This document shows positions 1 to 64,000 of a DNA stretch of 64,000 bases, piece by piece; position 1 is the stretch's first letter, and each line of letters starts with the position of its first letter. The notes beneath the pieces were generated by a model that saw nothing but the letters and a program-made list of their open reading frames with translations, was not told the origin of the DNA and ran no database searches. Location of the stretch: contig NW_026570290.1 in NCBI RefSeq assembly GCF_019649055.1, positions 677,261-741,260 on the forward strand. The letters are read 5' to 3'. Origin of the DNA: Paramacrobiotus metropolitanus. Taxonomy: Eukaryota > Tardigrada > Eutardigrada > Parachela > Macrobiotidae. A program made the position numbers and the translations under genes.

Positions 1-489
1 ATAGAAGTACAGAAAAATTTTCCATGAGGATATTTTTGCCGGAAGCCATTATTGCCGGTCACTCGTGTCAGTCGTGTGCATTACGCTGTTTCGTGGGATG
101 CATTTGTACGTCGAAATGTCATGCGCTATCTACATCAACAGAAATCAAGATATACGGCACCACTGTATAAGGCCGATACGGAAGTCAGCAATGACTTCAT
201 ATATGTACACCAGCTGAGGTGACGTCACAGTGGTCAGCAGCGTGACTTCATAGCGTTGCTTCTGTAACAACCTTTCATAACAAACGTCCGTAACGGACAA
301 AAATCAACAAATGCATTAGTCTTGAACATAGAGGACCTCCGCTACGCTCCGGTTGATCAATCGTAAAAGTAGCATAAAAAAGTACAGTATAACGAAGCAG
401 AGGCCTGGCCACTTCTTGTGACTTCTGCACTGCACCCAACACATGCCTCAAGAAATTGCCTGTCGCACTGTACAACAGCAGCATTACAT

Positions 490-1075
490 TTACGCAGAGT
501 CGGACTCGCTGCGATCAACAGAATCAGAAGGTGGAGCTTGAGCTGTGGTAGTGCGGCGTTCCCGACACAATCCTCTGCGCTTCAGAAAACGCTGAAGCCA
601 GCTGTGTGATCCGGCAAAGCTCTTCCTCAGCGACTGTGAAATCCGAGCGGCTGGTGCTAATATGATGGCGCTTGATAGTGACAGCTTCCTTACTCTCTGT
701 TCAAGAATCCACTTATGCAGTGCCAACTCCATTTCTGGGTTTTCCATCGGACGTCCCGCTCCTCCCAGTCTCTTTCTCGCCGTAGGGTCTTCAAATAAAA
801 ACTAAGCTATTTTTTGAAATTAAAATATACTTGGGAGAAACATTGAAATTATCTGTGGTTACTGTACCCACCCACAAAAAATTCTGGATACGTGTACTAA
901 TCGTAGTGTATTTACTTTCTTCCATAGCTTTTTTAATAGAAAGCTCATTCTGGCACCATTCCTTTACTTGCTTTCGGTCGACGTTGTATTTCAGGGCAGT
1001 CTGTCGAATGCTGGTTGTCTTCGCGTACTCCACAACCTCCATCTTGAATTTCATATCAAGGCCGCGACGCGGCAT
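490..1075 (-). CDS. pogo/Tigger-type DNA-binding protein, no DDE domain
   Basis: Proposed exons, in transcription order, are 1075..916 and 788..490, joined at phase 1 across a 127-bp intron, giving about 152 residues. Exon 1 carries a Psq/Brinker-like helix-turn-helix (FKMEVVEYAKTTSIRQTALK, then VDRKQVKEWCQNE). Exon 2 continues into a basic stretch (ARKRLGGAGRP) and a CENP-B/Tc5-type helix-turn-helix (ELALHKWILEQR ... SHSWLQRFLKRRGL). These two DNA-binding domains in this order are the N-terminus of pogo/Tigger transposases. The DDE catalytic domain is absent: the frame stops at 490 and nothing like it follows to position 1. It is either a truncated transposon or a host gene that kept only the DNA-binding half. 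The ATG at 1075 is the first in frame; the exon junction rests on frame and homology only. Confidence 0.55.
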
Positions 1076-1962
1076 TTTTTTAGTGCATATAAACAATTAT
1101 CAACTTTAATAGCGCAAAACGAAACTGAACAATATTATCTTGCGCTTCACTCTAGAGAGGCGAGTAGGTCTGATTAATTAAAAGATCTATGTAACACTAA
1201 ATTGTGTCTGTACATGAATGCGTTCAATTCTATACCCATCCGAAAGGCATCCGGTTTCAAATTGTTTCTTTTATTGCTTGATCAGGATTACTGCGTATTA
1301 TTTGCCGGTGTGTGGGAAGGTATCTGTAGGTTGTAAGCCGAAATTCTGTTCGGCCGTTTTTTTTCGTTTTCGGACTCAAAAGCATCTTGTCGAAAGCAGA
1401 TCCTTGTCCTTTCGTACCGCCTTCAAATCGAAGCGGTTACAGCTACGGAGTGGCTTGTATTTCGGGTAAGCGAATAAACGGCTTTCTTTAATAAGAATCA
1501 AATGCAAGTTATCAGAAAAAAGAAAAACTTCTTTTGTTATTTGTTTACTACAGATCTGTATCTAAATAGTTGATAAGTAATTGATCAATAGCGCACTGTA
1601 ATCAGTTTTCAAACAGCTTATTAAGCGAGCGCTCTAATAACAGTATGTCAAAAGCATGCACATGATCCCGGATGTACATACGTACAGACTTGATCCCTGG
1701 TGCAAAGATGACAAATTAGCGGATACAACTTGTTTCCGGTGTTACGGGGTCTTTTATCCGAGCGGTATGATCTCACACCGCATAATAGAATCTGAGAACA
1801 CCAAATTAGATTACAATGTATTATGCGTGGTTCTTTCATCAAAGTATACGACATGCTGCGTGGGTAATTGCTCGTGACTCGTGATCTATAAAAAAAAGGC
1901 GTTCCCAACTACGCAAAGTCGGCAAAGCCCAGAATCTTGGAAAACCGTGGGGTATCGTCATC
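1076..1962. other. spacer, no gene seen
   Basis: Both strands carry only short open frames without recognisable domains or codon character. The right part should hold the promoter of the GPCR gene. Confidence 0.5.
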
Positions 1963-1970
1963 TATTTAAA
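1963..1970 (+). promoter_or_regulatory. TATA-like box upstream of the GPCR
   Basis: The sequence tatttaaa lies 174 bp before the ATG at 2144. It is a reasonable TATA-like element for the GPCR gene, but its role is inferred from position alone. Confidence 0.3.
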
Positions 1971-2143
1971 GGCCCCTCACTATAATTATGGAGGAGTTTT
2001 GTAATAAATATTTCTGCGTCTTCAGTCAAGGCGCACGATTGGAGCAGTCAGTCTGAGTCGAACAGTGTTGCCAGTTATTTGCGCTGGATTTCTAAAAAGC
2101 TGGACAGTTTTTTTCCTTGCAGTGAGTCTCGCACAATGCAATA

Positions 2144-3464
2144 ATGAATCAAAACATCTTTTTCAATGATTCAGTAAACACCACTGGTTTGCTGCCGCCA
2201 GATGACCCGAAACGCGTCGTTACGCTTCTTTCCAATGCCACACAAGCCGCAAACGCCAACCCTACTGTGTCTCTATTAACCGGCTTCCTCGGATTTTCCC
2301 TCGTAGCATCCATCCTTCTCAACGGTTTAATCGTGTTTATTTATTTCAAGGAACATTCGTTGCGCAGCAGCTTCAACGCCTTAATCGCCAACCTATGCAC
2401 AGCGGAAGTTCTGTTTGCCGGCACCGGAATGCCGGGAAATTTTATCCGCGGTCTGTACGGTTACTTCCCGTACAGCGCAACGGCCTGCTCTTTTTTTCAG
2501 TATTGTATAAATGTTTTTGGCAGCGCTGTCCGCTACGGGCACGTTCTTATTACACTCAACCGCTTGTGGGCCGTCAGTTATCCGGTACACTATAAACGAA
2601 ACCAGAATATGCGCTTGACCTGCAGTATCATAACACTTACGTGGATTTTTGTCAATGTTCTGTGGTTGCCAGTAATTATTCCCGGTCGAATGTGGGCAAA
2701 CCCTCACGATAAACAGTGCTTAGTCAATACGGATTTCCAGCCGAAAACAGCGCTGGCAGTAGAAATACTGGGTTTTACCGTCACCGAGATCATCGTCGTG
2801 GTGGGAAGTCTGCTTGTCTCGTACAGAATCCACTTACGCCGGAAAATCAAAGTGGAACTCGGGCTAAGCAGTTTATCCAACAAGCAAGGTACTTGTTAGC
2901 CTTCATCAATAATTTAAATACAAAAATTGCTCAAAAACACTGCGTAAAAATTTTTGAGATTTACATTGCAACATTTGGTGACCTTAGCCCATAATGCTGC
3001 ATAAAAACTTTGATCCAAAACACAGCGTAACGTCTACAGATTTACATCAAGCTATTTGATGACCTTTGGAGTATATAAAATGCCACTCCAAATCCAAAAA
3101 TGCAGCATGAATTTCTTCAGATTACTATTAATTTTTAGATTCTCTTTCGCTACCAAAACGCGACAATGGCTTGTCCAAATCAGCAGCGGGAGATTCCGGC
3201 GGTAGTGATACGACGCAAAGACGCCGAACTGTGTCGAAACAGAGCTCTCATAATCGCGTCCTGGCCTATCTGGTGGTGGCCGTAATTGTCTGCTGGACAC
3301 CTAATCACGTGTACTGGCTTATGGTGGATACGATTGACTACTGGAATAACACCTTTCTTGCTGTACAGTATTTCGCTTTGTATGCCAATTCATGGATCAA
3401 TCCAGTTCTTTGCTTGCTAGCACTGAAAGATTTTCGCCAGGCAATTCGCAGACTAGTTAATTGA
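2144..3464 (+). CDS. rhodopsin-family (class A) GPCR, orphan
   Basis: Exons 2144..2888 and 3139..3464 join at phase 1 (donor aag|gtactt, acceptor tttttag) to give 356 residues with seven hydrophobic helices. The extracellular N-terminus has three N-glycosylation sequons (NDS, NTT, NAT). TM1 carries the class A Asn (N60). The TM2 acidic position appears to be Glu (NLCTAE) instead of Asp. Cys115 and Cys192 fit the TM3-ECL2 disulfide. The DRY motif is replaced by NRL (N139-L141, in LNRLWAVSYP). TM6 has the canonical CWTP (300-303). TM7 has NPVLC (336-340) where NPxxY is usual. It should sit in the plasma membrane and respond to a ligand through G proteins. The altered activation motifs are typical of lineage-specific orphan expansions, and no ligand can be inferred. 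The intron falls in the third intracellular loop. Confidence 0.85.
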
Positions 3465-3568
3465 TGACCTGGTGAAGTTAAAACAACCCCAAGTTTATAT
3501 GGCACAATACTTAAGTTAACGCTCAGATTTCACCCACTATGAATGCGTGTACAACATCTATTATATAC

Positions 3569-3574
3569 AATAAA
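3569..3574 (+). terminator. poly(A) signal of the GPCR gene
   Basis: AATAAA lies 105 bp after the GPCR stop codon, in an AT-rich 3' region. It is the expected place for a cleavage signal; there is no transcript evidence. Confidence 0.4.
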
Positions 3575-4205
3575 TAGTGCACTGGTTTTATCTTTGATAC
3601 GCTGTAAGGTTGTACGGTAAGGATATACGATCTTATGCGAGACAGCTTTTACCATCACAGAGTATTCATTTTTCGTTTTTGACCTGTACATGCAGAGGTT
3701 CTTTCGACCGCATTGTATACGAGGCTTTAAGCTGTTAGCAAATAGCGAGGTGTCCTCCCAAATTCAGGAAAGCGTAGGTACACATGAATATACTCCTCAG
3801 CAAAATTCACCGGGGGATAAGCACAACAGGATATCTCTGCTTAAGGGAATCCGAGAATGGTTATTGTAATTGTCATTTCTGGGTAACACCATTGCTGCTG
3901 CAATATATATAGAATAATATTACCAGCTGTGAATTGTAGCCGTGTCTGTAATTGGGAGAATGCGAGATTACGATCCTTATCAATACAGCAATTAATTTGT
4001 GCTTGAGCGTTGTGCTTCGGTTATTATGGTTGCGCAGTTAAAACGGAAATATGTGGAAAGTTTTTGAAAAAACAGTGAGATGCCTGGGAGTCTCCCACTT
4101 TCTTCCTGTAGAGCGGTGACAAAATCTGCGTAAGACTTTAAAAGCAACAAAGTACGATAAATTTCGATAATATTTACTGCAGCTTGGTGATGAGAAAATA
4201 GGTAG
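3575..4205. other. spacer between GPCR and receptor cluster
   Basis: No open frame with domain character is seen. It holds the 3' end of the GPCR transcript and the 3' end of the first gustatory-like receptor, which converges on it from the minus strand. Confidence 0.5.
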
Positions 4206-6194
4206 TTAGTTCGTGATGTTCATCGCTCGTCGCGTATGTGCCAAAGCAGTGGGTGGAGAAGCTTTGCGTTCCCAGGTAAGAAGCACATAGGTCGCCACCA
4301 AGCCAACAGCCTGCAATTGCAGTATTTTGCAAATATTAATGGCGCACAGCACATAATGGCACACATAATTAGAACTAATAATTCTGACTATATTTAAGAC
4401 TGTACCGTCCCGATAAAGGCACGATTGATGACGACCATGCCGGCCAAATTGAAACCCGGTGGAGCGGTACTGAGACGATACGTTGTCATCAGACAAATCG
4501 TATGCATTTCGTTTGTAGCTGATGGTGAGAATTTGGACTGCAATACAGTGCCGATATCTTGCGCCTAAGAGATTAAATTTGTTACCTAATTAAGCTAGCA
4601 GATATGCAGACCTTTTTTATCAATTAGTTTTAGTTTCGTGTACACACTCAGAAATTTCACGCGTACAACAGTTTCGCAGTCTGAGTTTAAGGGTCAACTG
4701 GGCTATATATGTTAAGGGAAGTGACCGGTACACCAAATTCGTGATCATGTACGGACACGCGTTCAAACACTTTCCCATGTTTTTATGACATTATGTAACT
4801 GCCAAATGATTTGCACATATTGATATGAAAACCGTCTGTGCGCGTAACTTCCCGTTGGTGAATTACGGTAAAACTAAGTGTCAAAACGTGTAAATATAAA
4901 AGGTAACTGTTGAGCCAAAGTCTCGTTTGGACCGATGTCCTTAAAATTTCGCTGGAAATATACAAATGCTTTCGATGGCGGAAGTTGACCGGAACTACTC
5001 TTCCATCATTTCGTGTTCTAAATTTTTCAACTCGATCGGAAAACTTTTAACGGAATGTAATATTAAAATTTTAAAAAAGGCAAATCTGCACTCTGAAGCT
5101 GGTTGGAAAAAATCGGTGAGTTAGAGGACGTTTGGTAAATTTTTATACGAAACAGGGCGATCTAAGGTACATACCTTGTCGTAAACGTACACCATGGCAA
5201 CTATGGTTACAGCCAGGGCCAGTATCATTACGACGGCGGTTTCTATGTGGTAATCGACCTGCTCGACTTCCGTTTGAATCCCGTTCCGCAGTGTATCGGC
5301 TGTTGTCAGAGTATAGAAGAAATTGGTTGTCGCCAAACAGAACAGGCACATCCCGATGTCGTCAGCCAGCTTCAGGCAGGTCGTACTGACCGTGTTATGA
5401 TCGTCAATACATTGCTTCACACCATCCCAATCGGAATCGGCCAAGCTGTTTGCTGCCGCACCGATCCGCTTAAAAAGCAATCCCAAGTAGCAGCTCCATA
5501 CGACAATCATGCACACGAATGCTATTTGATTAAAATCGCCAAACAGAAGGATAAAAGGAATTACGGCGCGATATCGTTCCCACGCTGAATGTGGTTGAGA
5601 AAAAACGTCCGTAATGTTACGGCGATCTTCGGAATCTGACGAAAAAATACCGTAGAGACGTGCACCAGCCGTCATAAGACAATTCATTAGCACCACGCTG
5701 CTGATAACCAACAGGACGATTCTGTCTTTCCGGGTAAAATAAATGTCGCGAATTTTATTGAATATTTGCAGATGATGTGTGGCATTCTGTAATCCGGCAA
5801 TTTGCGAAGCAAAAGATACTGGGTAAAGGAGAAAAATCACCAAACGTGAAATCACGTAGAGTAAGTCGCTCGGTGATGAGAAATGATTGGTCATCCGATC
5901 CCGAAACGCGTCTCGAACGCCGAAAACACTGTACATGATAGCCGCCATGATCACCACAGAAACGGGCGCGATGCATTTAAAAAGGCCTAGAATTTTCTTT
6001 CCGTAATGTTTCGGTAGTGGCTGCGGAAACTCGCAACAGCCGAACCAACGCATAGCGGTCAGCCAACGGGCTGGAATACTGTTGGATACGGAGTCCACAA
6101 AATCCATGTGAAATTTACCGGATAAACTCGACTGTGACACAGAAAGCGGTTCGGAGTTCGTCATGCATGTTTGTATTAGTTCTGACAGTGACAT
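4206..6194 (-). CDS. gustatory-receptor-like 7TM protein 1
   Basis: Exons in transcription order are 6194..5175, 4564..4406 and 4310..4206, all joined at phase 0, giving 427 residues. Hydrophobic helices lie near 70-92, 110-130, 157-179, 208-241, 276-297 and 317-337; the last is in exon 3. The family signature SPSDLL is at 107-112. Exon 2 ends with APPGFNLAGMVVINRAFIGT and exon 3 has VATYVLLTWERK. Arthropod gustatory receptors and GRLs have the same plan: phase-0 introns near the C-terminus, a PPxF...NR segment and a TY motif in TM7. A chemosensory cation-channel role is therefore inferred, with unknown ligand. The ATG at 6194 is chosen because the longer frame would start at TTG. The gene is divergent from receptor 2. 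Intron 1 (610 bp) contains a copy of a dispersed repeat. Confidence 0.82.
4711..4860 (+). repeat. dispersed repeat copy in receptor 1 intron
   Basis: The stretch starting near ggaagtgaccggtacacc and running through ttatgacattatgtaact resembles segments at about 49510-49700, 55000-55100 and 61395-61520. The shared order is a ggtac(ac)caaattcgt block, an atgcacg-like block, tttatgaca, and a gtgcgcg block. It looks like an old interspersed element, since the copies are diverged and gapped. No ends or coding capacity are visible. Confidence 0.4.
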
Positions 6195-6885
6195 TGCCAA
6201 ATTTACAACATGAATTTTGAAATGATAGCGATGGGTCGTATATTATACTAAAACTCGCATGTAGGACGCATTAATAGCGCGCGCAAAATGGGTGAAATTT
6301 ACAAAGTGAAATGTAATGGTCCCTTTAGACCCATGCGGCTTGTTTGTTTAAGAAACAGGCAAGACAGACTTTGTGGTTGACGTAACTCAGAGCTCTGAAA
6401 CTCAATACGTATTTTTACTGGTGCCGATTGGATCCTCTACGAAAACATTGAAGGACGGCACCAAGAGGATTCCTTATTGAACGCTGGGTACGCATTTTCT
6501 GTGGTGTCCCAGTAGCTTTTGTTCAGTTTTCAACTAGAATCTATTGGAAACTAAATAAGTTAAGTATTCACTGGTTGAGAACACCGTAACACAGACAGCA
6601 GAAGTGGTCGGCAAACACTGCATCCCGCGCCTTACTGTTAGGACAATGTTCCCATATGAACATATTCACCGCTTTGCGCAAACAGATGCATCGTCTGATG
6701 GGAATAAAACTTCTATGCTATGCAATTTTCTACTAAGTTGCCCTTCTTCTAAGTTTCTACTAAGTTCTAAATAAGAGGCAGCAGAATTTCCCTATCCGAA
6801 CAACGAGCTGGTTCCTTAGTCTCGGGGTTTGTGGCAAAGTGCAGCAGATTGCTCAGTTTTCTCAAATTTGAACACCCGTAAAGAT
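6195..6885. promoter_or_regulatory. divergent promoter region of receptors 1 and 2
   Basis: This 691-bp gap separates the start codons of two receptor genes pointing away from each other. It must hold both promoters. I see no clear TATA box shared by both and no additional gene. Confidence 0.45.
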
Positions 6886-8258
6886 ATGGCAAACGTTAAG
6901 CCGTGCCCCGAGTTGGAGGATCTCTCATTTGATAAGCGCGATACAAACGTTGTGAACCTTATCTCCAGAAACGTCCCTTCATTCTGGCTGGCACTATTAC
7001 GATGGACAGGATGCCGCGAGTTTCCGCAGCCTTTACCGGCGCATTGTGGTAAACGGGTGTACGCCATTCTGCAGTATATTGTACCGGTCTTTGTCCTGGT
7101 TGCTTCTGCCTTTCTCTTTAGTATGTACTCATTGCAGCAGATCTTGCAGACCACGTTGGCTGAACATTTTTCTTCTCCCAGCGATCTCTTGGTATTTGTC
7201 TCCGAACTGGTTTCTATAATCATACTGTATCCAGTGTGCTTCATGACCGAAATTACCGGCTTCCAAAACGCCAAACAGCATCTGCAAATATTCAACCAAT
7301 TTCGTGACGTTTACTTCCAACGGCGAGAGAAGATCATTGTACTCATTACTGGGACGGGTGTCTTGGTGATCCTTTTATCTTCAAGTGCGTTACGTGTTCG
7401 CAGCGTTTTCAAATCTACTTCCGACTATGTTTGCAACATATCAAATGCTTCTACGCCGCAACAGTCTTTCTGGGCTAGGTATGGCGAATTATATCCCATT
7501 CTCTCATTTATTTGCGATTTGAATCAGCTGGCTTTCGAATGCATAATTATTGTATGGAGTTGCTTTTTGGGAGTACTGTTCAAAAAGGTTACTGACGAAG
7601 CGGACGCAGTGGGAACTCACTGGGAAGCCTTGAAGACATGCATCGATGATCATCATATTCTCAGCGCAGCTTGCTTGAAAATGGCAGACGAGATTGGAAT
7701 GTGCCTACTTTGTATGGCTGTGTCAACATTCCTCTATTCGCTGGTCACCGTGGATGATATACGAAACGGTTATCCCAGTGACATCGCGAAGGTGGATTTC
7801 CAGTTCGAAGGCAGCATGATTCTCCTCACACTACCGTATATTGCACTGGTGGCTATGGCGTACGTATACGACAAGGTAAGACAAACACCGGTTGAGTACA
7901 AGCGATTTCCAGTTTGTGTTTAAATTAACGTTCTTGATTTTTCAAGGCGCAGGACATTGGTATGATTTTGCATTCAAACTTTTCCACGCAGTCGCCAAAA
8001 GAAATACAGATGATTTCTTTTATGACCTTGTATCGCCTGAACTACGCTCCTCCGGGTTTCAGTTTGGCTGGAATGGTCATCGTCAATCGCGCTTTTATTG
8101 CAACGGTACTGGTTTGAACGCTGTCATTGGCCTTTAATACAATTAGGATTACGGAAGTAGTATGCTTTATTATTCAAGCATTCTGCTCGTAGGGCATTGG
8201 TCTAATCGCAACTTACGTACTCCTAACTTGGGAAAGAGATCCCGCAGTTCAACACTAG
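6886..8258 (+). CDS. gustatory-receptor-like 7TM protein 2
   Basis: Exons 6886..7875, 7947..8105 and 8193..8258, joined at phase 0, give 404 residues. Helices lie near 60-80, 102-122, 148-170, 203-234, 266-290, 308-328 and 385-398. SPSDLL is at 98-103. Exon 2 ends APPGFSLAGMVVINRAFIAT; exon 3 reads GIGLIATYVLLTWERD. It is the only plus-strand member of the cluster and is closest to receptor 1, sharing the FWLALLRW/RWLTAMRW segment before CxEFPQPLP, HFSSPSDLL and the same exon lengths. The two probably arose by an inverted duplication. The ATG at 6886 is preferred because the open frame upstream begins with a non-ATG codon. The role is inferred to be chemosensation at a sensory-neuron membrane. 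Confidence 0.85.
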
Positions 8259-8884
8259 CTGAATCAAATCCCGAACAACGTTGCAGAGGAACTAAAGAAA
8301 TGCAAATTAATATATTCAAATTACCGACTTTAAAATCATTTAGAAAATGTACAAATAACAGTGTCATTAAGCTTTACATCTAATTCACATCTTCACATCC
8401 CTGAAGTACGCCTTATTAGTACGGAATAATGGTGCGCGGTGCATAATGGTGCGGGAAGCCGATCGTCAACAGAGCCTCTGTGCCAAGATAAACATGTCTA
8501 AATTATACCTAATAGCTATATCAAAACATAAATTGCGTACGGAGCTGTTCAGGTCTTCTCTTGCAACAGTTAGACCTAAATGGTTAAATCTCTACGACAT
8601 TGACAAAAAAGTTCACCTCGGGGAATCCACCTTAGTCCTTCATATGAGTGCAAATATAGTACATATACTTGAAGGTATAATTATATATATTGCCTTCATC
8701 CCGTAGCCTTCATGCTACCAACCGACAAAGTATTTAATCTCGTAGTTTTCCGCTACGGTACGACCCACAACTATGTGTTGTTGTACAGACATTATGTTGG
8801 ATTTACGTACACCATGACTGAGAAATAAACTTGTAACTCAGGATCCTGGTTCCACATAACTGGACACCGATTTTAACATTCCAG
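8259..8884. other. convergent spacer between receptors 2 and 3
   Basis: Receptors 2 and 3 end facing each other here. The only longer frame (8446-8706, plus) has no homologue I recognise and is probably chance. Confidence 0.5.
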
Positions 8885-10353
8885 TTACTGGGAGCAATTA
8901 GAAATCGTTTCGTCCTTATCCCAGGTCAAAAGGCCATACGTAGCCACCAAGCCGACCATCTGGGGTAGAAAATAACGTTCAGTCAGTTCTGTACCACTTC
9001 CGGATTTCAGTAACTTGAAAGCTTACCGTTGCCAAAAAACTGCGATTAATGCTGCAGATTCCGGCCACGCTAAAACCTGGTGCATTGACGCTATTCAAGT
9101 TTGATAGCAGTTGTAACGACATGAACAATAAATTTCCCTGCGATCCGCTGTCTTTCATAGTAACACTCAGTGAAACAGCTGGTGCGATTTCTTGGATCTG
9201 TAAAAAGTAAGGTTTTATCCTTTTACTTATTGGAGGCGTTCATAAAACGTGCTTAGTAAAGAAAGATGCAAGTTTCGGCGTTAACTCAATCTTGCATTGG
9301 CAAGCCAATCGCTAGCATACAATGCGGCCCAACATTTGTTTTACCGGGGAACAAACACTAATTTATGCACCAGTACTGGGTCCAGTAGTAATGGCTACTA
9401 ACCTTTTCGGCGACGAACACCATCGCTCCGAGTAGCAGTAGCAGCATGAATATTCCTTCGAACCCCGTTTCCAGCGCCATGTTAACAACAGCAAAGGGAG
9501 AGTTTGTTCGGATGCTATACGTCAGCATCATCGCTACGAAAAACTGTGCTGTGACGTAGCACAAAACTAACAGCCCCAAATCTCCGGCTGTCTGCGCCGT
9601 GAGTCGACTCAGTGTTGTATGGTCTAGCACACACTGGCGGAACACCGGCCAATCGTTCCCTAAACTCTTCGTGCACTCCCGAGAAATACGCCGAAACACC
9701 AATCCTAGCACAATACACCAGATCATAACAAAAAATTGCGCGGTGAGGAACTGCAAATCAGGTATAAAGGTAATGTACGCAATATGCGCCAGACAGAAAT
9801 CAGAAAGCTGGTCGGCGTGTGTTTCATTGAGGACACTTCTCGAACGGCTAGTTACGAGCGATTCTATGGGTTGCCAAAAGGACAGCAAACAGAGCACAGA
9901 TACCACCATTCCCGCAGCAGCAACAGTCACCCGGTCCGTGAAGTGAAGGTATCGCATGTATTGATGTAGTGCCGATAAATGTTGCCGAATGTTGCGCAGA
10001 CAGTAGGAAAGAAGTAAACTGGAAACAGGGAAGACAGCAGAACCGGCCCCGGAGCAAACGAACACCAACAGATCACTAGGCGTGGTTACGGACTTGACTA
10101 GTTGCAGTCCCATCCTCGTGGTGCAGACAGCGTACAGACATGTCGCACAGATAATCGCTATACAGTAGACCAACTGAAAGGTGTTGCGTAAGCGTTGTCC
10201 GCGGGTTTTACGGCCCCGTGGTTTTTCATACCATCCAAATACCTTCATTACGACGCACCAAACCCGCAAAATGCTCAACGGTGAATCTATTTGAGTGAGC
10301 CAACTTGTCAATCTCAATGGGATTGCTTTGATATATCCACAGAACGACGCCAT
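8885..10353 (-). CDS. gustatory-receptor-like 7TM protein 3
   Basis: Exons 10353..9403, 9197..9027 and 8959..8885, joined at phase 0, give 398 residues. The start MASFCGYIKAI is chosen because receptor 4 begins MALFFGCIKAL at the same point and both exons 1 are exactly 951 bp. TPSDLL is at 91-96. Six hydrophobic segments lie in exon 1; exon 2 ends with NAPGFSVAGICSINRSFLAT, and exon 3 starts MVGLVATYGLLTWDKDE. Val of the usual TYVLL is Gly here. Exon 2 is 12 bp longer (171 bp) than in receptors 1, 2, 5, 8 and 9. With receptor 4 it forms a recent tandem pair. The family role in chemosensation is inferred. Confidence 0.84.
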
Positions 10354-11178
10354 GGAAAGACATGTAAAAGTAAATGATGAAGCGGAGGCTTTCAAGAGCA
10401 GTGCGAAGACTACCACCAAAGAATCCGTAAAATTTGGCAAAATAATTAAAATAAATCAGCCGCATGGGTAAGGAGAAGCATCGTGGTTCAGGGGTTCAGA
10501 GAACAGTCAGCACAACGCTCCGCTGGGAGATTTCGTCTCCGCAGGGACTGAAACTCCGCAGGGGACGACTGTACCCATATGTGTTAATACAATTTCCACC
10601 GATAGCAAAATTACTAGGGCGCAGTCATCAGCGGCGGGTTAGGCGGTTTGCCAGTGTAGTGCGGTCCTCCAAAGTTCAAACCGACAGAACAATTCTGGCT
10701 GTGCAAGATATCAGTAATGCTGATATCAGCGAGAAACAGAAAATGGTTTAGACTAATGCCAGTCGCCAACCACGCCAAACGAACGCTTAGTTCAACATCT
10801 CAAGAGTAAAATGGAGCGTCAAACTATCACGGAAACTGTACGTATTGCACATCCTCGTAGGCTAATGGAGATCATTCTACCGGACCTTCCCTTAGATTCT
10901 TTAAAATGCATTACCAAACTGTGCGCATAACCTTTTTGCAGTGCAGTGTACACGTATGCAGACATTGTTTGTAGCATAACTACGTCTGTAGTTACTTTTA
11001 ACCCAATTCACACAAAATTCATTCCAGCGCAGATGTTTTGGCTTTCGGTTTTTGTTTTGTTTTGGCTTTTTGGCCACTGCGCATGATTTTCGATTATGTA
11101 AAGCACAACTTCGAAATTAGTTTGTAACTCGAAATCGCCTTGCTACATAGTGCAATACAAACAGGTTAAAAATGATTG
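10354..11178. other. spacer between receptors 3 and 4
   Basis: This is the upstream region of receptor 3 and the 3' flank of receptor 4. No supported gene is seen. It includes a T-rich run near 11040-11080. Confidence 0.5.
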
Positions 11179-12665
11179 TTAACATTCAGGCTGCTGAACG
11201 CAGTGTATAACTGCTTCATTCTTATCCCACGTTAAAAGGACATACGTTGAAATCAAGCCGATCATCTGGAATGCAAAAATCCAATTAGTGCCACATTTAT
11301 ACTCAGACAGCATGGCGGTACGAAAAATACATGTAAAAGCGAGCAGTTAAAAATACCGCTGCCAAAAATGCTCGATTAATGCCGCATATTCCGGCCACGC
11401 TGAATCCAGGTGCATTGGAACTGTTTAAGTTCGATAACAGCTGTAACGACATGTACGGCAAATTCCCCTGCGATCCGGTGTTTTCCATGGTTGCACTCAG
11501 GGAAATCGTTGGTGCGATTTCTTGAACCTGTAAGAAGTAGGTAGCGAATTTTCTCTGGAACTATTGAAAAATCCTTAAAATTTACTCAATCTTCAGTGAA
11601 TGCGGGTCGGGCTCCGCTTGTAAAACTGCGACAGGGAGCTTCGAAAGTTGACAAAGATTCGAAGAATGTCAATATCTTTGTCATTCAAGCAACATGCATA
11701 AGGTATAAACTTACCTTTTCAGCGACGAAAACCATTGCCACGAGTTGCAGGGCTAGAATGATCACTGCTTCGATCCCGGTTTCCACATTCAGATTCTCCA
11801 TAAAAAAAACTGATTTGGTTCGGATGCCGTACGTCAGCATCATTGCCACAAAAAACTGCGCCGTAGTGTAACATAATATCAGCAGTCCCAGATCACCGGC
11901 TATCTGTGCAGTGAGCTGCCCCAGTGTAGTATGGTCCAGCAGGCACTGCCGGAATACTGACCAGTCATTCCCCAGACTGTTAGTACATTCACGGGCAATC
12001 CGCCGAAACAGCATTCCCAGTACAATACACAAGATCACGACAAAAAACTGTCCGGTAAGGTACTGCAAATCAGGTATAAAAGTGACCTGCGAATTGTGCG
12101 CCACACAAAAATCGAAAATCGCATCGGTATGTGTATCGTTGCGGACTCCAGAAGAGGAGCAGGATATGAGCGAGCCAATGGGCTGCCGAAAGGACAGCAG
12201 ACACCACACGGCGACAAACACTCCCGCAACCGCGACTGTGACCCTGTCCGGAAAGGAAAGGTATCGCATGTACTGATGTAACGCTGATATGTGTTGGCGA
12301 ATGTTGCGCAAACCGTAAGACATTAGTATACCGGACATTGGTGAAAGAACAGAACCCGCCACGGTAGAAACGGAGACCAGCAGATCACTGGGGGCATTCA
12401 CGGATTTAATTACACGCAGGCCCATTTTCAGATTGCAGACAGCCCACAGACAAGCAGCACAAATTATTCCGGTACAGTAAATCAAGTGGATGATGTTGCA
12501 TATTCGTTGCCAGCGGTCTTGACTGTCCGACGGTCGTTCGTACCTTCCAAATATTTTCAGGAAGACGCACCATGCGCGCAAAATGTTCAGTGGGGAGTCG
12601 GTTTGAGTGATCCAATTTGTGAGCTTCGTTCGTAAAGCTTTGATACATCCAAAAAACAGCGCCAT
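11179..12665 (-). CDS. gustatory-receptor-like 7TM protein 4
   Basis: Exons 12665..11715, 11527..11357 and 11265..11179, joined at phase 0, give 402 residues. Exon 1 is 951 bp and exon 2 is 171 bp, identical in length to receptor 3. The proteins match throughout, for example TQTDSPLNILRAWCVF, APSDLL, NIRQHISALHQYMRYL and FRQCLLDHTTL. Exon 2 ends NAPGFSVAGICGINRAFLAA and exon 3 is MIGLISTYVLLTWDKNE with a longer tail ending in Cys. The same seven-helix layout as receptor 3 applies. This tandem duplicate points the same way as receptor 3, with about 0.8 kb between them. Confidence 0.85.
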
Positions 12666-13481
12666 GGAAAAGATTTGGCACTAATGAGATACCAGTTTCT
12701 CAACGCCGTAGAAGAAAAAATAATCCAGAAATTCGTATAATTTACCATTCGGGCAAATGATACTTAATGAAAAGCAGTCACATGGATATGGAGAATTTGC
12801 CAAGGCTTATTGGGGCAATCAGCAAAGCGTTCCACTGGGAGACATCTTCTCCATGTGAAGTTGCTACATGGATGTTTACCGGCGGAAATCAGTTAGCACT
12901 GTACCGATGACTGATGAGTGTTTATTTATTTTTACTTGCGCAAGAATTGGTCACATGATTCACGTTCATTGCGATTTGCAAGCAATCTGTGATGGCAACT
13001 TGCCGTTGGCAAGTTGCAATGGCATCACGCCTTTCTTACGCCCAGTAAAACTAACTACGCAGTATATAGATACAGTAAGTAATTCCGATCAACGCGGCCA
13101 CCACCGAAAAATTTCACATAAATGCTACCCAGTTTTAATGTAGACGCTACCATTCAAAACGACAAATACAACTGGAAAAACTTAATTTCAAATTTGAGTG
13201 CTACAAATTTATTACGAAACACTAAAAGCAGGACACGCAAAATATCACCTAACAATATTCATGCAGTGCACTGAATTCGTGACGCTAAACTTCGCTCTAT
13301 ACGGCTCCAAGAGTGCTTACATATTCAACAATGCATGGGCATCTGATATTGACACATTTGACACTAGCTCGAGAGATTAGCTCGCAAAGGTGTGTCCCTA
13401 TTTCGATCGAAAGGGTGATCCATCGACGTTGCTCCTCACATTGTTGGCTAAGTCAACAGTCGGCATTTGCGATGGATTCTC
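12666..13481. other. spacer between receptors 4 and 5
   Basis: This is the upstream region of receptor 4 and the 3' flank of receptor 5. Short frames here show no domain character. Confidence 0.5.
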
Positions 13482-14846
13482 TTACTTTTTGTCCCAGGTT
13501 AAAAGGATGTAAGTTGCAAACAGACCAACCATCTACAAAATATACAAATGCTGTACAAATGTGGATGTCTAATTGAATACATCTTATTGTGATATGTTTT
13601 GCCAAAAAAGAAGCGAGCTGAAAATCGTACAGTGGCTAAAAATTCACGGTTCACGTTACAAATTCCAGCAATGGTAAATCCCGGCGGTCTCGTATTCAAG
13701 GTCAACAACATTGTGAACAGCGTGTTACTCCAGCTTTTTGTTTCCTCCATCATGACAGCGGCTGTAGCCGTTGGCGTTATATCTTGGATCTATAAGTTAT
13801 AAAAGCCGGGATGTGAGATCAAAAAATATTAATATTTATTATATATATTTTAAAAACAGCTTTTTTAAAAGGTTTTCACCAACCTTTTCAAAAGCGTAAG
13901 CCATGGCGACCAAGAGGTAAAATAGTATGGTCAACGGCCCGCTAACGGCCTTTAAACTCATATCCGGGGAATCAAAGACAAACCCATTCCGTATTCCGTC
14001 CACAACGGTTAAGGTCAAGAAAAACAACACCGCTACAAAGCACAACATTAACGATCCGACCTCGTCGGCGACCTGAACCGTCAGCCTGCTTAAGCCAACG
14101 TGGTCTGTTATATGCTGCCGAAATCTGGTCCACTCTGTCCCCAAATACGGTGCACATTCTTTTGCAATGCGGCGAAACACGACGGCCACACAAATAGCCC
14201 ACATGCATAAGTAGCAATGCATGGCTGCGGAGAAGAAATCCCCAATTAGACTCCAATAACTTTGATGGGCGGCGAAACGGCTCCACATGGAAGCAGCATG
14301 TGTTGATAGCACGGTTCCGTTATAAGTTCTGACATGGTCAGAAGAAAAAGCAACCTCTGTGCGAGTATAAAATACTGCCAAGCAGTTTAGTAGCAAAAGT
14401 ACTCCGAGCGCTAATATCGCTTTTTTATCGCACTCGTACAGATATTTCTCGCTGAAAACACTCAGCGCTCGCATGTGCTGACGGATGTTACGGAAGCAGT
14501 ACACCGCGACAACAAATTCGCAAGGATAGACAACTGAAATAATGATTCGTGAGGTTAGCACCAAAAGGTCACTGGGTGTTACTATACTTGGCATGCCTTC
14601 AAGCGTGAATTTCAAGGAGCAGATGCTGTACACGCAGGTGGCGCTAAATACCGCGGCGCACCAGATACGCTGTACAGTCGTGCATAACCTCTGCCAGCGG
14701 TTTCTCCTTTCCGAATACACTTCACACCAGCCCAGAAACTTAAGAAGGACGCACCATTTCTCGAGAATATAGTTCGAAACATTCGCTTGTTCTAACCACT
14801 TCATGTTGCCGCTGTGAGCTTTAACAGGAGACGAAAGATACCACAT
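13482..14846 (-). CDS. gustatory-receptor-like 7TM protein 5
   Basis: Exons 14846..13884, 13789..13631 and 13532..13482, joined at phase 0, give 390 residues. The first donor is an unusual gttggt; it is placed by homology, directly after the conserved FEK. TPSDLL and the late signature VDGIRNG are present in exon 1. Exon 2 ends RPPGFTIAGICNVNREFLAT; exon 3 is MVGLFATYILLTWDKK. An in-frame Met 14 codons downstream (MKWLEQANV) aligns with the start region of receptor 6 and is an alternative start at 14804. It belongs to a subgroup with receptors 6 and 7 (KWLEQA, PxGFxxAGxxxVNREF). Confidence 0.82.
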
Positions 14847-15407
14847 ACCGTAACATCGGATTCAGCGGCTTTTCGCAAAATGGTGCTCGCGGTAAAATTT
14901 ATTGCAGAGTTTGCCTTATGCAGTTTGTTTATTGCAGAGTTTTGCCTTTGGACTATCGTGCACTGATCTCACATTCTTAATCTTCAGAGTCAGGTGGCAT
15001 TAGGACGTTCAACTGTTGCTTACGTAGAATAAAATCGTAGTGTTACAGTAATCAATGTAAATTCAGGCGCACTCAAGGGAAATCAGTGATATCCAGTTAA
15101 ACGCATATCTCACATGACAGTTCTAAGCAGGAAAAAGTTTCAGTTTCCAAAGTCCGTGTCATTGTTGAAAAAATATTTGCTTTAATTTGCGCAAGAGAAA
15201 TCCTTAATCGCTATATGCGCTGCTCTTTAATATTTTCATCGAATAATTATAATCGCGCTATGAATTTCGTTTTGTCACGAAATAAAACAAAAGTAACGTA
15301 ACATTCGAACATTCGAAAGATGTACGTAGATAGTATATATAAAAACCCAATTAATTCAGTTGAGGAATAGTGCTTTGCGAACCGAAATCCTGCTACGTCG
15401 CTATCCA
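14847..15407. other. spacer between receptors 5 and 6
   Basis: AT-rich spacer with the upstream region of receptor 5 and the 3' flank of receptor 6. Nothing else is supported. Confidence 0.5.
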
Positions 15408-16809
15408 TCACTTCCTGTCCCAGGTCAGGAGAATGTATGTGGCATACACACCGATCAGCTGCAAAGCAAATAATCCCATTATATAATTCAGTTGAATTCT
15501 AGAACAACGGTTCAACAACCTAAAAACGGCGTTTGCAAAATAATTTCTTCTCACCCCAGCGATAAACTCGCGATTGACAATCCAAGCGCCGGCAACGGAG
15601 AAACCAGGCGGCTTTGTATTTAAATCGATCTGCATCTGCATCGATATCTGTATCAGTTCTTTGTCGTCTTTGATATTTGGCAGTGTCGTTGTCCTGGCGA
15701 CTACTGGAGACATATCCTGAATCTGTCACAGTTCGTTTGATTATTAAATAACAGAGCTCTAAATGTCTTGTAATAGAATAGGTGATAGATAAATTACAGT
15801 AGTTAGATACGGTGAATCTCAAAACTTGAATCAACCGTAATTATATTGTTGTCTAAAACCAGATGGTGATCAGCCCAGCACAAACCTTGTCATGGAGATA
15901 GGTCATTGCAGCCAACGAGGCCGAATTGATCGCTAATGCGCTTAATCCACCGCTCCAATTCCGCACTCGCGTCCCGAAGACTAGGCTGCTGCGGATTTCG
16001 TTTGCCACGCCCAGTCCATAGGCAAACATCACCGTTATTGAGTATGACACTAGCCATCCCATATCGCTAGCAATCTGCTGCGTTAGATCGGTCAAGCCGA
16101 TGTGATGCATAATACAACGTCGAAATGTATTCACGTCGCCATGTCGATGCTGTTCACTGACCTTCGCGATACGTTGAAACACCAGCGCCAAACCGATGCA
16201 CCATGTACAGATATAAGCTTGCAGAGTACCATGGTACAAATCTGGTAACAAGCAAAAATATAAATTAAGCTCCGATAAGCGCTCCCAAAAGCTGGGACCG
16301 CCCACTGTAATGTTATGGGTGGAAAGAGGGTCCCCCATCCATATATTTGGCAGTGTTTGAAGATTGTTGGCCAAGCAGAACAGGAAACATCCAGATGCCG
16401 CTATAATAAAGGCTTTTTTATCACGCTTTTGGAAATACAGCGCGCTGTAAGGGCTAAGTGCGTCAACATGCTGGCAAAATTTGCGTAAACCGTAGATTGA
16501 TAATGGAATCTCCAACGGATACACAAGGGTCAGAATGATCTGGGACATTAGTGCCAAGAGATCACTGGGTGAGGTTGGTGCTACTGAGTTTTGGTAAACT
16601 GTTTTCATAGTGCAGATGCTGTAGATACATGCACTGATGAAGAGGCAGGTAGGCCACAAGCGTTGTAGGATACTGAGTATTTTGCCATTTCGATCCTTTA
16701 CTGTCGAGGGCAGCTCGCACCATCCAAATATTTTCAGCACGATGGACCATGTGTAAAAGACTTTATCAACGACGTCCGCCTGCTCTAGCCACTTTGCGAG
16801 GTTAACCAT
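15408..16809 (-). CDS. gustatory-receptor-like 7TM protein 6
   Basis: Exons 16809..15886, 15722..15555 and 15458..15408, joined at phase 0, give 380 residues. SPSDLL is present, followed by a helix beginning LALMSQIILTLVYPLEIP. Exon 2 (168 bp) ends KPPGFSVAGAWIVNREFIAG before a gtgaga donor. Exon 3 is LIGVYATYILLTWDRK, with Leu in place of the usual Met at the first codon. It is most like receptors 5 and 7. Seven hydrophobic helices in total fit the family. No signal peptide is expected or seen. Confidence 0.83.
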
Positions 16810-17601
16810 TTCCGATTCCGATGCGGCTTACGGCTTTCCGTTTTCTCGAAGACTCGAAGGTATGTTACTCGAAGGTATGTTAGACTCGAAGACACCAGTT
16901 CCACCTTCTTATTTTAGATGATTACACACAAAGAGTACTATTCTGTCAAAGATCAATAGCGAGTCATAAGGCTGAAACATTCATCAGAATTGTTTGACAT
17001 ATTATTTACACAAGTTCCCGTGTAATTCGCTAATGCTACAAAATTGACCCTCGGGAATCCGGGATGTCTGGGCAAGTGCTGCTGTTGACAATAATTCAAA
17101 CAAGAATTCAGGTAAGTCAAAATGTTCGGCAACGAATAGCTATATACCGGTACTTACTATGTAGACTGCTGCAACATTCTGCAAATAATGCTCGGAAAAT
17201 ATGCACTCTTGGTGTATCTTCGTGTGATCAAATTGCAGTCACACGAGTTTTATAAGGTTATTTCCAACACAGGGCACTACAAATTCAAGGGAGGCGACTT
17301 ACTATACACCAGTCCCGCAGAACCCTTATTTTTCTCGAAGAACCGTCTGTTTGAGAAGGGTCATATATCGTACAGGTACTACTACGTAGTTTTTCACCAA
17401 TACTCATCGAAAATTCCTAATATCTACGAGTATATGTAATTCCAATCGAGCACAAAATTTAGCAATCAAAATCATTTGCAGAGCACATCTGCACACCTCG
17501 CAGAAATGATTAATCATAGAAAATCAAGCTACCAATAACGCGAAGCATTCTGGTGCCTTGAGAGCCCACGGAATGAGAGTGGTGGAAGTGTTTCATTTGA
17601 A
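16810..17601. other. spacer between receptors 6 and 7
   Basis: This is the upstream region of receptor 6 and the 3' flank of receptor 7. Close to the receptor 6 start there is a short imperfect direct repeat of ctcgaaggtatgtta (about 16852-16882). No gene is seen. Confidence 0.45.
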
Positions 17602-19032
17602 TCATTTCCTATCCCATGTCAGGAGAATGTAAGTCGCATATAAACCAATCATCTGTAAATAATATAATATAGTGCAACAAGCAAGCGGTTTCCGGGACCA
17701 AAAATTTAAATAGGAAACGTCGACTGTAAAATTTTACTTGATTCACAACCACTTACCGCCGCTATAAACTCACGATTGACCACCCACACTCCAGCTATTG
17801 TAAAGCCAGGCGGTGTCGCGCTCAGCATCAGCTGAATTTGTGACGACGCTTGCAGGAGGTCGTTGTGGTCTTTGACTTTGTCCATTGTGACGATCGTGGA
17901 GACCACCGGCAGCATATCCTGGATCTAAGAAGTGTCACAGTGCGCAATTAATGAGACTTTCGCCCATGAGACGGTGCCCAACTGTCGGATTTGCGAGTAC
18001 AATCGAGTTAAATCTTCTTTGCCCGGCTTTAACCACTTCGACCATTCGGCGATCGACACAATCACGTAGTAAACGCAGCATTGACGGCTCTTTAATCAAT
18101 TTTTTACTGACCTTTTCGAAAAGGTATGTCATGGCGGCCAGTAATACCGCCACGGCCATGAAAGCGTTCACGCCGTCTTCCCAGGATGTTTCACGTGTGG
18201 CGAAGACAAAGCCATTGCGAATGCCACCGGAAACGGTTAATGCAAAGAAGAACATGACGGCCACAAAGCAGAACACGAGCCACTCAACATCAGAGGCGAT
18301 GTCGCCGGTGAGCTGGGTCAGTGTGATATGATCGAAGATGCATTGTCGGAATCGAGACACATCGTTATACTGGTTTTTGCTGCTTTCTTTACCGATCCTG
18401 CGAAATAAAACCGCCAAACAGAAGCACCATGTCGCTATGAAAAATTGCATTGCGGTCGACAGAAAGTCCGGCACGAGGCTTGCGTAAACTGTATACGTCC
18501 CACAATGCTCCCAAAAACTGGTTCCGGTGATGAATAATACCGAATCGTTCCCCGTCGCTTTATTGCAACAGGGCAGCATGATCTGCACACGAATCCAGAT
18601 GACGATTAAACAAACCGTTAAACACAGTGATGCGGCCGCGATTGTCGCTTTCTTGTCAGATGGTTTGAGATAGCGCAGATTATACACGGCCAAGGACTGC
18701 AGGTGGCGCCGCGCATGACGGAAAGCGTAGACGGCCAAGGGCATCTCCAACGGAAAGACGATACTAAAAAATATCTGGGATGTTGACACCAGCAGATCAC
18801 TGGGTGACGCCATTGGACTTGTCCGCTGCAAGAGCTCCTTTATACTGCAGATGGAGTAAAAGCACACAGCCCCGAAGATGCAGAATGACCAAAGCCGTTG
18901 CAGAAAAACGAGTGCTTTTTCTCGGCGATTTGTCGTCACTTGATACATCTCGCTCCACCCAAGGAATTTTAAAGCGGTCAGCCATGCTTGCAGAACATTG
19001 CTACCAATGTGGACATTCTCATGGAATTTCAT
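17602..19032 (-). CDS. gustatory-receptor-like 7TM protein 7
   Basis: Exons 19032..18112, 17924..17757 and 17652..17602, joined at phase 0, give 379 residues. SPSDLL occurs in MASPSDLLVSTSQIFFS; the late segment reads VSGGIRNGFVF. Exon 2 ends TPPGFTIAGVWVVNREFIAA and exon 3 is MIGLYATYILLTWDRK. The open frame of exon 1 runs 59 codons past the donor, so a reader using frames alone would overextend it; the donor gtcagt directly after FEK matches the paralogues. It forms the subgroup with receptors 5 and 6. Confidence 0.84.
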
Positions 19033-21262
19033 GGTTCTAACCGACCACCGGTAATGATTGTGGCTAACCCAATGGAAAACGTACTTCGCGAAAAACAGAT
19101 AAGGTGTATAACGATCTGGAGATCTTCTTGGTCAATGGCCGGTTGAAATTATGTGGAAATTTAAGCTATATCGATCGGCAGAAAGAGAAGATTCGAGTGC
19201 TGCTTCTCTATACATTTGATAGGGCTCTATAGACTACCAGTACAGGTTCCGCTTTTGACGCATTGACAATTACTGTAATTCCCTGAAACCACCAGGTGGG
19301 AGCTGCACTCTGGGGAGCTGACTGAGCACCTATAGATTAGCAAGCTGTTGTTGCTGTATTGAGTTGAAAAACATTTACAATTCCTTTGGAAAAATAATAT
19401 ATAGCTTAAATAGCTATCATGACAGGAAATGCTGCATATTTTGGGTATCTTACCAAAAATGCAAGCGTAAAAAATTAACACGAACACTACTCAATCTCAG
19501 TTTCTTCAAAGATCATGTCTTGCTTGTTTATGTGCGGAAGAGCTTTTATGAAAATGGCTGAAATTTTGCTTCAAAAAAGACCATTTAGGAAAGTGATTAT
19601 TAACTAAACGGAATTTAAACGATTCATAAGCTGCGTCATCTCGCATTATCTATGACCTATCCGGTAGAAATACAGTTTTGATGCTGGAAATAAGCGCAGT
19701 TTTATCGATTTTTGAGAAGGTTTTTTTATTCAGATTATATTAATTTCGTACAGTAACCACTGTATTATGCTTTGCCATTCGGCTTCACTCTAAACCTTCT
19801 AAACAAATTAGGAGACACATGTACACCTTTAACTGCGTAGCCTTTACCTTATTAAAGGTCGGGCAATCTGAAAATTGCCCTGATTGTGAGATTACAAACA
19901 TTATTCGAGGGCGGCAAACCATGTGACAGCAGGACTGCAGGATCGCATCCTCTAAACTACTCTCCACTCTGCAGTCTCCACTTCTGCAGTCTACACTCTC
20001 CTCTCTTGCAGATGTAGAAAGTAGAAACCTAACCCAGTCTGATGTGTACATAATACGAATAGGAACGAAATCGCAATAAAGGTCGTATTTTTCTTTCGCG
20101 GTAGTTTGTCAGCTCACCTGTTAGCAGTCGGAAAGACATTACCGACTTAGTAAAATAATATGCCTTGTACTTTAATGTAAAACTTAAAGTAAAACTTTTG
20201 ATTGTGTAAGTGATTTAGTTAAAGCAATTCAGAAAGCGAGCGCAGAAAATCCAAAACGGCTTGGTTTAATTTGACTATTTTTATTTAAAAGTGTTCTTTC
20301 TGATTAACTTATTAGAGCAGTTTTTTATTGAACAAAGGAAGAAAACATACTAATATTGTTATTTTAAAATGTCAATAATTTTAGGGCCACGTAAATTACC
20401 TATATTTATGAAATTTTAGGACTAACGTTTACATTGTTGAGATCTGATAACGATAACCTACTAATCTTAATATTGGCGTATTCATGGATACAAGTACAGC
20501 TGCGAGTTCCAAAAAGCATTAACCTGTAAGTGAACCTGCGGTACTCGTACACTCAGCCATCAATTAAATTTTAATGAATTTATAGGCTTACTGAGCTTTT
20601 ACTGTTGCTATGTTTAGCTTTTGCTTCTATTGTATCAGGCTGCATCGTTTAAAACTAAATAAAGTTAACACAGGAATTTGTATATTTATATCAAACTCAA
20701 AAGCTCAGACTTACGACAAATTACACTGATACTATCTGTACACTAGTTGTTATATAACTGAGAAAGATAAGTTGAAGAATGCTTACCAGAAAATTACATT
20801 ACAGACAATCAATCATTTCGAAAATCAGTTTCTCAAGCACAGAGTTTAATTTCACTTTACTGTCTATTACGCGATATTATTACAGAAAACGATAGACAAC
20901 TGAAAAGCTGGCAATGTGTTCCGTTGTCGGCGCAATGTGCCGTCTTGGAGTCAAATGTACAGATATTATAGCATGCCAGAGAAGACTGAAGACTTTATGT
21001 TAAGATAATTCATTGATACTCAAGCATAATTTCATAAGGCAGTGTCAAAGAACACTTATGGAATATTAGCTAAGCGACTAAATATTCAACACCGCAGTAG
21101 AAGGCGGTATGCGTTATGGTGGTATATAATATAAACAAATAAAGTATACCCGGTACACCCGTTTTTTTTTCGTTAGTAACGTCGCGTGATTTTGTTGATT
21201 TTGTATGTGGCGCATTTAGAAGTAGAAATTGTTTCGTATAGCTATACAAACATTTTTAAACC
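19033..21262. other. AT-rich spacer, no gene seen
   Basis: About 2.2 kb between receptor 7 and the lipocalin-like gene. Only short frames occur. A perfect small hairpin (gggcaat...attgccc, about 19860-19879) is present. It should include promoters for the two genes that point away from each other. Confidence 0.5.
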
Positions 21263-23194
21263 ATGGAATGTATGCTTGTAGAAATTGTATATATATTTCT
21301 GATGGTTTTCAACGGTAAGGCAAGGGCACGTTAATGCAAAAATTTTGGTATAAAAAATTACTGTAGACAATTGTCGACAATTCCATAACTCGGTCATAAC
21401 TTGTTAGATATTTTTCTTTGATAACGTATACGCAGTTTATCTTATATCGTTGCTGTTACCGTTAGCAAGAAGCTCTATGCTGTTTTTAGAATGTTTCGCT
21501 CCAAGTGCTAGCGCCTTCATTGGCGCCAGCGGGCGCGCATTGTACGCCGACTCAAGCAACAACGGTCAACCACAACCTAGCTCTAACTGCCCGCTTCCAA
21601 ATACGATTCCCGGGCAGACTATCGATCCAGAAAAGGTAAAGATACTCTGTACATTTGTGCAAGACATCCACCGTTTTTTAATCCACTAATAACAGTGCAC
21701 GTGGGAGACTAAAGTCCAGTGTTCTCTGCGCGAAGTGCTACCTATTGTGTCCTTTCGGGAACGGCACGGCTGATTATCATCAAATTATGATACATAAGGG
21801 TTGCAGATAACAGGAACATGGTACGCCTACTCTGTATGGCAGACCAACATAACTCAAGCCGCTGTGGATGCGTCCGGGATTACGAACTACATCAATTATT
21901 TCACCAGCTTCGGCAAGAGCCACTACCCCACCACCGATGTACCAGCCAGTGTCATTCAGCAGGAACTTGCCTATTCGATAAATGGTACATGCTTGACCTC
22001 GATCGAAGCATCACATATCAGCACGGATGGACGACAGTTAGGGACAGCGTACGATCTTAGTACCACACCGGAAACAGCAAGTGAGAGATAAAATACCATA
22101 AGATATTATTTTTACCAAGGTTCCAAATTCAGAGAACTTTCATCTATTGTAAAAAGGTAGTATACTACCGTAGTACGCAAATAAATAATTTTTCGTCTGC
22201 TGTGTGGAATGGGACTTGACCAAACGAACAATTAAAAGGTTGCACAATACTGCACTACATAATAATATTATACTGTAGGTATGCTCACAATTTCTTTGCC
22301 GTACTTCTATAATTCCATTGCAGCTGTCGAGCACCGACAAATCTCAAGCCCACGCGCGCCGGCCCATGCCACCGCTACCAAACTGCATGTTCTCAGACAT
22401 ACGTTTTTTCTTACGTGTTTGCTAATTTAAAAATCACTTTTAGAAACGAATACGCGTGGAAATTTTAGCCAATAAAGAATTTTTAAAAATTCGCAGTTCA
22501 GTGTTGTCAGTGAACTTCAATCTCGCGCTGTATGTATAGTGCGGTATTGTGAAATCTTTAATTTTTTGTTTGGCCACGCCCTTTTCTCCAAAGCAGATAA
22601 AAATTTCTTTAAGCATACAACGGTAGTACACTACCTTTTTATACAAAGCGAAATTTTCTGAATTTGGTTCCCTATATGCCGTGACCAGTTACGAACGCCC
22701 TGTGGTTCAAATAAAATCATACAGGTTATCGAATTTGCTGACCTTCATGGCTGTTATTGTTGCAGCAGTTTTATAATTACTTTTTTATTTGAATTATTTT
22801 ATTTATTCTTTGTAGGTTTTTATTCAAGTAATGCGCAAAATAATTTTTATTGACAGGCATTGACCAGTCAGTTGTAATAGCCACGGATTACACATCCTAT
22901 ATCCTGTTCTATACTTGCGCGAACTACAAGGCCAGCACGGGAATATGTGGTGACCCGCAACTCTCCGTTCTCACGCGGAAGCTCCCGCCCGCTCTGTCCA
23001 CCGATGAACGCAGTATCATCAGTACAGCGGTCATCAGCGCCATCAAGCCATACTGCACGATTGATTTTAAAGATTTTGTTCCATATGGCGCATGGACTAC
23101 AACACAGCCCATGTGTCAGCCCACCTCTGGGGCAGGGAGCAGCTGTTACCCGACCCTGCTGGCAGCTTATAACAGCACCGTCTTTACCAGTTGA
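21263..23194 (+). CDS. secreted lipocalin-like protein
   Basis: Proposed exons are 21263..21314, 21490..21635, 21807..22080 and 22857..23194, giving 269 residues. Exon 1 encodes a hydrophobic leader (MECMLVEIVYIFLMVFN) that fits a signal peptide. It joins at phase 1, after a tttttag acceptor, to CFAPSASAF. The alternative start is ATG 21477, without this leader. The mature part has the lipocalin hallmarks: ITGTWYAY just after DPEK (GxW motif, residues 69-71), ATDYTSYILFYTC (TDY motif, 167-169) followed by C...C and LTRK. Several cysteines suggest disulfides, and NIT, NGT and NST are glycosylation sequons. It probably folds as a beta-barrel binding a small hydrophobic ligand outside the cell. 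Exons 2 to 4 are firm; exon 1 is less so. Intron 3 carries a MITE-like insertion. Confidence 0.72.
22119..22671. mobile_element. MITE-like element in lipocalin intron 3
   Basis: The two ends are inverted copies. The left end has ccaaattcag at about 22123-22132 and ggtagtatactaccg at about 22155; the reverse complement of the right end has ccaaattcag and ggtagtgtactaccg at matching distances, with the segment between also similar. The element is about 550 bp, AT-rich, without coding capacity. This fits a non-autonomous terminal-inverted-repeat transposon. I could not identify a target-site duplication or assign a superfamily. Confidence 0.6.
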
Positions 23195-23586
23195 ACACCC
23201 CGAAACGTTCCCTTTTCTATTTTTTTCTAATGATGACTCACGCTGCACGTATTTCTTTGCTGATGTGCACTGATTAACGGCTGGAGCAGTAATGTATGCA
23301 TTTCATGCTTCAGATCTACTTATGTAAAGTGTTGAACAAAAAAGCGGAAATCCTCCAGTCGGTTCGTGGTTCAAACTGTAATAACAAAGTCAGCAAGTAG
23401 TGTGCACCAGAAACACATCCAAACACACAACCAAAGTATAAGTATAAACAAATACCCGTAAAGGTTGGCAAAAGAATTTACAGTCTGTGCATATAAATAT
23501 CTGGCGACAAGGGAGCAAATTTCAGAGTACCTGCCTATCAGTACCTAATACGAGTACCTATTGTATTACCGGCTTGTGATGGGTAA
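23195..23586. other. convergent spacer after the lipocalin gene
   Basis: The lipocalin-like gene and receptor 8 end facing each other across this 392-bp stretch. No gene is seen. Confidence 0.5.
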
Positions 23587-24914
23587 CTACTTGTCCCAAG
23601 TCAAAAGCACGTAGGTTGCGAAGAGTCCAATCATCTACAAATTAAACAAAAGTCAAATGCAACAATGTAACACTATTTCACTGTTTTCACATAACAGAAC
23701 GAAGCTGAAAGTTAAAAAGTACCGTTCCAACAAAAGCGCGGTTTATGACGCACATGCCGGCCAAGTTAAACCCTGGCGGGCTGCTTTGTAGCCTGTGCAG
23801 CGTGGCAAATAAAATTTTGTTGTTTTCCTCGGAGTTTTGGGAAATGAATTTTTCGTACAAGATCTTTCCCAACTGTTGTGCCTAAGGGTGGAATTTAGAT
23901 GAAGTCGCAGATAAAGACAATCTAACACGTATGTAGCTATATACTGTACGGTAACTGTATGATACAATTAGATTGACCGGTCGATACCTTATCATAAACG
24001 TACACCATGGACAACACGAAAACGCTCAATAATGCATACACCGTGCCAACAGTGTCGAATTTGAAATCCTCTTCGATACTGGTAAAAGTAAATTCCTTCC
24101 GCAGATTATCCGTAGCTACCAATGCATAGAAGAAATCCAAAGCGATCAAGCAAAAAACGCATATTCCGAGATCGTCCGCCATGCGGAGACATACAGTACT
24201 AAGGAAAGCATGGTCAGCAGTACATTCTTGCAATACTCTCCATTCGCTGGCGTCGGCGGCTTTGTCGCTAATTTTTTTAAACACGATACCCACGCAACAG
24301 CACCATATAACGATAAAACCTTGGAAGGCAATCAGATTGAGATCGCCAATCAGATACACCAACGGAATGAAGTCACTGTACCAGTTGCGCGTACTGTTAA
24401 GTACGAGTATGTTACCGAAGTGTTCACCGGTTCGGAATTCGTCATATGTGTGACTGCAAACGGACGCCATTTGCAACAAGGACAGCAACGACAGAATAAT
24501 GCAGTTGACGACAAGGACCACTCTATCTTGTGTTTGCAAATACGGTTGGAAAACGCTTCTAGCGTCGTCTAAATGACGTTTGGCATTCTGCATACCTAGG
24601 ATCTGGCTAATAAATAATGAGGGATACAGAACTCCTAGCGCAAGAAGAGACGTTGAAATTAAAAGCTCACTGGGCGTGGAGAATGTGGAGTCATTATTAA
24701 TGTTGTCAACGATGTCGGCTGTGCCGATAAAGGCCGACACCAGCAGTATGGCTGTAGGAATAAAAAAACGGGTAAATTCGATGATTGTTTTGCTCTGATG
24801 ACCTGGGAAGCGGCAAGGAAATTCTAAGCAACCGGTTAAGCGAATCAGCAGCAGCCAAGCATTTGGCAGCTTCTCCGGCCAAGGTTTTACGAGTTCCACG
24901 ATTGAAAATGGCAT
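23587..24914 (-). CDS. gustatory-receptor-like 7TM protein 8
   Basis: Exons 24914..23988, 23881..23723 and 23634..23587, joined at phase 0, give 377 residues. The first donor gtatcg follows VYDK. The signature is varied to TPSELL. Exon 2 ends SPPGFNLAGMCVINRAFVGT; exon 3 is MIGLFATYVLLTWDK. It is the closest relative of receptor 9 (shared CLRMADDLG/CLKMADDLG, TDNLRKEFTF, and LLLIRLTGC near the start), and both resemble receptors 1 and 2 in the exon 2 start (AQ.LG.IL). The pair is separated from the main cluster by the lipocalin-like gene. Confidence 0.84.
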
Positions 24915-25608
24915 TATTTCGTATTCTCAGTAGTGTTGCAAATGTGTTAAAGCAACTTAACAGTGTGATACGATTAGATACCTTTTTGGATAAACAAAAC
25001 ATGCACTGTTCCAACTAAACAGACGTTATATTTAGGACGTGCGTCGTATTGAGTACAGTTGAACGGCTGCATCTCTGCATTTTGCAGTATAAACTTTTAC
25101 AGATACACGAATGAACTATGCCCATATTTCCATTGTTTGATTAAGGCAACTCTGGTGGTAGCTAAATCAACAACAACTTCGATTCTCCGGCGCTCCGCTA
25201 TCTGCGTGACGAACACTACATTTGTTTGGTAAAAGCTGCTACAGAGTGCTAGTGTCTCACCGGATTCTACGTAAAATACAAGCATGAAGTACGACAATGC
25301 CACCTCGGGAGTATAAACTAGGAAGTAGCTGCCATTGGCGCTAACAGCATTCCACGATTCCCGAAACTCCATTTTTATATTTTTTGTTGATGTTGATTTA
25401 TATCGTGTTTGTTTGTCATTATCTGACTGACTAAAATTTTCAAAATTAAACAAAAAAATTTTCCAATAGCCTAAACACCCAAAAGTTTTCACTTTAGGGT
25501 TAAAGTCTCCTTTAATGGAGTTTGGCTACTGTAGTTGCTATAATAATAATAATAATCATGAGGGAAAAACCTAGGTCTTCAGCGCATTTCCCGGCTTGGG
25601 ACCTGAAA
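24915..25608. other. spacer between receptors 8 and 9
   Basis: This holds the upstream region of receptor 8 and the 3' flank of receptor 9. It also contains one candidate small frame listed separately and an (ATA)n microsatellite at about 25540-25557. Confidence 0.45.
25097..25372 (-). CDS. hypothetical small protein (doubtful)
   Basis: A 91-codon frame from ATG 25372. The translation is not low-complexity and alternates hydrophobic and polar residues (ESWNAVSANGSYFLVYTPEV ... RRRIEVVVDLATTRVALIKQ), as in a beta-rich domain. No family is recognised. It lies between two receptor genes on the same strand and might be a chance frame, a single-exon gene or a gene relic. Confidence 0.2.
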   Translation of the reverse strand: MEFRESWNAVSANGSYFLVYTPEVALSYFMLVFYVESGETLALCSSFYQTNVVFVTQIAERRRIEVVVDLATTRVALIKQWKYGHSSFVYL

Positions 25609-26882
25609 CTAGTTGTCCCAAGTCAGTAGTAAATATGTTGCGAACAATCCAATCATCTGCAAGCAATTTAATAGTTATTCAGTTATGGCAGCGTTGAGTT
25701 ACATGACTTATGGCAAGACGAAACGTACCGTCCCACTAAAATCGCGATTTATAACGCACATGCCGGCCACATTAAATCCCGGTGGATTGGTGTGTAGTCG
25801 ATATACAGAATTAAACAGCATTCTGTTGTGCTCTTCGGAGTTCTGGGTGTTGAATTTTTCGTGCAAGATTTTTCCCAGTTCCTGAGCCTAGAGTCACAAC
25901 TTTAAAGTGTCAAGAAAAATACGAATCGCAGTAACAAATTTACCGGTCGTACCTTATCGTGAACGTATACCATGGATACCAGGAATGTGATCAACAAGGC
26001 AAACACCGTACCGACAGTGTCTGCTGTGAAGCTTTCTTCGAGACCAGCAAAAGTGAATTCTTTACGGAGATTATCCGTAGAAACCAGTGCATAGACGAAA
26101 TCCGAGGTGATCAAACAAAATACGCTTAATCCCAGGTCGTCCGCCATTTTAAGACACACAGTACTAAGGAAGGCGTGGTCAGCAGCACATTCTTGCACTA
26201 CCTTCCAGTCGCCGGTTCTGGCGGCTTTAACGCGGATATTTTTAAACACAGTCCCCACATAGCAGCACCACATAGTGACAAAACCTTGGAATGCAACTAG
26301 ATTGAGGTCGCCAATCAGATATACCAGCGAAATGCACCCGCTGTACCAGTTGAGCGTAGCGTTACCATTGGATGATACGTTGCCGAAATGATCACCGGTG
26401 TGGAAGTCCTCATATGTGTGACTGCAGTAAGCCACCATGTTCAGTAAGCACAGCAGCATCAGCAGAATCCAGAGCACACCAAGGATCATTCTGTCTCGGA
26501 TTTGCAAATATGCTGCATAGAACTTTCTAGCGTCCTTCAAATGGTATTTAGAATTCTGGAATCCGAAAATCCCGCTGATGAAAAACGCAGGATAGAGGAT
26601 TCCCATGGCCAGTAACGATGTTGACATGAGAAGCTGACTGGGCGTGGAAAATGTGGAATGGATTTTAATATTGTCAACGATATCCGACGTGCCAAAAAAG
26701 GCCGAAACCAGCAGTATGGTTGTAGGGATTAGAAACCGTGTACATTCTTTGACTGTTCTGCACCACTGGCCGGGGAAGCGGTGGGGATATTGTACGCAGC
26801 CGGTTAAGCGGATAAGTAGCAGCCAAGTATTCGGCAGCTCATCCGTCCAGGATTTCAAGAACTTCGTATTTGCAAACTGCAT
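25609..26882 (-). CDS. gustatory-receptor-like 7TM protein 9
   Basis: Exons 26882..25953, 25887..25729 and 25656..25609, joined at phase 0, give 378 residues. The signature is TPSQLL. Exon 2 ends NPPGFNVAGMCVINRDFSGT, with Asp replacing the usual Ala of NRAF; exon 3 is MIGLFATYLLLTWDN. The exon lengths are the same as receptor 8 apart from one codon in exon 1, marking a tandem duplicate. Helix layout and the late motif (ADDLGLSVFCLITSDFVYAL) match the family. Confidence 0.84.
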
Positions 26883-29800
26883 TATCTTTACAAGTTTACC
26901 TCAGTGTAAAACACTAATATTCGAAAAACAATGTCCGTTTGATACGACCACATCGAGTCTGTACTTTTAAAAAGAAAGGTATGAAGCGTGTTTCAATTAA
27001 ACAAACGTGAAGTTTGTTAGGGAAACCATACGGCATACGGTAGCTGCATTGCACAATTATTTGCAAGCATAGAGTTGTCATCAGCGGGCGGTATAAAACG
27101 GTTTTGCACATAAATTTTGTGGTATTGCCTTTATTTGATCAAGAACCCTCCGGGTGCGTTATGCTAACACCAACTATCGACTCGACTCCACTTTACACGT
27201 GACATTAGTTTGCTAATTTCCAAATATTAGCAGATATATTCCTCTTCCTCTGTACTCGTACTCAAAGGTTTCCGAGTTCTTGCGGATAGCTCTTGGGAAC
27301 ATGTTTACTGAAGCCGACAAAAAACCATTTTACCCGTAAGGAAATCATGCACTAGAAAGCACCGTCTTCGTGGTGTGTGTTTACTGTTCAGTTAACTACT
27401 GTACGATGTTGACATACATGATAAACTGGCGCCCGGACGGGCCTATTTAACGGCCAGGGTCAAAAAGAGCTGTCGGGACCCCTTACGACAGGCCGCGGGT
27501 AGATTATCCGCACCTCCTAGTGAGATAATGCGGATTTATCCTGGCTCGGAAGAAGCGTTATTTCGATTCAAGTAATCACGACCGACTTCGCCGCTACATT
27601 GTGCTGTTATACACTAAATTCTCGGCGCCTGTGAATGCCGCCTTCGCAAGAGAACTTACGAACCCCGGCCCGGCAGAGAGAAAATGCTATCGGCACCCGC
27701 ATTTTCTTCGCCTATGTCTTCGCCTTCGCCGACAGTGCGCCATAAATGCCAGAATCCTCAAAAAAGATATTTTGACATCATGCCGGTCTTGTTAAAGCAT
27801 CTTTCTAACTTTATTGTTAGAAACGAATGCGACTTGGGGGGGATGTCACGCCGCAAAGGTACAGGCGATGGTGACTGTGCGGAGAATTTCGAAGCGTATA
27901 TTGACTACCAACGAGAAAAGAAAAGATTTGGCTGTCGATAAAAACCTACCTAAGATGGGCACTGGACACCACTAGACAAATAAATGCCGGCCGAAAAATT
28001 ACATTCAGGCATTTTCGTAGCGCATTCAATTCGCCCATTGCCGGATGACCATTATAATCGCAATGCCGGGCATGGACTACTTACGATCCACATGGCACCA
28101 GCAGCCGTAAGCATAACCGCCGGCTAGGTGTATTCCGTGCATTCACAACCAGGTCCGATAGGGGAAGGTGGTCCCCGTTTTCCCTTTTTGACTGCCGGGA
28201 GAAAAGCCGACTGGGTTCAGAAACTGGAGGAAAGTGAGCACCACAGATGCATTTTAAAATGTCTAACTGGTCGGAAATTTCTGAATGTTTTAAATTCTTT
28301 AAAAAACGTCTTTTTCGATATTTCTTCAAATTTTAGGGAATCTAAATGAAATTTTTTTAGAGCTTTTTTAAGACTTTGTAAAGATTTCTGGAAATTTTTT
28401 CGAAAATGCACTCCGTCCCCCGGCGGAGACTTCGACATTTATGTTTCACCTCTGCGATAAACAAAAGATACAAATCGCAAACAGGTGCTTCCCATTCATT
28501 TGACTGCATGTCCAAATCTAATCGCTTGCATATACGCAGGCATGCAAATGGTAAGCCGGGCCGGTCATTAATTACAGTACTGGCTGCTCTGGGTCGAATA
28601 CTTTAAAAATTCATATCTCGCCTCCAAGTTACTATATTTCTATACACTTTTCCCCACCAGATAGAGCACACTTCAGTTGGTGGGATTGCAAGTTTTGAGA
28701 AACTGGCCTTTTTGAGAAAAGCCAAAATAGGGGTAACCTTAAAATCCGCCCCCAACCGCCCACTCCTTGCAGAAAATCGCTGTCCTGGGTCTGTTTACGA
28801 AGCATTCTAATTACAAAAAAACAGCGAAAAATATAGTACTGTTTCAGTGTAACTGCTTGATAAACCATTTGGGAGAACTGCAAAAAATGCAGTATTTCTT
28901 ATCGTACTGTCTCTACTCGTACAGTAAGTACTCATGCAGATGTTCTCCGTTCTCGGGAAATCGAAGTTAACGACAGTCGACACGCAAGAAAAATCTGCTT
29001 TATCGAGCGACCGCACTGGGAGCGAGGCTATGGCAGCTGTGGCTGACTGCCACCCAGTGGGTGCCACTGGGTTCGTAGCACTGACAAGCTATGGTTGAAA
29101 ATATTTTGACAAAATATTTTCTTGTACAGATACAGTATGTACAGAAATAATTGTATATATTATAAACTTTTGTTTTCGGTGGTGCTCTGTTTTCACTTTC
29201 AAGTGCAATCTTTACCATCCAACACTTTACGGCCATTGTATTATCGGCTTACTCTCTCCATTCGGTTTGCATTGCCGCTTTACTGGCTGCAGTTTGCATT
29301 ATTAGCTGTTTTCTTATGACTTGTGAGCGCGTCTACTGTAATAGTGTTGATTGCTGTTGTTGCTGCTGCACTCCCTTCGTCGATTTGACTTTATCGTTCG
29401 GTGATATCTTAGCCCTTGCCCCTGGATACTACACCGTAAGGGTCTCCCATTCCTTGTGACAGCATCGAACATGATCGAAGCTGGTTCGGGGAGTATGGTG
29501 AGTGCGTCATCGTTTGCTTTCGATATGTGCACCGACGTTAAACATGGAACCACGCAGCATTACGTTTATATTGGGTTTTAAATTACTAGTACATACAGTA
29601 AAACCTGTGTAATTTGAACACCTACGGTTCCTTCGAAAGTGTTCAATGTAAGGAACTGTTCAATAGTCGCAGTTGCTTTCGCCGTGTACGAGACGCACCG
29701 GTTCCTATACGGTCTTTCAATATTCGCGGTTGTTCAGTTTTCGCAGTTGTTCAATCACACAGAATTTACTAAAGTTTACAGCATACCTCACTATCTTTAT

Positions 29801-30541
29801 CATTTTCTTGCGTGCGTTCATTATTTACTAGAGCCCACCCCCTTCCCTCCTGGCGGTACATTTAATTTTGCACACACAATGGGGATCCCAAAGGGGATCA
29901 TTACTGGGGGGGGGGGGTTAAAAATTCAAGATCACATTCTTCGACACCCTACAGATGCAAAAGTTGGGCCATCAGTATCTACGGCATTAAAATTAGCAAC
30001 GTTTTTTTATTATTCCCGCGAAACAAGTTTCAACCCGATGCAGAGAAATACTAGACTATGCAAAATAGACCGACCCGTGGTACAGCAAAGTACGTAGTTA
30101 CGTACTTACCTAGTTACCTGTTGACAGCGTAGAGAAATTCACAGCAATTATCGTAGTGCAGTGGCTAGTTACAGTGTATGGCATCGTGGGTGCAGCGGCG
30201 CAACCCCGGGATGCCCTCACGGCCATTCTGCCTACGAATTTTCACATGAAATATAGTTTTTCCCGCATTCATGGGTTAGTTTCTATTTAGATGTTAGTTA
30301 GCGTTTGTTAAAAAACAACTTGAAGGGGAAAATAAGTTTTCCGCAGTTTGATTTTCCCTTTTCCTCATTCATATTACTTTACTAACCAAGATTCGGTCCA
30401 AGAATATTGAAATATGTAGATTGGGAACAGCCACCTAATGGAATCAGTTGCGCTGTGACCAACCCCCACCGCTGACTGCTTCTGTCCAACCATTGCATTT
30501 CCGGGCGACCGGTGTCACCTCACCTCGTGTGTTCGTACACC
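26883..30541. other. gene-poor spacer before the zinc-finger array
   Basis: About 3.7 kb without a gene I can support. It includes a G11 run near 29906-29917 and low-complexity AT-rich parts. The segment from about 29,030 onward resembles the regions upstream of the next two zinc-finger genes in places (gccacccagtgg motif; short matches near 30,050-30,180), so it probably holds the promoter of zinc-finger gene 1. Confidence 0.45.
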
Positions 30542-33500
30542 ATGAACCCCAAGGAAGCTACCGCGACCCTCATCGACTACATGCGCACCACGGGCTTCTT
30601 CCATTTCCAGTGCGGCCCCTGCTGTAAAACCTTCCCGCACAAATCCCTCCTTGATCTGCACAACGCCACCCATACCCCGCCCATCGAACCGCCCAGCCAG
30701 CGCCGATGTCCAGCCTGTGATTTCACCGGGAGCGACTTTCAGCAGCTGGCCGAGCATGCCATCCAGCACGCACTGCGGCCCGCCGACTGGATGCGGTGTC
30801 CGTTGTGCGGGCAGGAAGTGGGGCGTGTTATGGATACTCCCATGCGACGCCACCTGGAAGTCAAGCACCCCGGTGCGTTGGCGGCCATCTGGGCGGATTG
30901 GCCGTTCCCCTGCGAACACTGTCCACGGCGGTATTTTTTCCGGAAGGAACTGGTGCGACATATGTGCAAGATGCACCCGGGCGCCTCCTTACTGTCGGGC
31001 CTTGCGGAACCGTGTCCGTACTGCGGAAAACTGCTGACGAAGCTGAATCGGCATCTAGGACAGAATCGCTGCCCAGCCCCGTGGGATCAGAAGCCGTATC
31101 GCTGTCAACAGTGCCAGACCGGGTACTGCACTCACGGGAGCTTCATGTGGCACGTTAACAGCGTCCATGCGGGAGATGTCGCAGTTGGCTTCGGTACGCC
31201 GGTAATTTTCGGTTCTGCTTGTTAGAGTTTTATGGAAAATAAAATGCGAAAACAGTTGTCTGGATTGATTTTATGCATGTCGTACGGTACATTTTGCGTT
31301 TCCTTTCGGTTTGCACATAAGTTTAAAAAGGTGATTCTAATGGATTTTTGCACGGTTTGATTATCAACTGAATATTTCCGAAAGTCTGCTGACTTTTCTT
31401 CTGTTCGGTTTTTCATATCAGAATTTTGACAACCCACTGATTTTTCACATCATCATTAGGACAAACGACAGGTCATCTATCGGAGGAAGTTCGCACGTTG
31501 CCGGCCCAAGTTAGAAAAATCAAGGAAAGCCTTAAGAAAAAGTTTCGGCAAAATGCAAAGTCGGGTGAGATCGATTATCGTCTCTGTTTAATTTTCAATT
31601 TTACGTGATTACTAGCGCGAATTATATCTACCACGTGATTTAGCCTCTTCATTACAAGAAACATCAACCTTTTCCTCAGAGGAAGTGGACAAGTTTTCTG
31701 TTCAGGAGTTAGAAGGAAACACAGGTAAGGCTGGCTTTTGCCGATATATTTTGATTTTTCAACGTGCTGGTTTCTGTAGACGATAAAGATCCGAATCACG
31801 CTCCCGATGATCAGGCCCAGACGGACCTATCAAACGCTGAAAACCCTCCCTTACTTGAAGCAGCTTCCTGGAATGAACTCCAGTCACTCCCGGTGCGTGC
31901 AATTAAGGAAGAATTGTTTGGTTGGATGGATAACGATACATCGGAGCTTCAAATCAGCCAGCTGTGTCATACGGGGCTACCGTATGGAGAAGCGGATCCT
32001 TCTTCGGCTGACTGGAGTTCCGTTTGCCCCGCGGTACACGATGGCACACAATTTCGTGATACGACCCTTTCATGTGATCCAGGAGCGGAAATTGTTGATG
32101 ATGTAAACAATGCCTTGGTGTCAGCGCCGCCGTCCACTCAACCGGCAACAGAGTGTTTCGCAACGCCTGCAGGTATCCAAACTATAGGCTCATAGTAAAT
32201 GCTTCATGATCAGTGAAAATTAGATACAGTGTAAATTGTGTAATAGCCAAAATTTCTATCCTTCTTAGAATGAAAATTAAGGTACTTCACACAGCCGTGG
32301 CGCTTTTTCTATTAAGAATTAAACTGCAACGTTGCTTGAGAAAACACGTTGCACACTTGCACTTGCGCTTGTTATTGTAATCTGTATGTTGACGAACGTT
32401 CACGATCGCTTTACAGACACGCCTTCCGCGGGAAACACACCTACCGAGCCTCAGCCTACGGCATCTAGTTCAGTTCGTTCTTTCAAGCACGCTCGTGTAC
32501 CTAAACCAAAGAAGAAATCGTCTGTGATAAATAAAGGCAGTCTGATGGAAGGGGGGGATGACCACGACGATGCTATGGCGGCTGCAGACTGCGAAGAGGC
32601 TGGCTACCCTAGACCTTCAAATCTTTACAGGGTACCATCGCCAGCAGAGGTCGCGGTGGCCTGTGCTTACATGAAAGCCACCGGTTATTTCTATTACTTC
32701 TGTCCCCCGTGTCACAATACCTTCCCCACGAAGTCCTTACTTGATCTGCATAATACATTATGTCATCCTACCATGGATGCCGGTAACACTGACGAACCGA
32801 CTGAGAAATGTCCCGAATGTGATTGCACCGGTGAGGAGATGCTCCAGCATGTCAACCAGCACGCTTATCGCACGAAAGACTGGGTATCGTGTATAATCTG
32901 CGGCACAGCTGTCTGTCAGGATCGCGGAGCTCTGTATGCTTCCATTCGTCGGCATGTGGATGAGGAGCACCCGGAAGAGTTCGACGTCATCTGCGCCGAT
33001 TGGGAGCTGCAGTGCATGGAAGGGGATTGCCGGGAAATGTTCTTTGCCAGCGCACAGTTGGTGCGCCATATCAGCTGCATTCATGACAAAGAACGATGGG
33101 ACGATCAAGCGATCCCACTGGAGCGCAACGGGCCGATACCGTGTCAGCAGTGTGGTAAGCTGTTCGTGAACATGGAGGGTCTGTACACCCATATCGGTAT
33201 TTGTCATACGGGTACACCCGCCGACCAAATGGAAGCACGCAAAAAGCGGAAACAAACCAGGAAATATTACGGATCCAAACACGTCCTAGCGCGTTTGGCC
33301 CGCCGCCCGGAAGAGTTTCCACACCACTGCGGAAAATGCCCGGCCCGGTTCATGACGGAGATCGGTCTGCTGAACCACGATAAAATGCGGCATACCGGCG
33401 ACACCGCGGCTGCGGACGCGGAGGTGCTGCAGGAGAAGTTCCCGTGTTTGCAATGCCATCGCCGGTACGACAGCGGCCGGGGCTTGGCGGCTCATGTCCG

Positions 33501-36500
33501 GTTGTGGCATGAAGAGAAGCGGTGTGTGTACTGCGATGAGACGATAAAGGAATACAACTGGCACATGACGAAGCACAAAGTCGACGGCCAGTTTCCCTGC
33601 CCGCAGTGCCCGAATGTTTTTGACCGGTACAAGGCGCTTCTACGCCACATGGAGCAGTACCACTGGGCCCGGCATGTTTGTGTGACCTGTGGACACATCT
33701 GCAAGGGGAAGACGGCGTTCCGAGCGCATGCTCGCGAGTGCGGTGGAAGTATTGCGCAGAAGAATGTCCTCCAGTATGTAACGGATGATACGCCTGCCGA
33801 GCGTCAACATGATGACGAACTGGTACCGCGGAAAAAACGGGCTGGAGCGAAACGTAAGCGTCAGCGGATTGTTGGCGCGGGTACGTATGGATATTGCATG
33901 GTCGTTATGTAAACCGCGATAGACAAGGCATTCTACGTCTACGTTGCATACGGCTCAATTCTGTTCATACTTCGTACTCTGCATTTGAAGTAAATTTCGT
34001 GCCATAGATTCTCTAATTTAGGGTATGTGGATTGTTTTTTTTTTGCTAGCTATGGATGATACCAAGACGGAGCTACAATTACCAGCAAAAGCCGACGAAG
34101 CGGGAGCAAATGATGGTGCGCTGATTACAAATCTTGGCATTGTTTTATAGCCGTGGTTCGTATCTGTAATTCCTGTATGAGTAATGTGACTTTAATACTA
34201 TCCTTGTGTAGATTGTGTAGAATCCATGGTCTCGACCGGCGATGTGTCATTGTTGCGCGGTATCGACAAGAGCGACTTGGCTGCTCTACCGCACTGCGAT
34301 GCGGGGAATGGCGCTGACGCGGATGGAAATCTGACTGCGACTGGATCCTGTCCCGTTGACCTGCCGGGGAAATTCCGGTGCGCTCAATGTAATCGCAGCT
34401 ATGAGAGCGCTTGGGGCTTGGGTGCTCATGTCCGGTTGAAGCACACCGGGTTGCAGTGTGTGTATTGCGGGGTGACGCTGACGGAGTACATCTGGCATCC
34501 GGCGCAGCACAAAATCGACGGCGTGTTCCCCTGTACGCAGTGTGCGAGGGTTTTTGACCGGTATGCCGCGGTGAAACGCCATATGGACTGCCGCCATGCC
34601 GGCAGGCATGTCTGTGTGGCGTGTGGACATGTTTGCCCGGATAAGGCGGCGTTCGGAGAACATGCCGGAAAATGTATTGGAAGAACTGCGGAAAAGGATG
34701 TCGCAGACCCTGTAATGGACGGTAAGCCTGAGTTTCTCGCTGTTGTTTTTAAACAATTTTTTATTATATACTTAAGATGATTTGTTGAATCTCTATTCTG
34801 AGATGATTTGTTGAATCTCTGTCTTCTAGTTACGGATAACACTGAGATGGAGCTGCACATACCAAAGGAAACCGACGGCGCAGAAGTAAATGATGGTGTG
34901 TTGATCAAATTCAGTGTTTTCCTGCTCCTATCTGCAACTTCAATGTAACAATCATAATTTATTCTTTCAGGTTATGAGACATGCGCGAGCCCCTTAATAA
35001 CAACCAACAGACTATCATTATTGCTCGGCATCGACAACCGGGACCCGCCCGTTCTACCTCAGTGCGATCCGATAAATGGCGCTGACGCAGATGGAGATTT
35101 ACCTGCGACTGAATCCTGCTCCGTTGACTGCGCACTACCAGGTGCGACATTACCCGATAATGGTGAACTGGAGAGCTCTGCACAATTTACCTCACTACCG
35201 TTGGATGTTGGTCCGTCCGGTAACGACGACAACGACGACGATGCCGGGTTGTCCTTTGTTTCTTCCCCGGGTGAACCCTTCCCGGCTGGAGATAACGATC
35301 AGTGCGACTCGCCGGACCCTCTGGGAGCACTGATCCCGAGTGCTTCCCCGTCGCCGGCAGTGCCCACTGAAAAGTCGTGCGATACTCTACCTGCAGAAAT
35401 TCCCATTGGAGATTCATTAATGGAATTGCCCAATGGCATGGAGGAGTCCACCGCGTCCATCATTGATTACATGCGCACCACGGGAGTCTTTCAGTTCCAA
35501 TGCGCTCCCTGTCGTATACACTTCCAGCATCTCTCTCTGCTGGATCTTCACAACGCCACCCATACCCCGCCTACTGAACCCCTTAGTCAGCGCCAATGTC
35601 CAGCCTGTGATTTCACCGGCAGTGAGTTCCAGCAATTGGCCAAGCATGCCATCCAGCACGCACTGGGCAAAAGCGACTGGGTGGAGTGTCCGTTTTGCGG
35701 ACAGAAAGTGGGTCGTGTGAAAGATGACCGCATGCGGCTGCACCTGGGAACCAAACATCCCGGCGAGCTGGCGGCCATCTGGGCAGATTGGCCGTTCCCT
35801 TGCGAACACTGTCCGCGGCGGTATTTTTCCCGAAATGGATTGATGCGGCATACGGGAAAGATGCATCCGGGCGCCTCCTTACTGTCGGGCCTTACGGAGG
35901 CGTGCCCGTACTGCGGAAAAGTGCTGACGAAGCTGCATCAGCATCTAGGACAGAATCGCTGCCGAGCCCCGTGGGATCGGCTGCCATATCGCTGTCAGCA
36001 GTGTCAAAGCGGATTTTGCACTAACGGACAGTTCGTGCACCACGTTGACGCTGTCCATGCGGGAGATGTCGCAGGCTGCGGTAAGTCCGGGATTGTAAAA
36101 TAGAATCTTTGTTTGCTTCTTAGAGATATATGTTTTTGTTGCACGCTGTTTATGGACTTGATCTTGAATTTTGTACCGCGGACCACTGTTCGATTTTTCA
36201 TGCTTTTTGTACCCTTCGATGTAGGTGATGCCCAAGAAGATTTCTGTGCTCTCCCACGCGAAGGCACTGCTCCAGAGACGGCGCTACGTGTGTCTCCTGA
36301 TATTTCCGCTGATGATCCGTCGGCTGGTCCAACGTTACGGCGGAGCAAGCGTTTATCGACACGGCAGCAATCTGCTGCGTCGAAGCCGGAATTGCCGATG
36401 CTGACATTACCATCTGCAAAAGACCAATCTCCGATGAATGATTTTGATAAGCAACCCGAATTAATCAGTGCCGTTTCCGATGACGAGATGCTCCAAGATT

Positions 36501-39092
36501 CCACCTCAGAATGGGATGCTGAATCTGAGAAGTCCGAATCGGAGGAATCCGATGAAGAAGGGAATCCCCGTGTAAGAGTGGAAAAGTCGAAAGCACGACG
36601 GAAGCAGGGTGCGTCGGCCATTTCGGGGGATTGCTCAGAGCTAGAGACAATTAATAATGCAAGTAAGGGCCCGCAAAAGTCGGCACAGGATAAGGCGGAC
36701 AGGCATCAGGGCGGACGCCGAAATAAAGGACCACGCTGCCCAGTTTGCCGCAGTACGTCTTCTAAGATACGGATTGAGGAACATATCCGTGAGAAACATC
36801 CTGAAACGATTGCAACGCTTCCACCATTTATGATCTGCCTGTATCCGGGTTGTGGAGCCGCGTTTCTTACTGAGAGAGGCCTAAAGAACCACATGGCTAA
36901 GGTGGGTTATAGACGGACAGAGTACTGTAAATTGTAAAATTCGCAGCAAAAGGCGGAGAATCCGATAATAATTGTCTAGACCATTCCGTTCACAGTCTAT
37001 CAATTTTTCACTCCGTGCTCAAACTACCTTCCACTCTGACACAACCTTTAATTTTCCGGCACTGCCTTTAAAGCAGTTAGCTGTGTTGACTCAACTTACT
37101 GGCAAGTGCAAAGCACATATATTTTTTACATATACCGTGATTATCGAATTTGTGGCCCTGGGGTACACATAGTTCGAAGGCTATGGCGGAGGGGGCTTAT
37201 TTCGGGGAGGGGCGCATTTTCGGGGGGTGGCGTTATTTTTCGAACGCTATATTTTGGGAGGGGCATTATGTTATAAACAACTGCGCATCCTTTTCTAGTG
37301 AAACTGAACGCAATAATTACCGGTATACGCAACAGCGCAACCTTCCCAGCAATATTTTCGAGCATATACTTTTACTTAGTCCCTATACACCTTTTGTGCC
37401 AACTAATACCGCAATATGTTGATGTCCGTTTAGTTATTGCTCACACCACAATAATTTTTATAAAGCATTTGCGGTACACTTATCATTTTGCGCCGCATGG
37501 CATTTATTAGCGGTCCCCTGGGCGTAATTTCGGGGGGTGGCCGTATTTTTCAAACAGGGTCGGGGAGGGGGCTTATTACATTACAAGGGGGGGGGGGCTC
37601 TTATTGCGGGGGGGCACAAATTCGATAATTACGGTACTTTTTATACATATTGTAAGTTTGGTACCTTGGTCAGTTTAGTGGAACCCTGGATAGATGCAAA
37701 CAGTCTTCACATTTCTGTGTTTACGTAACTAACGTTTGTAAGTATAAAATTTGAAGGAGAGCGGGGAATAATGAAACTTTGGTACCAGTCGTTGTACGAG
37801 TACACCTGTTTGAGGTTTAACATTTTTTGAATCAATTTCACCCGCAACTCTCGCACCAGCGCACGAATGATTTTTTTTATGTTACAAATCATTGCGCTGC
37901 ACCGTGTGTGGTGCATCTGGTGCTATGCGCCAACTGCCAAGTTGCTTCCTTAAGAACGATTTTAGGAAATTACTTCTGTGTCCAGTGTAAGTATCTGTAA
38001 TATTTTAATAGATAAACTGACTTACTTTTTTATCGCTGAAAATTTCAGGCCCACCCCACCGGTACTCCTTGTAGCACGGTTTCGGAAGCCGATCGGCAGG
38101 CCGCTGCGGCGTACATTATCGAAACCGGTTTCCTGCATTTCCGTTGCACGGTGTGCCAGTTGAATTTCAGCCGAAAACCCCTGTTCGATCTCCACATGCT
38201 ACAGCACGCCGGTAGTGCCGTAGACTGCAGCGACAAGCGCCAATGTCCCGCCTGTGATTACACGGCAGCCCACCTCAAAGATTTATCCGACCACGTGGGG
38301 ACCCACGGATTCGGCTCCTGCACCCGGCAGCATTGCATTCTGTGCGGTCAGTGGATCAACAACCAAACTGGCGCCCGATTACGCCCGCACATGGATCGCT
38401 TCCATGCGGACGTGATGCTGCAGCGGAAGCAGCGGCAGCGTTTTCAGTGTGGCGAGTGCCAGAAGACCTTCGACACGGCCCACGCCAGGAACCAGCACGT
38501 GCATTATGTACATAAGAGGGCGGGAATGGTGTGTCTGTACTGCAGCACGATGATGCAGGGTATCAATCAATTCAATAAGCATGTCACTGAGCACAAGGTA
38601 GACAATGCGTTCCCGTGTCCACAGTGCACTGCCACATTCAGCACCTACCCGGAGATACGGGAACACTTTCGCAGCCACGATGCCAGTCGCACTTGTCTGA
38701 TTTGTCGGAAGGTGTGTCGCTCGGCAAAGCGGCTGGAAGGTCATCTGCGACTGTGTCTGAAGCAGAAAGCGTCGACCCGCCAGCGGGACCATCCCGCGTT
38801 GGACGACGGGGCAGCCATCGAGTTCCCGTGTTCGGTGTGCAGTAAGCGGCTTATGGGGATGCAAAGACTCCACAGCCATATGAAAAGGTGTCATTTTGTG
38901 GGCAGCGCCAAGGAGAAGCGGCTGCAGTGGAAGAAGGAGAAAGAGACCAATGCGCAGCTGAAGGCCTTCTTCCGACCCAAGAGAACCATGACGTTCGAGG
39001 AGTTTAATCATCGCTGCGAAGAGTGCCGGAAAGGGTTTCGATGGCGGGAGAATCTCCTCATCCATATTGACAAAAAGCACCCGTCTGGATGA
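30542..39092 (+). CDS. giant C2H2 zinc-finger protein 1
   Basis: Proposed exons: 30542..31193, 31460..31564, 31644..31724, 31780..32172, 32417..33880, 34050..34115, 34212..34721, 34830..34895, 34971..36080, 36225..36901, 38049..39092; 2,055 residues. Junctions 1-9 are phase 1 and the last is phase 0. About 37 fingers: six in A (exon 1), ten in D (exon 5), four in exon 7, six in the second A (exon 9), two in B (exon 10), nine in C (exon 11). The fingers lack TGEKP linkers, and several are C2HC (CPYCGKLL...HLGQNRC). Exon 4 has IKEE in VRAIKEELFGW, a sumoylation-type motif. Exon 10 has LRRSKRLS. Exons 6 and 8 are 66-bp copies, and exon 7 is a chimera. A nuclear nucleic-acid-binding role is inferred. 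It could instead be two or more transcripts, but the shared phases and the finger split across exons 10/11 favour one. Confidence 0.72.
34775..34826 (+). repeat. 26-bp tandem duplication in intron 7
   Basis: Two adjacent copies of a unit starting agatgatttgttgaatctct lie directly before the acceptor of exon 8 in zinc-finger gene 1. They differ only in the last few bases. Confidence 0.8.
37180..37620 (+). repeat. G-rich repeats in the last intron of zinc-finger gene 1
   Basis: Several diverged units of the form cgggg(a/g)gggg...ttattttt occur at about 37196-37270 and 37527-37620, including a G10 run near 37587. G runs of four or more are closely spaced on the plus strand, so G-quadruplex formation is possible. 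This intron sits where genes 2 and 3 carry the extra B' exon. Confidence 0.55.
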
Positions 39093-39541
39093 AAAAAGTT
39101 TTGAAATACCTTTTTTATTTACTTTAACTGTGAGTTTCTGGTTTCGTACTTTAATAACCTTTGTTAAATGGAACGCGCTAATATGTTACCGAGTTATTTA
39201 TTACGTAATTCCATGGTTTAGCTTGATTTTCTATTTCATTACCGCATGCCAGTGGGTTTTTTTTAAAACAAGGCTTAACGGATTTTGTCCGGTCTTCCTT
39301 TTCGCACTAATATTGTTAAAAGCAGCGCTTGAAAGAGACAGGTATGCGCATAACTGTGCATGCGCCTCACATTAGGTATTAGTACGACTATACGAGTGCA
39401 GTACTCCCCTTGATCTGGCCCATCTGGGTGATTAGGATTTGTTATTTGTATCCAACGCAGCGAGATGCTGCAATTGAGTCTTCGTCAAGAGCTAAAAAAA
39501 TTTATGGCGTCAGGAAGAGCGTCATCTGCTTACAGTACGAA

Positions 39542-39684
39542 TTCAAGCCGATCCGGATGATGATCACGTAATGGGCGGTAAAGGTAGAGCTATGCATATG
39601 GCCACTACACTACGTTTTGGTGTAACTAATTAATTTACATTTTTAGCCGTATGTTTTCGTGCTCATCATCCGGACCGGCTTGAA
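39542..39684. repeat. inverted repeat, 27-bp arms
   Basis: The arms 39542..39568 and 39658..39684 are reverse complements at 25 of 27 positions, separated by 89 bp. The arm starts ttcaagccgatccggatgat. It could be a short terminal-inverted-repeat element or a hairpin. No target duplication is evident. Confidence 0.7.
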
Positions 39685-40254
39685 CTGATAACACTTTGCA
39701 AATTCCGTACATTCATTATGATATGCCATTATGATATGTACAGACAGTACAGTTTATCGTATGTATACTTGTATATATCCAGTGATACTGAAGCTGTCTT
39801 TCAATGATGTGGCTAACTACCACCGCTAGTAATATACTGTAATTTAAATATTTGACCCGGGAATTATTCCCCTTGAAAGAAAAAAATTGCTCAACTGCGA
39901 TCGGTTTTACTTTACACAGTACAGTAAGAGTGAGTACAGTCGTTAAAGCAGATTCGCAGTTTCGTTTGTTGTTTTAGCGGCATGCAGCCTGCACCCGATC
40001 GACCGCACCGGAAGAGATGCGCGATATTTCTTGCATCCTGCCACCCAGTGGTAGCACGCAACGACGACGCGCTGTTTCATTGCATATGCAGTTATGCTTA
40101 CATTTCGTTGCCAAAGGCTCGAAATTATTTCTGTTTGGAAATACTAGTACAGAATTCAGAACTGCCGTTCTTGTTTTACGGATGTTGTGTTTCCCCTTCT
40201 TTTGTTTTCACGATCCAACAGCACTGCATGGATACTCAGTTGGAACTTGGATGT

Positions 40255-40500
40255 ACGAGCGTGCTCTCATTATTATTTGGACTTTACCGTCGCATTGCAA
40301 GGTGCAGTCTTGCCTGTTAGCTGTGACATCCACTGACTTAAGACTTGCGAACCGCGAACGTGGAAATGAATTTGCAGTACGGGGTATGGTATGCAGTTAT
40401 TTCTTTTTCTTATAGTTAGTGATGCCGCAACACTAACACTACGAGCACTGGTATACATGCTGGATTTCCCGTTCTTCGTTGTTGCAACAGCGTGCCTGGT
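40255..40500 (+). promoter_or_regulatory. conserved block upstream of zinc-finger gene 2
   Basis: This stretch matches 52688-52980 upstream of gene 3, with shared agcgtgctctcatt, a gcattgcaa/gattgcaaagtgcaatc segment, and 28 identical bases at 40465-40492 and 52936-52963. Conservation at the same place before two paralogues suggests a promoter or non-coding first exon. Confidence 0.45.
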
Positions 40501-41468
40501 CTCGGGAGTTTCTTGAGCTCGCCAGTGACGTGCGAAAGTTAGTTAGTGAAAGACCACGGACTTTCTGAGCTCTCGCATCCGCTAGAGACTTGTTTTATAG
40601 CAAATGTGACCATCTTATCAGAATCAGCGGATCTGGCCATCTTATCAGAATCTGTTCTGATCGAGAAGGGTGTTTGGATAAACACAAGAAACAGTGGTTG
40701 TCTTCCTCTTGCCACAGATACCTCGCCACAAACTCCGAAACCGTGGCCGTGTCGCTGGGAGGGGAAGATTGTTTGAAGCGGAGTAATATTTTTTTATCAT
40801 TTTCAGTATCATCCAGTTACCAAAATTAATGGCTTTTTTGGTAAATCATGGTCTTAATCTTACAGCAAATTATGTACCAGTGCTTTAGAAACGGGTGTAA
40901 TTTCGGGGGGGAGTGGGGGGGGGGTTTCACAGAATACGAATGGGTGCATAAATGTAATGTACTGTATTACCATTTATGTACCAATTTATCGCTTTTATGG
41001 AAGGCATCCTATTGCGAGAAAACGACTTATTTACGTTCTATCGTAGCCTACCTAATCAGAGGTTTTTTTCTTATTTAAAGCAACCAAATAGAAGAAATAC
41101 AGGGTAATGTCGTAGTGCGGTGGCTAGGATTTATGTATAGTGGGCGCTGTCCAGAAATACGCAAAAACCACATCGAATCTACCAACGTGATAAATCGACA
41201 CGACTTCTTAAACCGGCTTCTCAAGGAAATTTTTTCTGCAAATACAAAAAATTTTTCCTCATATCATTACTTACTAACAAATAATGTCATATTTGAATGC
41301 GTAGATGGGAAAGAAAGTACCATATGATCGACGCTTCCTGTGACTGATAATCATAATCTGCGCCATTGACTGCTGCAACCAACCAGTGCACTTCCCGGCC
41401 ACCGCAGTTCCTTTCGCATTCACCCGTTTATGCCCCCCGCGTGATGCACGACAGGATTCGTTGCCGAA

Positions 41469-44400
41469 ATGAGTTCAACAGAGTCCGCCGCGTCCATCAT
41501 TCAGTACATGCGCACCACCGGTTTATTCCAGTTCTATTGCGCTCCTTGCGGTAAGTACTTCCAGCATCTCTCTCTGCTGGAGCTCCACAACGCCACCCAT
41601 ACCCCGCCTGCCGAACCGCCCAGCCAGCGCCACTGTCCAGCCTGTGATCTCACCGGCAGCGACTTCCAACAGCTGGCCGAACATGTCATCCAGCATGCAC
41701 TGGGCAAAAACGACTGGGTGCGATGCTCGTTATGCGGGCTGGAAGTTAGCCGGGTTAAAGATAACCGCATGCAGATGCACCTGGAAACCAAACATCCCGG
41801 CGAGTTGGCAACCATCTGGGCGGATTGGCCGTTCCCCTGCGAACACTGTCCACGGCGGTATTTTCTCCGGAATCGGCTGGTGCGACATGTGGGCGAGATG
41901 CATCCGGACGCTTCCTTGCCGTCGGACCCCACGGAGGTGTGTCCGTACTGTGGGAAAGTGGTGACGGTGATGCATCTGCATCACAGGAAGAACCGATGCC
42001 GAGCCCCGTGGGATCGGCTACCGTATCGCTGTCAACAGTGTCAGAGCGGTTATTTCACTCACGGACAGTTCATTCAGCACGTTAAGAGTGTTCATAGAGG
42101 TCAGAACCATCCGGACGCCGCCTTACCGTTGGACCACATGAAAACGTGTCCCTACTGCGGGAAACTGTTTACGGCGCTGCGTCAACATCTAAAACAGAAC
42201 CGATGCCCAGCCCCGTGGGATCAGAAGCCACATAGATGCTACCGGTGTCAGACCGGTTACTGCACCCACGGGAGCTTCATGCATCACGTTGCTAAAGCCC
42301 ATGCGGGAGATGTCACAGTTGGTTTCGGTAAGCCGGCGATTCAGATTTTGTCAACTGAATGTCCTGTTAACCGCATTTTATAAAAGATCGAGTAAGCTAT
42401 AGTTTTGTGTTGTACAAGTACCTGCAGTCTGCAGATATTGCGGGTGTACATATTAGTTAAAAAATTAGTTATCGATTAAAATTTTTCAGGAACTGTTTTC
42501 GAAAAGGCAGGCTTCGTGTAAAGATAAAGGGAATAATATGGTCTTCAGGGGAATAATACTGCTCTAGTATATGTTAGAAGAAGGAGATGAACGCTCATCA
42601 TGCTGCTCCGCAGTATTTCCAAATTTTCTAAATTGTTTCCTTTGTTTTAATTCGTTTGATTTTTTTGCATATCGTAATTTTGACATACCACTGATTTTTA
42701 GCGCCCTCGTTAGGACAAACAACAGCGGATCGATCGGAAGCAGTTGACGGGGCTCACCATCGCCCCCAGGACAAATTGGGTAACATTCCTTGGGTAAATT
42801 CTTCAAGTTTCGCACCATTTATTTTAACCTGTTTAACAGAAGAAGCAGAAGCCCCTTTGTTGGAGGAAGTCGACATATTTAGTACTAAGGACGTTAGCGG
42901 AAACTCGGGTAATGCTGATTTGTGCCAAAATGGCTGTGTCTCCGTTTAATGTTTGGACTATATAGGCACTAGTGATGTGAAGCGCGCTACCGAGAATCCG
43001 GTTCTTATCCAGACGGAATCCATTGATGGAGATCCTCCTTTACTTGGCCTCACGGTGTCGGACGAGTTAACAGCACTAACGGTGCGTGCCGTTAAAGAAG
43101 AACTGTTGGGCTGGGTGGACAGCGATCCCTGGGGACTGCACAGCAGCGAACACCGTAACACGGGGCTGCCGTTCGGAGAAGAGGATCCCGATGCGACTGA
43201 CTGTTCTGTTATCATCGAAACGGAGAATTCCATCGTGCCTGCGTTAGTTAACGTCACGGATGATTCCGACACCGGCGACACGGCCCTCTTGTGTGCTGAA
43301 GAGTTGCTTGCTGATGATGAGATTGATGCTCTCCAGACCACTACATCGTCTGAGGTTGGTGGTTTTAAACGTATTAGTCGGCTCAAATCCAAAAAAAAAA
43401 TCGCAGGTTGTGAACCGTCAAGATGATGCAATGATTAGTCTGGAAGACAGTCTAGCGCTTGCATTGTAAAAAAGATGATATTGTTTCCATTTTAAATATG
43501 ACATCCTTGTGTTGCGGCATATTAATGCAACATCGGTCACTTGGGATGGCGTTGTCTATTCATAAATTTCTTGATATATATTTTTTCTTGATATATTTTG
43601 CGCCAGCCAACGCCGACATTGCGACGGCGTGGTGTGCCCTAGTGAATAGACAGTAGTTTGGTTTCTGGTTATTTTCGCAATTTTGCAGAAACGTTCGAAA
43701 GCCGTAACAGTGCCATCGCCAGCGGATGTCGCGGTGGCTCGCTCTTACATGAAAACCACCGGTCATTTCAACTACTTCTGTCCCCCGTGTCGCAGCACCT
43801 TTCCCACGATGCCGTTGCTTGATCTGCATAATGCATTATGTCATCCTATGACGGATGCCGGCAGCATTGATGTACCGGTAGGGAAGTGTCCCCAATGTGA
43901 TTACACCGGTCAGGAGATGCTCCAGCATGTTAATCAGCATGCTTTCAGCAAGAAAGACTGGGTACCGTGCTTACTCTGCGGCGAGGAAATCTATCAAAAA
44001 GAGACACATCTGTATAGTAAGATGCGTCGGCATGTGGAAGAACGGCACCCGGAAGAGTTCGATGCCATCTGCCCCGATGGGGAGCTGCAGTGCCCGGAGA
44101 TGGATTGCCGGGAAAAGTTCTTTTCCAGCGCACAGTTGGTGCGCCATATCAGCTCTGCTCATGAGAGAGAACGAGGGGACGATCAAGAGACCGTGTTGGA
44201 TCGGGCAACGCTTGAAGACCGGATGCAAGCACGGGACAACCCGAAAAGGAAATATCAAGGTGCCCAACATGTCCTGAGATTTCTGACCCGCCTCCAGGAA
44301 GAGTCTGGATACCAGTGCGATAAACGTCCGTCCGGGTTCATGGCTGAGGTATCTCCGTTGAATCACCTGAAAACCCACCATCCGGACGACAATGCGGTCC

Positions 44401-47400
44401 GGTGTGGGCAGTGTCAGCGTCGCTGTGACAGTGCCGGGGGGTTGGAGGAGCATGTCCGCGCGAAACATGTGGGATGGGAGTGTGTGTATTGCGGTGTGAC
44501 GATGGACAACCACAGGTGGCACCCGGCACAGCACAAAGTCGACGACAGGTTCCCCTGTCCGCAGTGTTCGAGGCTGTTTAAGCGGTATGCCGCCGTGACG
44601 CGCCATATGGAACGCGACCACTGGGCCAGCCATGTTTGTGTAGCTTGTGGACACATCTGCAAGACCTGGGCTGTGTCGAGAGCGCATGCACGCGCGTGTG
44701 GTGCAGTTGCTGGGGGAGACGATGACCTGCAGTGTGTAAAAGACGATGCGAGTGCTCAACGCGAACACGGCGCCGGAGTTGTTTTCCACAAGAAACTGGG
44801 CAAAGCGAAACGTGGTCGTCAACGGACTGGAGTCACGGGTAGGTTCAAGAGGCGCTTACAATGTGGATTGATTTTATTATCAAACATTTTTAAACCATGG
44901 AACGCGGTCGACTTCCGCCTGTGTTAGTCTACTAGGGAAGTGCACCGCTGCAGGCTAGCACTAAAAGACCGAAGCGAAGCCAGAAATTTCCGTAAGATGG
45001 TCCATTCTGAACAAAATCTTTTCCTGTATTACGAATTTTCGTCCAATTTTGAATTCACATATTTGTAGTCAACATTAAAATCTGCTGCCTATATTATGCA
45101 GTTTGAATGATTTGCCAACAACCTCAGAACGAAAGTTTACAGTAGAGCATTTTAGGGAAGAATATTGACAAAAATTCCACAGATAAAGCACGTCCACGTG
45201 TAGAGCTAGCACAAGCAGAGAAAAATTATCAAGTTGTGTTAGTTTAAAAACAATAATTACTGTATTTCTTCATAAGGAGTATACAGAAATGCATACGAAT
45301 TACTTAACTAAGGAGTACAACGAGTACTTTTTACAACCATAAATCTTATTCCGCCCTTAAAAATACATATTGACCCATTTGAGGGAAGTATGTCGGTCCC
45401 TGGTACCAAATTTTGTACACAAAACACTTTGTTTAACTTACAGTATTCCCAAACACTTTTTTGGTACCAAAATTCTCTCCTTCCCACTTTCCACCCGACA
45501 TTCATTCAATATTGCTGACCCACGTTTTCATCAGATTTCGTCGCTCAACAAACTTATTCAAAACCTGGATGCTAACTTCGGCAACATGTGATTACACGGA
45601 AAGAATTTGCAAAACTATAGCTATGTGTAGGTCAACAGCAACTGGCCAAGCCAAACAAAATTATGCTCGTTGGGGTACATTAGTACCCCACTGCGGGCCC
45701 TAATAAAAACGTTGCTGCTCCAAAAAAATTATTAAATAAAGAATTTACTCATTGATTCATTTCGCATAAAAAGGCACTAAATAAAATCACTAAAGGAAAA
45801 CAACCAATAAGCAAAATCAATAACTTACTACGATTTTCATAAAGGAAAAACACGAAGCACTGGAATCGGACCGTCTGCAATGTTAAAGAAACCGGTTTTG
45901 CACGTTGACAAAATTCAACAAATTTGAAATTTTTACAATGCCGATTTGTTTTATTAAATACACAGCAGTGAAAAACACACAGGCATTCCCATAATATCGG
46001 GGGCAAAACCAGTCTACCCGAACCGTCTCCCTGCACTGCTGCCGTCACCCGGCTGGAGATACTTACGTTGTGGCTAAACATGGTGTTACAGTATGTACCG
46101 CGCCCGATTTAGCCGTAATTATTATGTGTTGCCGTAACGTCACATTCCAGCCTGGTGACGGCAGCAGCGCCGTAAACCGGCTCCACTAAGACGGTTTTCC
46201 CCCCTATATAACCTCACACTATACTCTGGAATAATAATATATATAGGGTTTCTGCTATTACGTAATGCGTGAGCAGCGTGACCGACGGACAGATTATTGC
46301 GTGACCGACATGACCGACAAAAATTCCTGTTATCCTGAACATAGAGGACCTTCGCTTCGCTCGGTCGAAAATGTACTTATGTCGTACAGTGCGATGCAGC
46401 GTAATCAGTAATTTCTATCTATATAATGTACGTGATAGGAGCAAATTGATTCCCTGATTTAGACTGTTCGACATCTACGGTCGCGTGGCAGATGACCGGC
46501 AAACTGTTGCTCGGCATCGACAACCGGGACCCGTCTGTCTTACCTCCGTGCGAGCCGGTGAAGGGCGCTGATGCGGATAGAGTTGCGGCTGCATCTTGCC
46601 TCGTTGAATCCGCGTTACCGTGTGCAGCGTTAGCCATGACTGGGGAATCATTTCAGTTCACTTCCTTACCGCTAGATGTCGGTCAGTCAGCTATGCACGG
46701 TAGCGACGCCATTACCGACGGCGCGGTTGTGTCTTCCCTTGCCGAGTGCTTTCTTGCTGGAGATAATGATCAGTACGACCCACTAGACCCGGTAACTGCA
46801 TTATCCCCGTGTGACTCACCGCCACCACCATTGGGGAGGGGATCATCGTGTAGCACTCCGCATGGGGAAAGTTGCAATGGAGATTCATTAGCGGAAATGT
46901 GCAGTGGCATGGAAGCCGGCATTCCTAGTTTCTCGTGTTCATCTTCCCCTGGTGAGTCGTTTAAAGCTGGTGATAAAGAGCAGGACCCACAAAAGGCGCT
47001 GCTCCCACGGACTTCGCCGTCATCGCCTGTAGCGACTGAACAGTGGTGTGATATCCTGCTTGCGGAAATGCCAAGTGGAGATTCATTACTGGAAACGTTC
47101 GATGGCGTGAATTCTGCGCATTCCGCGTCCGTCATCGACTTCATGCGCACCACCGGCTTCTTTCAGTTCTACTGCGCTCCCTGCCGCAAAACCTTCCAGC
47201 ACCTCTCTCTGCTGGAGCTCCACAACGCCACCCATTCCCCTCCCGCCGAACCGCCCAGCCAGCGCCACTGTCCAGCCTGTGATTTTGCCGGCAACGACTT
47301 TCAGCAGTTGGCCGAGCATGTCATCCAGCACGCACTTGGCAAAAACGACTGGGTGCGATGTCCGTTTTGCGAGCAGAACGTTAGCCGTGTGAAAGATAAC

Positions 47401-50400
47401 CGCATGCGTCTGCATCTGGGAACCAAACATCCCGATGAGTTGGCGGCCATCTGGGCGGATTGGCCGTTCCCCTGCAAACACTGTCCACGCCGGTACTTAT
47501 CGCGGAGGTGGTTGATCCGACATATGGCCGAGATCCATCCGGGTGTCTCCTTACCGCCTGGCCCTTCGGTACTGTGCCCGTACTGTGGAAAACTGCTGAC
47601 GAAGCTGCCTCAACATTTAAGAGAGAACCGTTGTCGAGTCGCGTGGGACAAGAAGCCGTATCGCTGTCAACAGTGTCAGACCGGGTATTTCGGTGGGGGA
47701 CAATTGATGCAGCACGTTTACGATGTCCATCCTGGAAAGGCAGCGGGATTCGGTAAGTCGGTTATTGTCTGTTCGCTTTATCGGTTTGATGCTTTATCGT
47801 TTTCGCTCTACCTGCAGTTTATAAAAAAACTGAATGAGCTTGTGGTATTGTGATGCACATTCGGTTATGAACGGAATAGTTTTGATCAATTTGCATGGCT
47901 CAGTATTTGTGCAAGCAGGTATCGCTTAAATATGCAGTTGTAAATGGAAACTTTCTCTAAGTTTTTGCAGAGCTGTTAAATTATTTGCTAGTTAGTTATG
48001 TTTTATCTTTTCCCTTTCACGATTTCTTCATACCACTACTGTACTTTTTAGCCGCATCGTTACCACAAACGACAGCAAATGTATCGGAGCAAGTTGATGA
48101 TGCTGATCCCGCAGCACCTCTGAGTGATCGCAAGAGAAAAGCTAAAAAGCTCCAAAAGTCAACGAAGCGTAGAAAGCGTGATATTTCTGATCGTGCGGTT
48201 GCCTCCCAGAGCGATGCTATACCGGCGGAAGCGAGTTTCGTCCTTGCTGCAGAAATCGTTGCCTCCAGTGAAACTGTTGCGAGTATTGGACGGCAGCGGT
48301 CTCCGGTTATTTCCGCTGATGACCAGATAGCTGCTCCATCATTACGGCGGAGTCAGCGTTTATCGAAACTGCGTCAAACTTCCGCATCGAAACCGCAGGA
48401 TCCCAGCACTCGTTCCCAACCACAGGAAACATCAACCTCGGCGACGGATTTTCAGATGAGTCCGAGCGGATCACAGTCGGAAAAAAAACAGCCCGCGATG
48501 CGTGATCACGAAGAGCAGTCTGAATGTGGATCGATCCAGGATTCCTCCTCAGAGTGGGACGCTGCATCCGCAGCGTCGGAATCAGAGGAATCCGATGCAG
48601 AACGGAACGCCCCTTTGAAGTTTAAAAATACGGCGAAACGACGGAAACACCATACACGAGGGGATGGCTGTGCGTCGACGACAGTCGATGATATTATTAA
48701 CAGTGATAATCCAGAGAAGTCGGCGCAGCATAAGCCCAAGCGGGGCAGATCTGATCTCCGACCTCCGACGGCAAGCACGCGGTGCCCAATTTGCCGACGC
48801 TGCTGGCCAGAGATTGAGCAACATTATCGTGAAAAACATCCAGAATTGGTTGCAGAGCTCATTCCGTGTCGGCTTAAGGATTGCAAGGCAGTGTTTCTGA
48901 GACAGAAAAGCTTACGGATCCACATGCTTCGGGTGAGCCACATACACATAATGATGAAGTGTTCCAGTTCCAGTTGCTGAGCGATATCGCGAAATTAAAT
49001 GAAAACTCAGTTTAAACGCATTGTCGGCACCAAAACTAATATTATTATCCGTCCTCGTGAGATTTGGCTACCAAAGGCACACAAAAACGAAGTCGAATTT
49101 GAAGCTAGGCCAGGCACACCCGATTTTCCCTAAACTGTACAATAAGTTAAAGCTTGGCCAGATGCATTTAAAATTTAACAAAAACGCCACGGAAACTGGT
49201 TTCGGTTTAGATTCTGCTTTATTGTTTTAGTTTCAGGACGATCGGATAATAAATATGCAGTTTTTCGAGCACAGCAGTTCCATTTAAGCGCTTTGTCCAT
49301 TTTATTTCGCGATGTCTCTGGAACTGAAATCCGAATACTGCGCACACTTAAGTGATTTCAGGGTAAACGTGTACGAATTTAAATCATGCGGTTGCAGAAG
49401 GATGTAATATAGCGTATAGATTTTGGGAGTTCGCAAAAGTTTGTTTTCAGTGGATCTGGTACGATGTGTGTGACCATTTCCTTTAAGCTGGACCATCACT
49501 TCAACTTCTACCCTATATGTCGTAAAGGAAGTGGCCCAGTACTCTGTACACGGTACCAAATTCGTATACATGCACGAAAACGTTCACTTTTGCGCACTTT
49601 CAGACACTCCTTTGCTTTGTTTTATGACATTCTGTAGCCAGGTAATTTGAATACGTCGGCGTGAATATCGTTTGTGCGCGCAGCATCCGGTTCGAGAGTT
49701 ATGTACACCTGCAAGAAAATTCCAAAAAGTTCAAATGCATTAAGATGTACCAAAATTCTCATTATGGACAGATAGATCTCTGAAATTTTGCATGTAAACG
49801 CACATATCCATGAAGATGGCTTTTACACCGAACCACGGCTCTAGCATTTTTTTAATGTACTAGTTATTGATTTTTAGCTGGGTTGGTGCTTACTTTTTAT
49901 GGTTGAAACTTGCAGGCCCATTACGGCTCTGTCACAATGTTGAATACTGATCGGCAAGTCGCTGCGGCAACGGAGGAAGTCGATGATGGTGTGACGTTGA
50001 CGACAGCGGATGATGCAAGAAAACCACCTCCGCCGAAAGCGAAGTCCCGCAGATCTGAGGTCGGACTCCGAAAAACAACCGAGCGCTGTCTAATTTGTCG
50101 CACAGAGTGCTCTAAGAAAGGAATCGACGAACATTACCGGAACAAGCATCCAGATAGTCTTGAAAAGCTTGCACAAGCTATGACCTGTCGGTATCCGGAT
50201 TGCAACCGGGCGTATCTTACTGAAAAAGGCTTAAAATACCACATGTCGCAGGTGAGTTGCAGAGGGTAGTATAAATTATTACAAGTGTAAGCCTGCAGCT
50301 GTGTAGTCAATATCCACGCAGCAGAAGGGCGAACATTTGGAAGTTATGGGAGCGTACGGTAGCGATAGTTTCCTCGCACGCACGCGAAGCAGATGTTATG

Positions 50401-51543
50401 GTTAAAGTACAACTTTTTTCAGGAAATTGCTTTTACTGTTTTTCTAGTAGCACTTTGTATTTCATTGGATGAATTATATATCGCTAAAAATTGCAGGCCC
50501 ATCCCACCGGTAACACCACGGTGTCGGAAGACGATCAGCAAGTTGCTGCGGCGTACATTATCGAAACCGGTTTCCTGCATTTCCGCTGCACGGTGTGCCA
50601 GTTGAATTTCAGTCGAAAACCCCTGTTGGACCTCCACGTACTGCAGCACGACAGTGCCGTTGACCGCGAGGAACAGCGTCAGTGTCCCGCGTGTGAATAC
50701 ACGCCTGCCAGCCTCACTGATTTATCCCAGCACGTCAACGTACATGGGTTCGCCATGTCGCTTAGGCAGCGCCAGCCGTGCATGCTGTGCGGTAAATCGA
50801 TTTTGAACTATCACGGTAAGAATTTACGCGTGCACATGGAACGGGTCCATGCGGACGTGATGTTGCAGCGGAAGCAGCTGCAGAGTTTTCCATGTGGCAA
50901 GTGTGAGAAGACCTTCGATACGGCCTACGCCATGAAGCAGCACGTCAACATCGCGCATAAGAAAACCATGTGTCTGTACTGTTGCACGCATTTCGCGAGC
51001 TGCAAAGAGTACCACGTACATGTGGCGGAGCATAAGGTGGAGGGTGTGTTCCCCTGTCCGCAGTGCACGGCCTCCTTCAGCTCCTACATGGCCATACGAG
51101 GACACTTTAGCATTCATGATGCCAGTCGTGTTTGCCTGATTTGTCGGAAGGTGTGTCGTTCGGCGAAACGGCTGGAAGGTCATCTGCGACATTGTGTGAA
51201 ACAGAAAGCGCCGACACGGCAACGGGAACGTCCCGAGTTGGACGACGGGGCGGCCATCGAGTTCCCGTGTTCCGTATGTAATAAGCGGCTGGTGGGGATG
51301 CAGAAGCTCTTCTGGCATATGAAAAGCCGTCATTTTGTGGGCAGCGCCAAGGAGAAGCGGCAGCAGTGGAAGAAGGAGAAGGAGACCAACGCGCAGCTGA
51401 AGGCCTTCTTCCGTCCCAAGAGAACCATGACGTTTGAAGAGTTTAATCATCGCTGCGAAGCGTGCCGGAAAGGGTTTCGGTGGCGGGAGAGTCTGCTCAG
51501 CCATATTGAGAAAAAGCATGCGTCGGGAGGGAAAAACTTCTGA
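41469..51543 (+). CDS. giant C2H2 zinc-finger protein 2
   Basis: Proposed exons: 41469..42327, 42714..42779, 42840..42908, 42966..43354, 43689..44838, 46463..47752, 48052..48932, 49916..50251, 50497..51543; about 2,028 residues with about 35 intact fingers. Exon 1 has eight fingers: the last pair (CPYCGK...NRC plus YRCQQCQ...H) is duplicated. Exon 5 (D) has lost one finger and one Cys of another (CDKRPSGF). Exon 6 is the second A with an acidic Ser/Pro-rich N-part. Exons 7 and 8 (B, B') each end in a finger completed by AH of the next exon. Exon 7 holds a strong basic NLS-like stretch (RKRKAKK ... KRRKRD). Exon 4 has VKEE in VRAVKEELLGW. The exon 4/5 junction is uncertain because of an A10 run (43391-43400) and competing donors at 43354 and 43406. 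No 66-bp linker exon is seen. Confidence 0.68.
46038..46165. repeat. inverted repeat, 20-bp arms, in an intron
   Basis: Arms 46038..46057 (gctgccgtcacccggctgga) and 46146..46165 are reverse complements with one mismatch, 88 bp apart, within the long intron before the second A exon of zinc-finger gene 2. Confidence 0.65.
46339..46375 (+). repeat. short dispersed repeat
   Basis: The sequence gaacatagaggaccttcgct and the following bases closely match 326-355 at the left end of the window (gaacatagaggacctccgct). It is probably part of an interspersed element of unknown type. Confidence 0.4.
49510..49700 (+). repeat. dispersed repeat copy in zinc-finger gene 2 intron
   Basis: Shares ordered blocks with 4711-4860, 55000-55100 and 61395-61520: ggtaccaaattcgt, atgcacgaaaac, ttttatgaca and gtttgtgcgcgcagcatccg. 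It lies in the intron between the B and B' exons. Confidence 0.4.
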
Positions 51544-52234
51544 CACGCATTTTGTTTATGTAACTACTGTGCTCCGGTCTCGAAGGGGATGCAGTATTAT
51601 GCATTTTGAGTTTTTGTAATTCCGTGGTTTAGCTGGATTTTCTGTTTCGCTATGTGACTATGTCGGTAAGGTTTTGTCTTAACAAAGCATTTGACCCCAT
51701 CGTCTTTGCTGTCACAATAAAGCAGCGCTTGACCGACGTCTCACATATCCGTACGCGATACGAATGCTTCTATGGCTTACTAGCAAATAAGCACTGAAAT
51801 TCTTCATGCTTACGGGCTGCAGAAGCGGTTGTGAGTTGTCTTTTGTGGTTTTAAACTAAAGAAAAATTTAAAATGCACTTCTGTTTAGGGCGGATTCAAG
51901 TATTGCCGTAATAAGCCAGGGGATAGGGGTGGTATCGGCTTTTTGGCTTTTTAGTTTTAATGTTAACGATAAGTACTTCTACAGTACGTGCGGGCCGGCA
52001 ACCCATAAAAAAACCAAAAAAGTTATTTCCTTTCACCGATAACTCGAGATCAGTACTTTCAGATAATAAGTTAGATAATTTTATCCGATTGGTCTGGAAA
52101 ATTTTTAACAAAATTAATATAATTATGAGTTTTCTGTCGTCAGCGAGGTTAACCCAGGTTCAAACTGACAAATTCTCATGACTGTAAAAATATTAAATTT
52201 CCATTTTCGTCGCACAGCGCACTTACAGCACTTA

Positions 52235-52398
52235 GGCCTCGTCTCGAATTCGAAGCGAATCTAGCTTTGGTACGGTTGCTCAACCGCACGAGGTGGCTGT
52301 ATGCAGTGGCCACGCCTACAGATACGGTACGCGAAGCCACCTCGCGAGGTGGAGTTGCTGTATCGCAACAAGATTCGCTTCGAATTCGGGACAAGGCC
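52235..52398. mobile_element. 164-bp MITE with 28-bp terminal inverted repeats
   Basis: The first and last 28 bases are reverse complements at 26 of 28 positions, starting ggcctcgtctcgaattcg. On both sides the flanking bases are TTA, and the longer flanks 52223..52234 and 52399..52410 (ttacag[c/t]actta) are direct repeats with one mismatch. GGCC-starting ends with a TTA duplication fit the PIF/Harbinger type; this assignment is inference. There is no coding capacity. Confidence 0.75.
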
Positions 52399-52687
52399 TT
52401 ACAGTACTTACTTGATCGACCTTCACCGGGCGCGAGGCACGTGCTTTTCTCAACTTCCGTTTCCGATTCTCAACTCAAACTGTTGCATGCTGCCACCCCA
52501 TGGCACCACTTTACACTGAATTTGCAAACAGTCAAGAGTCAAGACTCAATAGTGTTTTGCCATTTTTAGTTTCTTGTTTGGATTCTGAGGAGCTGAGAAT
52601 TGCGACTTTTGTTTTCGTTTGTGTTCGGTTTCCGCTTGCCAGTGTAACGCTGTAGTTTTCACGTCCAGTGAAATTCGTGACGATCGT

Positions 52688-52980
52688 ATGAAGCAGCGTG
52701 CTCTCATTCGGTTATGTATCGTGGATTGCAAAGTGCAATCAGCATTCTCGCCTGTAAGCAGTAAGTGACAGTAAGACTGCAAATCCTGTAGGAACCGTGT
52801 ATAGAGACTTGTTAGTTGTCAACCGCGAGCACCTGAATAAGTTTGTACGGACTACGGAGTATCCTGTTCCCCATTCATTTATCTGTTTTTCATCGTAATT
52901 AGTGATACCTCAGCTCTGGCACTGCGCAAGCAATGTTTCCCGTTCTTCGTTGTTGCAACAGCGGGACTGATTTCGGAGAG
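52688..52980 (+). promoter_or_regulatory. conserved block upstream of zinc-finger gene 3
   Basis: Counterpart of 40255-40500, including 28 identical bases at 52936-52963. It lies about 1.3 kb before the ATG of gene 3 and is a candidate promoter or untranslated first exon. Confidence 0.45.
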
Positions 52981-54291
52981 TTCGGCAGGTGCGCCATTTT
53001 TCGCTTTCAAGGGGTACGTGTACGACCGTACGAGTGTTTAAGTTAATTTTAGCTACAATCATTAGTAAATCAAGAATGAATCATGGAGTACTGCGTTTTT
53101 ATTGAGTTTTAATTCAGTCCACAATCACATGTTACCGTGTATCTGATGTATTCTTTTGCTGCTCTTCTTTTTCTGGGCTTATTTTCAACAGAATGGGAAA
53201 TGAGCTTATTATGGAGGCCCCTACAGATCTGATAATAATTATTAAATACTGGAGTAGAAATGTTTATTTATGTATTGTTTGTTTATTTCATTTTGGTTTT
53301 TGTTTAATTATATTTTAGTATTTTTTTAAATTTCGTTTTTTTTCTTATGCGAAACAACCATTCACAAAGACAATTTATAGAAAAAACTACGAACCCATGC
53401 AAAAAAGACCGACCCTGGGAAAACGACGAAACGGGTAGGGAAATGCATGGTAACTCTCGTAGAGCAAAGGCGACCATTGTATACGCAAAACGAACTGCCA
53501 GAAAAATTTTCTGACCGTCACCGAGCGCGGTCGGTCAAAAATTTGATTTCATAGTGCGCTCACTGCGCTGCAATTAGAAAAGAAAAGAATTTTTGTTAGG
53601 TGGCGAATCACTGGCGATCCAAACATTTTTCCGACAACATATTCGGAATCAGCGTATTCGAAATGCATAAAATAACTTTTTAATTTGGGCTCTGTTGTTA
53701 CCAACCATGGTCGTTGTAGTCGACAGTCGGAATTTGTTTTGAACTTTTCCGTTATTAAATTAAAAATGTGTTCTAGATAAAAAAATTCGCTAATTTTGAG
53801 TCCTGCATTTGGTTTTAGTAAGAAAAAAACCGTGGCAAGTGAACTGAAATTGTAATATCCAAAGTTCTAACGAAGTCCGGCCGTGCCTTCCAGTAGAGAC
53901 AGTGGTTTAGCGCAGTCACGGTATTTAGCGCGTGGCGCAGTTTAGCTTAGATCAGTCCTGCGTACACTTCTTTACTCTTTTCCCGCTTTAACCATGTGTT
54001 GGTTTGTGCTCACCAGTCAGACGCGCTTTTAGAAACAATTTAGAAGAGCATTTTAGATTTTCTACGAACACAGTGAAATAATTTTTCTCATATCATGGCT
54101 TTAATTGGCTGATATATATTAATCAGATTTTTGAATTTACATGTAGATTGGGAAGGGAGCGAGCACCAGATAATCGGAATTCCGCTATGACTAATCTGCG
54201 CCGCTGATCGCTAACCAGTGCACTTCCTGCCACCGGTCCCACCTTGACCATTGATCCGCCTGCTTGACCAACGACAGCTGCTATTGTCGGC

Positions 54292-57200
54292 ATGGATTCC
54301 GCGGGGTCCACCGGGTCCATCATCGATTACATGCGCACCACGGGTTGCTTCCAGTTCCACTGCGCTACTTGCCGGAAAACCTTCCAGCATCTTTCCCTCC
54401 TGGAGCTCCACAACGCCACCCATACCTCGCCCGCCGAACCGCCCAGTCAGCGCCAATGTCCAGTCTGTGATTTCACCGGCGACGACTTCCAACAGCTGGC
54501 CAAGCATGTCCTCCAGCACGCACTGCGCCGCAACGACTGGGTGCGGTGTCCCTTTTGCAATCAGGAAGTTGGTCGTATGGTCGATGCCGCCATGCGAGTT
54601 CACCTGGAAGCCAAGCATCCCCGGGAGTTGGAGGTCATCTGGGCGGACTGGCCGTTCCCCTGCGAACACTGTCCCCGGCGGTATTTTCTCCGAAAGTGGC
54701 TGGTGCGACATGTGGGCCAGATGCATGCCGGCGCCTCCTTATCACCGGAAGACACGCAGACGTGCCCGTACTGTGGGAAAGTGTTTACGGCGCTGCATCT
54801 GCATTTGAGCAAGAACCGGTGCCGCGTCGCGTGGGACATGAAGCCGTATCGCTGTCAACAGTGCCAGACCGGGTATTGCACTCACGGGAGTTTCATGCAC
54901 CACGTTGTTAAAGCCCATGGGGGAGATGTCCCAGTAGGCTCTGGTAAGTCTTAGAGCCGGTGATTGTTTGGTCGACTAAAGCCTTATTGTTTTTATATTA
55001 AGGGATGTGCCGGTACATAAGGCAGATTCGTTTACATGCACGAAAACTGCACTTTCGTGAAATCCAAAGCACCTTTTTGCCTATTTTATGACGTTGTAAC
55101 GAGACTTTTTGTATACTTGATTCAGTTGATTGCGTTTAGTTTTTTGGAGCTTTCCAGTAGGCAGAATTCCCTAACCGTATATCACTTTTCACGCAGAGTT
55201 ATTTCAGTCTCTGGGTACTGTCATACAATAGCTACAATAATGCAAAACGTGTTCGAGATTGTGCAAAAGCGAAAGTTTTCGTGTGTGTCGCACGGAGTGA
55301 GTAGTAGTACCATTTATCGCATATCCATTATTCGCATGCAGGCGCCTTTTAAAGGCTGAACGGTAAAAATACCTTTTCCGAATAGAGTGAGAAGGAACAG
55401 AATACGCTCACCGCAATATCCCGCACTTCCAAGCTCTTTTAATCTGCCTGCTTGATTTTTTTAGATTTGTACTCCTGTTCATCCTTTTGACATACCTCTG
55501 ATTTTTAGCATTATCTTTAGGGCAAACGACAGCGGTTGGGTCGGAGGCAGTTGATGCGTTTTCTGCTCACAGTGAGGATTTGCCGGAAAACTCGGGTAGC
55601 ATTTTCTTCGGTATGGTCTTCAAGGATCGCATTTTTTATGTACCACGTCTTTCCGCCTGTTTTTAGATGGAACACCAGCCGCTTCCTTGGAGGAAGAGAA
55701 CTTGCTTGCTGTCCAGGATTTTCGGGAAAATGCGGGTAATGATGGCCTAGGCCGCACTGAGTGGAGGTCAGAATCGGCTTAATTCGCACATGCAACATTT
55801 GTTTCTGTAGACGACCGTCTCGACGCCGATGTGACACACGAGCCGGATGATCCGGTCCTTCCCCAGACGGAATCCAGTGTTGGAGATCCTGCCTTAATTG
55901 CCACCTCGGAGGCGGACGAATTAATAGCATTACCGGTGCGTGCCGTCAAAGAAGAACTGTTGGGCTGGGTGGACAGCGATCCCTGGGGATTGCACAGCAC
56001 CGAACACCGTAACACGGGACTGCCGTACGGAGAAGCGGATCCGGATGCAGCTGGCTGTCTGTCTGCAACCAGTCCGGGGAATTCTGTTAGTCCAGCGGTG
56101 CAGGATGGCTCGGGATTCGGCGACACGACCCGGTTGTGCGCAACAGCGGAACGTGTTGATAGGGGAACGAATGCCCGCGCGTCAGCGTCGCCTTATATTC
56201 GTACTGCAAAGATTTGTGCAGCCCCTCCAGGTTATGGCGATTATTATTGTTACTCAGCTTATATTGGCGGAACGTTCATGTTGGACGTTATATTATAGGC
56301 ACGCCTTCTGCGACTGGCTGCCGTCCTGTGATCGTACCGGCGCGTTCCATGATCCCTGCGCTAGTTGAGGACACGGAAGATCTTGATACGACCCTCTTTT
56401 GTACAGAAGAGTTGCTTGCTGATGATGAAATCGATGCCCTTGTGCAGCCCCTGTCCATTCCTCGAACTGGTGAGATATTCGCAGCAACAGCAGGTTATTG
56501 TGATTATTATGATTTTCTAATTGTGATTATTGTTATTGCGATTAGTATTATGATTCTTATTTGATTATGATTATTGTGATCAATACTGTTACCGCACTAC
56601 GTCAGTCAAACTCTGTTAACAGTTTTATCGTGCAGGCGATTTGAAAACGTTCGTGATTAACTGCAAAAGTTTACACTTGATGGGTTAGGTTTTCTGAGGT
56701 AACAATTTCCCGTTTCCGGCCTTTCGAACGAACCCAGGTTATGCAGTTTTAAGGCCATGCAATTGCAGTCGTATTACTACCAAGCCGTGGATGTGATTAC
56801 TGTTATTGTGCTACAGTGACTAAACCACTTTACGGGACAGCAATAGTGTACTAAATTGTAGTCGCCATGTTCACCGTTCGCGGAATGTTCGTGCTACCCT
56901 TAATTAACACGCCTTAAGCGGAAAGTACATGCGCCCTGCACAGTTCAGCGCCTCAAGTTCTTCCTTTTTTTAGAAGTAGATCATCGATTAAAATCAACGA
57001 AGAAATTGGCAGCGCGGAACAAACAAGATGCGGTGAGCGGTCAGAATAACGCCGATGGCGCGGAAGCATCTCCCAACGTTTTCCGTTTGCACGCGTATGG
57101 TGGACGACACGGTGTGCCTGAAAAACCCGTTACCCTGCCATCACCAGCGGAGATCGCAGTCGCCTGCGCTTACATGAAAACCACCGGTTATTTCTACTAC

Positions 57201-60200
57201 TTCTGCCCCCCGTGCCGCAGCCCTTTCCCAACGAAGCCCTTGCTCGACCTGCATAATAAATTGTGTCATCCTCCGACTGATGCCGGCAACACTGACGAAC
57301 CGGCCGAGAAATGTCCCGAATGTGATTACACCGGTGTGGACATGCTCCAGCACATTAACCAGCACGTTTTTATCAAGGAAAACTGGCTGCCCTGCTTGAT
57401 CTGCGGCGAATCAATCTATCTAGGCCATAGAAATGGGTATCATAAAATGCGTCGGCATGTAGATGAGGAGCACCCCGAAGAGTTTGCTGCGATTTGCGCC
57501 GATTGGGAATGGCAGTGCATGGAGATGGACTGCCGGGAGATGTTCTTTTCCAGCGCACGGTTAGTGCGCCATGTCAGCTTGGCACATGACACAGAACGAG
57601 GGGACAGTCGCGAGACCGTGCCGGACCGCAACGCGCCGACGCCGTGTCAGCACTGCGGTAAGGTGTTGGCGGGCATCAATGGTTTGTACAAGCATCTGGA
57701 ATTGTGTGTTACGGGAACGGCGGAAGACCAGATGGAAGCACGGAAGAAACGGAAACTGAGAAGGAAATATTATGTCACCAAACAGGAACTAAGACGGCGG
57801 GCTCGTCGCTTGATGGAGTTGACCTATCACTGCGAAGAAAGCCCGCCCGGGTTCATGACGGAAGTATCTCTGCTGAACCACGTTAAAATGCGACATACCG
57901 GCGACAATGCGGTGTCGTCAGGGACGTTCCGGTGCCGGCAATGTGATCGGGGCTTTAACAGCGTCAAGGGTTTGGCTGCTCATATCCTAAGGAAACATCA
58001 GGGATGGAAGTGTGTGTATTGCGGTGTATTGATGACCAATCACATGGTGCATCCGACGCAGCACAGAGTCGACGGCCGGTATCCCTGTCCGCAGTGTACG
58101 AGTGTCTTTGACCGGTATATCCGCATGACGGGACATATGGAACGCTGCCATGGGTCCGTATCTATTCGTGAGGGATCGGCTGGATTGGAAGCACATGTGC
58201 GCGAGTGCGGTGGAAGTGATGCGGGAAAGGATGTCCTGCAGTGTGCAACGGACCATGACGCTTCTCAGCACGAACACGACGGCGGAGTAGTTTTGCGCAA
58301 GAAACTGGCCAAAGCGAAACCTGCTTGTCAGCGGGCTATTGACACGGGTAAGTTCACTGAGTCAGTGATAAAGTAACATAAAAAGTGGAGGCCGGCCAGT
58401 CGGTCCGCGGTTCAGAATATTATTGCTGTATAAATATTTTTCGTAAAGCCTTTTCTTTCAAGGCATACCTTGAAAATTGTTAACAGCAACATATTTTGGA
58501 AGTGTTTTTGTAATCCAGTTTTATCCTTCGCAATTTTGCCAGTTTCTAGCTAACGTAGAAGCCGAAGCAGGTTCTTGTACTAGATACGGACAGTAGTGAG
58601 AGGGAACTGCTCTCACCAGCGGAAGCCGACGAAGATGGAGTAAACAACGGTGCGTTGTTTAGGAGAATTGTGCAGTGCCGGGTTAAGAAAACTGATGCTT
58701 CGATGTAACCCATACTGCGCAAATCAGCGCGTGTCTGTTTGATATGATTATTTGGCGATTATACGCATTGAATGCTATCCTTTTTCACACTCTTTGTTGA
58801 TTGTTTGATTTAATATATGGTATAGTAAATTTGCGTTCTACTAAACATCAGTAATTTTTGCATCCTGGTTTAGATTGGCCCGCCGCTGACCACTGGACGA
58901 CCGACACGTTATCATTGCTGCTCGGCATCGATAACCGGGACCCACCTATTTTACCGCAGTGCGAGCCGGTGAATGGCGCTGACACGGAAAGAGTTGCGCA
59001 TGAAAATCATCCTGTTGATTACGCATCGCCGTGTACTGCGTTAGCCATGAATGGGGCACTAGAGGGTTCTCTACAGTGCAGTTTCTTACCGCCAGATGTC
59101 GGCCAGTCCGATATGCTCAGCCACGACACCAATATAGACGGCTTATTTGTGTCTTCCCCTGCCGAAAGCTTTCTTGTTGGAGATCATGATCAGTATGACC
59201 CATCGGATTCTAGAACTGCATTGTCTCCGTGTGGCTCGTCACCACCGACACCGGCGATTGGATCGTCGTATAGCGCTCCGCCTGCGGAAATTGTCAGTAT
59301 AGAATCATTAGTGAACGTGTGCGATGACATGGAAGCCGGCATTGTCGGCTCCCCGTATCCATCTTCCTCTCGCGAGTCCTTGCCAGCTGGAGAGAACGAT
59401 CAGCCAAACCTGTCGGGCCCTTTGAAGGTGCTGCTCCCGTGTCCTTCCCCGTCACTGACAACGACCACTGAACAGTTGTCCGATACTCTGCCTGAGGCAA
59501 TGCCTAGCAGAGATCCATTTTTGGAGACGTCCAATGGCGTGAATTCGGCCGAGATCACCGCGTCCATCATCGATTACATGCGCACCACCGGTTTCTTCCT
59601 GTTCTACTGCGCATCCTGCCGTAAATACTTTCAGCAACATTCCCTCCTGGAGCTGCACAACGCCACCCATACCCCACCCGCCGAACCGCCAAGCCAGCGC
59701 CAGTGTCCAGCCTGTGACTTCACCGCCAGCGACTTTCAACAGCTGGCCGAGCATGTCATCCAGCACGCACTGCAGCAGGAGGACTGGATGCGGTGTCCGT
59801 TGTGCAAGGAGGAAGTTTGCCGTGTCAGAGGTAGCCGCATGCGAGAACACTTTGAAGCCGAACACCCCCAGGAGTTGGAGGTCATCTGGGCGGATTGGCC
59901 CTTCCCCTGCGAACACTGTCCTCGGCGGTACTTTTTCCGGAAGTGGCTGGTACGGCATATGGATCAGAACCATCCAGGCGCCGCTTTGCCGTCGGACCAT
60001 GCGAAAGTGTGTCCGTACTGCGGGAAATCATTTACGGCGCTGGATCTGCACCTGAGCAAGAACCGATGCCGCGTCGCGTGGGACAAGAAGCCGTATCGCT
60101 GCCGTCAGTGCCAGACCGGGTATTGCACACACGGCAGCTTGATGTGGCATGTTAAAAGTGTCCATGCGGGAGATGTCGCAGTATGCTCCGGTAAGCCGAT

Positions 60201-63200
60201 GATCATACGTTAGGCCGAAAATTTAATAGTTTTGCGATAGCTTTACTTATGAACCATGCAAGTATGCATCGCTTAAGTAAAGATGCGGGTTTTAAACGAA
60301 AGATTTATCCGAGTTAATAGGAGAAGGGACCCTCAACTCACCGTTTAATTTGCAGAGATTTTCTAAATCGCCGGGTCAGTTGTTTGTTGTGTAATTTTGT
60401 ATAGCATTCTACTATATCATGATTTTGATATGGTGTAGGAGACGAATATCCTGCGAAATCTCCCCGAGGTCGCAAGAGAAAAGCTGAAAAGGGTCAGAAA
60501 ACAACGAAACGTAGCAAACGGGATTTTCCTCAGGACGCTGCGGATTGTTTACCGGCGGAGGCGATTGTCGCCCAGGCTAGCGAAACATTGTTATCTGCGT
60601 CGGTTCAGGGCGTTGCTCTGCGCCATTCTCCTGATATTTCCGCTGATACCGAACTGGCTGCCCCGTCACTACGACGCAGTCAGCGCTTATCGAAACTGCC
60701 GCAGTATTCTACAACCAAACCGCAGGATCGCAGCACTAGTCCAAAACCAAGAGAAACACTAACACCTGCGACGGCATCGCAGATGAAAGCAAACGGATTG
60801 CCGTCAGCAGAAGACGACCCCGCGATAAGTTATCATGACGAACAGTTTGTATTAAACAATGCAGTTTCCGATGGGGAGATGATCCAGGATTCTTCTTCGG
60901 AGTGGGATGTTGAATGCGCGGCGTCTGCATCTGAATCCGAGGGAGCCGATGAAGGATGTGATGACTGGTCCAGATTAAGAATGGCGGCAAAACGACGGAA
61001 TCCGTGTGCTTCACAGAGAGGGAAAGACGGTTCACCGTCGAAGACCGTCAAGGATACGCGTCATAATCATAAGACCTCTGCGCAACATAATCCCAAGCCG
61101 GGCAGGTCAAAGCCCAGGGCCCGGGTCCCGAAGGCAGGCACACATTGCCCAGTTTGCAAGAGATACTATAAAGAAATTCAGGAGCATTGCCGCGTACAAC
61201 ATCCAGAAGTGGTTGCCAAGCTAATTCCCTGTAGTCATGCGGATTGTCGGGGAGTGTTTCTAACACAGAGAAACTTACGGGACCACTTGTTGGGGGTGAG
61301 TTAACTACTAATTTATTCAAGTGTTAAGGGTACTAAAAATTTTCCGCCGCAGCAAAGCGAAGATTCCGAACTTAAGTTACTTTGAATTCACGGGAAATGG
61401 CCCGGTTCAGGGTACCAGTATTGTATACATCTAGTGAAACTTTCTCGAACGCCGAAATCTTTATTCCATGATTACTAGCCTGAAAAGCGTTTTTGCGCCC
61501 AACATCCGATTTGCTGAGCGGTATCGCGAACTAAAATGGGCAGAAAGTTTAAACGCGTTCTCATGCGCCATATTATCAAAGTCAGGTTATGATCCGATTT
61601 TCTTGAGACTACAAAATGCAAAGTTTTCTAAAGGAAGCAAAACATTTCCGGTAGCATAATAATCTTCCTACAGTTTCAAAGCGAGTTTTGAATTTTCTCG
61701 AATGCATTTTAAAGTGTGACAAAAGCGCCACACAGTTGGTTTTGGTTCAGATTCTGCTTTTCAGTTATGTGAATTTTGCAGGGAAGTTTCACAAATATTG
61801 GGTGGTGACCTGACCTTTGGTGCACGATAGTGCGTTCAAACGTTTTGCTTAAAGTGTATTTTAATTCGCATATCACAGAAATCGCGCGTTGCGCATACAG
61901 GCGGCCTTTCGTGCCAAAATGTAAAAATGGTTTGATTGAGGAATAACATAAAACGGCACAGAGTGTGTGGAGTTCGCGAAAGCGGAAGTTTCTGTCATAC
62001 GTTGTGTAGCTTGTGCACCAATTTGGTAGCGTACATGACCCCGTTTCCTTTCAGTAGAGCTCTTTCAGAAAACTATTTTAGTTCTGCATAGGTATCACGC
62101 ATTGTTTTACATTATGTGGATTACCTACATTTTGATGAATGAAATTTGCAGAGCGTTCACAACTCCGTGGTCTGTGGTACAAACAAAAATCCACGAAAGT
62201 CAGCGACGCGTAAGCGGAAACCGGACACACCTCGGCTCGGGCTCCCGACGGTCGCCACCCACTGTCCAGTTTGCGGATGTCAGTGTGAAAAAATTGAGCA
62301 ACACTACCGGGAAAACCATCCAGAACTGGTTGGAAAGCTTATTTCGTGTCAGCAGACGAATTGCAAGAGAGCGTTTCTCACACAGAAAGGATTACGGTCG
62401 CACGTGGTTCGGGTGAGGTCCATCGGCGATATGTGTAATTTGGTACTAAGAATCTCAGAACAACCGATGATTGCGAAATCAGTTGGGCTTTGATTTTAAG
62501 AGAATTTACCGTTATATGCCAAGTGTATGTACCGGTATCGTTTACCTATTGTAACATTCACTTTCGGGATTCACAAAATCTTAATACCATTCTACAACCA
62601 GCATAAGCTGTCCGCTCCCGATCATTTCGGCCACGTTCCATCTCGGGCGCACAGAATTACTTTGGCCAGCACTCGATTCGGCCAACTAATGTTTTTTTAT
62701 GGTTTCTTATGTTTGCTGTTTTTTGTTTGTTTTCGTATGATTTCTTATGTTTCTTCAGCTCCTTGAATTCCTTAGGGTTCATTATATTTTTTACGCCGAA
62801 GTAATCGTCGGCCGAAATGAACGTTGCCGAAACGAAAACGGCCGGAGTAATCGGTGGCCCCTTTAATCTAACATCTTGTGTAATAAAATCGCGATGTCAC
62901 AGTAACAGCGTAATGATTTATTACGTGAATTAGTAAATTTTATTGTTGCAAATTACAGGCCCATCCTAACTCTGTCGCAGTTTCCGAAGCCGATCAGCAA
63001 GCCGCTGCAGCGTACATTATCGAAACTGGTTTCCTGCATTTCCGCTGCACGGTGTGCCGGTTGAATTTCAGCCGAAAATCCCTGTTGGATCTCCACACAC
63101 TGCAACACGATGATGCCGTGGACGGCGAGGAGCAGCGCCAGTGTCCCGCCTGCGAGTACACCGCCGCCAGCCTTACGGATTTATCCGCCCATGTGGGGAT

Positions 63201-63999
63201 CCACGGGTTCGCCACATATGCCCAGCAGCCGTGTGTGCTGTGTGGCACGTCGGTTACTAACCACGGTGGTTCCAAATTGCGCGTGCACATGGAGCGGGTC
63301 CATGCGGACGTGATGCAGCAGCGGCAGCAGCGTCAGTGTTTTCAGTGTGACGAGTGCCAGAAGACCTTCGACACGGCCTACGCCCTGAAGCAGCACGTGG
63401 ACAGAGCGCATAAAAATCCGGGACGGATGTGTTTATACTGTAACACGAGTATCGCGAGTTTCAAAAAATTTGACCTGCACGTAACGGATCATAAGGTGGA
63501 CGATGCGTTTCCCTGTCCACAGTGCACGGCCACATTCAGCAGCTACCCAGACCTACAAGAGCACTTTCGCAGCCATGATGCCAGTCGTGCTTGTCTGATT
63601 TGTCGGAAGGTGTGTCGCACGGCGAAGCGGCTGGAGCGGCATCTGCGAGGATGTCTACGACAGCAAGCAGCGAAGATCCCATGGCGCCGCAGTCAACCGA
63701 AAGAGCCCGCCATCAAATTCCCGTGTTCGGTTTGTGGTAAGCCGATGGGTGGGGTGGAAACCTTGCAGCTGCATATGAAAAAACAGCATTTTATCGGGAG
63801 TGACCAGGAGAAAAAGCAGCAGTGGCGCAAGGAGAAGAAGACTAATCCGCAGCTGAAAGAATTCTTTCGACCGAAGAAAACCATGGCGTTCGAAGAGTTT
63901 AGCTATCGGTGTGAAGAGTGCCGGGAAGGCTTTCGATGGTTGAGTGGTTTTCGCATGCATATGGAGAAAAATCATGCATCTGTAGTTGACACAATATAA
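54292..63999 (+). CDS. giant C2H2 zinc-finger protein 3
   Basis: Proposed exons: 54292..54943, 55521..55595, 55667..55735, 55811..56230, 56299..56469, 56974..58347, 58584..58649, 58874..60190, 60439..61295, 62152..62412, 62959..63999; 2,100 residues with about 33 intact fingers. The stop is one base before the window end. Exon 1 is the same length as in gene 1 (652 bp). Exon 4 carries VKEE in VRAVKEELLGW. Exon 5 repeats the acidic LLADDEIDAL segment as a separate exon. In the D exon (56974..58347) two fingers have decayed: CEESPPGF lost a Cys, and the last lost its whole Cys pair. Exon 7 is the 66-bp linker. The B exon has a basic NLS-like stretch (RGRKRKAEK...KRSKRD) and LRRSQRLSKL. B ends HLLG|SVH and B' ends HVVR|AH, completing fingers across introns. 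C has nine fingers. Confidence 0.74.
55000..55100 (+). repeat. dispersed repeat copy in zinc-finger gene 3 intron 1
   Basis: Resembles 4711-4860 and 49510-49700: ggatgtgccggtaca, attcgtttacatgcacgaaa and ttttatgacgt appear in the same order. Confidence 0.35.
56485..56585 (+). repeat. imperfect gattatt-type simple repeat
   Basis: A run of imperfect gattatt / gttattgtgatta units directly follows the donor of exon 5 in zinc-finger gene 3. It is intronic low-complexity sequence that leaves the frame open by chance. Confidence 0.6.
61395..61520 (+). repeat. dispersed repeat copy in zinc-finger gene 3 intron
   Basis: Shares ggcccggttcagggtacca...gtatacat and gtttttgcgcccaacatccg with the copy at 49510-49700 and lies in the equivalent B to B' intron. 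It may therefore be inherited from the gene duplication rather than a separate insertion. Confidence 0.35.
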
Positions 64000-64000
64000 T

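What the first reader, a model, noticed from the sequence alone, without database searches (positions are those of the whole stretch)
30542..63999. Tandem triplication of a ~2,000-residue zinc-finger gene built from nested modules
Three plus-strand copies share the exon order A, two short acidic exons, VKEE exon, D, (linker), A, B, (B'), C. Gene ends are 12.45 kb apart twice; starts are 10.9 and 12.8 kb apart. I do not recognise this architecture of about 33-37 fingers without TGEKP linkers as any named family.
Basis: partly seen in the sequence, partly recalled or inferred. Interest (0 to 1): 0.85.

Follow-up and report, generated by a model that had tools for sequence, protein, structure and literature searches.

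The report
Tripled giant water-bear zinc-finger gene
Three neighbouring copies of a very long zinc-finger gene in a water-bear genome belong to a clustered family of some forty to sixty related genes, built from a repeated four-finger block, that probably read DNA to control genes or mobile DNA.

Summary
Observation confirmed. Three plus-strand units (30542-39092, 41469-51543, 54292-63999) give uninterrupted spliced models of 2067, 1954 and 2030 residues with 37, 34 and 33 fingers and no TGEKP linker. The genome is a tardigrade's, probably Paramacrobiotus metropolitanus. The units are not isolated. Exons A, D and C share one module, a short helix ending in TG plus four C2H2 fingers; one module query gives 150 matches, 102 within 0.8 Mb of one contig. 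A C-terminal signature gives 60 matches, 41 at E<1e-5. Members share an exon rule: a two-finger exon ends between the zinc-binding histidines of its second finger and the next exon supplies the last one (5 of 5 junctions here; 12 of 13 genes elsewhere). Fingers 1-2 keep a fixed helix; finger 4's DNA-contact positions change faster than the rest of that finger in 7 of 7 paralogue groups, but not in the small D and C sets. Best reading: a lineage-expanded DNA-binding family pairing scaffold with reader fingers; the giants add A/D modules and a private exon with one SUMO-type motif. Transcripts, binding and range in other animals are untested.

The parts
30542..39092 (+). Unit 1, modelled gene of 11 exons, 2067 aa, 37 fingers
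   Evidence: open splice-site model
41469..51543 (+). Unit 2, modelled gene of 9 exons, 1954 aa, 34 fingers
   Evidence: open splice-site model
54292..63999 (+). Unit 3, modelled gene of 9 exons, 2030 aa, 33 fingers
   Evidence: open splice-site model
30542..31193 (+). U1 exon A1, begins with Met. The homologous donor G|GTACG ends it at 31193; the scoring model chose a weaker site 8 bases on (31201)
   Evidence: conserved donor seen in 6 of 6 A exons
35459..36055 (+). U1 exon A2, module core
41469..42327 (+). U2 exon A1, begins with Met; its last two fingers are repeated
   Evidence: (family D12)
47131..47727 (+). U2 exon A2, module core
54292..54943 (+). U3 exon A1, begins with Met
59566..60162 (+). 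U3 exon A2, module core
31780..32172 (+). U1 VKEE exon (IKEE in this copy), the protein's only psi-K-x-E motif
43013..43354 (+). U2 VKEE exon (acceptor uncertain, possibly 42965)
55811..56230 (+). U3 VKEE exon
32417..33880 (+). U1 exon D
43689..44838 (+). U2 exon D
56974..58347 (+). U3 exon D
34212..34721 (+). extra partial D copy, unit 1 only
   Evidence: (family D13)
36225..36901 (+). U1 exon B, second finger split by the intron
48253..48932 (+). U2 exon B, second finger split by the intron (5' end uncertain)
49916..50251 (+). U2 exon B', second finger split by the intron
60439..61295 (+). U3 exon B, second finger split by the intron
62152..62412 (+). U3 exon B', second finger split by the intron
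38049..39092 (+). U1 terminal exon C
50497..51543 (+). U2 terminal exon C
62959..63999 (+). U3 terminal exon C

Best explanation
The three units are tandem copies of one gene for a ~2,000-residue DNA-binding nuclear protein, and they are the largest members of a lineage-expanded, clustered C2H2 family in this tardigrade. Shown by sequence: the triplication; one module (short helix ending in TG plus four fingers) in the A, D and C exons and in every cluster sampled; the split-finger exon junction; purifying selection on the A modules; and finger-specific evolution, in which fingers 1-2 keep fixed helices (Leu, Val or Met at helix position 3 and Leu, Ile or Val at position 6 of finger 1) while the contact positions of finger 4 change fastest. 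Inferred: fingers 1-2 and the short finger 3 are scaffold or partner-binding, fingers 4-6 read DNA, and duplication makes proteins with new targets. Inferred and weakest: the private VKEE exon, which holds the protein's only psi-K-x-E motif, is a SUMO-dependent effector segment, so that the giants act as chromatin-bound repressors, perhaps of mobile DNA.
For: Open models of 2067, 1954 and 2030 aa. Module found as 56 full copies in the window and 30 sampled loci. 150 genome matches, 102 in 0.8 Mb of contig C17. Split finger 5 of 5 here and 12 of 13 elsewhere, with 14 alike two-finger exons. dN/dS 0.21-0.47 in 15 of 15 pairs of A modules. Finger 1 helix hydrophobic at positions 3 and 6 in 56 of 56. 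Finger 4 contact positions faster than the rest of the finger in 7 of 7 groups (mean pN 0.42 v 0.20), finger 1 in 2 of 7, finger 2 in 3 of 7; 9 of 42 fingers at P<0.05 in whole exons, none of them a finger 1 or 2. One psi-K-x-E per protein, always in the VKEE exon. Basic stretches in all three.
Against: No RNA, protein or binding data. pN/pS at finger 4 contacts is 0.60-0.95, not above 1, so relaxed constraint is possible. One of the seven groups has P=0.38 and another 0.051. The D and C sets of the window show no finger 4 effect (pN 0.16 v 0.20 and 0.08 v 0.20). No TGEKP linkers and only 2-3 gaps of canonical length per protein. Contact residues of finger 4 are only partly polar (35% at position 2, 40% at position 6). 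The psi-K-x-E motif is short; about two per protein would be expected by chance (my estimate).
Confidence: 0.55

Rival explanations
1. The modules bind protein or RNA rather than DNA. Variation in finger 4 is drift on a free surface, and the family grew by neutral tandem duplication.
For: Non-canonical linkers; hydrophobic helix of finger 1; pN/pS at finger 4 contacts under 1; no finger 4 effect in the D and C sets; the predicted module does not match DNA-bound arrays as a whole shape (TM about 0.2).
Against: Finger 4 contacts exceed helix positions 1 and 5, which are also exposed, in 6 of 7 groups and tie in the seventh. Fingers 1-2 act as an internal control without the effect. Fingers 5-6 of several exon sets show it too.
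Confidence: 0.3
2. Each unit is two or more genes: A1 to D as one and A2 to C as another.
For: The A module occurs at the start and again in the middle of each unit; D and A2 are separated by a long intron (about 1.6 kb in U2; coordinates).
Against: A1 opens with a Met after an upstream in-frame stop, whereas A2 sits inside an exon with 160-240 residues of open, conserved linker before the module. Order and spacing are kept in 3 of 3 units. A single open model exists for each.
Confidence: 0.12
3. The three copies are an assembly artefact of one gene.
For: The published assembly of the likely species was built from noisy long reads (PMC8277472, passages).
Against: Exons differ by 20-40% and the compared intron by more; each unit has its own insertions.
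Confidence: 0.01

Closest known systems
KRAB zinc-finger genes of tetrapods (recalled; review PMC4592553 seen as a search listing only)
   Same: Lineage-expanded, clustered multi-finger genes; an effector segment apart from the fingers is proposed here
   Different: No KRAB domain in the exons scanned; no TGEKP linkers; fingers spread over many exons
ZAD-ZNF genes of insects (recalled; PMC7655104 seen as a search listing only)
   Same: Large invertebrate lineage-specific C2H2 family
   Different: No ZAD match in the exons scanned
FiNZ zinc-finger genes of cyprinid fish (PMC10547256, passages)
   Same: Expanded family with an acidic extra exon and, in that paper, positive selection on the fingers
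   Different: FiNZ genes have one short N-terminal exon followed by one exon of fingers; here there are many finger exons and a split finger. FiNZ similarity itself was not tested
ZNF451 (Pfam PF23107)
   Same: Fingers 3-4 of U3 exon C score 34.5 bits, over the cut-off of 30
   Different: U2 exon C scores 23 bits, under the cut-off; the rest of ZNF451 was not compared
CTCF and other solved polyfinger proteins
   Same: Best solved-structure matches by sequence profile and by fold
   Different: Finger-level resemblance only: TM about 0.2 for the module

Membership tests
KRAB-ZFP | KRAB domain | tested here: not met
   Pfam scans of representative finger and non-finger exons at E<=0.1 list no KRAB; the short exons E2, E3, Dx, Ex were not scanned
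KRAB-ZFP / Krueppel type | TGEKP linkers between fingers | tested here: not met
   0 TGE[KR][PF] in three proteins; gaps of canonical length 3, 2 and 2
ZAD-ZNF | ZAD domain | tested here: not met
   no ZAD (same limits)
FiNZ-ZNF | FiNZ 28-residue N-terminal sequence | not tested
   no FiNZ sequence was on hand
ZNF451 | ZNF451-type finger pairs (PF23107, PF23108) | tested here: inconclusive
   PF23107 34.5 bits v cut-off 30 in U3 exon C, PF23108 27.2 v 29; PF23107 23 bits in U2 exon C; 7 of 12 modules match PF23107 at E<=0.01
The clustered tardigrade family described here | Helix-TG plus four-finger module | tested here: met
   12 of 12 window modules aligned with 21 invariant columns; the profile built from them finds 44 further full modules in the sampled loci (56 in all)
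The clustered tardigrade family described here | Two-finger exon with the second finger split between its two His by an intron | tested here: met
   5 of 5 junctions in the window; 12 of 13 genes elsewhere
The clustered tardigrade family described here | C-terminal finger with the PR...DF...C-x2-C...GF signature | tested here: met
   all three units are among the 60 matches, weakly (E 2.2e-5, 7.1e-5, 1.1e-3)
The clustered tardigrade family described here | Presence in other tardigrades or animals | not testable with these tools
   G000 has no relatives here and no other animal genome was on hand

The most novel reading that the evidence does not exclude
Tardigrades evolved, apart from KRAB, ZAD and FiNZ genes, their own large clustered DNA-targeting system whose repeating unit couples fixed scaffold fingers to fast-changing reader fingers. 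The three giants carry a private SUMO-dependent silencing exon, and the family polices mobile DNA or chromatin in an animal for which the papers searched report no such system.
Probability: 0.25. Interest if true: 0.75.

Novelty: new variant of a known kind. Interest (0 to 1): 0.5.

Why it matters
Expansions of C2H2 genes are reported to track mobile DNA across animals (PMC10547256, passages; its main text holds no word beginning 'tardigrad'). A tardigrade example whose module separates constant from variable fingers would be an independent case with a clear test: which fingers read DNA, and whether they follow the animal's own mobile elements. The split-finger exon junction is a simple marker for finding the family in other genomes. 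If ordinary, it is still a large gene family of an extremophile model that I found described in none of the listings searched.

Tried and rejected
Assembly echo: rejected by divergence. Chance finger-like frames: rejected by 56 full modules found with one profile and by open spliced models. A known family with the same order: Pfam gave generic fingers plus the ZNF451 match told above; solved structures gave generic finger arrays and nothing for the VKEE segment. Strong positive selection at finger 4: not shown, pN/pS stays under 1. The first paralogue grouping caught only 2 members of one group through a faulty pattern; one search has 9 there, but its pattern lost 1 of 5 members of another group. 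The seven groups hold 42 of the 56 modules; the D and C sets were tested only and show no finger 4 effect. Of 116 profile hits, 56 were kept (E<1e-18 and over 110 profile positions). One search tested only fingers of canonical C-to-H spacing (42 of them), so finger 3 is almost untested. The structure of the A module rests on one good model: mean pLDDT of the five was 82, 77, 47, 47 and 46. Papers: only PMC12941274 (passages and its section 2.1; it treats C4 fingers), PMC11191345, PMC8277472, PMC5531438 and PMC10547256 (passages) were opened; the other titles were seen as listings only.

Full report
What was checked. The window is G000:C70:677261-741260 of a 169.8 Mb assembly in 533 contigs. 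A recalled CAHS protein gives 20 matches, the best two at 65% and 71% identity, so the animal is a tardigrade. The size fits Paramacrobiotus metropolitanus (170 Mbp in PMC11191345, passages; 170,483,395 bases in 684 scaffolds in PMC8277472, passages). The contig numbers differ, and the species name is inference.

The triplication. The A exon is present six times, and pieces of D and C three times each. A splice-site model joining the exons of each unit stays open from Met to stop: 2067, 1954 and 2030 residues with 37, 34 and 33 fingers. Start and end spacings agree with the finding. Five genome searches list no match on this contig outside the window, so there are three units as far as these capped searches see. 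Between units the exons compared are 60-80% identical and the B-C intron 42-54%. Unit-specific changes exist: U1 has an extra partial D piece, and U2 exon A1 repeats its last two fingers (families D13 and D12).

One module underlies A, D and C. Aligned, the 12 copies share a short helix ending in TG and four fingers, with 21 invariant columns. A profile of these 12 finds 56 full modules in the window plus 30 loci sampled from the other clusters. Single-protein searches of the genome give 119 matches (A query, 150 of 188 candidates scored), 72 (D query, 98 of 98 scored), 150 (C query, 150 of 221 scored) and 113 (first module of a C17 gene, 150 of 199 scored). Of the 150, 102 lie on C17 between 704 and 1,520 kb. 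The other 48 are C70 12, C104 10, C73 10, C12 8, C448 3 and one each on C49, C166, C168, C47 and C482. In a midpoint-rooted tree of the 56, the window's C modules fall beside first modules of other genes, while A and D pair with each other (support 100 for A, D and C each, 77 for A+D).

A family-wide exon rule. In the window every B and B' exon ends three residues after the first His of its second finger. The next exon begins with AH, or SVH in one case, which completes an H-x4-H finger in 4 and an H-x5-H finger in 1 of 5 junctions. Outside the window I examined 13 genes. In 13 of 13 the module exon begins with Val-His or Ala-His after AG, and in 12 of 13 a two-finger exon that ends exactly after H-x3 before GT lies within 1,500 bases upstream. 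The thirteenth (L006) has none in its fetched stretch. Fourteen such exons are alike in sequence. GT after H-x3 also occurs inside uninterrupted fingers, because GT begins a Val codon. So the likeness of the exons and the end of the frame carry the argument, not GT alone. The C-terminal signature gives 60 matches at E<=0.01, of which 41 are at E<1e-5; that is a rough count of genes, and the weaker ones may include ordinary fingers.

Which fingers evolve. The A modules are under purifying selection (dN/dS 0.21-0.47 in 15 of 15 pairs). The helix of finger 1 is hydrophobic at positions 3 and 6 in 56 of 56 modules. Finger 4 contact columns are more variable than random columns (P=0.004 over 56 modules), unlike those of finger 1 (P=0.93) and finger 2 (P=0.47). 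Within paralogue groups finger 4 contacts change faster than the rest of the same finger in 7 of 7 (P 0.026, 0.051, 0.027, 0.032, 0.025, 0.378, 0.020). Finger 1 does so in 2 of 7 and finger 2 in 3 of 7. Over whole exons 9 of 42 fingers reach P<0.05: two are fingers 4, six are fingers 5 or 6 and one is the terminal finger; none is a finger 1 or 2. Against this, the D and C sets of the window show no such effect at finger 4, and pN/pS at the contacts is 0.60-0.95, so relaxed constraint remains possible.

What is special to the giants. The VKEE exon has 3 matches in the genome, all in the window, no Pfam family and no solved relative. It carries the single psi-K-x-E motif of each protein, the usual SUMO acceptor pattern (recalled). 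Chance would give about two in a protein of this length (my estimate), so its worth lies in its conserved place. The B fingers have 5 matches in the window and 3 weak ones elsewhere (E 0.02-0.06); the B exons of other members are recognisable by position and plan rather than by this search.

Structure. The best of five models of the A1 module has separate beta-beta-alpha fingers (pLDDT 82, pTM 0.56); three of the five models were poor. It matches DNA-bound arrays finger by finger but not as a whole (TM about 0.2). This neither shows nor excludes DNA binding.

Verdict. Observation confirmed, interpretation partly supported. It is an apparently undescribed family of a known kind (lineage-expanded clustered C2H2 genes) with an unusual module and exon plan. 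That it is undescribed rests on the listings and on the five papers opened.

Noticed in passing
window 5121-26900 (nine ORFs of 324-398 aa; eight on the minus strand, 6820-7923 on the plus strand): A tandem family of nine related multi-helix membrane proteins. Pfam finds only a sub-threshold odorant-receptor match in one of nine (E 0.068). A model from their alignment (pLDDT 69) has insect olfactory and gustatory receptors as its 14 best structure matches, but weakly (E 0.011-0.054, TM 0.41-0.56, none at E<=0.001): probably tardigrade members of the gustatory/odorant receptor superfamily.
   Followed up: partly
window 2126-2899 (+): An exon of a rhodopsin-class GPCR (Pfam 7tm_1, E 4.3e-20).
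   Followed up: no
A1 and A2 modules of the three units: In unit 3 the two A modules group with each other (support 83 DNA, 85 protein) rather than with the same-position copies of other units, which suggests gene conversion or a late internal duplication; the other groupings are weakly supported.
   Followed up: partly
window 41896-42341: The last two fingers of U2 exon A1 are repeated in tandem (spacing 207 bases).
   Followed up: no
L002:174-1514 (C104) and L009:4948-8292 (C17): Mobile elements lie among the zinc-finger genes: a reverse transcriptase frame (RVT_1, E 6.2e-18) and a frame with an integrase zinc-binding domain (E 2.5e-6) and a sub-threshold Ty3 capsid match.
   Followed up: no
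L006:2-1405 (C17 about 850 kb) and L020-L024 (C17 1.30-1.46 Mb): A second branch of the family has a shorter module start (CFMY[SR]C...DLHQL). One member has a non-finger N-terminal part with a twice-occurring INPFQY-like motif.
   Followed up: no
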